IMG/VR virus record: IMGVR_UViG_3300035212_001167
Location: 1-64,000 of that record
DNA length: 64,000 nucleotides
Source: a virus
Reading direction: 5' to 3' (one strand)
Of the stretch, positions 1 through 64,000 are shown one piece after another; within the stretch, counting starts at the first letter, position 1; each line of letters opens with the position of its first letter. The translations under genes were made by a program, and so were the position numbers. The notes below the pieces were generated by a model. The model saw nothing but the letters and a program-made list of their open reading frames with translations. It made no database searches and was not told the DNA's origin.

Positions 1-1147
1 AAGTGCCACTTTCACCTGAAGTACCACTTAATCCGCTAGTTCCGCTTTCACCTGAAGTTCCACTTAATCCGCTAGTACCGCTCTCACCCGAAGTTCCATT
101 CTCACCCGAAGTTCCATTCTCACCTGATGTTCCATTCTCACCTGAAGTTCCATTCTCACCTGAAGTTCCGCTTTCACCTGAAGTTCCACTTAATCCGCTA
201 GTTCCGCTTTCACCTGAAGTTCCACTTAATCCGCTAGTACCGCTCTCACCTGAAGTACCGCTCTCACCTGAAGTTCCATTCTCACCTGAAGTTCCATTCT
301 CACCTGAAGTTCCATTCTCACCTGATGTTCCATTCTCTCCCGAAGTTCCGCTTTCACCTGAAGTTCCGCTTTCACCTGAAGTACCACTTAATCCGCTAGT
401 ACCGCTCTCACCCGAAGTTCCATTCTCTCCCGAAGTTCCATTCTCTCCCGAAGTTCCGCTTTCACCTGAAGTTCCACTTAATCCGCTAGTTCCGCTTTCA
501 CCTGAAGTTCCACTTAATCCGCTAGTACCGCTCTCACCTGAAGTACCGCTCTCACCTGAAGTACCGCTCTCACCTGAAGTTCCATTCTCACCTGAAGTTC
601 CATTCTCACCTGATGTTCCATTCTCTCCCGAAGTTCCGCTTTCACCTGAAGTTCCGCTTTCACCTGAAGTACCACTTAATCCGCTAGTACCGCTCTCACC
701 CGAAGTTCCATTCTCTCCCGAAGTTCCACTTTCACCCGAAGTTCCATTCTCTCCCGAAGTTCCATTCTCACCCGAAGTTCCATTCTCACCTGAAGTTCCA
801 TTCTCGCCTGAAGTTCCATTCTCGCCTGAAGTTCCATTCTCGCCTGAAGTTCCATTCTCTCCTGAAGTTCCGCTTTCACCACTTGACCCTGAGGTTCCTG
901 AAGTTCCTGAAGTACCAGTTCCACCACCTGAGGTTTTTAAGACTAAATCTAAGTCGGTAATACCACTAAGATACCAATATTCAACAATATCAGTTACTCC
1001 CGTTAAAATACCCACAGTTAATCCAATATATCTATTTGCGGTAATAACACTGGTGTTAGCAAATGTTGTACTAGAATATGGCCCAAACCTACTATCTAAT
1101 GGTTTTGGTGAAAAAGTTGTTAAATTATCATTTATTATAATACCCAT
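1..1147 (-). CDS. Collagen-like tail fibre protein, C-terminal part cut by window edge
   Basis: The protein starts at the ATG at 1147 and runs off the left edge, giving 382 codons. Residues 1 to about 73 form a unique head (MGIIINDNLTTFSPKPLD...), rich in beta-type sequence, that ends in a GGG linker. After it the protein is only Gly-X-Y triplets: GTS, GSS, GES, GEN and GLS. This is a collagen-like stalk, probably a trimeric fibre or adhesin in the virion; the C-terminal tip lies outside the window. The start sits 4 bases after the stop of the upstream minus-strand gene, so the two are co-transcribed. GEN and GES triplets put acids and amides in the stalk, unlike the fibre at 13785. The plus-strand reading of the same DNA (PEVPLSPEVP...) is open only because the repeat lacks stops. 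Confidence 0.8.
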   Translation of the reverse strand, partial: MGIIINDNLTTFSPKPLDSRFGPYSSTTFANTSVITANRYIGLTVGILTGVTDIVEYWYLSGITDLDLVLKTSGGGTGTSGTSGTSGSSGESGTSGENGTSGENGTSGENGTSGENGTSGENGTSGENGTSGENGTSGESGTSGENGTSGESGTSGLSGTSGESGTSGESGTSGENGTSGENGTSGENGTSGESGTSGESGTSGESGTSGLSGTSGESGTSGLSGTSGESGTSGENGTSGENGTSGESGTSGLSGTSGESGTSGESGTSGENGTSGENGTSGENGTSGENGTSGESGTSGESGTSGLSGTSGESGTSGLSGTSGESGTSGENGTSGENGTSGENGTSGENGTSGESGTSGLSGTSGESGTSGLSGTSGESGT

Positions 1148-1151
1148 ATCT

Positions 1152-2315
1152 TTAAGAATTTCTTAGTTGCATTACGCCCGTTGTAGTTGTTTGATAATTA
1201 GAAATATAAATATCAAAATTTATGCTACTCCAGTAGCTGCTAGGACTTGTAACCGATTGAATTATCGGTGACCCAAATAAATTACCACTTCCACCAATAC
1301 CACCACTATTCAATGAGTCAACAAACCAAACAGTTTTGTCAGTATAATTTGAAAAGTGAGCAAACCATAGATATTCGGACGATGCGGCGAATGTGATATT
1401 AATAGTTCCTGATGCGGAAGATAGAACTTTATTTGCCGAGTTTGCTTGTATTGCACTTGAGATACTACTTGCGTTTGGTAATGTACTTGATACCCCATAG
1501 AAAAATGGATAGATACCTGTATACGTCACCACCGAAGTTGCAAAATTATTTGACGAGTCTTGAGGTGCGTTAGTACTTCTAACTAACGGGGTTCGAGTAT
1601 CATTAACACCTTTATTATTTTTTTTAACAACTCCCGCAAGATAATTACCATCGGCATTATAAGTTGTTGTCGTAGACTGATTACCACCTGTTGGTGCTGG
1701 TATAGTATAACTATCGGTATATGGGGATGGACTTATTGTGAATCCCGAATTTGGATTGTTTAAATCCGTATAACCGAATTGTGCTGGTATGTCTGTTGCC
1801 GATGAACTTGATAATGTTGTGTCAGTTAAAATCGGTGTCCCATCTCTAAAAATCCTAAGTTGATTATAAATTCCTGCATCATTTTTAACCGCAGAAACCG
1901 TTATATTTGAGGTGAGATTTGACCCAACCTCAACAGTTGAATTTGATACACCTCCTATTGATATTGTTGGTATTGTATATGTTGGGGGTTCTGTCGGGAA
2001 TAGTAACTCGTCAAACAACGAAACAAAAGTTTTACCCGATAATTGAGCAACGGTGGTTCCTCCTGATAATCCACCAACGGCACTTGCCATAGAAATCGTA
2101 GGGTCTAATAAGGTATTATAAGTTGTGTATAATACACCACCATCAACACCTAACCCCGTATTTGCCGAAATACTAATATTAGAACCCGTAAATGATGAAA
2201 AATATATTGCTTCAGTCCTTCCAGAACTTATAGGGTTATAATTAACGATTGCCAACAACGAGTCTGAATAACCTGTTGATGCTAAGGGGAGTGAGGATAT
2301 TGGTAAATCTGCCAT
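1152..2315 (-). CDS. Virion surface / tail fibre-associated protein, unknown
   Basis: This 387-residue protein has no recognised catalytic motif. It is rich in Ser, Thr, Asn, Gly and short hydrophobic strands, the usual make-up of phage beta-structured adhesins. It opens with MADLPISSLPLASTGYSDS, typical of a fibre-attachment N-terminus, and its middle (residues about 115-210) looks like an Ig-like or fibronectin-like sandwich. It lies between a Pro/Thr-rich adhesin gene and a collagen-like fibre on the same strand, so a role in the receptor-binding apparatus is likely. The start is supported by the TATTTATA octamer 8 bases upstream. No signal peptide or membrane segment is visible. Confidence 0.6.
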   Translation of the reverse strand: MADLPISSLPLASTGYSDSLLAIVNYNPISSGRTEAIYFSSFTGSNISISANTGLGVDGGVLYTTYNTLLDPTISMASAVGGLSGGTTVAQLSGKTFVSLFDELLFPTEPPTYTIPTISIGGVSNSTVEVGSNLTSNITVSAVKNDAGIYNQLRIFRDGTPILTDTTLSSSSATDIPAQFGYTDLNNPNSGFTISPSPYTDSYTIPAPTGGNQSTTTTYNADGNYLAGVVKKNNKGVNDTRTPLVRSTNAPQDSSNNFATSVVTYTGIYPFFYGVSSTLPNASSISSAIQANSANKVLSSASGTINITFAASSEYLWFAHFSNYTDKTVWFVDSLNSGGIGGSGNLFGSPIIQSVTSPSSYWSSINFDIYISNYQTTTTGVMQLRNS

Positions 2316-2323
2316 AGTTTAGT

Positions 2324-2331
2324 TATAAATA
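2324..2331 (-). promoter_or_regulatory. Putative late promoter octamer TATTTATA
   Basis: The coding strand reads TATTTATA 8 bases before the ATG at 2315. The same octamer precedes thirteen other virion-type genes here. Confidence 0.6.
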
Positions 2332-2355
2332 TTATACTTTAGATTATTGTGTTTA

Positions 2356-2949
2356 TTATGTAATGATTATTCTACCCCCATTTTCTTGTAAGATTAGGAA
2401 TAAATCTTCTTGTGATAGGTAGTTACTCCCTGTTGTTGGTGTAGGTGTCGGAGTTGGCGTTGGTCCAGGTGGTGTAGGTGTAGGACATGTGTTATTAATA
2501 CAAGGTAAACCAATAGTAATTGTAACATCAGACCCCGCAACTGGTTGACTACCACAATAATAAACCGAAGTTCCTGAATATACCACAGTGTTTAATATAG
2601 TACCATCACACTGTGTTAAACTAATTGGGTAATTTAGATTACCATATAAATTGTTAAATCCAATACAATCACAATCACCATGTGTTGGTGATGGTGTCGG
2701 TGTTGGTGTTGGTGTCGGTGTTGGTGTGGGAGTAATACAAGATATTATTTGGAAATAATCACACGACGTACTATCGGTTACTTTTAATATTATTTGGGCT
2801 GCAGGTTGTAATAATGTTGGTACTGTAACGGTAATTGGAGCTGAAGAAACACCTGTCGCAACTACATAGCAATAAGTTAACGTAACATCACAAATTGTAA
2901 TGGTATACGGACTAACACCAGTAAACGAAAGTATTTCAATTGATTGCAT
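2356..2949 (-). CDS. Small adhesin with Pro-Thr stalks
   Basis: The protein has 197 residues in three parts. Residues 1-72 form a beta-type domain with paired cysteines (CDVTLTYC, SCDYFQIISC). A (TP)n linker follows, then a second Cys-containing domain (about 92-155), a second TP-rich linker and a short tail. The first domain resembles the 100-residue protein at 30998-31300 (both begin M.xIEI.G.SG with PY and CD), so it may be a recurring attachment module. Repeated Thr-Pro is a common extended spacer and a possible O-glycosylation target. The octamer TATTTATA ends 3 bases before the start codon, leaving almost no leader. The function is inferred from composition and context only. Confidence 0.6.
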   Translation of the reverse strand: MQSIEILSFTGVSPYTITICDVTLTYCYVVATGVSSAPITVTVPTLLQPAAQIILKVTDSTSCDYFQIISCITPTPTPTPTPTPTPSPTHGDCDCIGFNNLYGNLNYPISLTQCDGTILNTVVYSGTSVYYCGSQPVAGSDVTITIGLPCINNTCPTPTPPGPTPTPTPTPTTGSNYLSQEDLFLILQENGGRIIIT

Positions 2950-2952
2950 TAC

Positions 2953-2960
2953 TATAAATA
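2953..2960 (-). promoter_or_regulatory. Putative late promoter octamer TATTTATA, near-leaderless
   Basis: The coding strand reads TATTTATA-GTA-ATG. If the octamer is a -10 element, the mRNA starts at or next to the start codon. Confidence 0.6.
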
Positions 2961-3041
2961 TACACCTGAACGGTTTACCATAAATAGATAATTAACTAAA
3001 CTTGGGGTATAATTTTTGAGTTTTTATTTTATATTTTACTT

Positions 3042-3983
3042 ATGAAAAAAATATGTCTTGATTTATCGGAAGCAAAGGCAATCGGGGATACCCTTTGCTC
3101 AACCCCCGTACTTAGAAAACTACATCAATCATATGACTCAAAAGTTACCGTTGTAACTAATTTCCCTGAATTATTTAAAAATCATCCTTTGGTTGAAAAG
3201 GTTTACCACTCGAATTCGGTTAATTTAGATTTCATTAAATCTAATTTTATAACTCATAATTCATTTTATGAGAATGGACAAAAAAATAACCGAGGAGTTG
3301 AGTTTAAACATAACCGTATTGACATTAGACAATATCACGCAATTAAACTTGGTTTTATGTTAACCAAAGATGAAATGAATATTGATTATATTCCTGATGA
3401 GTATGAACCAATTAAAGGATTACCTGAGAAATATGTACTAATACACCCCGTCCAAAATTGGCCAAGCAGAACTTGGGATGCGGTTAAATGGATGGAATTA
3501 AGTAAAAAATTAAACGACCATAATATTAGTGTAATTTCAGTTGGTAAAGACTCAAGTGAGGTTGGATTTTTTAATGTTAAAAAACCAATTTTTAATTTTG
3601 AGATTAAAAATGGCCTTAATTTAATGAATAAAACCACATTAAGTCAATCGTGGCATTTAATTAATAAATCATTGTGTTTTGTCACAATGGATTCAGGATT
3701 ACTTCATTTAGCAGGAACAACTGATTCAGAAATCATTCAATTAGGAAGTTCTATCAATTACGAATTTAGAGCCCCATATCGAAATAATTCACAAGAATAT
3801 AAATACCATTATGTTGGTGGTGGTTGTAGTCTGTTTTGTGGTTCAGATATAAAATACGGAGTTAAAGAATGGGGGGATATCCAAGGGGTACCACCTTTAA
3901 TTAATTGTTTAGAAAATAAACCAACATTTGAGTGCCATCCCTCAGTTGAGCAAGTGTTTAATAAAATTTTAGAAATTATATGA
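3042..3983 (+). CDS. Glycosyltransferase, GT9/heptosyltransferase-like with Cys finger
   Basis: This 313-residue protein looks like an ADP-heptose:acceptor (GT9, GT-B fold) transferase. The N-terminus carries the family-like LSEAKAIGDTLCSTPVLRKL loop, the second domain opens with YVLIHPVQNWPSRTW, and the C-terminal half has a donor-site-like DSGLLHLAGTT. Near the C-terminus four cysteines (C262, C266, C289, C298) end in FECHPS. The enzyme at 11280 has FECHKS at the matching place, which suggests a metal-binding finger like that of autotransporter O-heptosyltransferases. It is the first gene of a plus-strand glycan operon; its stop overlaps the next start (ATGA). The sugar and acceptor are not known. 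It lacks membrane segments and should act in the cytoplasm. Confidence 0.75.
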   Translation: MKKICLDLSEAKAIGDTLCSTPVLRKLHQSYDSKVTVVTNFPELFKNHPLVEKVYHSNSVNLDFIKSNFITHNSFYENGQKNNRGVEFKHNRIDIRQYHAIKLGFMLTKDEMNIDYIPDEYEPIKGLPEKYVLIHPVQNWPSRTWDAVKWMELSKKLNDHNISVISVGKDSSEVGFFNVKKPIFNFEIKNGLNLMNKTTLSQSWHLINKSLCFVTMDSGLLHLAGTTDSEIIQLGSSINYEFRAPYRNNSQEYKYHYVGGGCSLFCGSDIKYGVKEWGDIQGVPPLINCLENKPTFECHPSVEQVFNKILEII

Positions 3984-5005
3984 AAATAGGAATATTACTT
4001 TCCGCATACAACTCCGAAGAATATATTGATGAGTGTTTACGTCCTTGGATAAACTTAAAAAATGAATTAGACATTACTATTGGTTGTAATAGTGGTATGT
4101 ACCAGGAATATATTAATTTTGGATTTAAACCAAAGAATAAAGAGACTCTAACTAAATTAATAAATTATGAATTAGACTTTTTAATCACCACAGGAATGAA
4201 ATCATTGTTTGGTGAAAATGAGAGTAAGAATAATGTTTTACATGTCTTAAAGAATAATTGTGATTTAGTTTGGATTGTGGATTCTGATGAGTTTTACACC
4301 GAAGACGAAATTAGAAATATTTTAAATTTTATTCAGGAAACACCTCAATACGATTGGTATTCGGTTAACCTTAAAAATTACACATTTACAAAACAGTTAT
4401 GGGTGGATGGTTTCTGTCCACCAAGAATTTTTAGAACCAATAGGAATGGAGGGATAACTCATTTTTATTTTGACAACCATATCTTATATAACGATGGTGA
4501 AACTTTTGAATCTAAACCAACAATTTCGATACCAAGAGATATTGCATGGGTTAAACATTATTCTTGGTTAAATGAGGATAGTAGGTCTAAAGAAAAAATC
4601 AGTTACCAACAACAAAGATTTGTCGGTGGTTGTTCATTTATTTGGGACGATAAAACCAACTCTTTAAAATATTCAGAAAACTTTTACGAAAGTCGTGGTT
4701 TGGAAAAACCAATTTTACACGAATCAATTGATATCTCCTCAAATGAATTTACAATTGATTTTATTAGAAATGAGAATAAATTTTATATTAAAAATATAAC
4801 TAAACCACAATCACTAAATTTTAGATTTTTTGATGGACAGACAGGGGACCAAATTTATGAAACATTTTTAAACATTCTACCCAAAACAACTTATTTTGTG
4901 TGGCCGTCATCAATTATATTTCACGAAATTAATGAGTTCAAAAAATTCAGAGTTGAGGTGACATTAAACAAACAAATAATCCATAACGAATTTATACACA
5001 TATAA
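3980..5005 (+). CDS. Glycosyltransferase, GT-A type with C-terminal beta module
   Basis: The protein has 341 residues. The N-terminus (GILLSAYNSEEYIDECL) and the DSDE motif near residue 100 (LVWIVDSDEFYTEDE) are typical of GT2-like nucleotide-sugar transferases, where the DxD-type acids bind the metal and donor. Residues from about 250 to the end lack GT features and look like a small beta-sandwich (FTIDFIRNENKFYIKNI..., SLNFRFFDGQ). Similar modules occur in the neighbouring enzymes at 5007, 5960, 8647, 10289 and 11280. The start overlaps the previous stop, so translation is probably coupled. The donor and acceptor are unknown. Confidence 0.75.
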   Translation: MKIGILLSAYNSEEYIDECLRPWINLKNELDITIGCNSGMYQEYINFGFKPKNKETLTKLINYELDFLITTGMKSLFGENESKNNVLHVLKNNCDLVWIVDSDEFYTEDEIRNILNFIQETPQYDWYSVNLKNYTFTKQLWVDGFCPPRIFRTNRNGGITHFYFDNHILYNDGETFESKPTISIPRDIAWVKHYSWLNEDSRSKEKISYQQQRFVGGCSFIWDDKTNSLKYSENFYESRGLEKPILHESIDISSNEFTIDFIRNENKFYIKNITKPQSLNFRFFDGQTGDQIYETFLNILPKTTYFVWPSSIIFHEINEFKKFRVEVTLNKQIIHNEFIHI

Positions 5006-5006
5006 T

Positions 5007-5960
5007 ATGAATAATATTTTTACAGTAACTAATATTGAAGAGAATGGTATAATCCATTTTGACTTTAATGGTGATGACATAAAAGAAATATACGAGGTCT
5101 CAATTATTGATAACAATACGGGATTAACCGTACATAAATCAAACATGGGGTTACGAAAAGGAACCAATTGGTGGATATCGACTGGTGAATCTAACGCAAA
5201 AAGACTTAGAAACATAACCTTATCCATTATGTATGGTGACCTACAATATTCTCAGGAATTAAAACTATTTGGTCAAAATAGATTTTTAGTAATTAACTCA
5301 AAACAAGTTAAATTATCTCACTTGGGGGATGATTTATTTCCAATTGTTACTGAGATTTTTTACGATAAAGTATATGAGAGGGATTTTGTTAGACTTAGCA
5401 TCAATGATACGGTTGTTGATATTGGGGCGAATTACGGAGTATTCTCATTATACTCACAAATGTTTAACCCATCTAACGTTTATGCGGTAGAACCTCTTAA
5501 GGCTACATTTAAAAGTATGAAAAAGAATCTTTCCGAACACGGAGTAACTTGTATTAATAAGGCGGTTAGTAATGAGAATGGGTTTGAGAAATTTATGATA
5601 ACCGAAGTTAATGGTAATAATTTTTCACAAAAAAACGAAAGTGGGTTTCACCCATCAACAGTGATTGGTGAAGAGATTGTTGAGACTATCACTATTAACC
5701 AATTAATTTCTGACTACGATATCGACAGAATTGATTTTTTAAAAGTTGATTGTGAAGGTGGTGAGTTGGATTTATTCCGAACAATTGATAAAGAATATTT
5801 ACAAAATAATATTGGTAAAATTGCAATGGAATACCACTCAAAAGAAATTTACGATGAAGTTTTAGATATACTAAAATCAAACAACTTTATAATTGAGGAT
5901 ACTTTAGGGTCTAACGATATCGGATTAATTTACGCATATAATATTAATTTAATAAAATAA
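5007..5960 (+). CDS. FkbM-family methyltransferase with N-terminal beta module
   Basis: The protein has 317 residues. Residues 1 to about 95 form a beta-rich domain related in look to the accessory module of the adjacent glycosyltransferases. Residues about 110-300 form a class I SAM-dependent methyltransferase of the FkbM type: the SAM loop VVDIGANYGVFSLY, then YAVEPLKATFKSMKKNL, and the family hallmark FLKVDCEGGELDLF. FkbM enzymes methylate hydroxyls, often on glycans or polyketides; here O-methylation of a sugar or fibre side chain is the simplest guess. It lies between two glycosyltransferases, one base after the first, and its stop overlaps the next start (TAATG). Confidence 0.82.
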   Translation: MNNIFTVTNIEENGIIHFDFNGDDIKEIYEVSIIDNNTGLTVHKSNMGLRKGTNWWISTGESNAKRLRNITLSIMYGDLQYSQELKLFGQNRFLVINSKQVKLSHLGDDLFPIVTEIFYDKVYERDFVRLSINDTVVDIGANYGVFSLYSQMFNPSNVYAVEPLKATFKSMKKNLSEHGVTCINKAVSNENGFEKFMITEVNGNNFSQKNESGFHPSTVIGEEIVETITINQLISDYDIDRIDFLKVDCEGGELDLFRTIDKEYLQNNIGKIAMEYHSKEIYDEVLDILKSNNFIIEDTLGSNDIGLIYAYNINLIK

Positions 5961-8647
5961 TGAAAAAGAAAAAAATATTAGTTGTTTCTCCTCATTTAAG
6001 TACTGGAGGAGCGCCTCAAGTCACATTAAATAAAATACAATTAATTAACAATGAATATGAAATCAAATGTGTTGAGTACGCATTTGTTGCTTGGACGTTT
6101 GTCGTTCAAAGAAATCAAATACAAGAATTACTTGGTGATAATTTCCATTCTTTAGGGGAAGATAAAAACGAGTTAATTAGAATTGTTAATGAGTTTAAAC
6201 CTGATGTTGTTAGTATGGAAGAATTTCCTGAATTTTTCATGGATGATTCTGTCACAAAAGAATTATATAGGGAAGATAGGGAATACACAATATTTGAAAC
6301 CACACATGATTCTAGTTTTTCTGTTTCACATAAAAGATGGTTCCCCGATAAATTTATATTCGTAAGTGCGTATAACGCATTTAGATATTCTATATATGAT
6401 ATTCCGTATGACATTGTTGAATACCCTGTAGACTATAAAGAAAAAAATAAAAAACAAAACCAAGAATTATTAGATTTAGACCCAACATATAAACATGTTT
6501 TAAATGTTGGATTGTTCACGGCAAGAAAAAATCAATCCTATATTTTTGACATCGCACATAAATTAAAGGATTATAAAATAAAATTTCATTTTTTGGGTAA
6601 TCAGGCCGAAAACTTCCAATCATATTGGGGTCCGTTGATTAAAAATAAACCTGATAACTGCGTTGTTTGGGGAGAAAGAAAAGACGTACAATCATTTATT
6701 GAAGCGTCGGACTTATTCTTGTTTCCTTCAAAAGGTGACAGAAACAATAAAGAATTAAACCCAATCGCCTTAAAAGAGGCTTTGGAGTATAGAATCCCAA
6801 TGATGATGTATAACTTGGATGTTTATTGTGGAAAATACGATAAGTACGAAAATATAACATTTTTAACAGGAGATATTAATCATGATACATCAAAATTACT
6901 ATCATTATTAAATCCTTATAAAGAAAAATATGATAATAATGAGTTAGTTATTGTTGGTACTTATCCGAATACTAAATCACGAGAAAAATTAACTATCGAA
7001 TGTATTAAGTCTGTTAAAAAATTAGGTCGAAAAGTAATGTTGGTTTCTCATTATCCAGTGTCGAACGATATTCAAAAAATGGTCGACTATTATATTTTTG
7101 ATTCAAATAACCCAACAACAGAACATTCTTATTATACTAAGTTTTATAATTATAAATCAGAGTTTGATGTTGAGATTAACATTAACGGATTAAAAGATAC
7201 TAACCAATCATTACCTGTTTTAACTAATTTAATTAATGGGTTTAAATCCGCAAAAGATTTTAATTTTAATAAAGTATTTTACATAACCTACGATGTTATA
7301 TTACATCATGATGATATTGAATATGTTAATCAATCATTTAAATTGTTGGATGAAAAAGACGCATTCTTATGTACTTTACCTACGGCGTTTAATGTTGGTA
7401 TTGAGACTACCGCAATGACGTTTAAAACTGATTTCTTTTTAGAAAAATTTTCACATATAATAACTAAAGAAATTTACAAATCAGAATGTAGAATAAATAA
7501 TTGTCAAAACTTCTTAGAGGATTTCTTTTATAAGAAATTAATTCACGAACCAACAGTTAATGTCATTACAAATGATAGTCATACATTCTTAATTAATTCA
7601 GGTAAAGGAGTCTCATCTAATTCAGAATACTATTCTATATTACCAATTATTAATAACGAGAATAAATGGGTGTTTTATTTCTACACATATAATATTGATG
7701 ACAGAACAGTTAGTGTTGAGATTAATAAAAATAACGAAACCATTTATTCTAAATCATTTAATATTCTACAAACCCGAGAATTCTTAAAAGAAATTGACTA
7801 CGATGGAGTTCCAATAGAGATTAAGTTAACCTTTTTTGAGGGTGGAGTTCAATATAAATCAGAATCTTACATATTAAATAATGAAACAATAATTAGTTAC
7901 AAAAATAATGGATGGTTTAAGTATAAACGATTACCTAAAATTAAATTAGTTCATTTACAAACAACAAATAACGATGAGAGAGAAATCTTATCAAGAGAGT
8001 CGTTACAACAAGTATCAAAATACGGTATTGAATATGTTTTACATACAAATGAACTATACAAATCTATACCTCCATCACATAATTGTGTTAGACCACAATG
8101 TGTGTCTATGGAACTTTTTGATGAAGAGACAACAAACCGACTAGGTACTGCACTAACACCAGCACATTACGGATGTTTTGAATCATTTAAAAATGGTATT
8201 ATATCTGAATTCGATAAAGATTTGGATTTCTTAATTGTTTGTGAGGGAGACTGTTTAATTGAGGTCCCTATTGAGGAATTCATTGATAAAGTTAAACAAG
8301 TGTGTGATACCGTTATCGAATCGGACATACAATATTTTTCATTTGGGGACACTAAAACATTAGACTTCGCTTGGCATCAATCAAATGTGATTAAAGAAAT
8401 CCCGAACCAAGACTTGTTGTTTATTACTGATAAAATTATTGGGTTACAATGTATTATGTTCCCAAGAAAAACTAGAGAATTCTTATACGAACAATTACGT
8501 AATCATAAGTGGGATTGTGCTGACTCATATTTCAACCTTATTTTTATCGAACATGGGTTAAATATGGGTATTCTAAAAAACAGAATTACAACTCAAGCTG
8601 ATGGAGTGTCATTAATCGATAAGGAATTTAAAACATTTATTAAGTAA
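5960..8647 (+). CDS. Multidomain glycosyltransferase (GT4 + GT-A-like + GT25-like)
   Basis: This 895-residue protein is a fusion of at least three catalytic-looking parts. Residues 1 to about 320 are a GT4-type GT-B enzyme: LSTGGAPQVTLNK at the N-terminus, NVGLFTARKNQ in the middle, and a donor-site-like FPSKGDRNNKELNPIALKEALEY. Residues about 325-560 (ELVIVGTYPNTKSREKL) match the start of the stand-alone protein at 8647 and, less closely, the one at 10289. Residues about 570-655 look like the beta accessory module. Residues about 660-895 resemble GT25/LPS-type transferases (LTPAHYGCFESFKNG, then LDFLIVCEGDCLIE). It overlaps both neighbours by 1 base. One polypeptide could add several sugars in order; that is inference. 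Confidence 0.75.
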   Translation: MKKKKILVVSPHLSTGGAPQVTLNKIQLINNEYEIKCVEYAFVAWTFVVQRNQIQELLGDNFHSLGEDKNELIRIVNEFKPDVVSMEEFPEFFMDDSVTKELYREDREYTIFETTHDSSFSVSHKRWFPDKFIFVSAYNAFRYSIYDIPYDIVEYPVDYKEKNKKQNQELLDLDPTYKHVLNVGLFTARKNQSYIFDIAHKLKDYKIKFHFLGNQAENFQSYWGPLIKNKPDNCVVWGERKDVQSFIEASDLFLFPSKGDRNNKELNPIALKEALEYRIPMMMYNLDVYCGKYDKYENITFLTGDINHDTSKLLSLLNPYKEKYDNNELVIVGTYPNTKSREKLTIECIKSVKKLGRKVMLVSHYPVSNDIQKMVDYYIFDSNNPTTEHSYYTKFYNYKSEFDVEININGLKDTNQSLPVLTNLINGFKSAKDFNFNKVFYITYDVILHHDDIEYVNQSFKLLDEKDAFLCTLPTAFNVGIETTAMTFKTDFFLEKFSHIITKEIYKSECRINNCQNFLEDFFYKKLIHEPTVNVITNDSHTFLINSGKGVSSNSEYYSILPIINNENKWVFYFYTYNIDDRTVSVEINKNNETIYSKSFNILQTREFLKEIDYDGVPIEIKLTFFEGGVQYKSESYILNNETIISYKNNGWFKYKRLPKIKLVHLQTTNNDEREILSRESLQQVSKYGIEYVLHTNELYKSIPPSHNCVRPQCVSMELFDEETTNRLGTALTPAHYGCFESFKNGIISEFDKDLDFLIVCEGDCLIEVPIEEFIDKVKQVCDTVIESDIQYFSFGDTKTLDFAWHQSNVIKEIPNQDLLFITDKIIGLQCIMFPRKTREFLYEQLRNHKWDCADSYFNLIFIEHGLNMGILKNRITTQADGVSLIDKEFKTFIK

Positions 8648-9624
8648 TGAAAAAATTAATAGTTATCGGAGCATACCCGAATACACCAAAAAAAGAACAA
8701 GTTCTAATTAATGAAATAAACTCATTAAAAAATAGTGGTTTTGATTTTATGTTAGTTAGTCATTACCCTGTATCAATTGAATTACAATCAATGGTTGAGT
8801 ATTATATTTACGATAAAAACCAAACTTTAACACCATTAGATAAATCACCGTATTATTGGTTTAAAACCGACTCTTTTTTCTTAAGGGTTAATAACTCAAG
8901 ACATTCGTTACCGATTTGTCAAAATATGTTTAACGCATTTAAATTTGCCGATATAAAAAAATACGATTTTGTTTATTTTATTGAGAATGATAATTTATTC
9001 TCGGAAAATGATGTTACAAAATTAAATCAATTGGTTGATACTATGGTTGAGGAAAGAAAGAAATGTATTTTCTTTAAACCTGAGGGGTATAGAGATAGTG
9101 GGTCTTATGTTTATGAGACACAACTATTCGGGATTACACCTTCCTACTTTAATGAAATTTTAAAATTACCTGTCACAGAAAATGAGTGGTACGAACACTT
9201 AATGCCGTTAACATTAGAGTTGGCGTTTTTCCAAAAATTACAACATTATGAGCATGAGTTTTTAATAATCAACGAACACTCAAGTGAGTATTTTAATGAA
9301 AGTGATATTAATTTATTTAGGGTTGAGAATTTTATGATTGAGGTATTACATAACGTTAAAGACCCATCAACACCAATATTATATTGTCACAGTGGTGTCA
9401 GAAATTCATATGAATATCGAGTCGTTGTTAAAATGAATAATAAAGTCATTACAGATAAAATTGTTTATCCTACACATTGGTTTTATATACCACTATCTTT
9501 AAGAGACGATAAATTAATAATTGAGGTGTACGAAAATGATACAATAGAATATGTGAAAACATTAGTATTAAATGAGGATAGTTTAGAACAAATAAAAGAA
9601 AAAGGATTAATTGAATTTAATTAA
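8647..9624 (+). CDS. Glycosyltransferase-like protein, paralogue of 5960 middle domain
   Basis: This 325-residue protein begins LIVIGAYPNTPKKEQVLINE, closely matching residues from about 325 of the 895-residue enzyme just upstream, including LVSHYPVS and VEYYIYD. The acidic motif YFIENDN near residue 115 fits a GT-A donor/metal site. Residues about 235-325 form a beta-type tail (YEYRVVVKMNNKVITDKIVY, HWFYIPLSL) like the accessory module of the neighbours. It overlaps the previous stop (TAATG) and is followed directly by a methyltransferase gene. Tandem duplication followed by fusion would explain the two copies. The family is otherwise not recognised, so sugar specificity cannot be given. Confidence 0.62.
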   Translation: MKKLIVIGAYPNTPKKEQVLINEINSLKNSGFDFMLVSHYPVSIELQSMVEYYIYDKNQTLTPLDKSPYYWFKTDSFFLRVNNSRHSLPICQNMFNAFKFADIKKYDFVYFIENDNLFSENDVTKLNQLVDTMVEERKKCIFFKPEGYRDSGSYVYETQLFGITPSYFNEILKLPVTENEWYEHLMPLTLELAFFQKLQHYEHEFLIINEHSSEYFNESDINLFRVENFMIEVLHNVKDPSTPILYCHSGVRNSYEYRVVVKMNNKVITDKIVYPTHWFYIPLSLRDDKLIIEVYENDTIEYVKTLVLNEDSLEQIKEKGLIEFN

Positions 9625-10287
9625 ATGAAAAGAGATATTAGATTAGTTAGTATATTTAATAAACCAATGGTGGTATTTGATGGCCCTGAATGTATTTCAG
9701 ATGACATAGTAAAATACAATAATTTTTGGGAATTTAAGATTGTTAACAAATGGTTACATTTTTTTCCTAAAAACGGTCTTTATCTGGATATTGGGGCTAA
9801 CATAGGTAATCACTGCGTACAATTAAAACATTATTTACCAAATATATCTATTTGGGCTTTTGAGCCGTATTTTGAAAATTATGAATTACTTAGATTAAAC
9901 ACTAAACAATTGGATAACGTACATTGTTTTTGTTTAGGTGTTGGTAGTTGTAATTCCATGGTACATTTCGACAATGGTCATGACTCTAATAGTGGTGTTG
10001 TTAAAGTAGTTGAGTATAGTAATAACACTAATTTAGTAATTTCTTTAGATACATTTAATTTACCCGAACCCGTTAAGTTTATTAAAATTGATGTTGAGGG
10101 ATTTGAAAAATCTTCGTTTGAAGGAATGGTTAATTTATTAGAAAAAGATAAACCGATGATTTGGTTAGAAGATATTGGTGGGGACGCGGTCACGTTTTTA
10201 CTAATGAAAGATTATATCATTGTCGATTCTCAGGAAGAGAGTAGAGATTATTTAATGGTTCACATAACCAACAAACACAAATATTAA
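9625..10287 (+). CDS. FkbM-family SAM-dependent methyltransferase
   Basis: This 220-residue protein is a compact FkbM-type methyltransferase without the beta module found in the one at 5007. The SAM-binding loop LYLDIGANIGNHCVQLK lies near residue 52, followed by IWAFEPYFENYELL, and the family signature FIKIDVEGFEKSSFEGM near residue 150. These enzymes O-methylate sugars or related hydroxyl groups; capping of a glycan is a reasonable guess from the surrounding glycosyltransferases. The gene starts directly after the previous stop and ends 1 base before the next ATG. Length agrees with minimal members of the family. Confidence 0.85.
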   Translation: MKRDIRLVSIFNKPMVVFDGPECISDDIVKYNNFWEFKIVNKWLHFFPKNGLYLDIGANIGNHCVQLKHYLPNISIWAFEPYFENYELLRLNTKQLDNVHCFCLGVGSCNSMVHFDNGHDSNSGVVKVVEYSNNTNLVISLDTFNLPEPVKFIKIDVEGFEKSSFEGMVNLLEKDKPMIWLEDIGGDAVTFLLMKDYIIVDSQEESRDYLMVHITNKHKY

Positions 10288-10288
10288 A

Positions 10289-11278
10289 ATGAAATCAATT
10301 TGTTTAGTCGCGTCTCACACACCAACAAAAGAAAAACAAGATGCGTTAAGAAATTTAATTAGAAAATTAAAAAAAGAAAAAAAGGACATTTTTCTAATAA
10401 CCCATAGTTTTACCCCATCTGACATTATATCTGATGTTAACTATCATTTTTATGATAGTGAAAACGAATTTGTCGACGAAGACAATTTAAAAGGATGGGG
10501 TCACATTGAACTTTTTGGAAATACCTTGGTAAGTAAAGATGTTATAAAACAATCAACATCAATTTTACCTTGTACTAGAAATCTATTCTTTGGGATGTTT
10601 ATTTCTAAAATGTTGGGGTATAATGTATTACATTATATTGAATACGATTCGGAAATAACCGACATTAAAGTTATTGATAATAATGACGTTTTACTTAAAG
10701 ATTATGATTGTGTTTATTATTTAACAAAACGAGGGTTCGACGGGGATTCAGACCATTTATTTGGCCCATACTCAGCATATAACCTTAATTCATATACGTA
10801 TGATGAATTGTTGTGGAATCGAGAAAAAATTTTACACGAGTTTTCAAAAGAAGATAATAATCTTTTAGTTGAGAAGGTATCAGAATCTTTATTAATTAAT
10901 AATAAAAATTTTATATCATTTGATAAGTCAGAATTATTAAACCAAGGGCTAAATGCCGATACCATTAAAAGTAATACAGATTCTCCTGTAGTGTTTAAGA
11001 CATTATTTTATGATGACAATAAACTACATGTGTATTGTAATAATAGTAACCCAAATAAAATTAACGAAAATATTGACATTATCATTAACGATAACACCTA
11101 TTTAAATATTCCTATGATAAAACCAAACACGTTTCATTTTAGAACTATTGGTGAATTAAAGGACATTAAAAAAGTAAAATTATATTCAAATAATATATTA
11201 ATATTTGAATATCAATTAGATGATGATGAAGTTATTGAAAAATTTAAAAAAAATAACAAATTAATTAAAAATAATTAA
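10289..11278 (+). CDS. Glycosyltransferase-like protein, divergent paralogue
   Basis: This 329-residue protein starts SICLVASHTPTKEKQDALRN and continues with FLITHSFTPSD and VNYHFYDSE. These line up with the N-termini of the protein at 8647 and the middle domain of the protein at 5960. An acidic YIEYDSEI motif near residue 115 could be the GT-A metal/donor site. Residues from about 245 onward look like the accessory beta module (KLHVYCNNSNPNKINENIDI, KVKLYSNNILIFEYQL). It is third in a series of related proteins in one operon, with 1-base spacing on each side. The reaction is inferred from the family resemblance; the protein is too divergent to name a sugar. Confidence 0.55.
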   Translation: MKSICLVASHTPTKEKQDALRNLIRKLKKEKKDIFLITHSFTPSDIISDVNYHFYDSENEFVDEDNLKGWGHIELFGNTLVSKDVIKQSTSILPCTRNLFFGMFISKMLGYNVLHYIEYDSEITDIKVIDNNDVLLKDYDCVYYLTKRGFDGDSDHLFGPYSAYNLNSYTYDELLWNREKILHEFSKEDNNLLVEKVSESLLINNKNFISFDKSELLNQGLNADTIKSNTDSPVVFKTLFYDDNKLHVYCNNSNPNKINENIDIIINDNTYLNIPMIKPNTFHFRTIGELKDIKKVKLYSNNILIFEYQLDDDEVIEKFKKNNKLIKNN

Positions 11279-11279
11279 T

Positions 11280-13382
11280 ATGAATATAACACAAGTAACA
11301 CCAGGAATTATTTCCATACCCCCAAATGGATGGGGTGCCGTTGAAAAGATAATTTTTAACTACAATAACCATTTAAACTCATTAGGTCATATTTCTGATA
11401 TAAAGTATTTAAATGGGGTTGACATTAACAATACCGATATTGTTCACATTCATATCGCAAATTTAGCTATTGAAGCGTATGAACGAGGTATACCTTACAT
11501 TTTTTCATTACACGACCATCATGTTGTGTATAATGGTAAAGATTCATTTAACTATCAACAAAATTTAGAAGCAATCCAAAAGTCTGTTATTTCATTTTGT
11601 CATGCGGAGTTCTTAGTGGATTACTTTAGTGAGACTGATAAATTATTTTATTTATCTCACGGAGTTGATACTAAATTCTTTAAAGTAGACCAACCTTATC
11701 GAACGGAACATAAATTATTGTGTTTAGCGAACAACGGTATTGGAGGAGACTCGTCTTACGATAGAAAAGGATTTAGATATGCTATTGAAGCGGCTAAGTC
11801 ATTGGGGTTACCAATAACAATTGCTGGCCCTGAAAATAACCATAACTTTTTTGAACACCACAAAGACTTATTAGAATATGATAAGTTAACACTATTATTA
11901 ACAAATCCAAATGAGGATGAGATATTAGAATTATACAAATCGCATTCAATTTTTCTACACCCATCTTGTTTAGAGGCGGGTCATCCTAATTTAACATTAC
12001 TTGAAGCAATTTCTTGTGGAATACCAATTGTTGGTACTTATAGTGGTACCCAAAAAATTAAAGGTATGATTGTTTGTGAACTTAACACTAATTCTGTCAT
12101 AAACGGAATACAAGATATTATTAATAATTATAATTTTTATGTGTCCCAAACACTGAAGAATAGAGAAAAATTTGATTGGTTGGTAATTTGTGAGCGTATG
12201 TTAAAAATGTATGAAGTAACTAAATTAATTAAAAAAGAATATAACTCAAATGATACAAAAGAATTATTAGTTGATAATATTGAAAATACAGAAAAATTTG
12301 TACCTGTTGTTGAAGAAGATATTGATTGTGTTATACATTTCGTCAATAATCCTTTTTTAGAAATTAAAGGTTCTGGCGTAAAGTCATACAAAGTACAATT
12401 TTATGATAAAGAAAATTTATACTACTCAACCGAGTTAAAACCAAATATGTGGACTAAACTATCTAGACAGTATTATACTGATTGGGATGTTAAAGTTCTT
12501 GATGGTGAGGAATTAATTTATGAATATAAACCAAATTTTATTAACAAAAGAGTATTCATTTCATTCGATTCTCGTTCTCTTGGGGATAGTATTGCTTGGA
12601 TACCATATGTTTTAGAATTTAAGAAGAAACACAATTGTCATGTTATTGTTTCAACATTTTGGAATAAGTTATTTGAAAAATCTTACTCTGAGATTGAGTT
12701 TGTTTCACCAGGAAGTACGGTTCATGATTTAATTGGTATGTATACAATTGGGTGGTTCTATGATACAAATAAAGAACCCGAATTACCAAATACAATCCCA
12801 TTACAAAAAGCAATAACAAATATTATTGGTTTAGAGTTTAACGAAATTAAACCAAACATTGATTTTATTCCATCAGAACGACCATTTACGGAAAAGTATA
12901 TTACGATTGCAAATGAATCAACCGCGGGAGTTAAGTATTGGAATAATCCTAATGGGTGGAGGGAACTAATTGATTACTTAGTATCTAAAGGATATAGGGT
13001 CATTAATGTATCTAAAGAAAGTGACCGAATGGATGGTGTGACAAAACTAAAGGACACGTCAATTGAGAACACAATGAATTGTATTCATCATAGTGAGTTC
13101 TTTATTGGTTTATCAAGTGGATTATCTTGGTTGACATGGGCATTAGGAAAACATGTTGTTATGATTTCTAACTTTACCGAACCTGACCATGAGTTTACTT
13201 CTAATTGCACAAGAATCACTAACCCATCAGTTTGTAACGGGTGTTGGAATAATCCAATGTTTAAATTTGATAAGGGTGATTGGAATTGGTGTCCTGAACA
13301 TAAAGGAACAGAAAGACAGTTTGAATGCCATAAATCGATAACCTCTCAAATGGTTATTGACAGAATACAACATTTATTATAA
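11280..13382 (+). CDS. GT4 fused to autotransporter-type O-heptosyltransferase-like domain
   Basis: The protein has 700 residues. Residues 1 to about 305 are a GT4 enzyme (GGVE-like loop PNGWGAVEKIIFNYN; donor site LEAGHPNLTLLEAISCGIP). Residues about 345-425 are a beta module (VIHFVNNPFLEIKGSG, NMWTKLSRQYYTDWD). Residues about 426-700 strongly resemble the strand-loop-strand autotransporter O-heptosyltransferases (TibC/Aah type), a GT9-related group: RVFISFDSRSLGDSIAWIP, STFWNKLFE, GLSSGLSWLTWALGK. The C-terminus carries C652-x2-C655-x15-C671-x11-C683, matching the iron-binding finger described for TibC. Those enzymes put heptose on Ser/Thr of repeat adhesins, so this is the best candidate for initiating glycosylation of the fibres encoded next door. 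It overlaps the next gene. Confidence 0.82.
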   Translation: MNITQVTPGIISIPPNGWGAVEKIIFNYNNHLNSLGHISDIKYLNGVDINNTDIVHIHIANLAIEAYERGIPYIFSLHDHHVVYNGKDSFNYQQNLEAIQKSVISFCHAEFLVDYFSETDKLFYLSHGVDTKFFKVDQPYRTEHKLLCLANNGIGGDSSYDRKGFRYAIEAAKSLGLPITIAGPENNHNFFEHHKDLLEYDKLTLLLTNPNEDEILELYKSHSIFLHPSCLEAGHPNLTLLEAISCGIPIVGTYSGTQKIKGMIVCELNTNSVINGIQDIINNYNFYVSQTLKNREKFDWLVICERMLKMYEVTKLIKKEYNSNDTKELLVDNIENTEKFVPVVEEDIDCVIHFVNNPFLEIKGSGVKSYKVQFYDKENLYYSTELKPNMWTKLSRQYYTDWDVKVLDGEELIYEYKPNFINKRVFISFDSRSLGDSIAWIPYVLEFKKKHNCHVIVSTFWNKLFEKSYSEIEFVSPGSTVHDLIGMYTIGWFYDTNKEPELPNTIPLQKAITNIIGLEFNEIKPNIDFIPSERPFTEKYITIANESTAGVKYWNNPNGWRELIDYLVSKGYRVINVSKESDRMDGVTKLKDTSIENTMNCIHHSEFFIGLSSGLSWLTWALGKHVVMISNFTEPDHEFTSNCTRITNPSVCNGCWNNPMFKFDKGDWNWCPEHKGTERQFECHKSITSQMVIDRIQHLL

Positions 13383-13753
13383 TGAATATAGAAGTTTCAA
13401 TTGGGGAAATAGTTGACAAATTAACTATCCTAAGAATTAAAAAAAATAATATAACAGATAAAGGTAAACTTTTTAATGTTATTACAGAATACGATTATCT
13501 ATATGATGTTGTATTTAATCAATTAAAAATTGAATCAGATGATTTTTATAATCTATTATTGGTTAATGAACGTCTTTGGGATATTGAAGACCTTATTAGA
13601 GATAAAGAAAGAGATAAGGTATTTGACACCGAATTCATAGAATTAGCTCGGTCCGTTTATGTAACAAACGATAAACGAGCAGAATTAAAGAAAGAGATTA
13701 ATTTAAAATATGGGTCTCTTTTTGTTGAAGAGAAGTCATACAAGGAATATTAA
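13382..13753 (+). CDS. Small conserved protein of glycan clusters (DUF6165-like)
   Basis: This 123-residue protein is mostly helical, highly charged, and lacks signal or membrane segments. Its N-terminus (IEVSIGEIVDKLTILRIKK) fits a small family (recalled as DUF6165) found beside glycosyltransferases in surface-polysaccharide clusters; no biochemical role is established. It closes the plus-strand glycan operon: its ATG overlaps the previous stop (TAATG) and a strong terminator begins at its own stop codon. A helper or scaffold role for the transferases is possible but only inferred from position. Confidence 0.55.
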   Translation: MNIEVSIGEIVDKLTILRIKKNNITDKGKLFNVITEYDYLYDVVFNQLKIESDDFYNLLLVNERLWDIEDLIRDKERDKVFDTEFIELARSVYVTNDKRAELKKEINLKYGSLFVEEKSYKEY

Positions 13754-13781
13754 AAAAGGGAGTCAAACGACTCCCTTTTTT
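13752..13781. terminator. Bidirectional intrinsic terminator
   Basis: A perfect hairpin (GGGAGTC, loop AAAC, GACTCCC) is flanked by A6 and T6, so it works on both strands. It separates the plus-strand glycan operon from the minus-strand fibre gene. Confidence 0.9.
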
Positions 13782-13784
13782 ATT

Positions 13785-16700
13785 TTAATATAGTATTGAG
13801 AGTGTCCAAGTAAATCGAACTTTATTTGGGGTAGCTAGACGACTACTAATACCAACAATAAACATACCGTCACATTGAGATATTGGGTCATAATATGTAA
13901 CTTGTGACCCAATACATACGGACTTGGTATTTGGATTATAATTATATACATCTTCGAAAATTATAGTAGGTTGTGACACCCCAATCTGACTTAACTCTGA
14001 ACATTTAACCCACGATACACTCACACCCACCTGGTCAGCACCTACTGCGGTATCGCAAAATACATGACCACAAAGATTTATTTTAAATGGTGGTACCGAC
14101 GTATCGTATAGATTAGGAATTGCACAAGAACCATTCTGAGTGGGGAATGGAGTCCCAACACCACTAACTATTGGACTTAAGACAGTCCATTCACATCCAT
14201 TCCATCCGCAAGCCGAGTCTCCAATACGATAATTGTCGAGAGATTCATTCACTTGAAAGTCACCAATGGTTGCTGAAGTTGAAGCAATTACATATATCTT
14301 TGAGCAGTCAATTCCAACGGTAATTGCTCCACCACCATCATCAACCGCCGTTATACAAGTACCCGCAAAATTTAAACTAACCGCACTTGATGTTACTAAA
14401 GTACCCTCATCGTAAATCGCAATGGAACCACCACCACCACCTGATGTACCTGAAGTTCCTGCAACACCCGTCAATCCGCTTGAACCTGAACTTCCTGATG
14501 AACCTGAACTTCCTGAACTACCTGAGCTACCCGAAGAACCTGATGTTCCACTTGTTCCTGATGTTCCTGAAGAACCTGAAGTACCTCTAGTACCTGATGT
14601 TCCTGAACTTCCTGAAGAACCGCTACTTCCTGAACTTCCTGATGAACCACTTGTTCCTGACGTTCCGCTAGTTCCTGATGAACCTGAAGTACCTCTAGTA
14701 CCCGATGTTCCACTTGAACCTGAAGTTCCGTTTGTTCCCGATTTACCATTATAAACCCATGAAATTGTACATACATCACCACTGGTTAACACACCACTTC
14801 CAACTAAACTTGAAGAAAAGTTAATATCAAACCATGTAGTGTTATCAACTATGGTTGTTATCTCATAAATTGCAATATTAGAATTATCCCCTAATTTAGT
14901 TACTTGGAAAAATACTTTATTACCTAATCCAACAACTAACGCAAGAGCTTTAAACCAATTTGTATAATTAGTCCCAGCATAGTCTAATACATTAATTGTC
15001 AAATTGTTATATAACCCTTGAGTTGCATTACTTGTCGCGAAACGTGTTGCTAATGGGTCCAACCCAACCCCAACTCCTTTATATTCCCATCTACCTGAGT
15101 TTGACCCATCATTTGCGGTAATACCACTTGTTCCTGACGAACCTGAAGTACCTGAAGTACCTGACGAACCTGAAGTACCTCTAGTACCCGATGTTCCACT
15201 TGAACCTGAAGAACCACTACTTCCTGAACTTCCTGATGAACCTGAATTTCCGCTAGTACCACTTGAACCTGATGAACCTGATGAACCTGATGAACCTGAT
15301 GAACCTGATGAACCTGATACTCCACTTGTTCCTGAAGACCCTGATGAGCCGCTACTTCCTGATGAGCCCGATGAACCTGATGTTCCACTTGTTCCTGATG
15401 TTCCTGAAGAACCTGAAGTACCTCTAGTACCTGATGTTCCTGAACTTCCTGAAGAACCTGAACTACCTGATGTACCGCTACTTCCTGAACTACCTGATGT
15501 ACCACTACTTCCTGAACTACCTGAAGAACCACTTGAACCTGAACTTCCTGATGAACCTGAATTTCCGCTAGTACCACTTGAACCTGAACTTCCTGATGAA
15601 CCTGAACTTCCTGAAGTTCCGCTAGTACCGCTTGACCCTGAATTTCCTGATGTCCCACTTGTTCCTGAAACGCCCGATGCTCCTGAAACTCCTGACGTAC
15701 CCGCAGTTCCTGACGAACCACTTGAACCTGAACTACCTGAAGAACCACTTGAACCTGACGTTCCTGATGAACCTGAACTACCTGATGTTCCGCTAGTTCC
15801 TGAAGAACCGCTTGAACCTGAACTTCCTGACGTTCCACTTGTACCTGATGTTCCTGAAGAACCTGAAGTACCTCTAGTACCCGATGTTCCACTTGAACCT
15901 GAACTTCCTGAACTACCACTTGAACCCGATGTTCCACTTGTTCCTGATGAACCTGAACTTCCACTTGAACCTGATGAACCTGAACTACCACTTGAACCTG
16001 AAATTCCACTAGTTCCTGAACTACCGCTACTTCCACTTGAACCTGAACTACCTGAAGAACCACTTGTACCTGAACTTCCTGAAGAACCGCTAACACCTGA
16101 AGTTCCTGAAGAACCACTTGACCCTGAAGAACCACTTGTACCTGAAGTTCCTGAAGAACCGCTTGAACCTGAACTTCCTGAAGAACCACTTGAACCTGAA
16201 CTTCCCGAAGAACCGCTTGAACCACTTGTTCCTGATGTTCCGCTAGTTCCTGATGAACCTGAAGTACCTCTAGTTCCCGATGTTCCACTTGTCCCTGATT
16301 TACCACTTCCAACCCAATTTATACAATGATTATAATTGTTTGTCCATGAACTAACACCTCCACTATTAACCGCCACAGACACTGTGTAAACATTGCCCGC
16401 TAATGAAACTGAGTTTACGGTATATATCCCAACCAATCCTGTTTCAACTTCAACAACTGTTATATAAGCACTACCCGCACCATTTGCAGTTACGTAGTTT
16501 TGTAACCCTGTCCACCAAGCCGATGTATCAACACTAGGATTATATGATGTTTTATTTACGTATATTGTGTTTAAACTATTAATAACGTTTACAGGTCCGT
16601 AAGAAATACGAGTTGATGCTGGTATAGTTGTATTCGAAGTATCTGATAACCATGTGATACATGATGAAGCTCCATTAACCCCACTCGTACCCGCAGTTCC

Positions 16701-19700
16701 TGAAGAACCTGAAGTACCTCTAGTACCTGATGTTCCGCTTGAACCTGAACTTCCTGAACTACCTGAAGAACCTGATGTTCCGCTAGTTCCTGATGAACCT
16801 GAACTACCTGAAGAACCACTAACACCTGAGCTTCCTGATGAACCACTTGACCCTGAAGAACCACTTGTACCTGAACTTCCTGAAGAACCGCTAACACCTG
16901 AAGTTCCTGATGAGCCTGAACTTCCTGATGAACCTGAGCTTCCTGAAGAACCACTACTTCCTGATGTTCCGCTAGTTCCTGAAGAACCTGATGTTCCGCT
17001 AGTTCCTGATGAACCTGAAGTACCTCTAGTACCCGATGTCCCACTTGAACCCGAAGAACCTGAACTACCACTACTACCCGAAGAACCTGACGTTCCACTT
17101 GTTCCTGATGAACCGCTACTACCACTTGACCCTGAACTACCTGATGTTCCCGCAGTTCCTGAAGAACCGCTTGAACCTGAACTACCACTTGAACCTGACG
17201 TTCCGCTAGTTCCCGCAGTCCCACTTAAACCTGAAGTCCCACTTGTTCCTGAACTACCTGACGTACCTCTAGTACCTGAAGTTCCACTAGAACCTGAAGA
17301 ACCACTACTACCAGATGAACCTGATGTTCCTGATGTTCCACTTATCCCCGAACTACCGCTAGAACCCGAACTACCACTCGAACCTGATGTACCTGAAGTT
17401 CCACTAGAACCTGAACTTCCTGAAGAACCTGAAGAACCACTTGAACCTGATGACCCGCTACTTCCTGATGTACCAGCAGTCCCTGAAGTACCACTTACAC
17501 CACTTGAACCTGAACTTCCTGAAGAACCACTACTTCCTGATGTTCCGCTAGTACCTGATGTTCCGCTAGTACCTGATGTACCGCTCACACCACTAGTACC
17601 ACTTGACCCCGAAGTACCTCTTGTACCTGAAGTTCCTGAACTACCGCTAGAACCACTTGACCCTGACGTACCTGATGAACCACTACTACCACTTGAACCC
17701 GAAGAACCACTAGTTCCTGAACTACCTGATGTTCCCGCAGTTCCTGATGAACCGCTACTGCCGCTTGACCCTGAACTACCTGATGTTCCCGCAGTTCCTG
17801 ATGAACCACTTGAACCTGAAGAACCGCTTGAGCCTGACGTTCCGCTAGTACCTGATGTTCCACTTAAACCTGAAGTCCCACTTGTTCCTGAACTACCTGA
17901 CGTACCTCTAGTACCTGAAGTTCCACTAGAACCTGAAGAACCACTTGTTCCCGAAGAACCTGAAGAACCACTACTACCAGATGAACCTGATGTTCCTGAA
18001 CTTCCTGAAGACCCACTTGAACCTGAACTTCCTGATGAACCTGATGTTCCACTTGTACCTGACAAACCTGACGAACCACTACTACCTGAAGAACCTGACG
18101 TTCCGCTAGTTCCTGATGAACCGCTACTACCGCTTGAACCTGAACTACCACTAGACCCACTTGTTCCACTTGTACCTGAAGAACCACTTGACCCTGAAGT
18201 TCCGCTAGTTCCTGCAGTCCCATTTAATCCTGAAGTTCCACTTGTTCCTGAAGAACCTGAAGTACCTCTAGTTCCTGATGTACCCGAACTTCCTGAAGAA
18301 CCGCTACTACCACTAGTACCTGATGAACCGCTACTACCACTTGACCCCGAACTACCTGATGTTCCTGAAGAGCCACTACTCCCACTCGAACCTGAACTTC
18401 CTGAAGAGCCCGATGTTCCGCTAGTTCCTGATGTACCACTTACCCCCGAACTTCCACTTGAACCTGAACTACCTGAAGAACCACTACTACCTGATGTTCC
18501 GCTAGTGCCTGAAGTACCACTTAATCCTGATGTTCCTGAAGAACCACTACTACCACTTGAACCTGACGTTCCGCTAGTTCCACTTGTTCCCGAAGAACCT
18601 GACGTACCTCTTGTTCCTGAAGTTCCACTACTACCACTAGAACCTGAACTACCTGATGAACCGCTTGTCCCTGAAGTACCACTTGAGCCTGACGACCCGC
18701 TACTACCGCTTGAACCTGAACTACCACTTGAACCTGAACTTCCTGATGAACCACTTGTTCCCGCAGTCCCACTTGAGCCAGATGTACCTGACGAACCACT
18801 ACTTCCACTAGAACCTGAAGTTCCACTTGTACCTGATGAACCACTTGTTCCACTTGTACCTGAAGACCCTGACGTACCTCTAGTTCCTGATGTTCCTGAT
18901 GAACCACTACTTCCACTTGAACCTGAACTACCTGACGAACCACTTGAACCTGAGGTTCCTGATGAACCACTTGAACCTGAAGTACCGCTAGTTCCTGATG
19001 AACCACTTGTTCCACTTGAGCCTGAACTACCCGAAGAACCTGATGACCCTGAACTTCCTGACGTACCTGATGTACCACTCGAACCTGATGTTCCACTAGT
19101 TCCTGACGTACCGCTTACTCCCGAACTTCCACTTGAACCTGAAGAACCACTAGACCCTGAACTACCTGACGAACCGCTTGTTCCCGCAGTTCCACTTGAG
19201 CCAGATGTACCCGCAGTTCCTGATGAACCCGAACTACCACTACTCCCACTTGAACCTGAAGACCCACTTGTTCCACTTGTTCCTGATGAACCACTACTAC
19301 CACTTGAGCCTGATGTTCCGCTAGTTCCTGATGTTCCGCTAGTTCCACTTGTCCCTGAAGAACCTGACGTACCTCTTGTTCCTGAAGTACCTGAAGAACC
19401 ACTACTACCGCTTGAACCTGATGTACCGCTTGAACCTGATGTACCCGAAGAACCGCTAGAACCTGATGTTCCACTTGTACCTGCAGTCCCTGAACTTCCA
19501 CTACTTCCTGACGAACCGCTAGAACCTGATGTTCCACTTGTACCAGCACTACCTGATGTACCCGCAGTCCCTGAACTTCCACTACTTCCTGATGAACCAC
19601 TAGAACCTGATGTTCCGCTTGAACCTGAACTACCTGAAGAACCACTTGAACCTGATGTTCCGCTAGTTCCTGATGAACCGCTTGAACCTGAACTACCTGA

Positions 19701-22700
19701 TGTACCTGAAGTTCCGCTAGTCCCCGAAGAACCTGATGAACCCGAACTTCCGCTTGTACCCGATGTTCCTGAAGAACCACTCGAGCCCGAACTTCCACTA
19801 CTTCCTGATGTACCCGCAGTTCCTGAAGAACCACTACTACCACTTGAACCTGAACTACCTGAAGTTCCGCTTGTTCCCGCACTTCCTGATGTGCCCGCAG
19901 TTCCTGAAGAACCACTTGACCCAGAAGAACCTGAACTACCACTACTACCTGATGTTCCGCTAGTACCTGAGGTTCCGCTTATACCACTCGTACCACTTGA
20001 CCCTGAAGAACCTGACGTTCCACTTGTTCCAGATGTACCACTTGAGCCCGAACTCCCTGACGTTCCGCTTGTTCCTGATGAACCTGACGTTCCGCTCGTA
20101 CCTGAACTACCCGCAGTTCCTGATGAGCCTGATGAGCCTGAAGTTCCAGAAGAACCACTTGTACCTGAACTTCCACTACTTCCTGAAGAACCTGAAGAAC
20201 CACTCGACCCTGATGTTCCTGAACTTCCACTAGAACCTGACGTTCCCGCAGTTCCTGATGTTCCGCTACTTCCACTCGAACCCGAACTACCGCTTGAACC
20301 TGATGAACCGCTTGTACCTGACGAGCCACTTGAGCCTGAACTTCCACTCGTACCAGCAGTTCCTGATGAGCCACTACTTCCGCTTGAACCCGATGAACCT
20401 GATGTACCACTCGTTCCTGATGTACCACTCGTTCCCGAAGAACCTGACGTACCTCTAGTTCCTGATGTTCCACTCGAACCTGATGTTCCTGAAGAACCAC
20501 TTGAACCTGAACTACCTGAACTACCTGAAGAACCGCTAGTACCTGAAGACCCTGATGTTCCACTACTTCCACTTGAACCCGAAGAACCTGATGTACCATT
20601 AGTTCCATTAACACCACTAATTCCACTTGAACCTGAAGTTCCGCTAGTACCTGACGAACCTGATGTTCCGCTAGTCCCCGAAGAACCTGACGTACCTCTA
20701 GTTCCAGAAGTTCCTGAAGAACCGCTACTACCACTCGAACCCGAAGACCCACTTGACCCCGAACTACCGCTAGTACCTGCAGTCCCTGATGAGCCACTTG
20801 TACCCGCAGTCCCTGATGAACCACTACTTCCACTTGAACCTGACGTTCCACTTGTTCCTGATGTTCCTGAAGAACCTGAAGTACCTCTAGTTCCTGATGT
20901 ACCCGAACTTCCTGAAGAACCACTTGTTCCTGATGACCCTGAAGTACCGCTAGTTCCTGAAGAACCACTCGAACCCGAACTTCCACTACTTCCTGATGTA
21001 CCCGCAGTTCCTGAAGAACCGCTTGTTCCTGATGTCCCACTTGTACCAGTACTACCTGAAGTACCTGAAGAACCACTTGAACCTGATGAACCACTACTTC
21101 CACTTGACCCTGAGGTACCTGATGAACCTGAAGTTCCTGATGAACCTGAAGTTCCTGATGTTCCACTACTTCCGCTTGTTCCACTACTTCCGCTTGAACC
21201 CGAACTACCTGAAGAACCACTTGTTCCGCTAGTTCCTGATGAACCTGAAGTACCTGATGTTCCGCTTGAACCCGAACTACCTGAAGAACCACTTGAACCT
21301 GAACTTCCACTAGAACCTGACGTTCCCGCAGTTCCTGATGAACCTGACGTTCCCGAAGTTCCTGATGAACCTGATGTTCCGCTAGTTCCAGATGTTCCTG
21401 AAGAACCTGAACTACCACTTGAGCCTGACGTACCGCTTGTCCCCGAGGAACCTGACGAGCCACTACTACCACTTGAACCTGAAGTTCCACTTGAACCTGA
21501 ACTACCTGATGAGCCACTTGTTCCCGCAGTTCCACTTGAACCTGATGTTCCGCTAGTTCCTGAAGAACCACTTGAACCAGATGAACCTGATGTCCCACTT
21601 GTACCAGCACTACCTGAAGAACCACTTGAACCTGAGCTTCCTGAAGAACCTGAGGTTCCTGATGTACCACTTACACCTGAACTTCCGCTTGAACCTGAAC
21701 TACCTGATGTTCCGCTAGTTCCTGAAGAACCACTTGTACCCGCAGTACCACTTGAACCTGAACTACCTGACGACCCACTTGAACCTGAACTACCTGACGA
21801 ACCACTTGTTCCGCTAGTCCCTGATGAACCGCTTGTTCCTGATGTTCCACTTGTACCAGCACTACCTGAAGTTCCTGAAGAACCGCTAGTACCGCTTGAA
21901 CCTGAACTTCCTGATGAACCTGATGTTCCACTTGTACCAGCACTACCTGATGTACCCGCAGTTCCTGAAGACCCACTTGAACCTGAACTACCACTACTTC
22001 CACTTGAGCCTGATGTTCCACTTGTACCTGAACTACCTGACGTTCCACTAGTACCTGAAGAGCCCGAAGTTCCGCTTGTTCCCGAACTACCTGAAGTACC
22101 TGAAGAACCACTTGTTCCTGAAGAACCTGAACTACCTGAAGTACCCGCAGTTCCTGATGAACCCGAACTACCACTACTTCCACTTGAGCCTGATGTTCCA
22201 CTTGAACCTGAAGTACCACCTGTTCCTGATGTACCTGAAGAACCACTAGACCCCGAAGAACCTGATGTTCCTGATGTACCACTTACACCACTTGAGCCTG
22301 AAGTACCCGCAGTTCCTGAACTACCTGACGTACCACTTGTTCCGCTTGAACCTGAAGACCCTGATGTACCACTACTACCAGATGACCCGCTAGAGCCTGA
22401 ACTTCCACTTGTGCCCGCAGTCCCTGAAGAACCTGAACTTCCTGATGTACCTGAAGACCCACTAGACCCTGAACTTCCGCTTGTTCCCGCAGTTCCTGAT
22501 GAACCACTACTTCCACTTGAACCTGATGTTCCTGAAGTTCCACTCAATCCTGATGAACCACTTGAACCTGAAGACCCTGATGTACCAGCAGTTCCTGATG
22601 AACCACTACTTCCACTTGAACCTGATGTTCCGCTTGTTCCTGATGAACCCGAAGACCCACTTGAACCTGATGAACCGCTACTACCACTTGAGCCAGACGT

Positions 22701-23138
22701 ACCCGAAGTTCCTGATGAACCACTACTTCCACTTGAACCCGATGTTCCGCTTGTACCTGACGAACCACTTGTTCCCGAACTACCTGATGTTCCACTTGTT
22801 CCTGATGTTCCGTTAATACCAATAATTAACCATCCAGTACCATTACTCTGTACATAAAGAGAATTATCTGTGGTTAATGTTTTAGTAGTACTACCATCAA
22901 TTGTTTGGCTTGACGTTGTATTTACCGTTATGGTCGCTGACCCTGTATTTTTAACAACGTATATTTTACCCGAAATACCAACTGAGGTGGGTAATGTTAC
23001 TGAAAATGGGGCATTCGAAGACCCCTCGATAAGATAATCATCAGTTGACACGCTATAAGCACTTGACACTGATTTATAAGGTACTGTTACGCCACCTAAA
23101 GATTTGACCCCATTGCGGGCTATGAATTCATTTGCCAT
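13785..23138 (-). CDS. Giant collagen-like Ser/Thr fibre protein (3117 aa)
   Basis: Residues 1 to about 108 form a beta-rich attachment head (MANEFIARNGVKSLGG, TLPTSVGISGKIYVVKN). The rest is almost wholly Gly-X-Y triplets, chiefly GTS and GSS with some GTA, GVS, GLS and GIS, and proline is absent from them. About 18 GTR triplets occur, nearly always as SGTSGTRGTSGSSGTSG, giving a positively charged mark at intervals. Two related non-collagen islands interrupt the stalk. The last 200 or so residues form a Cys-containing tip domain. This is most likely a long trimeric tail fibre. Codons for Gly (GGT/GGA) and Ser (TCA/AGT/AGC) are mixed throughout. With little proline the helix would need other stabilisation, possibly glycosylated Thr. 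A promoter octamer lies 53 bases upstream. Confidence 0.85.
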   Translation of the reverse strand: MANEFIARNGVKSLGGVTVPYKSVSSAYSVSTDDYLIEGSSNAPFSVTLPTSVGISGKIYVVKNTGSATITVNTTSSQTIDGSTTKTLTTDNSLYVQSNGTGWLIIGINGTSGTSGTSGSSGTSGSSGTSGTSGSSGSSGSSGTSGTSGSSGSSGSSGSSGSSGSSGTSGTSGSSGSSGSSGTAGTSGSSGSSGSSGLSGTSGTSGSSGSSGSSGTAGTSGSSGSSGSSGTSGSSGSSGTAGTSGSSGSSGSSGSSGTSGSSGSSGTSGTSGSSGTAGTSGSSGVSGTSGTSGSSGSSGSSGTSGTGGTSGSSGTSGSSGSSGSSGSSGTAGTSGSSGSSGTSGSSGTSGSSGTSGTSGSSGTSGTSGSSGTSGTSGSSGSSGSSGSSGSSGTAGTSGSAGTSGTSGSSGSSGSSGTSGSSGTSGSAGTSGTSGTSGSSGTSGTSGSSGSSGSSGSSGSSGSSGTAGTSGSSGTSGTSGSSGSSGSSGVSGTSGTSGSSGSSGSSGSSGSAGTSGTSGSSGSSGSSGTSGTSGSSGTAGTSGSSGSSGSSGTSGSSGSSGSSGSSGTSGTSGSSGSSGSSGTSGTSGTSGSSGTSGTSGSSGTAGTSGSSGSSGSSGSSGSSGSSGTSGTSGSSGTSGTSGSSGSSGSSGSSGTSGSSGTSGTSGSSGTSGSSGTSGSSGSSGSSGSSGSSGTSGSTGTSGTSGTSGSSGTAGTSGSSGSSGSSGSSGTSGTSGSSGTSGSSGSSGTSGTRGTSGSSGTSGTSGTSGSSGSSGSSGTAGTSGSSGTAGTSGSSGSSGSSGSSGSSGSSGTSGTRGTSGSSGTSGTSGSSGTSGTSGSSGISGVNGTNGTSGSSGSSGSSGTSGSSGTSGSSGSSGSSGSSGSSGTSGSSGTSGTRGTSGSSGTSGTSGTSGTSGSSGSSGSSGSSGTAGTSGSSGSSGSSGTSGSSGSSGSSGSSGSSGTSGTAGTSGSSGSSGTSGSSGSSGSSGSSGSSGTSGSSGTSGSSGSSGTAGSSGTSGTSGSSGTSGTSGSSGSSGTSGTSGTSGSSGSSGTSGISGTSGTSGTSGSSGSSGSSGSSGSSGTAGTSGSAGTSGTSGSSGSSGSSGSSGTAGTSGSSGSSGSSGSSGTSGTSGSSGSSGSSGTSGTSGTSGSSGSSGSSGTSGTSGSSGSSGSSGSSGTSGSSGSSGSSGSSGTAGTSGSAGTSGTSGSSGSSGSSGSSGTAGTSGTSGSSGSSGTSGSSGTSGSSGSSGSSGTSGTRGTSGSSGTSGTSGTSGTSGTSGSSGSSGSSGTSGTSGSSGSSGSSGSSGSSGTAGTSGSSGTAGTSGSSGSSGSSGSSGSSGSSGVSGTSGTSGTSGSSGTSGTSGSSGSSGSSGSSGSSGTSGSSGTSGTSGSSGSSGTSGSSGSSGSSGSSGSSGSSGTSGTRGTSGSSGTSGTSGSSGTSGTSGSSGSSGSSGTSGSSGTAGTSGSSGSSGSSGSSGSSGSSGSSGSSGTSGTSGSSGSSGSSGSSGTSGTRGTSGSSGTSGTSGTSGSSGSSGSSGTSGLSGTSGTSGTSGSSGSSGSSGSSGSSGVSGTSGTSGTSGSSGSSGSSGSSGSSGTSGSSGSSGSSGSSGTSGSSGSSGSSGTSGTRGTSGSSGTSGTSGLNGTAGTSGTSGSSGSSGTSGTSGSSGSSGSSGSSGSSGTSGTSGSSGSSGSSGLSGTSGTSGSSGSSGSSGSSGSSGTSGSSGSSGSSGSSGTSGSSGSSGTSGTRGTSGSSGTSGTSGLSGTSGTSGTSGSSGSSGSSGSSGTAGTSGSSGSSGSSGSSGTAGTSGSSGTSGSSGSSGSSGSSGTSGSSGSSGSSGTSGTRGTSGSSGTSGVSGTSGTSGTSGTSGTSGSSGSSGSSGSSGVSGTSGTAGTSGSSGSSGSSGSSGSSGSSGSSGTSGTSGSSGSSGSSGSSGISGTSGTSGSSGSSGSSGSSGTSGTRGTSGSSGTSGTSGLSGTAGTSGTSGSSGSSGSSGSSGTAGTSGSSGSSGSSGSSGTSGTSGSSGSSGSSGSSGSSGTSGTRGTSGSSGTSGTSGSSGTSGTSGSSGSSGSSGSSGSSGSSGTSGVSGSSGSSGTSGSSGSSGSSGSSGVSGSSGSSGSSGTSGTSGSSGSSGSSGSSGTSGTRGTSGSSGTAGTSGVNGASSCITWLSDTSNTTIPASTRISYGPVNVINSLNTIYVNKTSYNPSVDTSAWWTGLQNYVTANGAGSAYITVVEVETGLVGIYTVNSVSLAGNVYTVSVAVNSGGVSSWTNNYNHCINWVGSGKSGTSGTSGTRGTSGSSGTSGTSGTSGSSGSSGSSGSSGSSGSSGSSGSSGTSGTSGSSGSSGSSGTSGVSGSSGSSGTSGSSGSSGSSGSSGSSGTSGISGSSGSSGSSGSSGSSGSSGTSGTSGSSGSSGSSGSSGTSGTRGTSGSSGTSGTSGTSGSSGSSGSSGTSGTSGSSGSSGTSGSSGSSGSSGSSGSSGTAGTSGVSGASGVSGTSGTSGNSGSSGTSGTSGSSGSSGSSGSSGTSGNSGSSGSSGSSGSSGSSGSSGTSGSSGSSGTSGSSGSSGSSGTSGTRGTSGSSGTSGTSGTSGSSGSSGSSGSSGSSGTSGVSGSSGSSGSSGSSGSSGSSGTSGNSGSSGSSGSSGSSGSSGTSGTRGTSGSSGTSGTSGSSGTSGITANDGSNSGRWEYKGVGVGLDPLATRFATSNATQGLYNNLTINVLDYAGTNYTNWFKALALVVGLGNKVFFQVTKLGDNSNIAIYEITTIVDNTTWFDINFSSSLVGSGVLTSGDVCTISWVYNGKSGTNGTSGSSGTSGTRGTSGSSGTSGTSGTSGSSGSSGSSGSSGSSGTSGTRGTSGSSGTSGTSGTSGSSGSSGSSGSSGSSGSSGSSGLTGVAGTSGTSGGGGGSIAIYDEGTLVTSSAVSLNFAGTCITAVDDGGGAITVGIDCSKIYVIASTSATIGDFQVNESLDNYRIGDSACGWNGCEWTVLSPIVSGVGTPFPTQNGSCAIPNLYDTSVPPFKINLCGHVFCDTAVGADQVGVSVSWVKCSELSQIGVSQPTIIFEDVYNYNPNTKSVCIGSQVTYYDPISQCDGMFIVGISSRLATPNKVRFTWTLSILY
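14440..14738 (-). repeat. Collagen-like repeat block C (short, before tip)
   Basis: About 100 codons of Gly-(Thr/Ser)-Ser triplets with two GTR marks. It links island 2 to the C-terminal tip of the giant fibre. Confidence 0.85.
14739..15120 (-). other. Non-collagen island 2 within the giant fibre
   Basis: About 127 codons (GRWEYKGVGVGLDP ... ISWVYNGKSG) break the repeat. It resembles island 1 in layout: a central Trp, a beta-strand pair around FFQVTKLGDN and IYEITTI, and an end in a Cys, then ISWV, then GKSG. The islands may be bulges, hinge domains or extra receptor-binding sites. Confidence 0.65.
15121..16295 (-). repeat. Collagen-like repeat block B
   Basis: About 390 codons of GTS/GSS triplets with occasional GNS, GVS and GIS and several GTR marks. 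Confidence 0.85.
16296..16680 (-). other. Non-collagen island 1 within the giant fibre
   Basis: About 128 codons (CITWLSDTSNTTIPAS ... CINWVGSGKSG) form a globular domain between collagen-like blocks. Its end (C-INWV-GSGKSG) parallels the end of island 2 (C-TISWV-YNGKSG), which suggests one duplicated domain. Confidence 0.65.
16681..22814 (-). repeat. Collagen-like repeat block A (about 6.1 kb)
   Basis: About 2040 codons of Gly-X-Y, dominated by GTS and GSS. GTR marks recur with the same flanking sequence. The antisense strand and other frames are also open by repetition; none of those readings has an independent start or composition that suggests a gene. Confidence 0.9.
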
Positions 23139-23191
23139 TATATTTTTCTTTTTTCACTTTCCAAAAGAAAATTCTTCTATGTTTATTAACT

Positions 23192-23199
23192 TATAAATA
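23192..23199 (-). promoter_or_regulatory. Putative late promoter octamer TATTTATA
   Basis: It lies between the terminator of the 23289-30950 gene and the ATG at 23138, 53 bases from the start. A promoter is required somewhere in this gap if the terminator works. Confidence 0.65.
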
Positions 23200-23230
23200 T
23201 GTTATCATAACCTTTTCTCTTTTTAAAATA

Positions 23231-23267
23231 AAAAAAACCACCATATAATTTGAGTAATATGGTGGTT
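23231..23267 (-). terminator. Intrinsic terminator of the 2553-aa fibre gene
   Basis: On the minus strand AACCACCATAT pairs with ATATGGTGGTT (11 bp) and is followed by a run of T. It lies just after the stop at 23289. Confidence 0.88.
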
Positions 23268-23288
23268 ATTAATTAATATGTTTTTATT

Positions 23289-26200
23289 TTAGAAGACAAT
23301 CCTTGTTCCTACACTTATATCCCAAGTTCCGCCTCCAATTGCTGCGTACAACTCAAGATTTGAACCTATAATTACTGTGTAGAATTTAACCGCCACCGTT
23401 GAAGCGTTTAAATCAGGTGTTGAACTATCAGTAAATGCCGTATTAGTTCCGTCCCACACTGTCATAATAATACCACTTCTCATCGCGTTTGTTCCAGAAT
23501 CGTATACGTAATAATCAAATGTTGCACTTGAACCTGATGCGAATGGAAAACGACAAATTAATGTTGTTGTTGTAACACCTGTTTCTCTACATGATTGTAA
23601 TGACTGATTACCTTGTTCAATAGTGTCACCTGTTATTCCTAAAGTAGTACCATCAAAGGTTAAATTAGGTTCTGATGTTATACCACCCGCACCATCTGAA
23701 GTTAATACTTCATTATCATTACCTGATACGACAGGAGATAAACCACTTGTACCTGAAGAACCTGATGTCCCACTTGTCCCTGATGTCCCACTAGTTCCTT
23801 GCAAACCACTTGTTCCGCTCGTACCCGTAGTTCCCGAAGAACCACTTGTACCCGATGTTCCTGAAGAACCGCTTGTTCCTGATGAACCAGAACTACCTGA
23901 TGTTCCGCTTGAGCCCGAACTACCCGATGTTCCTGATGAGCCACTCGTACCTGAAGTTCCGCTCGTACCCGATGTTCCTGAACTACCTGACGTACCCGAT
24001 GTTCCTGAACTACCTGACGTACCCGATGTTCCTGAAGAACCACTTGTTCCTGATGTTCCACTACTTCCTGATGTACCTGCAGTTCCACTTGAACCCGATG
24101 TTCCTGAAGAACCTGAAGACCCGCTTGTTCCTGAAGAACCTGACGTTCCACTTGTACCACTAGACCCTGAACTACCTGAGGAACCACTTGAACCTGATGT
24201 TCCACTTGTACCCGCAGTTCCTGAAGAACCCGAACTACCACTAGAACCTGATGTTCCCGATGTTCCACTACTTCCGCTTGTACCCGCGGTTCCTGATGAA
24301 CCCGATGTTCCACTACTCCCTGAAGTTCCTGATGAACCTGAACTACCTGATGTTCCGCTTGTACCCGCAGTTCCTGATGAACCACTTGTTCCTGAACTAC
24401 CCGAAGAACCCGAAGTTCCACTACTTCCACTAGAACCTGATGAACCCGAAGAACCGCTTGACCCCGATGTTCCACTACTTCCACTTGTACCCGCAGTTCC
24501 TGAAGAACCGCTACTTCCTGAAGAACCACTTGACCCCGATGAACCGCTTGTTCCTGAACTACCCGATGTTCCACTACTTCCGCTTGTGCCTGATGTACCT
24601 GCAGTTCCTGAAGAACCGCTTGTTCCTGATGTTCCTGAAGACCCCGAACTACCACTAGAACCTGAAGACCCCGAACTACCACTTGAACCTGAAGTTCCGC
24701 TAGTTCCTGAAGAACCACTTGACCCCGACGAACCTGAACTTCCTGACGTTCCACTAGTACCCGCAGTTCCTGAAGAGCCGCTACTACCGCTTGAACCTGA
24801 ACTACCTGAAGTTCCTGATGAACCACTTGAACCTGATGAACCGCTACTACCACTTGAGCCAGACGTACCTGAAGTTCCTGATGAACCTGATGTACCTGCA
24901 GTTCCTGAAGAACCACTTGTCCCACTAGACCCTGATGAACCTGATGAGCCACTTGAACCTGAACTACCGCTAGTGCCTGATGTACCCGAGCTACCACTTG
25001 TTCCTGACGAACCACTTGTTCCACTTGAGCCCGAACTACCTGATGAACCTGATGTTCCTGATGAGCCACTCGTACCTGAAGTTCCGCTAGTTCCTGAAGA
25101 ACCTGATGAGCCACTCGTACCTGAAGAACCGCTAGTTCCTGAAGAACCTGAAGTTCCACTAGTTCCTGAAGAACCACTTGTCCCCGACGTTCCTGAACTA
25201 CCCGATGTACCACTTGAACCTGAACTACCTGACGTTCCCGATGTTCCACTACTTCCACTAGAACCTGAACTACCACTAGAACCTGATGTTCCACTTGTAC
25301 CTGAAGAACCGCTTGACCCTGATGTTCCACTACTTCCACTTGTACCTGCAGTACCTGAAGAACCGCTTGACCCCGATGAACCGCTTGTCCCACTAGACCC
25401 TGATGAACCTGAACTACCACTAGAACCTGAACTTCCTGATGTACCTGAACTTCCGCTAGTACCTGATGTTCCGCTAGTCCCACTTGTACCCGCAGAACCT
25501 GAAGTTCCTGATGACCCGTTAGTTCCTGATGAACCACTTGAACCTGAAGTTCCGCTAGTTCCTGAAGAACCACTTGTCCCTGACGTACCTGAACTTCCGC
25601 TAGTTCCTGATGAACCACTTGTACCTGATGTTCCGCTAGTACCTGATGTTCCTGAAGAACCACTTGTCCCTGACGTACCTGAACTTCCGCTAGTTCCTGA
25701 AGAACCACTTGAACCTGATGACCCTGAACTTCCACTAGTTCCTGAAGTACCACTTGAACCTGAAGTTCCGCTAGTTCCTGAACTTCCGTTAGTTCCTGAT
25801 GAACCACTTGTTCCTGATGAACCACTTGTTCCTGATGAACCACTTGTTCCTGATGAACCGCTTGTTCCTGAAGTACCCGAAGAACCTGACGTTCCACTTG
25901 TTCCCGATGAACCACTTGAACCCGATGTTCCTGATGAACCATTAGTTCCTGAAGTACCCGAAGAACCTGACGTTCCACTTGTTCCCGATGAACCACTTGT
26001 ACCTGAACTACCGCTAGTTCCTGATGAACCTGAACTTCCTGACGTTCCGCTTGTACCCGCAGTACCTGACGAACCACTAGACCCTGAACTTCCTGATGAA
26101 CCTGAACTTCCTGATGTTCCACTTGTTCCGCTAGACCCTGAAGAACCGCTTGACCCCGATGTTCCGCTAGTTCCTGATGAACCACTAGTTCCTGACGAAC

Positions 26201-29200
26201 CTGAAGTACCACTTGAACCTGATGTTCCTGAAGAACCCGATGTTCCTGAAGAACCATCTGTTCCGCTAGTTCCTGACGAACCACTTGAACCTGATGTCCC
26301 CGATGAACCTGAACTACCGCTAGTGCCTGATGTACCCGAGCTACCACTTGTTCCTGACGAACCACTTGAACCTGATGACCCGCTTGTACCTGAAGACCCA
26401 CTTGTTCCACTAGAACCTGATGTCCCACTTGACCCTGAAGTTCCTGATGAGCCACTTGTTCCGCTTGAACCAGATGTACCACTTGTTCCTGATGAACCAT
26501 TTACACCACTAATACCACTTGAGCCTGAAGTTCCGCTACTACCATCCGTTCCTGATGAACCATCTGTTCCACTTGTACCTGAACTACCGTCAGTTCCGCT
26601 TGTTCCTGAAGTTCCACTTGACCCATCTGTTCCTGATGAACCATCTGTTCCACTAGTACCTGATGTTCCTGATGAACCATCTGTTCCACTAGTACCTGAT
26701 GTTCCTGATGAGCCATCCGTACCTGAAGTACCACTAGTTCCTGAAGAACCATCTGTACCACTTGTTCCGCTAGTTCCTGAAGAACCATCAGTTCCGCTAG
26801 TTCCTGAAGAACCATCAGTTCCACTTGTACCTGAACTACCATCAACACCACTTAATCCACTTGAACCTGATGTTCCTGAAGTACCTGAACTACCGCTAGT
26901 TCCTGATGAACCTGAACTTCCACTTGTTCCCGATGAACCATCAGTACCTGAAGTACCACTAGTTCCCGAAGAACCATCTATTCCTGAAGTTCCTGAAGAA
27001 CCATCAACACCACTTAATCCGCTTGAACCCGATGTTCCTGAAGAACCATCAGTTCCGCTTGTTCCTGATGAACCATCGGTTCCACTAGTACCTGATGTTC
27101 CTGAAGAGCCGTCTGTACCTGAAGTTCCTGAAGAACCGTCTGTTCCTGATGTTCCTGAAGAACCGTCTGTTCCTGAAGTTCCACTTGTTCCTGAAGAACC
27201 ATCGGTTCCACTTGTTCCTGAAGAACCATCGGTTCCACTAGTACCTGATGTTCCTGAAGAGCCGTCTGTACCTGAAGTACCACTACTTCCTGAAGAACCA
27301 TCAGTTCCCGAACTTCCGCTAGTTCCTGAAGAGCCGTCTGTACCTGATGTACCGCTAGTTCCTGAAGAGCCGTCTGTACCTGATGTACCACTAGTTCCTG
27401 AAGAACCATCAGTTCCTGAACTCCCACTAGTCCCTGAAGAACCATCTGTTCCGCTTGTTCCTGAAGAACCATCTGTTCCTGAAGTACCTGAACTTCCACT
27501 TGTTCCTGAAGAACCATCTGTTCCGCTTGTTCCTGAAGAACCGTCAACACCACTTAATCCACTTGAACCTGATGTTCCACTACTCCCATTAGTTCCACTT
27601 GTTCCTGAACTACCATCTGTTCCTGAAGTTCCACTAGTACCTGAAGAGCCATCTGTTCCCGAAGTTCCTGAAGAACCATCTGTTCCTGATGAACCATCTG
27701 TTCCGCTAGTTCCTGATGAACCATCTGTTCCACTAGTACCTGAAGTACCTGATGAACCATCTGTTCCGCTAGTGCCTGAAGAACCGTCAGTTCCGCTTGT
27801 TCCTGAACTACCATCCGTACCGCTTGTTCCTGAACTACCATCAGTCCCACTTGTTCCTGACGAACCACTTGTTCCTGATGAACCATCTGTTCCTGAAGAA
27901 CCACTGGTCCCCGATGAACCGTTAGTACCGCTTGTTCCTGATGAACCATTCACACCACTAATACCACTTGAACCTGACGAACCTGACGAGCCATCTGTCC
28001 CGCTAGTTCCTGAAGAACCGTCAGTACCACTTGTTCCTGAACTTCCTGAAGAACCGCTAGTCCCTGAAGAACCATCCGTTCCACTTGTTCCTGAAGAACC
28101 ATCTGTACCTGAACTTCCACTAGTTCCTGAACTTCCACTAGTTCCTGAAGAACCATCTGTTCCTGAACTACCGTCAGTTCCGCTAGTTCCTGAAGAACCA
28201 TCAACACCACTTAATCCACTTGAACCCGAGGTTCCTGAACTACCATCTGTCCCACTTGTACCTGATGTACCGCTAGTTCCTGAAGAGCCGTCTGTACCTG
28301 ATGTACCACTAGTTCCTGAAGAACCATCAGTTCCTGAACTCCCACTAGTCCCTGAAGAACCGTCAGTTCCGCTTGTACCTGAAGAACCATCAACACCGCT
28401 TAATCCGCTTGACCCCGATGTTCCTGAAGAACCATCAGTTCCGCTAGTTCCTGAACTACCGTCAGTACCCGAACTTCCACTTGTTCCCGATGACCCATCT
28501 GTTCCTGAAGTACCTGATGAACCATCTGTCCCTGAAGTACCTGAAGAACCATCTGTTCCACTAGTACCTGAACTACCATCTGTTCCACTTGTTCCTGAGG
28601 AACCGCCTGAACCTGAAGAACCGCTTGTACCAGAACTTCCACTTGTACCTGAAGAACCATCAGTACCCGAACTTCCACTTGTACCTGAAGAACCATCAGT
28701 TCCGCTTGTTCCTGAAGAACCATCAGTACCGCTAGTTCCTGAAGAACCACTTGACCCCGATGTTCCTGAAGTACCTGAACTACCGTCAGTACCGCTAGTT
28801 CCTGATGAACCATCTGTTCCTGAAGTACCTGAACTTCCACTTGTTCCTGAAGAACCATCTGTTCCTGAAGTACCTGAAGAACCATCAACACCACTTAATC
28901 CACTTGAACCTGATGTTCCACTTGTTCCTGAAGAACCATCTGTTCCGCTTGTTCCACTAGTACCTGAAGAACCATCAGTTCCGCTTGTTCCTGAAGAACC
29001 ATCAGTACCGCTAGTTCCTGAAGAACCGTCTGTTCCGCTTGTTCCTGAAGAACCGTCAACACCACTTAATCCACTTGAACCTGATGTTCCACTTGTTCCC
29101 GATGACCCATCTGTTCCGCTAGTTCCACTTGTTCCTGATGAACCATCTGTTCCGCTAGTTCCTGAAGAACCGTTAGTACCACTAGTTCCTGATGAACCAT

Positions 29201-30950
29201 CTGTTCCTGAACTACCGCTTGTCCCTGATGAACCATCTGTTCCGCTTGTTCCTGAAGAACCTGACGTACCATTAGTTCCGTTAACACCACTAATTCCACT
29301 TGAACCCGAGGTACCACTTGAACCATCGGTACCACTTGTTCCTGAACTACCGTCAGTTCCACTTGTTCCTGAAGAACCATCAGTTCCTGAAGTACCTGAA
29401 CTCCCACTTGTTCCTGAAGAACCGCTAGTCCCTGAAGAACCATCCGTTCCACTTGTTCCTGAAGAACCATCTGTTCCTGAACTTCCGCTTGTTCCTGAAC
29501 TACCGTCAGTTCCGCTAGTTCCTGATGAACCATCTGTTCCTGAACTACCGTCAGTTCCACTTGTTCCTGAAGAACCATCAACACCACTTAATCCGCTTGA
29601 ACCCGAAGTGCCTGAACTTCCGTCAGTTCCACTTGTTCCTGATGAACCATCTGTTCCTGAACTTCCGCTAGTTCCTGATGAACCATCTGTTCCTGAAGTT
29701 CCTGAACTACCGTCAGTTCCGCTTGTACCTGAACTACCATCTGTACCACTTGAGCCCGATGTTCCTGAAGAACCATCTGTTCCACTAGTTCCTGATGAAC
29801 CATCTGTTCCTGAACTACCGTCAGTACCGCTTGTTCCTGAAGAACCGTCAATACCACTAGTTCCTGAACTACCGTCAGTTCCACTTGTACCTGAACTACC
29901 GTCAGTTCCACTTGTACCTGAACTACCATTGGTACCACTTGTTCCGCTTGAGCCCGATGTTCCTGAAGAACCATCTGTTCCTGATGTTCCTGAAGACCCA
30001 CTATTTCCTGACGTACCTGAACTACCATCGGTCCCACTAATACCTGAAGTCCCTGAAGAACCATTAACACCACTTATACCACTAGACCCTGAAGTTCCCG
30101 AAGAACCATCAGCACCTGAAGTTCCCGAACTACCGTCAGTTCCTGAAGTTCCTGAAGAACCGTCAATCCCACTTGTTCCTGAAGAACCTGACGTTCCTGA
30201 AGAACCGTCAGTCCCACTTGTTCCTGAACTACCATCAGTACCTGAAGTACCTGATGAACCATCAGTACCCGAACTTCCACTAGTCCCTGAAGAGCCGTTA
30301 GTCCCTGAAGAGCCGTTAGTCCCTGAAGAGCCGTTAGTTCCTGAAGAACCACTACTACCAGAAGAACCACTACTACCTGACGTACCCGATGTTCCTGATG
30401 AACCACTTTCACCCGAAGAACCCGATGAACCCGATGAACCGTTAGTTCCTGAAGAACCGTTAGTTCCTGAAGAACCGTTAGTTCCTGAAGAACCACTACT
30501 ACCAGAAGAACCACTTGAACCTGAACTTCCTGATGAACCACTTGAACCTGAACTTCCTGATGAACCACTTGTTCCACTAGAACCTGATATTCCTGAAGTA
30601 CCACTTGAACCTGATGTTCCTTTAGTTCCTGAACTACCCGAAGAACCGCTACTTCCTGATGTTCCACTACTTCCTGAAGAACCACTTAAACCTGAAGTAC
30701 CATTTTGACCACTTGAACCTGACGAACCATTAACACCACTTGTTCCTGATGAACCATTAACACCACTTGTTCCTGCAGTACCTGAAGTACCAGCAAGGGA
30801 TAGAGCATCCGCAATTTGTTGGATACTTGCTTTATATGATGAACCTGCGGGGTTTTGTGATGTATCACCCGTAATGACAATGTGTACAATGTCATCTGGA
30901 GATACTATCGGAGCTTGGGTTCTGTCGGTCAGTCTTTGATAATTCGGCAT
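23289..30950 (-). CDS. Giant collagen-like fibre protein with Asp-rich half (2553 aa)
   Basis: Residues 1 to about 53 are a unique head (MPNYQRLTDRTQAPIV, ASIQQIADAL). Collagen-like triplets follow for about 2350 residues. The N-terminal half carries many GTD and some GTN triplets, in units such as GSSGTSGTDGSSG and about eight copies of GLSGVDGSSGTSG. The C-terminal half has almost only GTS, GSS and GTA. The last 150 or so residues form a tip (FDGTTLGITGDTIEQ ... ISVGTRIVF) of the kind found at fibre ends. It lacks the GTR marks of the 3117-residue fibre; basic triplets are nearly absent, apart from one GTK. Acidic stalks here and basic marks there could serve register or pairing; that is speculation. 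The gene has its own octamer promoter and terminator. Confidence 0.85.
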   Translation of the reverse strand: MPNYQRLTDRTQAPIVSPDDIVHIVITGDTSQNPAGSSYKASIQQIADALSLAGTSGTAGTSGVNGSSGTSGVNGSSGSSGQNGTSGLSGSSGSSGTSGSSGSSGSSGTKGTSGSSGTSGISGSSGTSGSSGSSGSSGSSGSSGSSGSSGSSGSSGTNGSSGTNGSSGTNGSSGSSGSSGESGSSGTSGTSGSSGSSGSSGSSGTNGSSGTNGSSGTNGSSGTSGSSGTDGSSGTSGTDGSSGTSGTDGSSGTSGSSGTSGIDGSSGTSGTDGSSGTSGADGSSGTSGSSGISGVNGSSGTSGISGTDGSSGTSGNSGSSGTSGTDGSSGTSGSSGTSGTNGSSGTSGTDGSSGTSGTDGSSGTSGIDGSSGTSGTDGSSGTDGSSGTSGTDGSSGTSGSSGTDGSSGTSGTDGSSGTSGTDGSSGTSGSSGTDGSSGTSGTDGSSGTSGSSGLSGVDGSSGTSGTDGSSGTDGSSGTSGTDGSSGTSGSSGTDGSSGTSGTDGSSGTSGSSGTSGSSGTSGTDGSSGTSGTDGSSGTSGTDGSSGTSGSSGISGVNGTNGTSGSSGTSGTDGSSGTSGSSGTDGSSGTSGTNGSSGTSGTDGSSGTSGTSGTDGSSGTSGTSGSSGLSGVDGSSGTSGTDGSSGTSGTDGSSGTSGTDGSSGTSGTSGTDGSSGTSGTSGSSGLSGVDGSSGTSGTDGSSGTSGSSGTSGTDGSSGTSGTDGSSGTSGTSGSSGSSGTSGTDGSSGTSGTDGSSGTSGSSGTDGSSGTSGSSGTSGSSGSGGSSGTSGTDGSSGTSGTDGSSGTSGTDGSSGTSGTDGSSGTSGSSGTDGSSGTSGTDGSSGTSGSSGLSGVDGSSGTSGTDGSSGTSGSSGTDGSSGTSGTSGTDGSSGTSGTSGTSGTDGSSGTSGSSGLSGVDGSSGTSGTDGSSGTDGSSGTSGSSGTSGSSGTDGSSGTSGTDGSSGTSGSSGSSGTSGTDGSSGTSGTDGSSGSSGSSGISGVNGSSGTSGTNGSSGTSGSSGTDGSSGTSGSSGTSGTDGSSGTSGTDGSSGTSGTDGSSGTSGTDGSSGTSGTSGTDGSSGTSGTDGSSGTDGSSGTSGTDGSSGTSGTSGTDGSSGTSGTNGSSGTSGSSGLSGVDGSSGTSGTDGSSGTSGSSGTSGTDGSSGTSGTDGSSGTSGSSGTDGSSGTSGTSGTDGSSGTSGTSGTDGSSGTSGSSGTDGSSGSSGTSGTDGSSGTSGTSGTDGSSGTSGTDGSSGTSGTSGTDGSSGTSGTDGSSGTSGTDGSSGTSGTSGTDGSSGTSGTDGSSGTSGSSGLSGVDGSSGTSGIDGSSGTSGTSGTDGSSGTSGSSGSSGTSGSSGTSGTSGSSGLSGVDGSSGTSGTDGSSGTSGTDGSSGTSGTSGTDGSSGTSGTSGTDGSSGTSGTSGTDGSSGTSGTSGTDGSSGTDGSSGTSGTSGTDGSSGTSGTDGSSGTDGSSGTSGSSGISGVNGSSGTSGTSGSSGTSGSSGTSGSSGTSGSSGTSGSSGTSGSSGSSGSSGTSGSSGTSGTSGSSGSSGTSGSSGSSGTSGTDGSSGTSGSSGTSGSSGTSGSSGTSGSSGTSGTSGSSGSSGSSGTSGTSGSSGSSGSSGSSGSSGTAGTSGTSGSSGSSGTSGSSGTSGSSGTSGTSGSSGTSGTNGSSGTSGSSGSSGTSGTSGSSGTSGTSGSSGTSGSSGTSGSSGTSGSSGTNGSSGTSGTSGSSGTSGTSGSSGSSGSSGSSGTSGSSGTSGTSGSSGTSGTSGTSGTSGSSGTSGSSGTSGTSGSSGTSGTSGSSGSSGTNGSSGTSGSAGTSGTSGTSGTSGSSGTSGSSGSSGSSGSSGSSGTSGSSGSSGSSGTAGTSGSSGTSGSSGSSGTSGTSGSSGSSGSSGSSGTSGTSGSSGSSGTSGSSGTSGTSGSSGTSGTSGSSGTSGSSGTSGSSGSSGTSGTSGTSGSSGTSGSSGSSGSSGTSGSSGTSGSSGTSGTSGSSGSSGSSGSSGSSGTSGSSGTAGTSGSSGTSGTSGSSGSSGSSGSSGSSGTSGSSGSSGSSGSSGTAGTSGTSGSSGSSGSSGSSGTSGTSGSSGSSGSSGSSGSSGSSGTSGTSGSSGTAGTSGTSGSSGTSGSSGTSGSSGSSGSSGSSGSSGTAGTSGSSGTSGSSGSSGSSGSSGSSGTSGSSGSSGTSGSSGTAGTSGTSGSSGSSGTSGSSGTSGSSGTAGTSGSSGTSGTSGSSGSSGSSGTAGTSGTSGSSGSSGSSGSSGTSGTSGSSGTSGSSGSSGTSGSSGTAGTSGSSGTSGTSGSSGTSGTSGSSGTSGTSGSSGTSGTSGTSGTSGSSGTSGSSGSSGTSGSSGSSGTSGSSGTSGTSGSSGTTGTSGTSGLQGTSGTSGTSGTSGSSGTSGLSPVVSGNDNEVLTSDGAGGITSEPNLTFDGTTLGITGDTIEQGNQSLQSCRETGVTTTTLICRFPFASGSSATFDYYVYDSGTNAMRSGIIMTVWDGTNTAFTDSSTPDLNASTVAVKFYTVIIGSNLELYAAIGGGTWDISVGTRIVF
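23741..30793 (-). repeat. Collagen-like repeat region (about 7 kb), Asp-rich then Ser/Thr-only
   Basis: Continuous Gly-X-Y coding repeat. Asp or Asn sits in the Y position (GTD, GTN, GVD, GVN) mainly between about 26500 and 30300. Downstream of that in the protein the triplets are GTS, GSS and GTA. Confidence 0.88.
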
Positions 30951-30966
30951 CTTTTTAGTCTATATG

Positions 30967-30974
30967 TATAAATA
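30967..30974 (-). promoter_or_regulatory. Putative late promoter octamer TATTTATA
   Basis: It lies 16 bases before the ATG at 30950 on the coding strand, inside the 47-base gap after the 30998-31300 gene. Confidence 0.6.
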
Positions 30975-30997
30975 TGAATCTTTTCATAATTTGGTTT

Positions 30998-31300
30998 TTA
31001 TTGGTCTTCGAATATATAAATATTTGCATCCATGAAAATAAAGATTTCTCCGTCTTGATAAATCTTACCTTTCTCGTCACAATAAATTATTCCGAACTTT
31101 TCGCACCCCAAAGAGTCTATGATTTTTATTCCAACGGCGGGGGCTGAATTGAATGTGGTTGGTAGTACAATAGATATTGATGGAGGTACTTGAGTGTTAA
31201 TAGTTGAAATTAAAACACATTGATTCCCATACACATCACACGCATATAAATCATACGGTAATGTAACTCCAGAAACTCCAGTAATCTCAATTTGTGTCAT
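30998..31300 (-). CDS. Small beta-domain protein, adhesin attachment module-like
   Basis: This 100-residue protein has a single beta-type domain (MTQIEITGVSGVTLPYDLYACD) with four cysteines and an acidic, aromatic tail. It resembles the first domain of the Pro/Thr-rich protein at 2356-2949, which suggests a shared module attached to different stalks or used alone. It sits between a LamG adhesin gene and a giant fibre gene on the same strand. A terminator and a promoter octamer precede it, so it begins a transcription unit. There is no signal peptide. A chaperone or adaptor for the fibre is possible; the sequence alone does not decide. Confidence 0.6.
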   Translation of the reverse strand: MTQIEITGVSGVTLPYDLYACDVYGNQCVLISTINTQVPPSISIVLPTTFNSAPAVGIKIIDSLGCEKFGIIYCDEKGKIYQDGEIFIFMDANIYIFEDQ

Positions 31301-31304
31301 ATTG

Positions 31305-31312
31305 AATAAATA
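31305..31312 (-). promoter_or_regulatory. Putative late promoter octamer TATTTATT, near-leaderless
   Basis: It lies 4 bases before the ATG at 31300 and 31 bases past a strong terminator, so transcription must restart in this short gap. Confidence 0.62.
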
Positions 31313-31343
31313 GTTAGTATTTACTTTAACTCTTTTTTAAAAC

Positions 31344-31368
31344 AAAAAATCCCCCAAGGGTTGGAGGA
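31344..31368 (-). terminator. Intrinsic terminator of the LamG protein gene
   Basis: On the minus strand TCCTCCAA pairs with TTGGGGGA (one G-U) around a CCC loop and is followed by T6. Confidence 0.82.
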
Positions 31369-31391
31369 CTTTATTTATGTTTTTATAGTTA

Positions 31392-32426
31392 TTAATAAGG
31401 AGTGTCAGAACTACGTGTTATTGCCCCAACAATAACGGTACTACCTAAATTACTAAGGTCTTGTTGAAAAGAGGGTGAATTTAATGAGTCAATTAAAAGA
31501 ACACAGTCACCATCATTAATTTGATTAGTGGACGCACCTCCGTAAGGATTTGCACCTTGTATTGGTAATAATGAACTTTTGGGGGTTGTAAACCCACTTG
31601 TATATACAATATTTCTACATATCCTTATATCAGTAAGTTTCGCATCTAAAAAATTACTACTCGATAGTAAAGAGCCAAAATAAATTAAACCAATAGTGTT
31701 ACTAATCAGAGTGTTAGGTATTCCAACGGCAGTTTTGTCATTACCATCAAAATAGACTTTAACTTGACCATTGTCACATGTAATTGCAATGTGTTGCCAA
31801 ACATTTGTTGACAATGGTAGAGATATCGCATTACCAGTGGATAATCCGTGAAGACAACTATCTGATGGGTCAATATATAAATTTAAATCACCACCACCAA
31901 ATGAAGCACTTTGACTAAATATGTATTGGTTACTACCTGTTGATACTGGATTTCCAAAATACCAAAATTCAATTGTAAAGAATTCATTAACTGTACCAAT
32001 ATGAGTAGGAATAATCCTTGCCGTATTAGAACTATTTGGAAATATTAACGAACCTGGATTTACTTCCCAAGAAGACCAATGTCCAAAACCGTTCATCCAA
32101 ATATACGCCTCGTCACCTGTTGTGTAAGTTTTACTACTAACAAATCCCGCCTTTTCAACAAATGAAATTTCATTTAACGACAACGACCTCCAAAATCCTA
32201 CATACGCAGAAATCCCTAACGGATTTGGTTGTGTTCCTGTTGGAACTGAGTGAGCGATTACATACCCAAGGTCTTCATCGGGTCCGTTCCACCATTGAAT
32301 TCCACCTGGTTGTAATGTGTAGTCTTGGTCGTCAACCCCAATAGTTAATGTACTATTAAATACTCGGATAGCCCCATTGATTAGTGATAATGTTGGATTA
32401 TATGCAAATGGTCTTGATGTTGACAT
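31392..32426 (-). CDS. LamG/concanavalin-like virion adhesin
   Basis: This 344-residue protein carries a laminin-G-type (Laminin_G_3-like) domain at about residues 140-270: FFTIEFWYFGNP, then WQHIAITCDNGQVKVYFDG, a strand order typical of the fold, and a closing TDIRICRNIVY. Such domains bind carbohydrates and are frequent in phage tail tips and bacterial adhesins. The N-terminal 130 residues (INGAIRVFNSTLTIG, IQWWNGPDEDLGYVIAH) are probably the attachment part. It is flanked by stalk and fibre genes on the same strand, so it may bind host surface glycans. A promoter octamer lies 16 bases upstream and a terminator directly downstream. Confidence 0.75.
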   Translation of the reverse strand: MSTSRPFAYNPTLSLINGAIRVFNSTLTIGVDDQDYTLQPGGIQWWNGPDEDLGYVIAHSVPTGTQPNPLGISAYVGFWRSLSLNEISFVEKAGFVSSKTYTTGDEAYIWMNGFGHWSSWEVNPGSLIFPNSSNTARIIPTHIGTVNEFFTIEFWYFGNPVSTGSNQYIFSQSASFGGGDLNLYIDPSDSCLHGLSTGNAISLPLSTNVWQHIAITCDNGQVKVYFDGNDKTAVGIPNTLISNTIGLIYFGSLLSSSNFLDAKLTDIRICRNIVYTSGFTTPKSSLLPIQGANPYGGASTNQINDGDCVLLIDSLNSPSFQQDLSNLGSTVIVGAITRSSDTPY

Positions 32427-32442
32427 AGTTTTTTTTTTATTT

Positions 32443-32450
32443 AATAAATA
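32443..32450 (-). promoter_or_regulatory. Putative late promoter octamer TATTTATT
   Basis: It is placed 16 bases before the ATG at 32426, in the gap after the 32484-32981 gene. Confidence 0.55.
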
Positions 32451-32483
32451 TCTTTTATTTTTATTTTATTCTTAAACTTAATA

Positions 32484-32981
32484 TTATAAACCAATTGTTG
32501 GTGTTACACAAGGGGTGCGAGTTAATGTTGGTGTTGGTCTTGGAGCACGAGTTGGTTTTGGGGTTGGTGTTGGGGTGGCGCAAGGGTCAAAAGTAGGGGT
32601 TGGTGTTGGGTGTAGTGTTGGAGTTGGTGTTTTGGTTGGTTTAGGCGTTTTAGTTGGTTGTGGGGGGCAAGGAGTGTCTGTTGGTGTTGGTGTTGGCGTA
32701 CTTGTAGGAATAGGAGTTGGGGTACTTGTAGGTGTTGGTGTAGGTGTTGGTGATGGAATTGGTCTAACAACAGTTAAGAAGTTAGGGCAGTCAGAATTAA
32801 TAACTAATATAGTATAAACACCATAAACCTCTCTTGGGGGAGTTAATAAGTTAGGTTCAAATAAAAAAGGTAATAATACATCACCTAAATTAATAGCGTC
32901 CATACTGTTGTCAGGTTTAAAAACAACATTAGCAATTTGACCATTATAATTGATACTAGATATTACAATTGTTTCATTCAT
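32484..32981 (-). CDS. Pro-Thr-rich stalk protein
   Basis: This 165-residue protein has a beta-type domain at residues 1-68 ([20 protein letters not shown]; one CPNF-type cysteine) and then a long tail made mostly of TPTPTP with Lys and Arg toward the end ([23 protein letters not shown]). Proline-threonine tails are extended, protease-resistant spacers and are common O-glycosylation targets. The start codon overlaps the stop of the 1001-residue gene (ATGA), so translation is coupled and the two proteins are probably made in similar amounts. The GV-rich readings on the opposite strand are shadows of this repeat. Confidence 0.65.
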
Positions 32982-35900
32982 ATACTTAAATTATTTGGGT
33001 CACAATCACAATTGATATCAACAACTGTTACAGTTCCTCCACCATTAAGTTTAATTACATTGATGGCACATTTATAAGTTATGGTAACATATAATGGTAC
33101 ATCAATAACTTCGACAGTATTATCACAATATAAAATTTGATACGTTGAACCAGTTCCAGGTCCAAATCCACTATATAATTGGAATGTTTTGCAACAAGAT
33201 GAACAATCTCCAATAACCGTATACGTCAGAAAATTTATATGCTGTATTCCTGCACCGCCTCCATATAGACAACTACCTATAATATTTGGTAGTGGTACCC
33301 AATTATTCATTCCCCCAATTGGTGTAAGACTATTTATAGGAAGATATGCGAGTGGGTTAGGTAATGGATAATATGTGGACATATCCTCTAAAATCCAATA
33401 ATTATTTATATTATCCCAAGAAATCCTCATTAATACGGTGGGTGGGGCGATAGAGTAATAAGTGAAATAATATGATGATTTACCATTAATCTGAGTTGAA
33501 GGACTTATATTTGATGGTAATGCAATTGTACCAGTACAATCCGTTAAATCATCAATAAAACGAATACACTCTCCAGGTGTATAAACCGTAGGTGTAGGTG
33601 TAGGTGTAGGTGTTGGTGTTGAAGTTGGTGTTGAAGTTGGTGTTGAAGTGTTAGTCGGTGTTGGTGTTGGGGTGTTAGTTGGTGTTGGGGTCGGTGAATA
33701 TGTGGTTGTAGTTGTTGTTAAATTTGAGGTTGTAGTTGTTGTTGTTAAATTTGAGGTTGTAGTTGTTGTCGTTAAATTTGAGGTTGTTGTTGTCGTTGTG
33801 GTTAAATTTGTGGTGGTGGTTGTTGTTGTTTCTCCAGATATTTGGTATGTAAAGTCGTTAGGTAAACAAACCGATGTCGAGCAGTCAGGACAATCAGGGT
33901 TAAACATTCTGAAAGTATTTTTTAATAAATTAAAGTTGTGTTTTACCTCAGGAGCCGATAATGGGGTAACATACATTCTAAATTGTGAAATGGCACCATC
34001 AAAAGTTCCCGCAAAATTCTGTTCAATTAATATATTAGTTTTTAACCCATTAAATGTTGTCCCCGATAAATCATTAATTGGGAAATTTTCAGGGTCTTGA
34101 ATATAAGGTCCGTAAGGTTGCGTCATAGATGAAAAAGTTAAATTTTCTCTAAGTCCTTGGGTACCTCCACCCCACGATATATTAAATGGAACACCAACTT
34201 GTTTTTCTTTGTCGGTATCTAACCCTCTTGGGATAATCTCCTCAAAATTTTCAATTGTATGAAATAATTTACCATTAACGTAAATCTTAAGTCTCCCATT
34301 TCGATATAATTTATCAATTAACCATTTTTCATTTAATCTAACCAACTCAATTTGTTCTGATGTTTTACCACCAATTTGAGTGTATGGTATTGTAATTAAT
34401 GATGTTGCATTATTTGCTAATGATTCTAAATAAAGTTTTTCAGTTATATCACCAAGTCCTCCTCGATACCATAAATCACACGTATCTAACCATGTATATC
34501 TTTCCCATACCGCATCTACTTGAAACCAATGTTCCTCCTCTAACCACGCGGGATTCTCTAATAAACATGTAGGGTAAATTGGGGGTGTACAATAATCAAC
34601 AATAGTGTGTCCTGTAGTGTACGTAATTCCACTTGTTTCACAAGAACCCGTAGTAACACAGTCTCCTGTGAATTTTAACATTCTAACTCCGATACCAGGA
34701 TTTTTTGGGTCACCACATAATCTAAAAGATAATGCGTTTGACATAGAATCATATATTGGATTTGTTTCACAAGTATTTTCGATTGATGTAAATCCTGTAT
34801 TACAGTTATAACAAGTTGTGGTTGTTGTACAAACATCACATGATGGTGTGCAAACAGGTGGTAGTTCACAATCAGGTATTGGCGTTGGAGGGGGTGTTGG
34901 TGTTGGTGTTGGGATAATTATAGTGTCGCATATGTGTGTTTGACATTCCCACCCACAAGTTTCACAAGGGTCTAAATTACAATCACAACCACAAGTAATT
35001 TTCTTTTCTGGGTCTCCATTACAACTACTACACCCATAATTAACGTGAGGGTCATGAATATTATTTACTGACCTTGGCGGATAAACAAATACACATCTAC
35101 TATCCGTAATTGTTCTATTACAACAAGCACATGTTTGTAGTTGAGTTAGACCTGATGTTACTCGATTGTACCCCGAAAAACACAATGGACTACCACTGGC
35201 GTGGTGATAAAATTTATTTTCAGCTCTAGTTCCAAAATAAAAAAAAGTATTCTTATTGTTTGGATAAATTTCATTAAGAGTTGTTTCATTAGGTAATGGA
35301 GAATACTCATTGATAAGTCTTGGTTTCAAAACCATTTCAACGGACCATCCTTTATTCATTCTTTCAGGAAAAATCTCATAATCAAAACCAAATAATTTAT
35401 AAAACCCTTGATAAAAACCACCATATAATTCGTGGTATCTACCCTCAAAAGGGCTTGATTTACTAACCACTTCGTATAAAACGGTTTTATTAAACCCCGA
35501 AAATCTTACGTTAGGTAAATTGGTGTGACCTGTAACTTGATGTAACTTTAATCTTCGGTCGTAATACATTCTATTGAATTTTAAATAATCAGAATATAAA
35601 CCTTTAGTGAATGTTATCGTTTCACCCGTCATTTGGTTGACTAATCCGTTGTCAACACCTGTTAACCCAATATCACATGATGTTGATGATGAGTAACAAG
35701 TCAAATCATCATTATTTGGATTGTAATAATTTTGAGATACAAAAATATTATTATTATTGTATTGTTTATATGAAAGTGTTTGGTTTTGAACACTTAAAGG
35801 ATTGTTAATGTCAAAATAAACAGGAAGTCGGTTTCCGTATGTTTGTGCAATCAAATATGGGGAGAAAACAACCTCTTGATTGTAGTCTTGTTCATCTGAG

Positions 35901-35983
35901 GTCAAAGACATATCATTGGAATCTAAATTAAGTTTTAGAGACCAATTTGAGCGGACGTATTGATTTATATTTTGACTTGCCAT
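32978..35983 (-). CDS. Large Cys-rich virion adhesin with Thr-rich stalk
   Basis: The protein has 1001 residues. Residues 1 to about 270 and about 470-710 look like parts of one or two lectin-type beta-sandwiches ([48 protein letters not shown]). Between them lies a cysteine-dense insertion (about 285-470: [32 protein letters not shown]) with its own TP linker. Residues about 730-800 form a mucin-like stalk of Thr runs broken by SNL units and then TP repeats. The C-terminal 180 residues form another Cys-containing domain. The layout fits a surface adhesin; the insertion could bind metal or be disulfide-bonded. It has an octamer promoter 9 bases upstream. Confidence 0.68.
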
Positions 35984-35992
35984 CTTTTTTAT

Positions 35993-36000
35993 GATAAATA
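35993..36000 (-). promoter_or_regulatory. Putative late promoter octamer TATTTATC
   Basis: It is 9 bases before the ATG at 35983. It is arranged back to back with the plus-strand octamer at 36014, and the two form an imperfect inverted repeat. Confidence 0.55.
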
Positions 36001-36013
36001 CTCTAAATCGAAG

Positions 36014-36021
36014 TATTTATT
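36014..36021 (+). promoter_or_regulatory. Putative late promoter octamer TATTTATT
   Basis: It is 12 bases before the ATG at 36034 and is the plus-strand partner of the divergent pair. Confidence 0.55.
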
Positions 36022-36033
36022 GGAAAATGTGTT

Positions 36034-36870
36034 ATGATAAATTTTAACAAAGAATACTACAGTAATAATTATTACTTCTTTTTAAAAGATAGAGGAGACC
36101 AAATCTCCTTATACTATTCTATTGCTGACACTTTAACCGAATCTAGAAAAAAAGACAAAAAAATGGACTTCGATAAAAAAGATTCGAAAAAAGTTAAAGA
36201 TGTTGTAAATAATATTTTAAAATCAAAAGAAAAACAAACAACAATTGATATTGAGGATAAATTAAAAGGTGTAAAAAAATCTTCGGGTGAGATTGGTGAG
36301 TTAGTTGATTCTGACGGAACTATGTTAAGTTCAAGAATTCCTTTGATAAATTTAACCCTTTCCCCAAGAAAAACAATGGACCAAACTGTTGTTATGGCTA
36401 GAACAACAAATGACCCTGTAACAAGAGGTTACCGTGTTTATTATGGTGAGAGTGAAGAAGAAAAAGAAAATATTGTGTCAGAAGTTGACTATTCAGAAGC
36501 CTTTGGATATGTTGAGACTGAAGGAAAAGATTTTAAAGAAACTATAAATATATTAAAAAAGATGGGTGTTGAGAATCCCGTACAAAGAGCAAAAGAATTT
36601 GGTAAATTACCCAAAGCTAAGAAAGTTGGTGGTAAATTAAAACAAAGACTTTCTGAAAAAGATAGTATTGAAGAACAACAAAAAGAAAAAATGATTAAAA
36701 TGGTTGAGGACATCTTAACTAAGAAATCTAAAGATAGTTCAGACGTTGTAAAACGTGATGAAAGCGTTAGTAAGATATTAGTTAAAAATTTACAATCAAT
36801 TAAAAAATTAGCAGATAAAGAAGGTATCAGTATTTCTAAATTAATTAACATATTAAAATCAAATGAATAA
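36034..36870 (+). CDS. Unknown, probable virion protein, charged and helical
   Basis: This 278-residue protein is Lys/Glu-rich with long helical stretches at residues about 38-90 and 170-275. The central part (LSSRIPLINLTLSPRKTMDQ, GYRVYYGESEEEKE) is the most ordered-looking. No family is recognised. The C-terminus (ISISKLINILKS) resembles a small helix-turn-helix or coiled segment, but that is weak. It opens a five-gene plus-strand run of small, probably structural genes and overlaps the next start by 8 bases. The late-type octamer upstream supports a virion role. Confidence 0.5.
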   Translation: MINFNKEYYSNNYYFFLKDRGDQISLYYSIADTLTESRKKDKKMDFDKKDSKKVKDVVNNILKSKEKQTTIDIEDKLKGVKKSSGEIGELVDSDGTMLSSRIPLINLTLSPRKTMDQTVVMARTTNDPVTRGYRVYYGESEEEKENIVSEVDYSEAFGYVETEGKDFKETINILKKMGVENPVQRAKEFGKLPKAKKVGGKLKQRLSEKDSIEEQQKEKMIKMVEDILTKKSKDSSDVVKRDESVSKILVKNLQSIKKLADKEGISISKLINILKSNE

Positions 36871-37333
36871 AGATTTATATGGAAATAAATTTTCTCTACC
36901 TGAGGAGGTTGTAAGTTATTTACAACAGTGTCATGATGCCGCGGGAGGTGCTGACGAAAGTGTTGAGGGTTATAAGAGAAACAAAGAACTAAGAGATAGT
37001 CGTGAAGTTACATATCAACAATTAAAACGAATGAAAAATTGGTTTGATAAGTTTGAGGGTGACGAAAATGATTTATCTTATATTTTAAATGGGGGTCATT
37101 ATGTTAAAAATTGGGTTCACAACACCTTAACTTCAATGAGAGATAATGTACACAATACTAAAAAGAATAAATCTGAGGTTTTACCTAATCAATTTATTCA
37201 GCCACATGAGAAGAATGACATGACAACGATTAATAGACCTAGTAAAAGTCACAAATCAACCGTTGATAAATATGACACTGCTATCATGGAAAATTTAACT
37301 AGAATAAACGATTTAATTAAAAAAATAATATAA
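36863..37333 (+). CDS. Unknown small protein, probable virion component
   Basis: This 156-residue protein has an N-terminal region with LPEEVVSYLQQCHDAAGG, a central aromatic stretch (QLKRMKNWFDKFEGDENDL), then VLPNQFIQPHEKND, and a C-terminal helix (TAIMENLTRINDLIKKI). No family is recognised. It overlaps the preceding gene and is followed 1 base later by the next, so all are one operon. The acidic and basic residues are mixed and there is no membrane segment. Confidence 0.5.
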   Translation: MNKDLYGNKFSLPEEVVSYLQQCHDAAGGADESVEGYKRNKELRDSREVTYQQLKRMKNWFDKFEGDENDLSYILNGGHYVKNWVHNTLTSMRDNVHNTKKNKSEVLPNQFIQPHEKNDMTTINRPSKSHKSTVDKYDTAIMENLTRINDLIKKII

Positions 37334-37334
37334 T

Positions 37335-37628
37335 ATGCCAACAACAGAACCAATTAGTTTCGAGCAACCTAAAAATGATTTATCATCAATTGCTGAGATG
37401 GAGAGAGCAAAATTATTCCCAAAGAATGATTATAAACCAACAAACCAATATTCTGCGGTTAATCCTGACGCTATTGCCGATGGAGATGCTCAAGGTAAAG
37501 GTACTGGAGGATTTTTAGATGTTTATAATCAAGGTGCGGGAGCAATCCAAGACATTTTAGAGAGAAAGGCCGAGGTAGTTATTAATGAATTTAAACCCAA
37601 CTCACCGTATACTACACCAAGTGCATAA
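37335..37628 (+). CDS. Unknown small protein, probable virion component
   Basis: This 97-residue protein is low in hydrophobic residues, with probable disorder at both ends (PTTEPISFEQPKNDLSS; FKPNSPYTTPSA). A Gly-rich centre (DAQGKGTGGFLDVYNQGAG) is followed by a short helix. No homology is recognised. Its stop overlaps the start of the next gene (TAATG). Context suggests a minor structural or assembly protein. Confidence 0.45.
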   Translation: MPTTEPISFEQPKNDLSSIAEMERAKLFPKNDYKPTNQYSAVNPDAIADGDAQGKGTGGFLDVYNQGAGAIQDILERKAEVVINEFKPNSPYTTPSA

Positions 37629-38062
37629 TGAAACTTTACAACACAGTTAAATCTCTTATTTTAGAAGTAGCGTCGATTGACTCAATCGTTGATGCTATAA
37701 AAAAAAGAAATAAGATAGTAATTTACTATGATGGTGATGAGCCAGGTGGTAGAGGGTTAAGAGAAATCGAACCTGTTTGTCTTGGGTATAGTAAGTCAGA
37801 TAATCCTGTTTTAAGAGCTTGGGATAATGAAGGGTCTTCTCATACCGCGTATAAAGGCGAACAACCTTTACCTGGGTGGAGATTATTCAGAGTTGATAAA
37901 ATATTATCATTTAAACCAACGGGAGAAAATTTTGATTCATCTAAACCAGGATATAATCCATCAGGGGACAAAAGTATGAATAGAGTTATTATTAACGCAG
38001 TGTTTAATCAACAACCAACGGAACCAACGGAACCAACGGAACCAACGGAACCAATACAATAA
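37628..38062 (+). CDS. WYL-like domain protein with possible prohead-cleaved N-terminus
   Basis: The protein has 144 residues. Residues about 16-115 resemble a WYL domain: IVDAIKKRNKIVIYYDGD, then GLREIEPVCLGYSKSDNPVLRAW, then GWRLFRVDKILSF. WYL domains are SH3-like sensors or nucleic-acid-binding modules, usually attached to a helix-turn-helix, which is absent here. The N-terminus MKLYNTVKSLILE|VAS has a short helix ending in ILE, which fits the (L/I)xE prohead-protease rule and suggests packaging in the head. The C-terminus is a PTE repeat (four copies). If packaged, the domain could act early in infection on host nucleic acid or transcription; that is inference. Confidence 0.6.
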   Translation: MKLYNTVKSLILEVASIDSIVDAIKKRNKIVIYYDGDEPGGRGLREIEPVCLGYSKSDNPVLRAWDNEGSSHTAYKGEQPLPGWRLFRVDKILSFKPTGENFDSSKPGYNPSGDKSMNRVIINAVFNQQPTEPTEPTEPTEPIQ

Positions 38063-38069
38063 TTAAGAT

Positions 38070-38654
38070 ATGACAAACGAAAACGACTTAATACAAAAAT
38101 TAATGGTATCTAAGGCTATTATGGATAAACATAATAATACCCCAAGAGCGGGTAATAATTTAAATATGACAAGTCCAATGGTTCAGGATTACGAAGCCCC
38201 ACAAGCCAAGTATAACTTACCACAAGAATTTATGCAGGAATCTGTAACTCAATCAGTTCCTTCAACACAACAACCAATAACCAAAGATAGGGTTATGTCA
38301 TCTAAATTACCTGATGAGATTAAAAGGTTAATGATAGAACATCCAATCAATCAACCAAACTCAATGGCAGGACCTTCATTATCTAATGATTTGATTGATA
38401 AAGCCGCAAGATTGATGAATGTTGACGCTAAAGGAACTCCAAGAGGACCTCAACCAAAAAGAGTTACCGAACAATCAATACCGACTCAAGATTTGTCAAG
38501 TTTAAAAGAATTGTTAAGAGAAGTTGTTGAAGAGGTTTTATTAGAAAATGGATTAATCGCCGAATCAACCCAAAAATCAAATGAAGTATTTTCTTTTAAG
38601 GTAGGTAAGCATATATTTGAAGGTAAGGTTACTAAGATAAAAAAAATATCTTAA
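38070..38654 (+). CDS. Unknown, probable virion protein
   Basis: This 194-residue protein has a Pro/Gln/Ser-rich, probably disordered N-terminal two thirds and a structured end: a helix (SLKELLREVVEEVLLENGLI) followed by short strands (VFSFKVGKHIFEGKVTKIKKI). The helix contains LLE, similar to the cleaved N-termini of other proteins in this window, but it is internal here. No family is recognised. It is the last gene of the operon; a strong terminator follows 19 bases after the stop. Confidence 0.45.
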   Translation: MTNENDLIQKLMVSKAIMDKHNNTPRAGNNLNMTSPMVQDYEAPQAKYNLPQEFMQESVTQSVPSTQQPITKDRVMSSKLPDEIKRLMIEHPINQPNSMAGPSLSNDLIDKAARLMNVDAKGTPRGPQPKRVTEQSIPTQDLSSLKELLREVVEEVLLENGLIAESTQKSNEVFSFKVGKHIFEGKVTKIKKIS

Positions 38655-38673
38655 AAACAAGTTTACTCTAAAG

Positions 38674-38706
38674 AAAACCCCCCTCATAACTATGTGGGGG
38701 TTTTTT
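38674..38706 (+). terminator. Intrinsic terminator
   Basis: CCCCC and GGGGG pair, extended by CAT/ATG across a T-T mismatch, followed by T6. It ends the 36034-38654 operon. Confidence 0.88.
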
Positions 38707-38717
38707 ATTTTATAAGG

Positions 38718-38748
38718 TTGATATTCTATTATTTTCTTATTATATTTT
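38718..38748 (+). promoter_or_regulatory. Possible host-type (early) promoter
   Basis: TTG, 20 bases, then TATATTTT, close to the Bacteroidota TTG-N19-21-TAnnTTTG form. It lies just after a terminator and 18 bases before the ATG at 38767. No late octamer is present here. Confidence 0.35.
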
Positions 38749-38766
38749 CTAAGACAATTTTATATT

Positions 38767-39987
38767 ATGAAAGAAAAAATTAATGTTTTAGTACTACCAA
38801 GTGATAAAAGTGGTGTTGGGAAATTTCGTTCTATCGACCCTCACGTACATTTACAAAATTTATATCCTGACGACTTCCATTTAGACATTGACTACGAACC
38901 AAAAATCAATGACCCAAATTATTGGAAAAAATATCAAATCGTTCACGTACATAGAAATATTGGTAGTAATTACGACAATACTCCACTAATCATTAGAAAG
39001 TTAAAATCACTAGGAATTATCGTTATTGTTGACATTGATGATTATTGGTTACCAACAAAAGAACATCCTATTCATCAAATAATTGTTCAACAAAAAATTA
39101 ACGAAAAAATTGTTGCAAACTTAAAAGAAGCTGATTATGTTACAACAACAACAGATATTTTTGCAAATGAAATTAGAAGGTTTAATAAAAATGTTGTTGT
39201 ATTCCCCAATGCAATTAACCCAAAAGAACCTCAATTCAATCAACCAACCGTTGAATCAGATAGAATTAGAGTTGGGTGGTTAGGTGGCTCATCTCACTTA
39301 CATGATTTAATGTTACTACAAGGGTTCACTCAAAGAAATGGTAAGGACATTAATGACAAAATTCAATATGTTATTTGTGGGTTTGATACTCGTGGTACTG
39401 TTACTGAGATTAATCCACAAACGGGGGAACAAAAACGTAGAGACATTTTACCTCACGAAACTGTGTGGGCAAAATATGAAGAGATTTTTACAAACAATTA
39501 TAATTTAGTTGATGAGGATTATAAAAAATTCTTAATGGAATATAAAGAACAAGATTATGTTTCAAATAAAGAATTACCTTATCTTAGAGTTTGGACAAAA
39601 CCTGTTACCACATATGCAATGAATTATTCTAAATTTGATATTTCATTAGCTCCAATCAAAAATCACGTCTTTAATAGAATGAAATCTCAGTTAAAAGTTA
39701 TTGAAGCAGGATTTTATAAGAAAGCGTTAATCGCGTCTGAAATAGGTCCATATACAATCGACTTGAAACATTGTATGAAGAATGGTAACTTTGTTGATGG
39801 TAATGCTTTATTAGTCGGTGAGCAAAGAAATCATAGTGATTGGTCGAAACACATCAAAAAGTTAGTTCAAAACCCTAATTTGATTACAGATATGGGAGAA
39901 AGATTATATGAAACGGTTAAAGACAAATACGATTTAAATACCGTAACAAAAAATAGAGCAGAATTTTATAAATCATTAATTAAATAA
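38767..39987 (+). CDS. Glycosyltransferase, GT4-like
   Basis: This 406-residue protein has a GT-B-like layout. The N-terminal domain (INVLVLPSDKSGVGKFRSI, YQIVHVHRNIG, GIIVIVDIDDYW) is followed by a second domain opening with IRVGWLGGSSHLHD and a late region FDISLAPIKNHVFNRMKSQLKVIEAGFYKKALIAS. That region matches the donor-binding K/E stretch of GT4 enzymes. It begins a long plus-strand run that mixes sugar genes with nucleotide genes. No signal or membrane segment is seen. Donor and acceptor are unknown; it may add to the same fibre glycan as the first cluster or modify DNA, which cannot be decided here. Confidence 0.7.
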   Translation: MKEKINVLVLPSDKSGVGKFRSIDPHVHLQNLYPDDFHLDIDYEPKINDPNYWKKYQIVHVHRNIGSNYDNTPLIIRKLKSLGIIVIVDIDDYWLPTKEHPIHQIIVQQKINEKIVANLKEADYVTTTTDIFANEIRRFNKNVVVFPNAINPKEPQFNQPTVESDRIRVGWLGGSSHLHDLMLLQGFTQRNGKDINDKIQYVICGFDTRGTVTEINPQTGEQKRRDILPHETVWAKYEEIFTNNYNLVDEDYKKFLMEYKEQDYVSNKELPYLRVWTKPVTTYAMNYSKFDISLAPIKNHVFNRMKSQLKVIEAGFYKKALIASEIGPYTIDLKHCMKNGNFVDGNALLVGEQRNHSDWSKHIKKLVQNPNLITDMGERLYETVKDKYDLNTVTKNRAEFYKSLIK

Positions 39988-39988
39988 T

Positions 39989-40447
39989 ATGTATAATAAA
40001 AAAGGTAAAGTTGGGTTCACCGCAGGTAATTTTGATTTATTACACCCAGGTTATATTTACACTTTTGAAGCGGCAAAAGAAAAGTGTGATTACTTTATGG
40101 TCTTTTTACAAAGAGACCCGTCTGAGACAAGATTTACAAAGTATAAACCAGTCGTTCCATTATATGAAAGATATAAAACTTTAATGTCAATAAAGTATGT
40201 TGATGAAGTTGTGACATATCAAACTGAAGAGGATTTAATAAAACTTATTGAGTTTTATAAACCTGATGTTAGAATTTTAGGTGACGATTATATTGGTAAG
40301 AGGTTTACTGGAGACCATCTACCAATTGAGGTAGTTTACACCACAAGGTCTCACAATTGGTCAACAACTAAAATCAAAGATTTAATCACAATACAAACAT
40401 TGAAACAAAACCCTGAAATTTTAAAAAATTTAGAGACAAATGATTAA
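39989..40447 (+). CDS. Cytidylyltransferase-like nucleotidyltransferase
   Basis: This 152-residue protein belongs to the small TagD/RfaE2-type nucleotidyltransferase fold: VGFTAGNFDLLHPGYIYTF at the N-terminus, then RYKTLMSIKYVDEVV, VRILGDDYIGKRF and the end motif WSTTKIKDL. The usual HxGH signature reads HPGY (residues 19-22), so the second catalytic histidine is a tyrosine; activity may be changed. Family members make CDP-glycerol, ADP-heptose and similar activated groups. An ADP-heptose-type role would fit the heptosyltransferase-like enzymes at 3042 and 11280, but the substrate is inferred. It overlaps the next gene by 8 bases. Confidence 0.75.
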   Translation: MYNKKGKVGFTAGNFDLLHPGYIYTFEAAKEKCDYFMVFLQRDPSETRFTKYKPVVPLYERYKTLMSIKYVDEVVTYQTEEDLIKLIEFYKPDVRILGDDYIGKRFTGDHLPIEVVYTTRSHNWSTTKIKDLITIQTLKQNPEILKNLETND

Positions 40448-41159
40448 AATACCTATTACTAAAATTTTGTTTCTTGATATAGAAACAGTTGGGATTGAAA
40501 AAGACTTCGATACTTGTGTTGAAAAACGTCCTGAAATTGCACATCAATTCGATAAGTATTTCGATTGGTTTTTAAAACGATTCCCTGAAGACGCAATTAA
40601 AGGGGAAAACGAAGATGAAAGAAAAAATATTATATTCTCAACAAGAACCGCGCTGGTACCCGAATTTGCAAAGATTGTATGTGTTAGTGTTGCCTTTGTT
40701 ATGGATAATGGTGAAGTTAAAAAACAAACGTTTTCTGGTGATGATGAGGAACAATTATTACGTGATTGTCAGAAATTATTGGACCGTTGTGGAAGATTGG
40801 ATTTCTTTCTGTGTGGGCATAATCTAAAGAATTTTGATATTCCAATGATGGCTAAAAGAATGATTATTAATGGATTACTTCCACCATCAATTTTACCGTC
40901 ATACGATACAAAACCATGGGAAATTAAAGCCATCGACACTAAAGAAATTTGGCAATATGGTGCTTATACGGCGATTGGTTCATTAGATTTAATGTGTACC
41001 TCAATGGAGATTCCATCACCAAAAGAAGGTGAAATCACAGGAGATAAAGTACATAATTCATATTGGAACCATGGTAAATTAAAAGAAATCTCAGAATACT
41101 GTGAACGAGACGTTAACGTATTAATTGAGGTGATAAAAAAATTAAAAGAACTTAAATAA
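40440..41159 (+). CDS. DnaQ-like 3'-5' exonuclease
   Basis: This 239-residue protein shows the three exonuclease motifs of the DEDD superfamily: LDIETVG (residues 12-18, ExoI DxE), CGHNLKNFDIPMMAKR (ExoII Asp) and EYCERDVNVLIEV (ExoIII, YxxxD). It resembles the stand-alone PolB-like 3'-5' exonucleases. A role in proofreading, repair or DNA turnover is likely. It overlaps both neighbours, the second by one base with the dUTPase gene (TAATG), so DNA metabolism and sugar genes share an operon here. Confidence 0.85.
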   Translation: MIKIPITKILFLDIETVGIEKDFDTCVEKRPEIAHQFDKYFDWFLKRFPEDAIKGENEDERKNIIFSTRTALVPEFAKIVCVSVAFVMDNGEVKKQTFSGDDEEQLLRDCQKLLDRCGRLDFFLCGHNLKNFDIPMMAKRMIINGLLPPSILPSYDTKPWEIKAIDTKEIWQYGAYTAIGSLDLMCTSMEIPSPKEGEITGDKVHNSYWNHGKLKEISEYCERDVNVLIEVIKKLKELK

Positions 41160-41761
41160 TGTCAGAAGAAATAGATTTAGATTTTTTAAAGAAAAAAGCC
41201 GAAGAGCTAAAATCAATACTATCAATGTCAGAAAACAATGATATTGATTATAATCAAATCCTTGAGGAGTTTGGTGTTGATGTTAAACAATTAGAAGTTG
41301 ATATGAAAAACTATAAAGCTCAGTTAGAATTAGGTTTTAATAAACTACATCTTGATGCCGTAACCCCAAGTTATAACTACCCAAGTGATTCTGGATTTGA
41401 TTTATACTCAGTTGAAGATATTACAATTGAGGGACTTGGTAGAGGTTTAGTTCCGACAGGATTATCATTTGACATTAAAGATGGATATGAAATTCAAGTT
41501 AGGTCTAAAAGTGGGTTAGCCATTAATCAAGGTTTAATGTGTTTAAACTCTCCAGGAACGGTAGATAATGGATATACAGGTGAAGTAAAAGTAATTATAT
41601 TTAATACAAATAAAGAACCTTTTACAATTACTAAAGGTATGAAAGTTGCTCAAGCAGTTTTATGTCCCGTAGTTAATGGTGGTTGGGTTTATTTGGATGA
41701 GAGAAATGAAGTAACAAAAAAAGACCGTAATAGTAACGGATTCGGTTCAACAGGAATTTAA
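41159..41761 (+). CDS. dut: dUTPase with N-terminal extension
   Basis: The protein hydrolyses dUTP to dUMP and pyrophosphate, keeping uracil out of phage DNA and feeding dTMP synthesis. All five motifs of the trimeric dUTPase family are visible: I PSDSGFDLYS (75-84), II RSKSGLA (115-121), III SPGTVDNGYTGEVKV (131-145), IV GMKVAQAVLCPV (160-171) and V RNSNGFGSTG (190-199). The catalytic Asp of motif III is present. Compared with the usual length of about 140-150 residues there is an extra, acidic, probably helical N-terminus of about 60 residues with no recognised role. Confidence 0.95.
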   Translation: MSEEIDLDFLKKKAEELKSILSMSENNDIDYNQILEEFGVDVKQLEVDMKNYKAQLELGFNKLHLDAVTPSYNYPSDSGFDLYSVEDITIEGLGRGLVPTGLSFDIKDGYEIQVRSKSGLAINQGLMCLNSPGTVDNGYTGEVKVIIFNTNKEPFTITKGMKVAQAVLCPVVNGGWVYLDERNEVTKKDRNSNGFGSTGI

Positions 41762-41762
41762 T

Positions 41763-43262
41763 ATGATAACAATAATTTATTCAACCCATAAAGACGAAAC
41801 TTATAATAACAAATTTAAACAACATTTGTTACAAACTGTTGGATTAAAACATGTTCAGATTTTAGAGTTTCAGAACAATAATCAATACAGTTTGGCTGAG
41901 GTATATAACAAAGGTATATCACAATCAATTTATGATATTGTGGTTTGTTGTCATAACGACATCAAATTAGAAAATAATTGGGGTAAGAAATTATTTAAAG
42001 ATTTCGAAAATAACCCTGATTACGGAATCATTGGGAAGGCAGGGTCAACATATTTTCCTGAATCAGGAGTCTATTGGGAACGAATGGCTCAAACAATGGT
42101 TGGTCATGTATATCACCAACCTGAGGGTCGTAAAAAATGGGTTAATAAGTATTCCGCAAAATTAGATGAATTAACACCAGTAGTGACTATTGATGGTTTA
42201 TTCATTTCATTCGATAAAACAAAAATAAAACATAATTTTAATGAGACTATTGGTAAGTTTCATTTTTATGACCACCCATTCTGTTTAAGTAATTATTTAG
42301 ACGGGGTAAAAATTGGGGTTACATTTTCTTTTGATATTACCCACCAATCAGTTGGACGACCAAATGAGGAATTTTTTGAAAGTAAAACTAAATTTTTAGA
42401 GAAGTTCTCGTCTAAATTGCCATTAGACTTAAAACCAAACAGTATTTACGTTCCTAAAATAAACGAAAAACCAACTAAAAATATTGGTAAAGTTTCGGTA
42501 ATTATACCAACAAAAGATAAGTTCGAATTAATAAGTGAATGTATTCTATCTTTTTACGAACATTGTAACCCTAATTTATTTGACATTTTTATCGCCGACA
42601 CTGGGTCAACTGATGAAAATAAAGAAAAACTTAAATCATTTATTTCTGATTATAATAATATTAAATTAATTGAATATGATTATTATAATTTTGCAAAAAT
42701 TAATAATGATGTGGTTAAAAACCATCTAAATAACACTCACGAATATTTGTTATTTTGTAATAATGATATTAAATTATTAAACAACGTTATTTATGGTATG
42801 TTAAAAATATTCAAAACAACTCCAAAAGTTGGTACTGTCGGTTGTCGTCTACATTATTTAGATAATACCGTACAACATGATGGTATGGTAATTTATATTC
42901 ATAACAATATAATACAATTAACACATTCGGGATTAAAAGGATATTATACTTATACACCATCAATAAAAAAAGTATTGGGGTCTACTGCAGCTCTATTAAT
43001 GATTAATAAAACCATATTTGAAAAGTGTGGTTATTTTAACGAAAATTATCAAACTTGTTTAGAGGATGCGGAATTAAACATCAAATGTCTTTCATTAGGT
43101 CTAAATAATTATTATGACGGTAATTTAGTTGCTTATCACTATGAGAGTCAAACCAGAGGAGATAATGATGATAATTACCGTCAAGATTACATTAACACTT
43201 TTTATCCTTTTATGATTAAAAACGAAAACAATATTAAACCTTTTATATTTAAATTAAACTAA
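41763..43262 (+). CDS. Two-domain glycosyltransferase (StrF-like + GT2)
   Basis: The protein has 499 residues and two GT-A type domains. Residues 1 to about 230 resemble the StrF/Glyco_tranf_2_5 type (ITIIYSTHKDETYNNKF, CCHNDIKLENNWGKKL, with IIGKAGSTYF). Residues about 240-499 are a GT2 enzyme: KVSVIIPTKDKFELISECI, FIADTGSTDENKE, LLFCNNDIKLL (the DxD-like site) and CGYFNENYQTCLEDAELNI. Two domains in one chain could add two sugars in sequence. It is co-transcribed with dUTPase upstream and a DegT-like protein downstream (1-base overlap). Confidence 0.78.
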   Translation: MITIIYSTHKDETYNNKFKQHLLQTVGLKHVQILEFQNNNQYSLAEVYNKGISQSIYDIVVCCHNDIKLENNWGKKLFKDFENNPDYGIIGKAGSTYFPESGVYWERMAQTMVGHVYHQPEGRKKWVNKYSAKLDELTPVVTIDGLFISFDKTKIKHNFNETIGKFHFYDHPFCLSNYLDGVKIGVTFSFDITHQSVGRPNEEFFESKTKFLEKFSSKLPLDLKPNSIYVPKINEKPTKNIGKVSVIIPTKDKFELISECILSFYEHCNPNLFDIFIADTGSTDENKEKLKSFISDYNNIKLIEYDYYNFAKINNDVVKNHLNNTHEYLLFCNNDIKLLNNVIYGMLKIFKTTPKVGTVGCRLHYLDNTVQHDGMVIYIHNNIIQLTHSGLKGYYTYTPSIKKVLGSTAALLMINKTIFEKCGYFNENYQTCLEDAELNIKCLSLGLNNYYDGNLVAYHYESQTRGDNDDNYRQDYINTFYPFMIKNENNIKPFIFKLN

Positions 43263-43891
43263 TGGCACAAGGAATTTACCAAATAACAGAAAATTTTGAA
43301 ACTAAACTATCCGAATATACAGGTGCGAAGTACGTTGTAACAGTGGATAATCAAAGTAACGCATTATTCTTATCACTAATGTATGAGAATATTAAAGGTA
43401 TGGAAATTGAGATTCCATCCAGAACATACCCATCGGTACCATGTGAGATTATTCATGCGGGAGGTAAGGTTAAATTTACCCCTGTTGAGGGTAAAACTAT
43501 AAAAGGTGCGTACCAGTTGTCCCCAACAAAAGTTTGGGATTCGGCACTTAGGTTTACTAGTAATATGTACATACCTAACACTCATATGTGTATCTCATTC
43601 ACAGGACCATACAAACACTTTAAACTGTCTAAGGGTGGTGCAATTTTAACAGACGACTATGATGCGTATCTTTGGTTCAAACGAGCAAGATATAGTGGGA
43701 GAAGAGAATGTTCATACCATGACGACCATTTTGATATGTTAGGTTGGAATTTTTATATGATGCCCGAATTAGCCGCGAGAGGTTATTTATTAATGAATCA
43801 GTTCTATAATATGGATGGGACTCCAAAACATAATGAGGATTTAGAATTACCTTATCCAGATTTATCAAATTTTAAAATATATCAACAATGA
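43262..43891 (+). CDS. Mini DegT/DnrJ/EryC1-type aminotransferase-like protein
   Basis: This 209-residue protein resembles the PLP-dependent sugar aminotransferases of the DegT family: YTGAKYVVTVDNQSNALFLS (cofactor-phosphate site), EIPSRTYPSVPCEIIHAGGK, then CISFTGPYKHFKLSKGGAIL with Lys residues in the Schiff-base region, followed by YDAYLWFKRARYSGRRE. Family members are normally about 370 residues; this one lacks most of the C-terminal domain yet ends cleanly and stays in frame with its neighbours. It may be a reduced enzyme or a binding protein. It lies among glycan genes, which supports a sugar role. It overlaps the next gene by 4 bases. Confidence 0.7.
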   Translation: MAQGIYQITENFETKLSEYTGAKYVVTVDNQSNALFLSLMYENIKGMEIEIPSRTYPSVPCEIIHAGGKVKFTPVEGKTIKGAYQLSPTKVWDSALRFTSNMYIPNTHMCISFTGPYKHFKLSKGGAILTDDYDAYLWFKRARYSGRRECSYHDDHFDMLGWNFYMMPELAARGYLLMNQFYNMDGTPKHNEDLELPYPDLSNFKIYQQ

Positions 43892-44505
43892 AAAATTACA
43901 AATTTACAGAAGAATGGTTTACCAACGATGGGTTATCCGTATTAAATAATTTAGACCCAACAAAAGAAATTCATATCCTTGAGATAGGTTGTTTTGAGGG
44001 TAAATCCACTATTTGGTTTTTAGATAATATTTTACAAAACGACAAATCAACGATAACTTGTGTCGACCCATGGACTAATTTTAGTCAAGATAATAATAGT
44101 TTAAATTCTTACTTTAAAGATAACGCTGAATGGTTATTAAGTGAAAGAAAAACTAAAGAAATGTTTTTACATAATATTAATGAAAGTACAAACGCCAATA
44201 AGGTAATCGTTAGGGAAGGTCTTTCAAATAAAGTCTTACCATTTTTAATTACTGAAGGAAAAATGTACGATATAATTTTTATTGACGGTAATCATACCGC
44301 ACCATATGTTATGATGGATGCGATTATGTCATGGGAATTATTAAATGATAATGGTATTATTATTTTTGACGATTACTTATGGGAAATGAGTCGGCCAACA
44401 AACTTAAGACCGAAAGAATCTGTAGACTATTTTATGTTAACCTTTTCTGACTATATTACCGAATTACATTCAAATTACCGTAAAATAATTAAAAAAATAA
44501 AATAA
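43888..44505 (+). CDS. Class I SAM-dependent methyltransferase (Methyltransf_24-like)
   Basis: This 205-residue protein has a SAM-binding motif HILEIGCFEGKSTIWFLD near residue 31, an acidic TCVDPW after the second strand, and a conserved YDIIFIDGNHTAPYVMMDA followed by IIIFDDYLW. These match the Methyltransf_24 group, which often methylates sugars or small molecules. It is the last gene of this tightly packed run; about 87 bases follow before the next gene. The substrate is not evident; glycan modification is suggested by context. Confidence 0.8.
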   Translation: MKNYKFTEEWFTNDGLSVLNNLDPTKEIHILEIGCFEGKSTIWFLDNILQNDKSTITCVDPWTNFSQDNNSLNSYFKDNAEWLLSERKTKEMFLHNINESTNANKVIVREGLSNKVLPFLITEGKMYDIIFIDGNHTAPYVMMDAIMSWELLNDNGIIIFDDYLWEMSRPTNLRPKESVDYFMLTFSDYITELHSNYRKIIKKIK

Positions 44506-44592
44506 AAAAATCGAGAATAGGTACAGGTGAGTTTGGAAGGAAAGTGAGTAATAATCTTTCTTTACTGTCTATAAAAATTAATTAAAATAACT
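44506..44592 (+). other. Intergenic stretch without recognised feature
   Basis: The 87 bases hold a G-rich purine tract (GGAAGGAAAGTGAG) followed by a partly complementary pyrimidine tract (TCTTTCTTTAC), which could form a weak hairpin. No clear terminator, tRNA or late octamer is seen. Confidence 0.3.
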
Positions 44593-45150
44593 ATGTTTTA
44601 TACTAAAGAAGAATTAAAATTAATTGGATTTAAATCAATTGGGGAAAATGTTTTGATTTCAAACAAATGTTCAATTTACAATCCACGGAACATATCGATA
44701 GGTAACAATGTTAGAATTGATGATTTTTGTGTGATTAGCGCTGGTGAAGGTGGAATTAAAATAGGTAACTATGTTCACATTGCCGTTTTTTGTAGTTTAA
44801 TCGGGAACGGTAAAATAACACTTGACGATTTTTCAGGATTATCATCAAGAGTATCAATATACAGTTCAACTGATGATTATAGTGGTAATTTTTTAACAAA
44901 TCCAACAGTAAGTAAAGAATACACTAATGTTATATCAGGTGATGTTAGGTTAGGTAAACACGTTATTGTTGGTGCGGGGAGTGTGATATTACCAAATGTT
45001 AATATTGATGACCATAGTTCTGTTGGTTCGTTATCATTAGTGACTAAAGATGTTGAAAAGTCTAAAATTGTTGTTGGTATACCATCTAAGGTCATAAAAA
45101 ATAGAGAAAATAATTTATACAGTTTAGAATGCGAGTTTCTGAAAAAATAA
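44593..45150 (+). CDS. Hexapeptide-repeat (LbH) acyltransferase
   Basis: This 185-residue protein folds as a left-handed beta-helix: hexapeptide-type repeats run from about residue 20 to 160 (NISIGNNVRIDDFCVISAGE, IKIGNYVHIAVFCSLIG, VRLGKHVIVGAGSVILPNV). Such enzymes transfer acetyl or longer acyl groups from CoA to sugar hydroxyl or amino groups and act as trimers. The loop after the mid repeats, with STDDYSG, matches O-acetyltransferases of the galactoside/maltose type. It overlaps the MaoC-like gene by 22 bases, so the two are translated together and may act on the same acyl group. Confidence 0.85.
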   Translation: MFYTKEELKLIGFKSIGENVLISNKCSIYNPRNISIGNNVRIDDFCVISAGEGGIKIGNYVHIAVFCSLIGNGKITLDDFSGLSSRVSIYSSTDDYSGNFLTNPTVSKEYTNVISGDVRLGKHVIVGAGSVILPNVNIDDHSSVGSLSLVTKDVEKSKIVVGIPSKVIKNRENNLYSLECEFLKK

Positions 45151-45497
45151 CTATAACAGATAAAATGGTGAGGGATTTTTCCGAACTGTCTGGAGATAAA
45201 AATCCAATCCACTTAGATGATGAGTATTCCAAAAATAGTATATTTGGAAAAAGAATTGCACATGGAATGTTATTATCTTCCTTTTTTTCTAAGATAATTG
45301 CAACCTATTACCCTGGTGAAGGTTCAATATATTTAAAACAAGATTTAAATTTTAAAAACCCTTGTTACATTAATGATGAGATTGAAATTGTGATTGAGTT
45401 AGACAAAAAAGAAAATAATAAGTATTTTTTAAAAACAAAAATAATAAGAGACGATGTAGAAATTATTGATGGTAATGCGATAGTTTTAAAAAAATAA
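45129..45497 (+). CDS. MaoC-like (R)-hydratase
   Basis: This 122-residue hot-dog-fold protein carries the hydratase-2 signature FSELSGDKNPIHLDDEYSKN, with the catalytic Asp and His (DxNPxH), and FGKRIAHGMLLSSFFS, both typical of MaoC/(R)-specific enoyl-CoA hydratases. Length equals single-domain members such as PhaJ. The normal reaction adds water to trans-2-enoyl-CoA to give (R)-3-hydroxyacyl-CoA. Overlap with the acyltransferase gene suggests production or trimming of a 3-hydroxyacyl group for attachment to a sugar; this pairing is inference. A fatty-acid-type enzyme in a phage glycan operon is unusual. Confidence 0.82.
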   Translation: MRVSEKITITDKMVRDFSELSGDKNPIHLDDEYSKNSIFGKRIAHGMLLSSFFSKIIATYYPGEGSIYLKQDLNFKNPCYINDEIEIVIELDKKENNKYFLKTKIIRDDVEIIDGNAIVLKK

Positions 45498-45515
45498 AGT
45501 AAAAACTAAATAATC

Positions 45516-46226
45516 ATGAAACTATCAATTATAATATCAACATACCAAAGAACAGATAACTCAACACCTTTTTACTTAAAAAGAGCGTTAGATTGTGTTT
45601 TTAATCAAACTCATGAAGATTTTAAAGTTTACGTTATTGGAGACAAGTACGAAGATAATGAAGAGTTTATTAACATATGTAAAAGTTACGATAAAGATAA
45701 ACTCTATTTTGAAAACCTCCCGTTTGCTAAAGAAAGGGACCGTTATGGTAAAGGGTATGCTCTTTGGTCTTACGGTGGTGTTAACGCGGTTAACTACGGA
45801 ATTGATAAATCATTAGACGATGGAAACTATTATATTTGTCATTTGGACCATGACGACGTATGGGAACCAAATCATTTAGAAGTAATTAATAAATGTCTAT
45901 TAAATACAAACGCCGATTGGGTTTGTACTAAGTCAACTTACTTGTCACCAGAAAAAACTATGCCAAAAATAATTGGTATCGAAAATCATTATATTAATTT
46001 TCTACCAAGTTATGCGACATTAATCCATTCTTCAGTATGTATGAATTTTAATACAATACCATTTAAATATCGTGATTTATTTGATGAAACAGGGGTTGTT
46101 GGGTTACCCTCTGATGGTGAATTATGGAATAGATGTAGAGAACATATATTAAAAAATAACTTAAAAAGTTATTTAATTAACTCAATAACCTGTCACCATG
46201 ATGAAGAAGGATTTGAAAGAAATTGA
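45516..46226 (+). CDS. GT2-family glycosyltransferase
   Basis: This 236-residue protein is a single-domain GT-A enzyme. The start KLSIIISTYQRTDNS, a helix with FYLKRALDCVFNQTHEDFKVYVIGD, and the DxD-like YICHLDHDDVWEPNHLEVI are classic GT2 features. The C-terminal part has DGELWNRCREHILKN. It is the last of the sugar genes before phoH; a 59-base gap follows. No membrane segments are present. The donor sugar cannot be read from the sequence. Confidence 0.85.
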   Translation: MKLSIIISTYQRTDNSTPFYLKRALDCVFNQTHEDFKVYVIGDKYEDNEEFINICKSYDKDKLYFENLPFAKERDRYGKGYALWSYGGVNAVNYGIDKSLDDGNYYICHLDHDDVWEPNHLEVINKCLLNTNADWVCTKSTYLSPEKTMPKIIGIENHYINFLPSYATLIHSSVCMNFNTIPFKYRDLFDETGVVGLPSDGELWNRCREHILKNNLKSYLINSITCHHDEEGFERN

Positions 46227-46248
46227 TTTACATAAACAGTAACTAAAG

Positions 46249-46256
46249 TATATTTT
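46249..46256 (+). promoter_or_regulatory. Possible early/middle promoter box TATATTTT
   Basis: It lies 29 bases before the phoH start, in a gap with no late octamer. The same box occurs at 38741-38748 and 3030-3037, before other non-structural operons. Confidence 0.3.
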
Positions 46257-46285
46257 AAAAAACAATTAACATTTAAGTTTTTAAC

Positions 46286-47023
46286 ATGACAGAAAGAAAA
46301 AAAAGAAGTACAGTACCACCAAAACCAGTTGATGAGTACAAACCAAGACTAACAAAAAAAGAATTAATATCACAAATCATAAAGAAAAAATCTAAAGAGA
46401 AGTTTCTTTCGGAAAGTCAAAGAAAGTATTATGACATTTTAACTAATAGTCAAATTACCATTTGTTCAGGACCTGCAGGTGTTGGTAAAAGTTACATAGC
46501 GATGAAAGCGGCGGTAGATTTACTCGCAGACCCTACAACACCTTATGAAAAAATCATTATTGTAAGACCCGCAGTTGAGGCCGAAGAAAAATTAGGTTCA
46601 CTCCCTGGTAATGTTGAAGAGAAATTAGACCCTTACATTTTCCCATCGTATTATTTATTAAATAAGATTATTGGTAAAGAAGCGAGAGAAAAATTAAAAG
46701 AGATTGAAGCTATCGAAGTTTTTGCATTGGCCTACATGAGAGGTATGAACATCGACAATTCAATTCTACTATTCGAGGAGGCTCAGAACTCAACACCAAG
46801 TCAAATGAAATTATTATTAACAAGGATTGGGTTTAATTCTAAATTCTTCCTTTCAGGTGACTTAGAACAATTTGACCGACATAAAGATAAAACTCAGACA
46901 GGGTTGTGGGACGCACTACAAAAGTTTCAAAATATGGATGATATTGGAACATTCGAATTCAAACCTGAAGATGTGGTTAGAAACCCATTAATTAGTAAAA
47001 TCCTAAAAAGATACGAAAACTAA
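46286..47023 (+). CDS. phoH: PhoH-family ATPase
   Basis: This 245-residue protein has a P-loop GPAGVGKS (62-69), then IIIVRPAVEAEEKLGSLPGN, a Walker B-type SILLFEEAQN and the sensor-like GDLEQFDRHKD, all typical of PhoH. Family members are cytoplasmic ATPases related to RNA helicases; their phage role is not settled but they are very common in T4-like genomes. The N-terminal 45 residues are Lys-rich and may be an RNA-binding or flexible tail. A strong terminator follows directly, so the gene is mono-cistronic or ends its unit. Confidence 0.93.
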   Translation: MTERKKRSTVPPKPVDEYKPRLTKKELISQIIKKKSKEKFLSESQRKYYDILTNSQITICSGPAGVGKSYIAMKAAVDLLADPTTPYEKIIIVRPAVEAEEKLGSLPGNVEEKLDPYIFPSYYLLNKIIGKEAREKLKEIEAIEVFALAYMRGMNIDNSILLFEEAQNSTPSQMKLLLTRIGFNSKFFLSGDLEQFDRHKDKTQTGLWDALQKFQNMDDIGTFEFKPEDVVRNPLISKILKRYEN

Positions 47024-47033
47024 AATAATTACG

Positions 47034-47079
47034 AACCCAATAAGTATAAATTCAATTTAATTTACTTATTGGGTTTTTT
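47034..47079 (+). terminator. Intrinsic terminator of phoH
   Basis: A perfect 13-bp stem (AACCCAATAAGTA with TACTTATTGGGTT) is followed by T6. Confidence 0.92.
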
Positions 47080-47097
47080 ACATATTTTTTTACGTAT

Positions 47098-47694
47098 ATG
47101 AGAATAGGTATAGAAATTAATGGTGTTCTACGAAACACTTTAGACAAAATAGAACAAACTTATCAAAAATTCATGATTGATAAGACTGACGGTATTGAGG
47201 AAGAAAACACCTTCAATTACGAGATAACAACACCTGTTGATAGTCTTGATTTAAAAAAACATTTTAGTTTTGAAAATGATGAGGAGTTATACTCATTCTT
47301 GTATGAAGAATTTCCTATGGAAATTTTTGGACATGCTCAATCAGCAGAATACTCAACATTTAACGATTTAAATGAAATCTACTTAAAATTAAGAAATGAA
47401 CATGATTTAATTATTATTTCTGACGAAATTAATAAATCAAAACCCGCTTCATTATTTTTCTTATCTAAATTTGGATGCGAATTTGAAAAGGTAAAATTCT
47501 ATAGTAATTTAACAATTAACTCTATGTGGGATGAAATTGATGTTTTACTTACCGCAAATCCCGCACTATTATTAGACCATCCATCAGATAAAACATTAAT
47601 TAAATATGAAACAATTTATAACAATAATGTTGAATCGGAATACACAATAAACACAATCAAAGAATTGGAAGATAAATTAAAAATTATTTTATAA
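47098..47694 (+). CDS. HAD-like protein, degenerate nucleotidase
   Basis: This 198-residue protein has the outline of the phage 5'(3')-nucleotidase/HAD group: RIGIEINGVLRNT at the N-terminus, a cap region, LIIISDEINKSKPASLFFLSKFGC and a late DVLLTANPALLLDHP. The first motif, normally DxDG, reads EING, so the nucleophilic Asp is absent and the enzyme is probably not a standard phosphatase. It may bind a nucleotide or partner. It starts directly after the phoH terminator and overlaps the next gene by one base (TAATG). Confidence 0.55.
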   Translation: MRIGIEINGVLRNTLDKIEQTYQKFMIDKTDGIEEENTFNYEITTPVDSLDLKKHFSFENDEELYSFLYEEFPMEIFGHAQSAEYSTFNDLNEIYLKLRNEHDLIIISDEINKSKPASLFFLSKFGCEFEKVKFYSNLTINSMWDEIDVLLTANPALLLDHPSDKTLIKYETIYNNNVESEYTINTIKELEDKLKIIL

Positions 47695-47969
47695 TGTTAA
47701 AAATATTAGGAGAACATTACTATTTGGATTTAGATAAGATTGACGAATATATCCAAATAAAACAAGAGCCGTCATCTTCTTCGGGTGAAACCGATAGTAC
47801 ACAAATTAATATCGTAAAATACGAAACGATTAAACTCATGTTAGATGTTATTATGGATGATGGAGATGAAGTCGACGAAACTTTAGCAGGTAAAGGGTCA
47901 GAGATTACAATTCCATTTAAATTAGCCTTTAACACACTTTTAAATAAAAAATTACTAAATAAATACTAA
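47694..47969 (+). CDS. Unknown small acidic protein
   Basis: This 91-residue protein has an N-terminal strand-helix (LKILGEHYYLDLDKIDEYI), a Ser/Glu-rich middle, and a C-terminal helical part with IPFKLAFNTLLNKKLL. It is highly acidic around residues 58-66. No family is recognised. It is translationally coupled to the HAD-like protein upstream and lies 4 bases before a glycosyltransferase-like gene. Confidence 0.5.
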   Translation: MLKILGEHYYLDLDKIDEYIQIKQEPSSSSGETDSTQINIVKYETIKLMLDVIMDDGDEVDETLAGKGSEITIPFKLAFNTLLNKKLLNKY

Positions 47970-47973
47970 TACA

Positions 47974-49038
47974 ATGAATAAAGAACAAATTTCAAAATTA
48001 GAACAGTCAGTTCAAAACATGAAAGATAAGAAATCAAGAATCTATCTTTTAGTTCAGGATACTAAGGGTAATGCCAAAGCATCAATCGCCTACATTTATA
48101 ATTTAGGAATGGCATTATTAAACGAAGGATATAACCCAATCATTTTACATGAGAAACCTGATTATACAGGAGTATCAGGATGGTTAGGTGAATCATACAT
48201 GACATCATTACCTCATAAATCTATCGAAGGTCAAAACTTAGAGGTTTCACCTGAAGATTTTATTGTTATCCCTGAATTATACGGATTTGTAATGAGTCAA
48301 ATCGCTAAATTACCTTGTGGTAAAATTGTGTTATGTCAAGCTTATGACCACGTATTGGAAACATTACAACCAGGTCAATCTTGGTCACAATTAGGGTTTT
48401 ACAAATGTATTACTACATCAGAAACCCAAATGGAGTTTTTAGAAAACTTAATGAAAGGTATTTCTTATGATGTTTTAAAACCATTCATTTCGGAATCATT
48501 CACCAAACAAACATTACCACCAAAACCAATTGTTGCAGTCCATTCAAGAGACCAAAGAGATTCGGTTAATTTAATTAAATCTTTCTACATAAAATTCCCT
48601 CAATATAGATGGGTCACTTTTAGAGATATGAGAGGTTTATCCGAAGAAGAATTTTCTAAATCATTAAAAGAAAGTTTCTTATCTGTATGGATTGATGAAA
48701 CAAGTGCTTATGGTACATTCCCATTAGAATCAATGACTTGCGGGGTACCTGTTTTAGGTTTAACACCAAACTTACTACCATCTTGGATGTCAGAGGATAA
48801 TGGTATATGGATTAACAATAAAAATCAAATGGTTGATTTTGTTGCTGACTTCTTACAAAATTGGTTGGAGGACAATGTTAACCCTAATTTATATGAGGAA
48901 ATGATTAAAACAGTTGAGAATTTACCAACAAAAAAAGAATTCAATGAGGTTTCGGTAAAATTATTTACTGATTATATTAACACAAGATTTGCCTCATTTC
49001 AAGAACAATTAACTAAACTAGAAACTATCGAAGAGTAA
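47974..49038 (+). CDS. GT-B glycosyltransferase-like protein
   Basis: This 354-residue protein looks like a divergent GT4 enzyme. The N-terminal part has IAYIYNLGMALLNEGYNPII, a typical first helix-strand of GT-B folds. The second half has PIVAVHSRDQRDSVNLI and a donor-site-like WIDETSAYGTFPLESMTCGVPVLGL. Residues 1-20 form a short charged helix before the domain. It is followed 1 base later by a GT2-like gene, so a two-step sugar transfer is possible. The family is common as an uncharacterised glycosyltransferase in large T4-like genomes of aquatic origin. Confidence 0.65.
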   Translation: MNKEQISKLEQSVQNMKDKKSRIYLLVQDTKGNAKASIAYIYNLGMALLNEGYNPIILHEKPDYTGVSGWLGESYMTSLPHKSIEGQNLEVSPEDFIVIPELYGFVMSQIAKLPCGKIVLCQAYDHVLETLQPGQSWSQLGFYKCITTSETQMEFLENLMKGISYDVLKPFISESFTKQTLPPKPIVAVHSRDQRDSVNLIKSFYIKFPQYRWVTFRDMRGLSEEEFSKSLKESFLSVWIDETSAYGTFPLESMTCGVPVLGLTPNLLPSWMSEDNGIWINNKNQMVDFVADFLQNWLEDNVNPNLYEEMIKTVENLPTKKEFNEVSVKLFTDYINTRFASFQEQLTKLETIEE

Positions 49039-49039
49039 T

Positions 49040-49852
49040 ATGGAAAACACACAAAAATTTGACGTATCGGTTATTTTACCAATTAAGTCAGGAAAAGCAA
49101 ACGGATTTACTGAATATTTTGAAAAATGTATTGAGTCATTAAAAAATCAAAAAGTTGGTATCAATGAATTAATTATAGTTCACACTAACGAAACACATAT
49201 TGTAGATTACTTAAATCAATTTGATTTTGGTACTTTAAATGTAGTTAAAGTTGCGTGGACAAAAGACGCTAACTACGCATCACAAATAAATCATGGTGTG
49301 AGGTCGGCAAAATCTAAATGGGTTTCTCTATTTGAGTTTGACGATGAGTATTCAAGTATTTGGTTTAAAAACGTTGAGGTCTACGCTAACTCATATCCTG
49401 ATGTTGACGCATTCTTACCTATCGTTGTTGATACAGACCAAACAGGTAAATTTGCAGGATTTACAAATGAGGCAACATTCGCAGCAAACTTCACACCAGA
49501 AATGGGTATTTTAACTCATGAAACTTTATTAGAATATCAGAATTTTCAAACTTCAGGTATGGTTATTAAAACATCATCTTTTATTGATTTTGGTTTAATT
49601 AAACCATCATTCAAATTAACATTTGGATATGAATTTTTCTTAAGAATGACACATAACTCAGTTAAGATTATGTCAATACCTAAGATTGGGTATAAACATG
49701 TTAACTTGAGAGACGGGTCTATTTTTTGGAATTATAAAAATGGTGACGATAGATTAACGGAAGGTGAAGTAAGATTTTGGATTGACTCGGCCAAAAAAGA
49801 ATACTTTTTTATTAACGACAGGGCCATAAAGTATGAACCCCAAACAGTTTAA
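49040..49852 (+). CDS. GT2-like glycosyltransferase
   Basis: This 270-residue protein has a GT-A start (VSVILPIKSGKANGFTEYF, ECIESL-like helix CIESLKNQKVG) and an acidic site in SKWVSLFEFDDEYSSIWF, where DDE takes the place of the DxD. The tail (ISIPKIGYKHV, RLTEGEVRFWIDSAKKEYF) is unusual. It is the last glycosyltransferase of the region and overlaps the sigma-factor start by one base, tying sugar transfer to the late-gene switch in one transcript. Confidence 0.7.
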   Translation: MENTQKFDVSVILPIKSGKANGFTEYFEKCIESLKNQKVGINELIIVHTNETHIVDYLNQFDFGTLNVVKVAWTKDANYASQINHGVRSAKSKWVSLFEFDDEYSSIWFKNVEVYANSYPDVDAFLPIVVDTDQTGKFAGFTNEATFAANFTPEMGILTHETLLEYQNFQTSGMVIKTSSFIDFGLIKPSFKLTFGYEFFLRMTHNSVKIMSIPKIGYKHVNLRDGSIFWNYKNGDDRLTEGEVRFWIDSAKKEYFFINDRAIKYEPQTV

Positions 49853-50601
49853 TGACAGAAATTATTAATTTAACAGGAAACACCAATGTTGAGTTAAAAA
49901 AGAAAGGTAGAAAACCAACACAATTAAATTATTTTGATGTTCCCGAAGAGCAGGCCGTTGTTAGATTTTTAGAATCAACCTCCTACGAAGAACGAAATAA
50001 AATTTATAATGATTTTTTAAAAAAACCTTTAGATAAGATGATATCTTCGATAATTCGAAGATACAAATTATATAGAAAAGACATGGACTTTACGGAGATA
50101 CATGTAGACACTCACTCATTCTTAATGACAAAAATTGAAAAGTTTAAACCCTCTAGAGAGAAAAAAGCTTATTCATATTTTGGTACAATCTGTAAGAATT
50201 ATCTTATGGGTCAAATTATTAAGGACCAAAAAGAAACTAACCGAAAAATATCATATGAAGATATCTCAACGAGTATAGAAAATAACCCTAACTTTTCTTA
50301 CAGTATAGAAAAAGAAGGTATTGATTCAGAAAAAGTAATTAAAAACTTTTTACTTGAGTTAGATAATTTGCTAGAAAATGAGAGTTTATCGGAAAACGAA
50401 ATCAAACTAGGTCATGCGTTACATGACCTTTTTGAGAATTATGAATCTATTTTTATCGGTAACGATAATAATAAATTTAATAAAAATATTATACTACTCT
50501 CATTAAGGGAAATGACTAATTTGTCAACCAAAGAAATTAGGGGGTCAATGAAGAAATACAAAACAATGTATTATACTTTAGTGGAGAATATGGTTAAATA
50601 A
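49852..50601 (+). CDS. Late transcription sigma factor, T4 gp55-like
   Basis: This 249-residue protein resembles the reduced sigma70-family factors of T4-like phages. The core is IRRYKLYRKDMDFTEIHVDT, then KIEKFKPSREKKAYSYFG and TICKNYLMGQIIKDQKET, which match the region-2 pattern that binds core RNA polymerase and the -10 element (gp55 proteins have a similar KFDPSR...AYFT stretch). In T4 gp55, with gp33 and the sliding clamp, directs late transcription. Here the next gene carries the late octamer TATTTATT directly upstream. The C-terminal 100 residues are divergent, with REMTNLSTKEIRGSMKK resembling a helix-turn-helix end. Confidence 0.78.
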   Translation: MTEIINLTGNTNVELKKKGRKPTQLNYFDVPEEQAVVRFLESTSYEERNKIYNDFLKKPLDKMISSIIRRYKLYRKDMDFTEIHVDTHSFLMTKIEKFKPSREKKAYSYFGTICKNYLMGQIIKDQKETNRKISYEDISTSIENNPNFSYSIEKEGIDSEKVIKNFLLELDNLLENESLSENEIKLGHALHDLFENYESIFIGNDNNKFNKNIILLSLREMTNLSTKEIRGSMKKYKTMYYTLVENMVK

Positions 50602-50615
50602 AATTTTATAGTTAA

Positions 50616-50623
50616 TATTTATT
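50616..50623 (+). promoter_or_regulatory. Putative late promoter octamer TATTTATT, near-leaderless
   Basis: The sequence reads TATTTATT-GTA-ATG, the same spacing as at 2953-2960. It lies between the sigma-factor stop and the ATG at 50627. Confidence 0.62.
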
Positions 50624-50626
50624 GTA

Positions 50627-51004
50627 ATGGGAAGACCACAAAAAAAAGAAATTAATTTAACTAAAGAGTCGATGTTATCTTTGATGCAAGAAATCTATAA
50701 TGAACTTGTTGAACAAAGAAACACTGCGATTAGAATACAAAATAAAATGTTGACAATGATGAAAGAACCTGAAGATATGACTCTAATAGGTCCTGTTATT
50801 GAAAAGCAACAAAAAATCATTAACGATTGTGTTGAAAAGAAATTAACATTATCTAAACTGCAATCTACTATGTGGGAAAAATCTAATACCGCAGGAAGTG
50901 GTAGTTTCTCAATTACTGATTTAGGTGTGGATGATGATTTATTAGAAAATTTAATACTAAAAGACGCGTCTAAACCTGACGGGTCTTACAAAATGAAAAA
51001 CTAA
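50627..51004 (+). CDS. Unknown helical protein, probable structural or packaging component
   Basis: This 125-residue protein begins MGRPQKKEINLTKES and is mostly a long helix or coiled coil (residues 12-85: LSLMQEIYNELVEQRNTAI, then VIEKQQKIINDCVEKKLTL), ending in an acidic tail. Size and helical make-up recall small terminase subunits, but no signature supports that and it is only a possibility. It opens the late structural run after the sigma factor, with its own promoter octamer. Confidence 0.5.
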   Translation: MGRPQKKEINLTKESMLSLMQEIYNELVEQRNTAIRIQNKMLTMMKEPEDMTLIGPVIEKQQKIINDCVEKKLTLSKLQSTMWEKSNTAGSGSFSITDLGVDDDLLENLILKDASKPDGSYKMKN

Positions 51005-51009
51005 CTAAA

Positions 51010-52917
51010 ATGGCATCATTAGATTTAGGTCTTGATTATAAAGACGCACAAAAAAAGATTGCGGCGACCACCACATATAAGGATTTAAAAACTCAATATG
51101 ATGACACTTCTAAAAAAGCTGGAGAGTCTTTTGATACTGCCAAACAAAACGTTACTGAGTCTATAGATAAAGTCAAAGAACAGACTAAAAGATTTCAAAG
51201 GGAAATCAAAAATCAATTTGAACAATTACTAGATATTAATAATCTTACTGGTGGTAAGGGAGGTAGTTCAATTAGTTACGTTAAAAAAACATTAATTAGG
51301 GTTATTAAGAATATTGAACCTAAAATTATTGAGCTTCTTATGGAAGAAGCAATAAATGCGGTTGGTTGTGACCAACAACAAACATATGCGGCTCAGGTGG
51401 TGTATGTTAAAGTAAGTTCAATAGACTTGATTAACCTATTAAAAAAAGACCCGTCAAGTAAAGAAGGTAAAGTCTTATACGAAAGAAATCCTGTTAACGT
51501 ACAACTTTATCCATTCTCAATGAACAAAGAGTTGTATCAAAGAATTCAAAGTGGTCAACCTTACTCAACTGACAACGGTCAACAATATATTGGTCAATCA
51601 GGACAAGCGTTATTTGATATTCAATACGTTGACACAAATAACTTAGGAGAAACTGGTCCGTGGTTTAAGGTAACTCTACCTAATAGAGCAAACAATATTA
51701 ATAAAGTTGGTACTTTTTTAGCCGATTATTATAGAACAACTAAAGTTGTTGAGTTCACAAATATTATGGCAAATATTATGGAGTCATTAAGTGGAGCCAT
51801 ATCTATTAGTGCAAATGTTGGAGTAGCTCAAGCCGAAGACACTAATAAACTTATGTTAATCATCCAAAGGGTTTTAGGTTTATGTTTTGATAATAAAAAA
51901 GAAATCGATGTTAGTGGTATTGCAAAATTAGCCGAACTCGATGATATTGATGAGTCGTTTTTTGAATTCACAGATATTGATTTACGTAATATTGACCAAA
52001 GAGTAACTAACATTAAAAATGGTGTGATTGAATTTGAGGATTGTGGTAATGTTAAATTACCCGTTAATTATGATGACATTCTAAATGATTTAGGTACATT
52101 AAATTTTATTGAGGATAAGGATTTAGTCGATGCTGCTGACGCATTAACTCAAACATTAATTAACAATCCTGAATGGCAAGGTTTTGCTATTGAGGGGAAT
52201 ATTAAAGCCACGGTAGATTTAAACTTCCTTAAATTAATCGTTCAAGGAATTGCCGCGTCGTTACTATCTCCAAAAGTATTATTACCAATATTTGTAATGT
52301 TAAAATCATTAGGTCAAACATTTGTTGATGGTGTTAACTCATTCGTCGCTTTCATGAAAACATTTAAAAAGTTTTTTATAAACTTAATGTCAAAAATAGG
52401 AGCTTTATTTGTTAAGGAACTTTTTGAAATAATTAAAAAAGATATTTTAAATTTAATCCAATCAGTAATTCAAGATGTTGCTAGAGAAAAAATGGATAAA
52501 AGAATTATTATGATTTTAAAGTTAATCCAACTTATAATTGTTGTGGCTCAGTTTATATCGGATTGGCGTAAATGTAAGAGTGTTATTGATGAAATTCTAT
52601 CATTGTTAAAGATTGCGACTTCTGGATGGGGTGGTGAAATACCATTACCTCTATTATTTGCATCTCAATTTATGGATGGATATTCTGAATCTCGTGCGTT
52701 TATTGGAGCTATTGAGGAAATGCAAAAACTTGGTATCCCAACAGGTACAATGCCAGATGGAAGTCCTAATTTAGATGTTCTAAAAATGTTAGGGCAAATG
52801 AAATCTATGTCATCGGAAGAGGCTGAAAATGGTAAGGTACAAATTGCAATACCACCATTAACAATGACACCAGCAGGTCTGACAGTTCCTTCGAGTGCTT
52901 TCGGTAAAAAAATGTAA
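51010..52917 (+). CDS. Large structural protein with hydrophobic C-terminal half
   Basis: This 635-residue protein starts with a helical, Lys/Asp-rich region (residues 1-75) that is likely coiled coil. The middle (130-290) is beta-containing (YAAQVVYVKVSSIDL, GPWFKVTLPNR). Residues about 400-560 are strongly hydrophobic and helical (LIVQGIAASLLSPKVLLPIFVML, ILKLIQLIIVVAQF), unusual for a soluble virion protein. A Gly/Pro-rich end follows. It precedes the gp5-like baseplate gene, so it is likely part of the baseplate or tail tip; hydrophobic helices could enter the host membrane. No family is recognised. Confidence 0.55.
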   Translation: MASLDLGLDYKDAQKKIAATTTYKDLKTQYDDTSKKAGESFDTAKQNVTESIDKVKEQTKRFQREIKNQFEQLLDINNLTGGKGGSSISYVKKTLIRVIKNIEPKIIELLMEEAINAVGCDQQQTYAAQVVYVKVSSIDLINLLKKDPSSKEGKVLYERNPVNVQLYPFSMNKELYQRIQSGQPYSTDNGQQYIGQSGQALFDIQYVDTNNLGETGPWFKVTLPNRANNINKVGTFLADYYRTTKVVEFTNIMANIMESLSGAISISANVGVAQAEDTNKLMLIIQRVLGLCFDNKKEIDVSGIAKLAELDDIDESFFEFTDIDLRNIDQRVTNIKNGVIEFEDCGNVKLPVNYDDILNDLGTLNFIEDKDLVDAADALTQTLINNPEWQGFAIEGNIKATVDLNFLKLIVQGIAASLLSPKVLLPIFVMLKSLGQTFVDGVNSFVAFMKTFKKFFINLMSKIGALFVKELFEIIKKDILNLIQSVIQDVAREKMDKRIIMILKLIQLIIVVAQFISDWRKCKSVIDEILSLLKIATSGWGGEIPLPLLFASQFMDGYSESRAFIGAIEEMQKLGIPTGTMPDGSPNLDVLKMLGQMKSMSSEEAENGKVQIAIPPLTMTPAGLTVPSSAFGKKM

Positions 52918-52919
52918 TT

Positions 52920-53132
52920 ATGACAAAAAAAGAACAATCGGAAAAAGCCGTAAAAATAATAAAAGACTACAAATCACACTCAAATAAAGATTTGACTTTT
53001 GTTATGGATTTTATTCAGGAAGATTTTAAATTTACCAAAGATGCGGTCATTAAAATGACCGAACATTTAGATAAATTAGAATTAACTTACAATACTATTC
53101 TTAAAGAATATCAAAACAGAACTATTAAATAA
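52920..53132 (+). CDS. Unknown small helical protein
   Basis: This 70-residue protein is charged and helical ([39 protein letters not shown]). No family is recognised. It sits 2 bases after the large structural gene and overlaps the baseplate hub gene by one base (TAATG), so it is co-translated with them; a chaperone or small virion subunit is possible. Confidence 0.55.
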
Positions 53133-54712
53133 TGAAAATAGACCAATCTAATAAGTATCAAATTATATTTCCTGGTATCGTTTACGATAACCAAGACCCG
53201 ATGATGTTAGGTAGACTTAGAGTAATACCTGAAACACAAACATATAGTGATATTTTAGCTTCAGTTCCTGATTGGAATGAGGAAATAGATAAATGGACTT
53301 CTAAAGACCCGTTAATTTTTTTACCATTACTACCTTTTTATTTTAGCCAAGTACCGAAAAAAGACGAGTACGTACATATTATATATCAAAATAAAAAATT
53401 TAATTTCCAAAGTCAATTTTATATTCAAGGACCGTTTTCGTCACCAATGACAACACCTTTTGAGTATTATCAAGGCGCTAAGAAATTTTTAGCTGCGGGA
53501 GATAGAATTAAACAAGGTATTTCGATTAAAAATAGTGATGGGCAATATCGTAACAAAGATAGTTATGGTGTATTTCCCGAACCTGGTGATAACGCATTGT
53601 TAGGACGTGGTTCCGCCGATGTAGTTGTTAAAGAAAATGAGGTTTTAATTAGAGCGGGTAAAACAAAAGTATTAAGTACAACACAATTACCTGTTGGAAA
53701 TGCGATGAGGTCATTCTTACAACTTTCAAATTTTACCCAACAAAAAGTTTTATTACCCCAAGAAAGTCAAGCTAGATTAGTTGAAAATGTAAAGGTAGTT
53801 AAAAAAATAATAATCTGGGATATTGAAAATTTAGAAAACACTCAAAATGTTTTTAATGGGTCTGTTGGATTATACAATGTAATACCAAGTCAGAAAGTTA
53901 ACAGTAAAAATTTTAAGTCCGACACTATCCTTAACTTAAGTGTTGGTACCGATTATAGTGGCCCTATTGAGGAAGTAAAATTTACCGCCAAAAGTTTTAA
54001 CGAATCATTAACTTTAATTAATAAATTTAGTGATGGAGTTTTTAAAAAATTTATTGATTTACCTAATTATGTTGTTAACAACCAATTACGTAATATACCT
54101 CAAGACCAAATATTTCCATTTGTTGTTACCCCATCAAAATTAACTTATGAAAAAGGTGTTAAATTCTCACCATCACAAGTTGTAAATGATGTTGCGGAAC
54201 TAACTAATTATGTTAATTTTTATAGTAAAATTAAATTAAATATGGGGTTAGTTAATAGTGGGTGGTTTTTAGTTTGGGAAAACAAAAATGGAACTGCACT
54301 TATTGGACCTCAAGGGGATATTAAAACTGAAACAGTTACTCCATCCGAGTTTGTACCTTCAGATGTCACTTATGGTGTCTTAGGAGCTCAAAAAATTTAT
54401 TTACTATCTCAAGACTCTACAGGACCTAAAGGTAAGATTAGTTTAAGTCAAACTTTATATGGTATACCACAAGATAAATTTATTGGTGACGAAAGTAGTA
54501 TTTTTAATAAGACATACCCAACAACAAGAGGTGATGAGTTAATGAAACTACTTAGAAAAATATTTTCATTTGTTACTGGTCACGTACATCCTGTGGCTAC
54601 GGCACCACCTATTCCTGTTGCCGCAGGTAACGGACAAACCTCCGCAGAAATTAATGCAATTCTTGCTGACGCAGAAAATACCATCCTAAATCAAAATATC
54701 CGAATTAATTGA
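53132..54712 (+). CDS. Baseplate hub protein, gp5-like OB-fold
   Basis: The protein has 526 residues. The N-terminal domain (residues 10-110) matches the OB-fold of T4 gp5: [16 protein letters not shown], then [22 protein letters not shown] and [13 protein letters not shown] (gp5 has DPLKLGRVRVRV and PLLP-type segments). No lysozyme catalytic signature is visible, so the muralytic domain of T4 gp5 seems absent. The C-terminus ([20 protein letters not shown], with HxH) may bind a metal as seen in spike tips. It likely forms the central spike or hub of the contractile tail. The late octamer of the next gene begins directly after its stop. Confidence 0.75.
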
Positions 54713-54720
54713 TATTTATA
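54713..54720 (+). promoter_or_regulatory. Putative late promoter octamer TATTTATA
   Basis: It starts on the base after the stop of the hub gene and is 14 bases before the ATG at 54735. Confidence 0.6.
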
Positions 54721-54734
54721 AGTAAAACACTTAA

Positions 54735-56210
54735 ATGTCAATTAATAACTCCTACTTTAGTAAGAACAATACTATCATATCCAACAGTTTCACCAATACT
54801 GGTAGAAACCCAGTTACGGAATTGTTTTATGGTTCTACCGCAGTGTCTCAATATCCTAGTGGGTATAGTAGATTCATATTCGATTTAGACCTTTCATTAC
54901 TATTTCAGAAGATAAATGACGGTACAATTTCTACAACTTGTAACGACACAATTGTTCACACTTTAAGAATGGTGAATACCTCAACCTTTGATATTGAGTT
55001 ATTAAACACCTCAACATCTCAAGGTAGAAAAAGAGCCACGTCATTTGATTTAATTTTATTCAGAATCCCATACATTAATAACAACCCACTAAACCCACAG
55101 ATTTGGGATGAAGGTGTTGGTTATGATTTTGCTGATTTAGTTTATGAATATAGTGATACGGACAAATCTTTTTCTGATAGACCCTCGAATTGGTTTCAAA
55201 CAACGACAATTGGTGTTTGGACTGAGCCTGGTGTCTACAATAACTTAAACAGTGGGGTTGTTCCTTTTAGCTCATTAACTATCGTTGACACACAACATTT
55301 TGAATTTGGTAATGAGAACGTTAGTTTTGACATGACTAGTGAAATTAATTCAATTATTGATGGTTCATTAACTAATGTCACAGGATGGGGAATTGCTTAC
55401 AAACCTCAGGTCGAAAACTTATCAGGTCTTACTGATACCTATGAAACTCAATTTTTTACAAGACATACTCAAACATTTTACGAACCATTTTTAGAAACAA
55501 ACTATAATGACCTTATTGAAGATGATAGAAACTTATTTTCTTTAGGTAGAACAAACAAACTTTATTTGTACTTGTTTGATAACGGTAACCCAATCAATTT
55601 AGACAATAATCCAAGTGTTACTATTATGGATTCATCGGGAAATGACATTCCTGGATTAACAGGGTTAACCGCTTGTCAAAGAACTAAAGGTGTTTATGAA
55701 ATTGTTATACCACCAATAATTGGTTATAAAACACCATGTATGTTTACTGATAAATGGTACAACTTAAATTACAATGGTTTCCCATTACCCCAATCGTTTA
55801 ATGAGTTTACAATACAACCATTAAAAAATTCAATTCAGATTGGTACTAATTCAGTCGACCCTAAATTATATGGGTTTGACTTTTATGGTATTAAACAAGA
55901 TGAAAAAATATACAATACTGATATTAGAAAAGTTGGTGTTGTCATTAAACAAGCTTACACAACTCAAAAACTTTTACAAAATGTTGACGCTCACTACAGA
56001 GTATATGTTAGAGAAGGCCAGACTGAGGTTGAGGTTCAAGGTTGGACCAAAATCAACAGGACGCCAAACGAATATTATTTTATGTTTGACACTAGGGATA
56101 AAATACCTAACGAGTATTATATAGATATTAAGGTGGATAGTAGTGGAGAGATAAATACATACAAACGACAAGTTAAATTTCAAATCGTTAATATGAAGTA
56201 TTTAGATTAA
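54735..56210 (+). CDS. Virion structural protein, baseplate/fibre-associated
   Basis: This 491-residue protein is beta-rich throughout. The first 240 residues (MSINNSYFSKNNTIISNSF; RFIFDLDLSLLFQKI; FDMTSEINSIIDGS) resemble the DNRLRE/beta-jelly type found in bacterial and phage surface proteins. The second half has NKLYLYLFDNGNPINLDNNP, KTPCMFTDKWYNL and HYRVYVREGQTEVEVQGW. No enzyme motif is seen. It sits between the gp5-like hub and a Cys-rich protein, each with its own late octamer, which suggests a baseplate wedge or fibre connector. Confidence 0.6.
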   Translation: MSINNSYFSKNNTIISNSFTNTGRNPVTELFYGSTAVSQYPSGYSRFIFDLDLSLLFQKINDGTISTTCNDTIVHTLRMVNTSTFDIELLNTSTSQGRKRATSFDLILFRIPYINNNPLNPQIWDEGVGYDFADLVYEYSDTDKSFSDRPSNWFQTTTIGVWTEPGVYNNLNSGVVPFSSLTIVDTQHFEFGNENVSFDMTSEINSIIDGSLTNVTGWGIAYKPQVENLSGLTDTYETQFFTRHTQTFYEPFLETNYNDLIEDDRNLFSLGRTNKLYLYLFDNGNPINLDNNPSVTIMDSSGNDIPGLTGLTACQRTKGVYEIVIPPIIGYKTPCMFTDKWYNLNYNGFPLPQSFNEFTIQPLKNSIQIGTNSVDPKLYGFDFYGIKQDEKIYNTDIRKVGVVIKQAYTTQKLLQNVDAHYRVYVREGQTEVEVQGWTKINRTPNEYYFMFDTRDKIPNEYYIDIKVDSSGEINTYKRQVKFQIVNMKYLD

Positions 56211-56215
56211 TAAGA

Positions 56216-56223
56216 TATTTATA
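56216..56223 (+). promoter_or_regulatory. Putative late promoter octamer TATTTATA with long leader
   Basis: It is 85 bases before the ATG at 56309, giving the longest leader of the set; the leader is A-rich with no clear structure. Confidence 0.5.
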
Positions 56224-56308
56224 ATAAAAACAAAATGTTAAATAATATAAAATTATTAAATTTTACATTATAACCTATAAAAATTAAAAAAAAAATAACA
56301 CAAAAGAT

Positions 56309-56911
56309 ATGGCAAATTATATTATAAATGAATGTTTAACTAATGATGTATACATTCTTTCTGCAGCAACGTTAACTTTGGGGGCCACAGTAGAGTTCGA
56401 TATTAGCGAGGCTCGATTTTGTGGTACTGTTGGGGCAGTAACAGAAAGCGCGGAAACTCTAAATATATCCTTTGTTCAATTACACGACGATTGTTGTACG
56501 TGTTTAAGTGGTCTTACAGAGTCTTTAAATTTTAAATTTATAGGATGTAATGACTTAGAAGTGTTTAATATTGAAGCAACTAATTTTTGTCGTGAATATG
56601 GTACTCCTACAACAGGTATTACTTATGAAATACAATTTGGTTCTGAAACACCATTTTGTGCTACTTTTGATGAGTTATCACTAACGGGTGAAACAAATTA
56701 TCATTACAGTTCAGGGCCATTTTTAGATTGTGAAGATTGTAAAAATCTACCACCATTATCGTCTAACACTGAAACCACCATATGCCAGGAAATATGCGAC
56801 AATTCGGTAATTACAATAATTCCTCCACATCCAACCTATACAAATAGTGCTGGTAGAGAAGTTGTTCAAATGAACGCGGTTCTTATTGGTGGTAACGGAT
56901 TAAACGGGTAA
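56309..56911 (+). CDS. Cys-rich virion protein, unknown
   Basis: This 200-residue protein is beta-rich with about 15 cysteines, several in close pairs (HDDCCTCLSG, DCEDCKNLP, ICQEICDN). Its start (MANYIINECLTNDVYILSAATL) and end (GREVVQMNAVLIGGNGLNG) look like a phage attachment or decoration protein. Cysteine content suggests metal binding or disulfides formed after release. No family is recognised. It ends the late run; a strong terminator follows. Confidence 0.55.
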   Translation: MANYIINECLTNDVYILSAATLTLGATVEFDISEARFCGTVGAVTESAETLNISFVQLHDDCCTCLSGLTESLNFKFIGCNDLEVFNIEATNFCREYGTPTTGITYEIQFGSETPFCATFDELSLTGETNYHYSSGPFLDCEDCKNLPPLSSNTETTICQEICDNSVITIIPPHPTYTNSAGREVVQMNAVLIGGNGLNG

Positions 56912-56940
56912 TTAGTAAGACTAATAATAAAAAATACAAG

Positions 56941-56975
56941 AAATAACCTTAATTATTTTAAGGTTATTTTTTTTT
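56941..56975 (+). terminator. Intrinsic terminator
   Basis: A perfect 12-bp stem (AAATAACCTTAA with TTAAGGTTATTT) is followed by a long T run. It ends the late operon at 56911. Confidence 0.9.
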
Positions 56976-56990
56976 GTCAATATTTTTACT

Positions 56991-57000
56991 ATCTTTGTAC
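56991..57000 (+). promoter_or_regulatory. Possible host-type -7 box TATCTTTG
   Basis: TATCTTTG fits the Bacteroidota TAnnTTTG box and lies about 35 bases before the ATG at 57033, directly after a terminator. The upstream -33 region is T-rich without a clean TTG at the usual spacing. Confidence 0.45.
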
Positions 57001-57032
57001 TTAAGATAATGTAATCAACATACAACAAAAAA

Positions 57033-57443
57033 ATGAAAATATATTTAAAGAGGGTTCTAAAGAGATGGTACACTAAATTTACTCTTTGGCACAAGTATCG
57101 ATTTTTCACAGAAAAAAGTCGACTATCGGAAAATGAAAAGATTTGTACCGCAATTTGTCGTAGACTTATTAATCATCCTGATTCTAAATTTTTAATTGCT
57201 CCACTATCAGGTAAGAAATATATCAAGAATGTTACGTTAGGTTTATTTATCCTTATGGACGATAGAAAAATTAGTATTACCAATCACGTATACCATTATG
57301 ATATAGTTTTGTCTCAGAGAGATTGGGAAAAATTAAATGTTTTGTATGATAACAAAACAGAGATTATGAGACAAGGGTACGAAGATGAAATAAAATCACA
57401 AATAGTTCATTCTTTATCATCAATATTAGAAAAAATTGCTTAA
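57033..57443 (+). CDS. Unknown host-like protein
   Basis: This 136-residue protein has a basic N-terminus (MKIYLKRVLKRWYTKF) with aromatic residues, then NEKICTAICRRLINHPDSKFLIAPLSGKKYI, and a beta part (LGLFILMDDRKISITNHVYHYDIVLS). No family is recognised. It is preceded by a host-type promoter rather than the late octamer, which suggests early expression or a cargo gene. It ends just before the signal-peptide protein; the gap is only 9 bases. Confidence 0.55.
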   Translation: MKIYLKRVLKRWYTKFTLWHKYRFFTEKSRLSENEKICTAICRRLINHPDSKFLIAPLSGKKYIKNVTLGLFILMDDRKISITNHVYHYDIVLSQRDWEKLNVLYDNKTEIMRQGYEDEIKSQIVHSLSSILEKIA

Positions 57444-57448
57444 CTTTG
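57441..57448 (+). promoter_or_regulatory. Possible host-type -7 box TAACTTTG overlapping stop codon
   Basis: TAACTTTG begins at the stop of the previous gene and ends 4 bases before the ATG at 57453. If used, the transcript would be leaderless. The -33 element is not clear. Confidence 0.3.
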
Positions 57449-57452
57449 TAAT

Positions 57453-57848
57453 ATGAAAAAATTAATCACACTCATCGTTTTAGTCTTAACCACATGTGTT
57501 GGTTTCGCTCAGGTTGAATCCTCTATTAAGAAGGCGGGGAACTTCTATGAGTTAAGTGATTTATGGGTTAAAGATTCCGTATCCGTTAAGTTGTTACTTA
57601 ACACATACAAGATTGATATCACTAATCTTGATTCAGTTAGATTTTTCAAGGACTTCAAACTTAATCAAACGTTACATAATGAATTCACATACGATTCATA
57701 CGTATATATCCAAGATAAGAAAACAGGGGTTGTCACATTAGATAGTATTCCACATACTAATACTCATCCTAAGTTAGGTAAGTATGTTTTAATCTACTGC
57801 TTTGATGACTACACTGATAAGAAAATTATCAACATCAAAGTGTTCTAA
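57453..57848 (+). CDS. Exported small protein, unknown function
   Basis: This 131-residue protein has a typical signal peptide: MKK, then a hydrophobic core (LITLIVLVLTTCVGF) and the cleavage-like AQ, the FAQ ending common in Bacteroidota secreted proteins. The mature part of about 110 residues has SVSVKLLLNTYKIDI, a DSVRFFKDFKLNQTL motif and a beta-type end (YVLIYCFDDYTDKKIINIKVF). It would be exported to the periplasm or surface of the infected cell. Superinfection exclusion or envelope change is possible, but no family supports it. Confidence 0.65.
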   Translation: MKKLITLIVLVLTTCVGFAQVESSIKKAGNFYELSDLWVKDSVSVKLLLNTYKIDITNLDSVRFFKDFKLNQTLHNEFTYDSYVYIQDKKTGVVTLDSIPHTNTHPKLGKYVLIYCFDDYTDKKIINIKVF

Positions 57849-57850
57849 AT

Positions 57851-57880
57851 AAAAAAGAGGTCTAATGACCTCTTTTTTTT
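57851..57880. terminator. Bidirectional intrinsic terminator
   Basis: AAAAAAGAGGTC and GACCTCTTTTTT pair around TAAT, with T runs on both strands. It serves the plus gene at 57848 and the minus gene at 57881. Confidence 0.92.
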
Positions 57881-59326
57881 TTATTCTGTATAATCTTTAA
57901 TTTTAATTACAAACCTTCTATTAGGTTGTGTTTGGTCAGTAGTAGTTGATTTTTCTTTTGTCCATCCTGGCCCGAACTCAGTCGTTTCACCTTTACCAAT
58001 AGGGGTCATAACAATACCCGTTTTCTCTTTAATCATATTAGCGATTGTATTTGCTCTTTGTTGTGATAAACATTGATTATACTCACCAATAGTTTTAGAT
58101 GATTGACATGCAGGTAATTTACCAATTATTCTATCGTTAGGGTCTTTATCTCTTGATGAATATCCGATAATTAATGGGACGTTTTGTAATAAGAATTTAC
58201 CATACTTAGGATATGTTTTCAAGTAACCATTTAAATTAGAAATAAATTTATCAATCTTATCTTGAGCTTCAGGTTTTAATTCTGTTTTGTCAAATACGAA
58301 CGGTTCTGTAATATCCAAACTAATATTAGTCGGTGTTGGTGTTGTTTTTTTTGATGACCCACCAATTGTAACTTCAGTACCAGGTCTTGCGCCAGGATAT
58401 AACATCACATAATACCCTTTTCCACCCTTCTTATAATACATCATAGGTGAAATGGTAGTATCTTTAGATTCGGTCATTCCGATTGATTTTAAGACACTTA
58501 TGTCCTCTGCAACAATATTACCCGTGTAAACAACTGGTTTACCGATTGAGGCCTTATTAGGAACACCTTCAGGTGCCACGGCAATAAATTTGTATCTTAC
58601 ATTATTATATTGTCCAGGTTGTATATCAGAACGAACTATATCATTCCAATAAAACTCTGTGAATTCGATATTTGTTCTATAGTCCTCGTCAAGTACTTCA
58701 CCTGTTTTAACATCTACTTTGAAGTCGTATAACTCCCCGTTTAATGCGTAGTCTGGTTTTACTTCACCTGTTGATTTATTAAATAATACCGTGTATAATT
58801 TTCCATCAATAATTTTAAATCCTAAACCTGTTGCACCTAACTTATAATAAGTTTTTTCATCATCTTGTTCAGATAAAATTCTTTTTACCATTCGAATAAT
58901 ATCACCTTCGTTAAGTTTAATTACTTTCTTTTCACCAACAACTACAGTGTCTTTTTTTATTTCAATCCACTCTTTTAGAGTTGTGATTGGTACAATACTT
59001 TTTTTACCTCCAGGTGTTTGGTTTATATTATTACCTTCATCATCACCAGATGTTAAAGTAGGGTGATTCTTAATATAATTGGAGATGTTTTTTGCTTTAT
59101 TTTCCATCTTTTTAATTTTCTTTTTAGGGGTACTCATTTTACCGTCATAACTGTCGTATCCCAACTCAGTATTGACATACTTTGATACGGGTGTTATAAA
59201 TGGTTGTAACGACTCTTTACTAAATTCTCTAACACCAGGTTGTAAAGGAGAAACATAGGACCCTCTACCCCCATTACTGTCAGAAGTTGCCTCGAGTAAT
59301 ACTTTCTTTATTAATTGATTTAGCAT
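57881..59326 (-). CDS. OmpA-like peptidoglycan-binding virion protein with cleaved N-terminus
   Basis: The protein has 481 residues. The N-terminus MLNQLIKKVLLE|ATSD has a helix ending in LLE and an ATSD sequence like the mature start of the capsid protein (INE|ATSDG), so prohead-protease cleavage after E12 is likely. Residues 134-154 (KVIKLNEGDIIRMVKRILSEQ) contain a second (L/I)xE site at E153. Residues about 340-481 form an OmpA-like domain: FVFDKTELKPEAQDKIDKF, PLIIGYSSRDKD, LSQQRANTIANMI and NRRFVIKI, a fold that binds diaminopimelic acid in peptidoglycan. A packaged protein that binds the cell wall fits a role in genome delivery. It has a late octamer 17 bases upstream. Confidence 0.75.
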   Translation of the reverse strand: MLNQLIKKVLLEATSDSNGGRGSYVSPLQPGVREFSKESLQPFITPVSKYVNTELGYDSYDGKMSTPKKKIKKMENKAKNISNYIKNHPTLTSGDDEGNNINQTPGGKKSIVPITTLKEWIEIKKDTVVVGEKKVIKLNEGDIIRMVKRILSEQDDEKTYYKLGATGLGFKIIDGKLYTVLFNKSTGEVKPDYALNGELYDFKVDVKTGEVLDEDYRTNIEFTEFYWNDIVRSDIQPGQYNNVRYKFIAVAPEGVPNKASIGKPVVYTGNIVAEDISVLKSIGMTESKDTTISPMMYYKKGGKGYYVMLYPGARPGTEVTIGGSSKKTTPTPTNISLDITEPFVFDKTELKPEAQDKIDKFISNLNGYLKTYPKYGKFLLQNVPLIIGYSSRDKDPNDRIIGKLPACQSSKTIGEYNQCLSQQRANTIANMIKEKTGIVMTPIGKGETTEFGPGWTKEKSTTTDQTQPNRRFVIKIKDYTE

Positions 59327-59343
59327 AGATATTTTAGTATACT

Positions 59344-59351
59344 TATAAATA
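59344..59351 (-). promoter_or_regulatory. Putative late promoter octamer TATTTATA
   Basis: It is 17 bases before the ATG at 59326 on the coding strand. Confidence 0.6.
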
Positions 59352-59374
59352 TATCAAAAAAAGATATTTTCACA

Positions 59375-59608
59375 ATGGAAGAACAACAATTATTTGGAAA
59401 ACTATTCGACACAATACCTCTACTAACTGAGGACCATTTAGACGTGCTACTACAATCTATGGATAAAGACAATGCTTCATACCTATTAATACAAGCGGTT
59501 AAGAAGGCATACCACGAGGGGGTTTATTCTTTAGGTGAGGCAGAGGTTGTATCAAGAGCAATTAGAGTTATGTCAAAACAGGAAATTAAAAATGAAACAG
59601 AAGATTAA
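59375..59608 (+). CDS. Unknown small protein upstream of mgsA
   Basis: This 77-residue protein is acidic and helical (MEEQQLFGKLFDTIPLLTE; LLIQAVKKAYHEGVYSLGEA; VVSRAIRVMSKQEI). No family is recognised. It overlaps the methylglyoxal synthase start by 17 bases, so the two are co-translated. A partner or regulator of the enzyme is possible from position only. Confidence 0.55.
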   Translation: MEEQQLFGKLFDTIPLLTEDHLDVLLQSMDKDNASYLLIQAVKKAYHEGVYSLGEAEVVSRAIRVMSKQEIKNETED

Positions 59609-59975
59609 ATTAGCGTTAATCGCTCACGACGGTAAGAAGGCCGATATGGTATCATTCGTAATGAAACGACTACCTTTCTTCACTTCAGATAATGTTGAAG
59701 TAGTTGCCACAGGTACAACAGGAAAACATTTAAAACATGCTGGATTAACTAAGGTTGAGACGATGTTAAGTGGTCCTATGGGTGGTGACGCTCAGATTGC
59801 GTCAATGATTGTAAACAAAGAAGTCGATATAGTTATATTCTTTATCGACCCCTTAGAAGTTCATCCACATCAAGTAGATGTTAGTATGTTATTAAGAATT
59901 TGTAATGTCCATGACATTGCAATCGCTACGAATTATTCTACCGCTAGTAGATTAATCAGTCCCTTAGAAGATTAA
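59592..59975 (+). CDS. mgsA: Methylglyoxal synthase
   Basis: The enzyme turns dihydroxyacetone phosphate into methylglyoxal and phosphate. The ATG at 59592 gives 127 residues and is preferred to the in-frame GTG at 59535, which would add 19 atypical residues. The family signature is complete: ALIAHDGKKADM (the His and Asp near the N-terminus), ATGTTGKH (phosphate loop), SGPMGGDAQI with the catalytic Asp, IFFIDPLEVHPHQVDV with the active-site Asp and His, and a C-terminal ATNYSTA. Length is close to the bacterial enzymes (about 150). It could release phosphate or alter host glycolysis during infection. Its stop overlaps the convergent stop of the minus-strand gene within TTAA. Confidence 0.93.
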   Translation: MKQKIKLALIAHDGKKADMVSFVMKRLPFFTSDNVEVVATGTTGKHLKHAGLTKVETMLSGPMGGDAQIASMIVNKEVDIVIFFIDPLEVHPHQVDVSMLLRICNVHDIAIATNYSTASRLISPLED

Positions 59976-60454
59976 ACCGTTAAGCTATCAACAGGTTCAT
60001 CTGTTGCTGACGCAACTGTAGTTCCAGCGGGTGTTTGTACTCCTGCGGGTGTTTGTACTCCTGCAGGTGTTTGTACTCCTGCGGGTGTTTGAGTTCCCGA
60101 ACTTTTACTCAAATCAATACCCGTACAAGCATTAATTGCGTTCATAGTATTAGTACCGTATATACCATCCTCAACTAATTTTTTAGATATCTTAGTACAT
60201 TTATCGTTAATTTTAACTTGTACATCTAAAACTTTTTGTTTACATCTTGTAGGATTTTTAGTTGTTGTACAATCTACTTTTCTATCTTGGGATGCAGGAG
60301 CTGCGGTTGCAGGAGCTGCGGTTGCAGGAGTTGCGGTTGCAGGAGCTGCAGTTACAGGAGCTGGTGTTTGTTCCATTAATCTATTTTTATACGTGTTATG
60401 TAAATTTAAAATAGACTCTTTTTCAGATTCAGTTATTTTTATAATTTTCTTCAT
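59972..60454 (-). CDS. Peptidoglycan-binding-like virion protein with packaging signal
   Basis: The protein has 160 residues. Residues 1-28 (KIIKITESEKESILNLHNTY...RLME|Q) end in LME, a prohead-protease-type site, and share ESILNLHN with the protein at 61346 (KRILNLHK). An Ala/Thr/Pro linker (30-54) follows. Residues about 73-112 resemble the PG_binding_1 domain (VLDVQVKINDKC, LVEDGIYGTNTMNAINA), which binds cell-wall peptides. The tail has four TPAGVQ-type repeats. The DNA encoding both linkers is locally repetitive. It is 16 bases downstream of the annexin-like gene, so the two are in one operon. Confidence 0.68.
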   Translation of the reverse strand: MKKIIKITESEKESILNLHNTYKNRLMEQTPAPVTAAPATATPATAAPATAAPASQDRKVDCTTTKNPTRCKQKVLDVQVKINDKCTKISKKLVEDGIYGTNTMNAINACTGIDLSKSSGTQTPAGVQTPAGVQTPAGVQTPAGTTVASATDEPVDSLTV

Positions 60455-60470
60455 TTTAATAATTAATAAT

Positions 60471-61346
60471 TTAAAGTTTAGTCAATACCATATCTAAATC
60501 TGTATCTGAAGGTATTGTTGGTTGTTTAACTTTTGTCTTAGTATTTGTCTTAGTATTAGACGATTCTTTACCACAAGAATAACTGGCCATAGTTCCGTCG
60601 ACCAATTTTTTTCTACCATTCCCGTAATAAACCACCCCATCAATTATGTAAGCAATACTACCGTCACTCAATTTTGATGATTTCGCTTTTGGGTTACTTG
60701 GAATACAAGGAAATTTTTCAAATCCCTTTACGACACTTGATTCCTTTTGTGCCGCCAATTTTTTACCAAGGTCAACACTGTTTTCATATGCGTCTAATAA
60801 TGGTAAAAAAACATATTGTTTCCATTCACCCTCAGAATCGATGTCCCCATCAATTGCTGCGAATAAACTTTCACCATGTCTTGTATTATATATGTTTGAC
60901 ATCGCACATAAATCAGGAATTGTTGTGATTTTTTGTAGATTACTTTTAATTGCATCCTCATCAGTACCCATACCATCAACCGCTGCGTTAATACCATCGG
61001 CAATACCATTTAATGTGGCTCTACTCAGTGTTGATTTACCAACTTCTTTTAAATTTCCACAAGCTTGTAAAATTTTTTCGGCACCTTTGTAAGAATAATT
61101 CCCACCATTAATTAATCCGTTAATTAATCCAATCGCTCCACCGATAATTGCTCCTGGAACTAAACCAACGGCTCCACCAATTGCAGCACCTGTTGCCATT
61201 GACGCCATTACACCATCTTCGGCTAACTCATTTTCAGATGACATCATAGTGTCGTCTTCTTTAAGATATTGTTTTTTAGTTGCTTCTTTATGAAGATTTA
61301 GAATTCTTTTAGATTCTTCTTCATTTAAAAAATATAATTTTTTCAT
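60471..61346 (-). CDS. Glycine-zipper and annexin-like virion protein with packaging signal
   Basis: The protein has 291 residues. Residues 1-30 (KLYFLNEEESKRILNLHK...YLKE|D) match the N-terminus of the downstream gene and end in LKE, a likely prohead-protease site. Residues 46-82 are a glycine zipper (AIGGAVGLVPGAIIGGAIGL), which can insert in membranes. Residues about 122-184 resemble an annexin repeat: GMGTDEDAIKSNLQKI (GxGTDE is the type II calcium site), then NIYNTRHGESLFAAIDGDI. Annexins bind acidic lipids through calcium. The Ser/Lys-rich C-terminus is probably flexible. A packaged protein with membrane-active parts suggests help in DNA entry. A late octamer lies 18 bases upstream. Confidence 0.68.
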   Translation of the reverse strand: MKKLYFLNEEESKRILNLHKEATKKQYLKEDDTMMSSENELAEDGVMASMATGAAIGGAVGLVPGAIIGGAIGLINGLINGGNYSYKGAEKILQACGNLKEVGKSTLSRATLNGIADGINAAVDGMGTDEDAIKSNLQKITTIPDLCAMSNIYNTRHGESLFAAIDGDIDSEGEWKQYVFLPLLDAYENSVDLGKKLAAQKESSVVKGFEKFPCIPSNPKAKSSKLSDGSIAYIIDGVVYYGNGRKKLVDGTMASYSCGKESSNTKTNTKTKVKQPTIPSDTDLDMVLTKL

Positions 61347-61364
61347 ACCTATTTCTGTTTAATA

Positions 61365-61372
61365 TATAAATA
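61365..61372 (-). promoter_or_regulatory. Putative late promoter octamer TATTTATA
   Basis: It is 18 bases before the ATG at 61346 on the coding strand. Confidence 0.6.
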
Positions 61373-61393
61373 TCTGTTTTTTCGAAAAAAAAG

Positions 61394-61423
61394 TTGTGGA
61401 TTCAGTATATTTACTTATCTTTG
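61394..61423 (+). promoter_or_regulatory. Bacteroidota-type promoter of the candidate ncRNA
   Basis: TTG at 61394, exactly 19 bases, then TATCTTTG (61416-61423), which agrees with the host TTG-N19-TAnnTTTG form. Transcription should begin near 61428-61431, at the base of the first hairpin. Confidence 0.7.
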
Positions 61424-61428
61424 TAATG

Positions 61429-61540
61429 TGGTTGAGGGAAACGATTCAGATACAACTAAATCAATCATAATGGTTAGGACGAAAACCTCCTAATTTGAAC
61501 GGGATAGAAACGATTTAGATACTAAGTCCCGTTCTTTTTT
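61429..61540 (+). ncRNA. Candidate small RNA with duplicated loop motif
   Basis: An RNA of about 110 nt is bounded by a host-type promoter and an intrinsic terminator, between two minus-strand genes. Hairpin 1 pairs TGGTTG (61429-61434) with CAACTA (61453-61458). A middle hairpin pairs TTAGGA with TCCTAA around 61475-61494. Hairpin 3, the terminator, pairs GAACGGGA (61497-61504) with TCCCGTTC (61527-61534) and is followed by T6. The loops of hairpins 1 and 3 hold GAAACGATTCAGATAC and GAAACGATTTAGATAC (15 of 16 identical). No open frame of note is present. It is antisense to the last bases of the minus gene at 61539. Confidence 0.68.
61497..61540 (+). terminator. Intrinsic terminator of the candidate ncRNA
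   Basis: 8-bp stem GAACGGGA/TCCCGTTC with a 22-nt loop, then T6. The opposite strand lacks a T run, so it does not serve the minus gene. Confidence 0.72.
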
Positions 61541-61952
61541 AAATCCAAATAACAAATTGGTCTTTACCAACTCTAAAAGATAAATCATACGATTCTCTAA
61601 AAACGGTAATTATAAGTAATTTCCAATAGGAGCCACCACCATGTTTTGGTACTATGACCATAGCGATTTCTTTTTCTTTTGATTTAATAACAAATGCTAC
61701 ATCATCTTTAATCTCTCCTGTGGTAATTCCTTCCGCAATTTCTCGTCTACAACTCTCAATTATATATTTTAATTCACCGTTAGATATTTCTCTATCATTA
61801 TAATCAGGAATATCAGTTCTGTTTTTTCTTTCATATGCGTGGGTAGTTCTATCAATCTCAAAACCAAAGGCAATTTCTATTTTGGCCATAATATGCCCAA
61901 TTTTCTTTTCTAATAATAAATGTTCTTTGATTAATCTACGTAATTCGCTCAT
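61539..61952 (-). CDS. Unknown virion protein with possible prohead-cleaved N-terminus
   Basis: The ATG at 61952 gives 137 residues. A longer reading from a TTG at 61976 would run through the promoter octamer and the gp23 terminator, so it is rejected. The N-terminus MSELRRLIKEHLLLE|KK is a helix ending in LLE, a prohead-protease-type site. The middle has IAFGFEIDRTTHAYERKNRTD, then CRREIAEGITTGEIK, and a beta end (VAFVIKSKEKEIAMVIVPKHGGGSYW, VITVF-like strands, VGKDQFVIWI). No family is recognised; RTTHAYERKNR could be a small nuclease-like or RNA-binding patch. It lies just downstream of the capsid gene. Confidence 0.6.
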   Translation of the reverse strand: MSELRRLIKEHLLLEKKIGHIMAKIEIAFGFEIDRTTHAYERKNRTDIPDYNDREISNGELKYIIESCRREIAEGITTGEIKDDVAFVIKSKEKEIAMVIVPKHGGGSYWKLLIITVFRESYDLSFRVGKDQFVIWI

Positions 61953-61956
61953 ATAA

Positions 61957-61964
61957 TATAAATA
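61957..61964 (-). promoter_or_regulatory. Putative late promoter octamer TATTTATA, near-leaderless
   Basis: It is 4 bases before the ATG at 61952 and 10 bases past the gp23 terminator, so a start of transcription is needed here. Confidence 0.65.
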
Positions 61965-61974
61965 CTTGTAAAAC

Positions 61975-62003
61975 AAAAAAAGGGACGATTACTCGTCCCT
62001 TTT
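61975..62003 (-). terminator. Intrinsic terminator of the major capsid gene
   Basis: On the minus strand AAAAGGGACGA pairs with TCGTCCCTTTT around a 4-base loop and is followed by T3G; 20 bases past the gp23 stop. Confidence 0.9.
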
Positions 62004-62023
62004 CATATTATTTAAGATGTTGA

Positions 62024-63895
62024 TTATCTCAATTCTCTTAAGTCGAATGTTCTAACTCCATCAACTGTGATACGTCCGTAGAAACGGTTGTTAACCATTT
62101 TCTTAGCGTAACGTGTCATAATACCTTTAATAGGTGTGAAGTTGAATGGGTTATACATTGTAGGTGTTAATTGTAATGGTACATACGGTGCGTAGATGTA
62201 ACCTGTGTCTAACAATGACGTTCCTTTATGTCCTACTAACACTGTGTTAGCTGGGAAGTAAGGGTCACGGTAAACTTGGTAACGACCTGCTAATGTTCCA
62301 ACTCTTTCAATACCCATGTTGTATTGGTCTTGCTCTGGAGACGCGTTAGATACGTGGAAGTACTCTAAATCATCAAAAATAGCCGAAATCTCAGAAGAAA
62401 CTACAATCCAGTTAGCTCCACCTCTTAATGTAGATTTGTGGATTTGTGCTGACAATTGGTTAATTGCAGTAATTAATGTTTGATTCCAATCTTTTTGAGT
62501 ATAAGATGTAGTTTGAGAAATTCTTCTCCATCCGTTGTAATCCCAACGTAAGTTCCATGCCGCACCTTTACGTAAATCTCTTAAGATTTCACGGTCGATT
62601 TCAGCAGCAACTTGTTCAGATAATAAAGCCGTTAATTCAGCTTCAGCATCGATGTTGTGGAATGCAGCAACGTCTTGAGCTAACTCAGGAGACCATTGTG
62701 CTCTTAATTTTCTTTCTGTAACAGATACAGTAACTGAATCTAAGTCGAAAGAAACCTCACCGATTTTATCTTCAAATTCTAATTGTTCGTAACGTCTGAA
62801 CGCTGCGTAGAATGATGTTCCTGAAGACGCTTCAGTAATAGTAGTACCTGTGTAACCATCTAAAGATGTAGAATCACAATCAGCACATACTGGACAAGAT
62901 AAATCAACTTCTAAGTAGATACATCCGTTAGCGTCACATACGGTTTTAAACGAACCACCGTTACCTGCAGGGTTATTACCTGATGCCGCTGGCCAATTAG
63001 TTTGAACTGTATTACCGTAAGAAACGATTCCTTTACCATATTGTTGAGTAACAACTCTGAACAATAATGCTCCTGTTGAAACTGTACATGGAGAACCTTC
63101 AGCAACTGTTAAACCAGCACCTGTAAAGATAACTAAATCAGATAAGAAAGATTCTGTATCCATTTCATTACCGTCAGGTCCGATTAATTTACCAGCTCCT
63201 GTATCAGCGAAACCACACATTTTAACAATAACTTTTCTTGTGTTACCTGAAGCAATTTCAATACCATTTGCTGGTGCACCATCATTAATAGTTGCATCAA
63301 CTAATGACCCATTTGACCATGCTTGAATCAACGTACTTGCAGTGATTGCTGACCAACGACCTTTTGAATAATCGAATAAACCTGCTGGGTCTAAACCTGG
63401 TTCAGTTCCTTCGTAGAATAAGTCATAAAGGTTTTTAGCAACCGCTCCAGTTCCTGTGTAACCTGCATTTTGAGATGTTGGTCCGTTTGGTGCTCCTAGT
63501 GGTGCGTAGTGGTCTCCTGAAGATACATCACTCCATGGAGTGTTAGTACCACCTGAATACCCTTGAATTTTAGGTACAAAGAAGAATAATTTACCGATTG
63601 GTAAATTCATCGCTTGTACTGATACGATGTCATTCGCTAATAATTTAGAGAATACACGTCTTACGATAGGGAATACAACAGTTTCAAATGAACCTGAAGA
63701 CCCGTCAGACGTTGCTTCGTTAATTAAGAAAGACGCTTGGTTCTCATATAACTGAGCTACGTTTTCTTTTAGGTGACCTTTAAGGCCTTCTAGGAATCCT
63801 AATTTATCCCATTTGTTGATAGTATCTTCTTTGATAACTTTAAGGTGTTTTAACCCGATGTTACCAACAAGACCTGATTCTAATAATGCTCCCAT
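62024..63895 (-). CDS. gp23: Major capsid protein, T4 gp23-like
   Basis: This 623-residue protein is the T4-type major capsid protein (HK97 fold). The early region (QASFLINEATSDGSSGSF, then PIVRRVFSKLLANDIVSVQ and PIGKLFFFVPKIQGY) follows gp23 closely. INE|A at E60 is the expected prohead-protease site, so about 60 residues would be removed. The C-terminal half has QVAAEIDREILRDLRKGA, NWIVVSSEISAIFDDL and YAPYVPLQLTPTMYNPFNF. It is longer than T4 gp23 (521); one addition is a Cys-rich insert (VCDANGCIYLEVDLSCPVCADC) near residue 320, which may bind metal. A strong terminator follows the gene. No late octamer is seen directly upstream, so it may be read from an earlier promoter. Confidence 0.95.
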   Translation of the reverse strand: MGALLESGLVGNIGLKHLKVIKEDTINKWDKLGFLEGLKGHLKENVAQLYENQASFLINEATSDGSSGSFETVVFPIVRRVFSKLLANDIVSVQAMNLPIGKLFFFVPKIQGYSGGTNTPWSDVSSGDHYAPLGAPNGPTSQNAGYTGTGAVAKNLYDLFYEGTEPGLDPAGLFDYSKGRWSAITASTLIQAWSNGSLVDATINDGAPANGIEIASGNTRKVIVKMCGFADTGAGKLIGPDGNEMDTESFLSDLVIFTGAGLTVAEGSPCTVSTGALLFRVVTQQYGKGIVSYGNTVQTNWPAASGNNPAGNGGSFKTVCDANGCIYLEVDLSCPVCADCDSTSLDGYTGTTITEASSGTSFYAAFRRYEQLEFEDKIGEVSFDLDSVTVSVTERKLRAQWSPELAQDVAAFHNIDAEAELTALLSEQVAAEIDREILRDLRKGAAWNLRWDYNGWRRISQTTSYTQKDWNQTLITAINQLSAQIHKSTLRGGANWIVVSSEISAIFDDLEYFHVSNASPEQDQYNMGIERVGTLAGRYQVYRDPYFPANTVLVGHKGTSLLDTGYIYAPYVPLQLTPTMYNPFNFTPIKGIMTRYAKKMVNNRFYGRITVDGVRTFDLRELR

Positions 63896-63927
63896 TTTTT
63901 TGGTTTTTATTAATTTTTTAGTTTATT

Positions 63928-64000
63928 TTATTTTAATTTTGACATTAAATCTTTCATTCTTAAGAACTGAGGATTTTCGTATGTTTTAGACTCAATCAAG
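63928..64000 (-). CDS. C-terminal end of a gene upstream of gp23, possibly scaffold (gp22)
   Basis: Only the last 23 residues lie in the window (...ESKTYENPQFLRMKDLMSKLK, then TAA at 63928). In T4-like genomes the gene directly before gp23 codes for the prohead scaffold gp22, so this may be its end. The tail is helical and basic, which is compatible, but the assignment rests on gene order. Confidence 0.4.
   Translation of the reverse strand, partial: LIESKTYENPQFLRMKDLMSKLK

What the first reader, a model, noticed from the sequence alone, without database searches (positions are those of the whole stretch)
3042..35983. Phage-encoded protein-glycosylation system next to giant Ser/Thr-repeat fibres
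Seen: six glycosyltransferase or glycosyltransferase-like genes and two FkbM methyltransferases form one overlapping operon (3042-13753). It sits directly beside two genes whose products carry thousands of Thr and Ser residues in Gly-Thr-Ser/Gly-Ser-Ser triplets, plus Thr-Pro stalks. One enzyme resembles the O-heptosyltransferases that act on Ser/Thr repeats of bacterial adhesins. Known: glycosylated Thr can stabilise proline-poor collagen helices, for example in vent-worm cuticle collagen. Inference: the phage decorates its own fibres to stabilise or mask them.
Basis: partly seen in the sequence, partly recalled or inferred. Interest (0 to 1): 0.9.

Follow-up and report, generated by a model that had tools for sequence, protein, structure and literature searches.

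The report
Phage sugar-coating kit for giant fibres
Some large phages carry a cluster of sugar-attaching enzymes next to genes for enormous, proline-free, collagen-like fibres, and the key enzyme is so regularly found with this fibre type that the phages most likely coat their own fibres with sugar.

Summary
Nine packed genes (3042-13753) include six glycosyltransferase-like genes, two FkbM and a DUF6165. They converge, across a terminator-like hairpin, on two giant Gly-(Thr/Ser)-Ser fibres (852 and 784 triplets, no proline in them); a third is cut by the record end.

The key gene, 11280-13382, joins a GT4 domain to a relative of TibC/Aah (BAHT), which O-heptosylates Ser of bacterial adhesins. 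Viral records with the enzyme also hold the Ser/Thr fibre in 25 of 25 at 80 kb or more, 44 of 45 at 50 kb or more, and 61 of 79 overall. Records chosen by capsid and lacking the enzyme: 1 of 22. Proline-type collagen records hold the enzyme in 0 of 34. The link is mainly one-way: 18 of 41 Ser/Thr-fibre records hold the enzyme.

Corrections: TibC uses Ser, and here Ser fills Y while Thr sits at X, so the vent-worm Thr analogy fits poorly. Phage enzymes keep the catalytic residues and iron finger, but 88 of 90 have no alignable thumb tip and 77 of 90 lack the Arg tied to ADP-sugar specificity. Donor and oligomeric state are open; no glycan has been shown.

The parts
1..1162 (-). Third collagen-like fibre gene, cut by the record end (387 aa; GTS/GEN/GES/GLS triplets)
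   Evidence: 102 triplets, 133 of 204 X/Y are Ser/Thr, 0 Pro; PF01391 over cut-off
1152..2315 (-). Protein of unknown family beside the third fibre (possible fibre/baseplate part)
   Evidence: no Pfam or PHROG hit at E<=0.01
2356..2949 (-). Thr-Pro stalk protein (197 aa)
   Evidence: translation; no PHROG hit
3042..3983 (+). GT9-family glycosyltransferase
   Evidence: PF01075 55 bits; weak match to PDB 1psw heptosyltransferase II, E 3e-4
3980..5005 (+). GT2-like glycosyltransferase
   Evidence: PF00535 20.7 bits, below the 23.3 cut-off
5007..5960 (+). FkbM-type methyltransferase
   Evidence: PF05050 70 bits; TIGR01444 98.5 bits
5960..8647 (+). GT4 glycosyltransferase; another part is related to the gene at 8647
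   Evidence: PF00534 40.7 bits; relatives of this gene match the 8647 product in tblastn
8647..9624 (+). Glycosyltransferase-like protein, predicted GT-A-type fold
   Evidence: AF2 pLDDT 86; Foldseek E 1e-6; VIA Z 14.2 to glycogenin, residues 1-228
9625..10287 (+). FkbM-type methyltransferase
   Evidence: PF05050 38.9 bits; TIGR01444 68.5 bits
10289..11278 (+). Divergent relative of the 8647 protein
   Evidence: alignment A5; shared tblastn hits
11280..13382 (+). GT4 domain fused to a TibC/Aah (BAHT)-like protein O-glycosyltransferase; candidate enzyme that puts the first sugar on the fibres
   Evidence: TIGR04414 285.3 bits, cut-off 200; PDB 4rb4/4rap TibC E 8e-51; catalytic Asp, Lys, Trp and four iron-finger Cys kept, thumb tip and Arg-286 not
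13382..13753 (+). DUF6165 protein, predicted helical bundle
   Evidence: PF19662 33.4 bits; AF2 pLDDT 90, no PDB match at E<=0.001
13751..13782 (.). Bidirectional terminator-like hairpin between the operon and the convergent fibre gene
   Evidence: 14-pair stem listed on both strands
13785..23138 (-). Giant collagen-like fibre 1 (3117 aa): N-terminal domain, three G-X-Y blocks, two interruption domains, C-terminal domain
   Evidence: 852 triplets, 1605 of 1704 X/Y Ser/Thr
23289..30950 (-). Giant collagen-like fibre 2 (2553 aa), one run of 784 triplets
   Evidence: 1391 of 1568 X/Y Ser/Thr, 0 Pro in triplets
30998..31300 (-). Small protein next to fibre 2, unknown
   Evidence: no Pfam or PHROG hit
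31392..32426 (-). Laminin-G/ConA-like domain protein, phage structural type
   Evidence: PF13385 48 bits; PHROG structural families
32484..32981 (-). Thr-Pro stalk protein (165 aa)
   Evidence: translation
32978..35983 (-). 1001-aa protein with poly-Thr and Thr-Pro stretches
   Evidence: translation; no family hit

Best explanation
This is a phage-encoded glycosylation system for the phage's own giant Gly-(Thr/Ser)-Ser fibres. The BAHT-like half of the 11280-13382 protein transfers a sugar to fibre Ser hydroxyls, most likely the Ser in the Y position (always followed by Gly), before the chains assemble. The fused GT4 domain and the neighbouring GT9, GT4, GT2-like and GT-A-like enzymes extend the glycan, and FkbM enzymes may methylate it. 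The fibre is then a densely sugar-coated filament. Glycans would stiffen a chain that has no proline and would otherwise be expected to be floppy, and may shield it. Shown here: gene content, enzyme homology with kept catalytic residues, fibre composition, and a regular pairing of enzyme and fibre. Inferred: the acceptor site, the order of steps, any glycan and its effect. The donor is unknown: the window enzyme lacks a recognisable TibC thumb tip and the adenine-contacting Arg, so it need not be a dodecamer nor use ADP-heptose.
For: 1. TIGR04414 285 bits against a cut-off of 200; TibC structures at E 8e-51. Asp-110 and Lys-230 equivalents in 90 of 90 non-redundant phage-side rows, Trp-305 and each of the four iron Cys in 89 of 90. 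In TibC, changing these abolishes or largely diminishes activity (PMC4358343).
2. Enzyme to fibre: 61 of 79 records, 54 of 57 at 25 kb or more, 44 of 45 at 50 kb or more, 25 of 25 at 80 kb or more. By enzyme cluster with a record of at least 50 kb: 29 of 29 at 95% and 16 of 16 at 70% identity.
3. Controls: among 24 capsid-chosen records, 2 have the enzyme and both have the fibre; 1 of 22 without the enzyme has it (Fisher p 0.011). TIGR04414 in 18 of 41 Ser/Thr-fibre records (17 over its cut-off) against 0 of 34 proline-type collagen records (p 3e-6; 16 of 39 without the two records of mixed type, p 8e-6).
4. Fibres found only through the enzyme (31 loci with at least 20 triplets) share one composition: X is Thr 0.59 / Ser 0.29, Y is Ser 0.74. 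Proline-type phage collagens (85 loci) have X Pro 0.51, Y Thr 0.36.
5. In bacteria, 4 of 5 large proteins tested near the enzyme gene match the AIDA stalk repeat at E<=0.001, 2 of them over the Pfam cut-off; this is the known substrate type. In phages the fibre takes that place, on the opposite strand in 49 of 50 loci.
6. Mapped TibC sites are Ser, not Thr.
Against: No glycan or activity has been measured. The fibre often occurs without the enzyme on the stretch recorded: 23 of 41 fibre records of at least 25 kb lack it, and 4 of 13 of at least 80 kb (sizes). LR756504 (636 kb) has a distant relative (36%) and no such fibre. One record, L100, carries proline-type and Ser/Thr-type triplets together with the enzyme; it was counted with the Ser/Thr set, otherwise the proline set would be 1 of 35. 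Bacterial rows form one clade, and one origin of the phage enzymes is not ruled out, so the cluster counts are not independent events. Arg-286 is Thr and the thumb tip is missing in the window enzyme; in TibC, changing either abolishes or largely diminishes activity on autotransporters. FkbM is not enriched (10 of 28 against 4 of 22). An ADP-heptose kinase-like gene is in only 3 of 28 enzyme-bearing records, below the model's cut-off.
Confidence: 0.74

Rival explanations
1. The glycosyltransferases remodel the host's surface polysaccharide to block superinfection. The fibres are simply neighbours in the host-recognition region.
For: Glycosyltransferases beside tail fibres in pelagimyophages are read this way (PMC7029224, passages read). 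GT9 at 3042 resembles LPS heptosyltransferases. Flavobacterium phage immuto, a capsid relative, has a GT cluster without this fibre.
Against: The gene that pairs with the fibre is a relative of a protein O-glycosyltransferase, TIGR04414 over its cut-off. It pairs with one fibre composition and was not found in 34 proline-type collagen records.
Confidence: 0.1
2. The enzyme glycosylates another protein, such as the Thr-Pro stalk proteins or a host adhesin, and the fibre is linked by common ancestry of one module.
For: Thr-Pro stalk genes sit next to the fibres. One origin of the phage enzymes is not ruled out.
Against: The fibre accompanies enzymes down to about 43% identity, including a 735-kb phage and Mel-JY01. 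Among capsid relatives enzyme and fibre agree (both present or both absent) in 23 of 24 records. Mapped TibC sites are Ser, whereas the stalks are Thr-rich.
Confidence: 0.09
3. The fibres are glycosylated but are not collagen triple helices: they are extended mucin-like bottlebrushes or polyglycine-II-type bundles. (A question within the best explanation, not exclusive of it.)
For: No proline and almost no charged residues in fibre 1 (0 Asp/Glu, 18 Arg, 2 Lys in 852 triplets), so the usual triple-helix stabilisers are missing; (GSS)n is flexible-linker-like (general knowledge).
Against: Gly at every third residue for up to 784 triplets without a break, matching PF01391 over its cut-off.
Confidence: 0.4
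4. The repeats are unmodified low-complexity spacers, and the operon serves some unrelated purpose.
For: 23 of 41 Ser/Thr-fibre records of at least 25 kb lack the enzyme, so the fibre can exist without it, at least on the stretch recorded.
Against: Fibre presence in 25 of 25 enzyme-bearing records of at least 80 kb against 1 of 22 controls.
Confidence: 0.06

Closest known systems
BAHT family: TibC, Aah (autotransporter O-heptosyltransferases; TIGR04414; PDB 4rap, 4rb4)
   Same: HMM over its cut-off; catalytic Asp-110, Lys-230, Thr-226 and Trp-305 equivalents and the C-X2-C-X15-C-X11-C iron finger kept; gene beside a Ser-rich repeat protein
   Different: No alignable thumb tip, Arg-286 replaced by Thr, fused to a GT4 domain, partner is a collagen-like fibre and not an AIDA/TibA beta-helix
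Mimivirus collagen glycosyltransferases (R699, L230)
   Same: A virus encodes both collagen-like proteins and their glycosyltransferase (PMC9546862, abstract and outline read; L230 recalled)
   Different: Virus of amoebae; hydroxylysine acceptor; unrelated enzyme family (last point recalled)
Bacillus BclA and C. difficile BclA1 glycosylated collagen-like spore proteins
   Same: Prokaryotic collagen-like chain that is glycosylated (PMC8968730, passages read)
   Different: Proline at X and Thr at Y is the commonest bacterial pattern (same paper); spore surface, not virion; different enzymes (recalled)
Riftia (vent worm) cuticle collagen
   Same: Glycosylated Thr and not hydroxyproline stabilises the triple helix (cited in PMC6953826, passage read)
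   Different: Thr at the stabilising position; here Thr is almost confined to X and Ser fills Y
Glycosylated mycobacteriophage virions
   Same: Phage-encoded glycosyltransferase acting on the phage's own virion proteins (recalled; one search gave a listing only)
   Different: Capsid and tail-tube proteins, not collagen-like fibres (recalled)

Membership tests
BAHT (TibC/Aah) | Sequence family TIGR04414 above curated cut-off | tested here: met
   285.3 bits, cut-off 200
BAHT (TibC/Aah) | Four-Cys iron finger (Cys-339, 342, 358, 370 in TibC) | tested here: met
   present in the window protein; each Cys in 89 of 90 phage-side rows
BAHT (TibC/Aah) | Catalytic Asp-110 and donor-binding Lys-230, Thr-226, Trp-305 | tested here: met
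   all four kept in the window protein; Asp and Lys 90 of 90, Trp 89 of 90, Thr 81 (Ser 9) of 90 phage-side rows
BAHT (TibC/Aah) | Arg-286 contacting adenine (ADP-sugar specificity) | tested here: not met
   Thr in the window protein; Arg in 17 of 18 bacterial and 13 of 90 phage-side rows
BAHT (TibC/Aah) | Beta-hairpin thumb with hydrophobic tip (Phe-265, Val-266) | tested here: not met
   tip columns are gaps in 88 of 90 phage-side rows including the window; the segment holds 5-8 residues in 68 of 90, 12-20 residues of other sequence in 22 of 90, and 16 in 18 of 18 bacterial rows. By sequence alignment only.
BAHT (TibC/Aah) | N-terminal beta-barrel | tested here: inconclusive
   alignment to TibC starts at TibC residue 48; PF21129 not listed for the window protein, weak in Mel-JY01
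BAHT (TibC/Aah) | Ring dodecamer | not testable with these tools
   needs biochemistry; the missing thumb tip argues against it
BAHT (TibC/Aah) | Transfers heptose from ADP-heptose | not testable with these tools
   only an indirect hint: HldE-kinase-like gene in 3 of 28 enzyme-bearing records, 0 of 22 controls
BAHT (TibC/Aah) | Encoded beside an autotransporter or AIDA-type adhesin | tested here: not met
   window neighbours are collagen-like fibres; 4 of 5 proteins tested beside bacterial relatives match the AIDA repeat
Collagen-like proteins (PF01391) | Uninterrupted Gly-X-Y triplets | tested here: met
   runs of 684 and 784 triplets; PF01391 over cut-off
Collagen-like proteins (PF01391) | Proline/hydroxyproline as stabiliser | tested here: not met
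   0 Pro in 1738 triplets of the three fibres
Collagen-like proteins (PF01391) | Forms a triple helix | not testable with these tools
   needs circular dichroism or diffraction
FkbM methyltransferases | PF05050/TIGR01444 over cut-off | tested here: met
   5007 and 9625

The most novel reading that the evidence does not exclude
A distinct class of virus-made, proline-free Gly-(Thr/Ser)-Ser collagen whose rod form depends on dense O-glycosylation of the Y-position Ser. The sugar is laid down by a phage-specific branch of the TibC family that has lost the ring-forming thumb and switched donor nucleotide. If triple-helical, the filaments would be over half a micrometre long (784 triplets at about 0.86 nm each, helix rise recalled). 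Phages would then have two chemistries for collagen: proline type, and glycosylated Ser/Thr type.
Probability: 0.35. Interest if true: 0.9.

Novelty: new variant of a known kind. Interest (0 to 1): 0.79.

Why it matters
It gives a concrete enzyme-substrate pair for some of the many glycosyltransferases found next to phage tail fibres, which the two phage papers read here put down to host-surface or DNA modification (PMC7029224, PMC10202952; passages). It would extend TibC-type protein O-glycosylation from bacterial adhesins to phage fibres, and offer a natural test of whether sugars can replace proline in collagen-like rods. One named isolate, Microcystis phage Mel-JY01, carries both parts, so the idea can be tested directly by virion glycoproteomics.

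Tried and rejected
Tried and not helpful: (a) FkbM as part of the core: 10 of 28 enzyme-bearing records against 4 of 22 controls, p 0.22. (b) Phage-made ADP-heptose: TIGR02198 in 3 of 28 against 0 of 22, all below cut-off. Window gene 39989-40447 fits ADP-heptose adenylyltransferase and glycerol-3-phosphate cytidylyltransferase models equally (69.8 and 69.2 bits, both below cut-off), so it is not counted. (c) A second GT for the fibre records without the enzyme: the representative of one recurrent neighbour cluster, a GT8-GT9 fusion (L229), proved to be full-length in two loci only. PF01075 in 17 of 41 fibre records fell in enzyme-bearing records only. Anp1 (3 of 130 neighbour proteins) was not followed. 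(d) DUF6165 fold: helical bundle, no PDB match at E<=0.001. (e) PDB sequence search with the 5960 protein and with alignment A5: nothing useful. (f) Literature: no title or abstract start listed reports this pairing; two searches listed 15 of 37 and 12 of 64 papers, and the library holds open-licence PMC only. (g) Antisense ORFs such as 16654-22857 plus (2067 aa) are shadows of the repeats.

Rows dropped or not used, and uneven criteria: one search kept the best 80 of 109 relatives (79 loci). In its flanks any run of 8 Gly-X-Y triplets counted as fibre; in whole records and in the capsid control a 5-triplet Ser/Thr pattern did. each held 120 loci, 80 listed; whole-record searches used those of at least 25 kb among the listed: 45 Ser/Thr and 34 proline. 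Four of the 45 (L219, L239, L264, L281) were GCS repeats, had no match, and were dropped to give 41. L100, matched by both patterns, was put in the Ser/Thr set. L099 and L132 of the 34 show no run of 8 triplets. One search kept the best 80 of at least 600 capsid relatives; the 24 of at least 25 kb were used. In one search, 22 near-duplicate rows were left out, giving 90 phage-side rows (the Polaromonas-bin contig L344 among them) and 18 bacterial rows. In one search, 17 rows could not be scored. In one search, five proteins were picked by size and composition from 19 loci.

Full report
WHAT IS THERE. The window is part of an 88,263-base IMG/VR record of a T4-like phage with a Gp23 capsid gene at 62024-63895. 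Its best-matching named capsid records are LR756508, Microcystis phage Mel-JY01 and Flavobacterium phage immuto, at 41-46% over about half of the protein. Nine packed genes at 3042-13753 encode GT9, GT2-like, FkbM, GT4, a GT-A-fold protein, FkbM, a relative of that GT-A-fold protein, a GT4 domain fused to a TibC-like domain, and DUF6165. They face, across a two-way terminator-like hairpin at 13751-13782, two fibres of 3117 and 2553 residues. A third, cut by the record end, lies at 1-1162. The triplet parts hold 852, 784 and 102 Gly-X-Y units. The X/Y residues are 1605 of 1704, 1391 of 1568 and 133 of 204 Ser/Thr, with no proline. The longest run in 200 shuffles of each sequence is 10 triplets or fewer, against 684, 784 and 102 observed.

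THE KEY ENZYME. The C-terminal half of the 11280-13382 product passes TIGR04414 (autotransporter O-heptosyltransferase) with 285 bits against a cut-off of 200 and matches the TibC structures at E 8e-51. The TibC paper (PMC4358343; abstract, passages and section 11 read) names Asp-110 as candidate catalytic base; Lys-230, Trp-305, Thr-226 and Arg-286 as donor contacts; Cys-339/342/358/370 as iron finger; and a thumb (Phe-265, Val-266) needed for the dodecamer. It reports Ser and not Thr as mapped acceptor sites. On an alignment of 90 non-redundant phage-side and 18 bacterial sequences, Asp and Lys are kept in 90 of 90 phage-side rows, and Trp and each Cys in 89 of 90. The thumb-tip columns are gaps in 88 of 90 phage-side rows; that segment has 5-8 residues in 68 rows (the window among them) and 12-20 residues of other sequence in 22, against 16 in all 18 bacterial rows. 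Arg-286 is kept in 17 of 18 bacterial but only 13 of 90 phage-side rows; the window has Thr. So the chemistry is likely kept, while ring assembly and nucleotide choice have probably changed. I therefore describe the enzyme as a BAHT-derived variant and do not call it a heptosyltransferase.

CO-OCCURRENCE. A viral-contig search with this protein found 109 relatives, of which 79 loci were kept. Fifty have collagen-like runs within the fetched flanks, all Ser/Thr-rich and nearly or wholly without proline. Eleven of the other 29 have them elsewhere in the record. In all that is 61 of 79; by record length 54 of 57 (25 kb or more), 44 of 45 (50 kb or more) and 25 of 25 (80 kb or more). In the single miss of at least 50 kb, L028, the enzyme runs off the contig end. 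Clustering the enzyme at 95, 90, 80 and 70% gives 29 of 29, 26 of 26, 20 of 20 and 16 of 16 clusters with a record of at least 50 kb. In 49 of the 50 loci the nearest run is on the opposite strand.

CONTROLS. Capsid relatives were chosen by Gp23 alone: 24 records of at least 25 kb. The enzyme is in 2 and the fibre in 3. Both enzyme-bearing records have the fibre; among the 22 others one does, and there it lies about 3 kb from the contig end. Fisher p is 0.011 within this set. Starting from the fibre, TIGR04414 is in 18 of 41 Ser/Thr-fibre records (17 over cut-off) and 0 of 34 proline-type collagen records; PF01075 is also 0 of 34 there. L100 carries both triplet types and the enzyme and was counted with the Ser/Thr set; leaving out L100 and the mixed L245 gives 16 of 39. 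The link is therefore strong from enzyme to fibre and only moderate from fibre to enzyme; the records are mostly fragments, and 9 of 13 fibre records of at least 80 kb have it. Named phages: Mel-JY01 and the 735-kb LR756501 have both parts; the 636-kb LR756504 has a distant enzyme and no such fibre. Phage immuto has neither, despite its own GT cluster.

ANCESTRY. In a tree of 88 sequences, 15 of 16 rows from bacterial genomes form one supported clade (100/99). The sixteenth, a Polaromonas metagenome bin (L344), falls among the phage sequences and has a 57-residue Ser/Thr triplet run 14 bases past its enzyme gene, on the opposite strand, so it is probably a phage contig. Two of the 18 genomes behind the bacterial loci match the 5-triplet pattern: this one, and a Burkholderia with a six-triplet run on another contig. 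Beside bacterial relatives, 4 of 5 tested large proteins match the AIDA stalk repeat at E<=0.001, two over the cut-off, one with 32 copies. Gene adjacency thus points to the substrate in bacteria, and in phages the fibre takes that place. One origin of the phage enzymes is not ruled out, so cluster counts are not counts of independent events; patchy presence among capsid relatives is the better argument.

FIBRE CHEMISTRY. Fibres reached through the enzyme (31 loci with at least 20 triplets, near-duplicates removed) average X = Thr 0.59, Ser 0.29 and Y = Ser 0.74, Thr 0.08. Proline-type phage collagens (85 loci) have X = Pro 0.51 and Y = Thr 0.36. In window fibre 1, Thr is at X 350 times and at Y 3 times, and Ser is at Y 787 times. 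The vent-worm precedent (cited in PMC6953826, passage read) concerns Thr at the stabilising position, so it does not carry over directly. Ser at Y, always followed by Gly, is the natural acceptor for a TibC-type enzyme. Whether the product is a triple helix, a mucin-like brush or a polyglycine-II bundle cannot be told from sequence.

MECHANISM AND LIMITS. Proposed order: the BAHT-like domain adds the first sugar to fibre Ser; the fused GT4 and neighbouring GTs extend it; FkbM may methylate it. A GT4-type match accompanies the enzyme in 74 of 79 loci, while the other operon genes vary and FkbM is not enriched, which suits a constant first step and changing outer sugars. None of these steps has been measured. 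The rival that the GTs act on host LPS, argued for pelagimyophages (PMC7029224, passages read), is less likely because the gene that pairs with the fibre is a protein O-glycosyltransferase relative tied to one fibre composition. No title or abstract start listed by my searches (two of the lists capped) reports this pairing; the nearest viral precedent seen is the mimivirus hydroxylysine system (PMC9546862, abstract and outline).

Noticed in passing
window 38767-50601 (+): A second glycan-related stretch: GT (38767), nucleotidyltransferase (39989), two-domain GT2 (41763), a DegT aminotransferase fragment (43262), a methyltransferase (43888) and two GT2 genes (45516, 49040), mixed with dUTPase, an exonuclease and PhoH.
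   Followed up: partly
L082 2-3049 (Microcystis phage Mel-JY01, PP395634): The Ser/Thr collagen gene appears to be annotated on the wrong strand: the deposited CDS at 739-2298 minus is a shadow of the + strand GTS/GSS open frame.
   Followed up: yes
neighbours of proline-type phage collagens (alignment A2): 2OG-Fe(II) oxygenases (4 of 130 neighbour proteins) and one PLOD-type GT lie beside proline-type collagens; neither is among the 25 of 72 families shown for neighbours of Ser/Thr fibres. This suggests a hydroxylation route for that class.
   Followed up: no
L344 (contig CALMEI010000048.1, binned as Polaromonas): Phage-type enzyme gene with a Ser/Thr triplet run 14 bases away in a bacterial bin, probably a misplaced phage contig; the run lies in no listed open frame of 110 aa or more, so it may be partial or broken.
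   Followed up: partly
L227 12250-12978 (-): Short HldE-kinase-like gene (TIGR02198, 116 bits, below cut-off) beside a Ser/Thr fibre; similar short genes in 3 of 28 enzyme-bearing records.
   Followed up: partly
L229 5534-7129 (+): GT8-GT9 fusion protein beside a Ser/Thr fibre in a locus where the BAHT-like gene was not found.
   Followed up: partly
window 13382-13753 (+): DUF6165: 16 other distinct relatives recur near phage BAHT-like genes in either orientation; also in Synechococcus phage S-SRM01; helical bundle of unknown role.
   Followed up: partly
LR756504 (L084): Distant BAHT-like protein (36%) in a 636-kb phage with no Ser/Thr fibre found: the exception to the pairing, substrate unknown.
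   Followed up: partly
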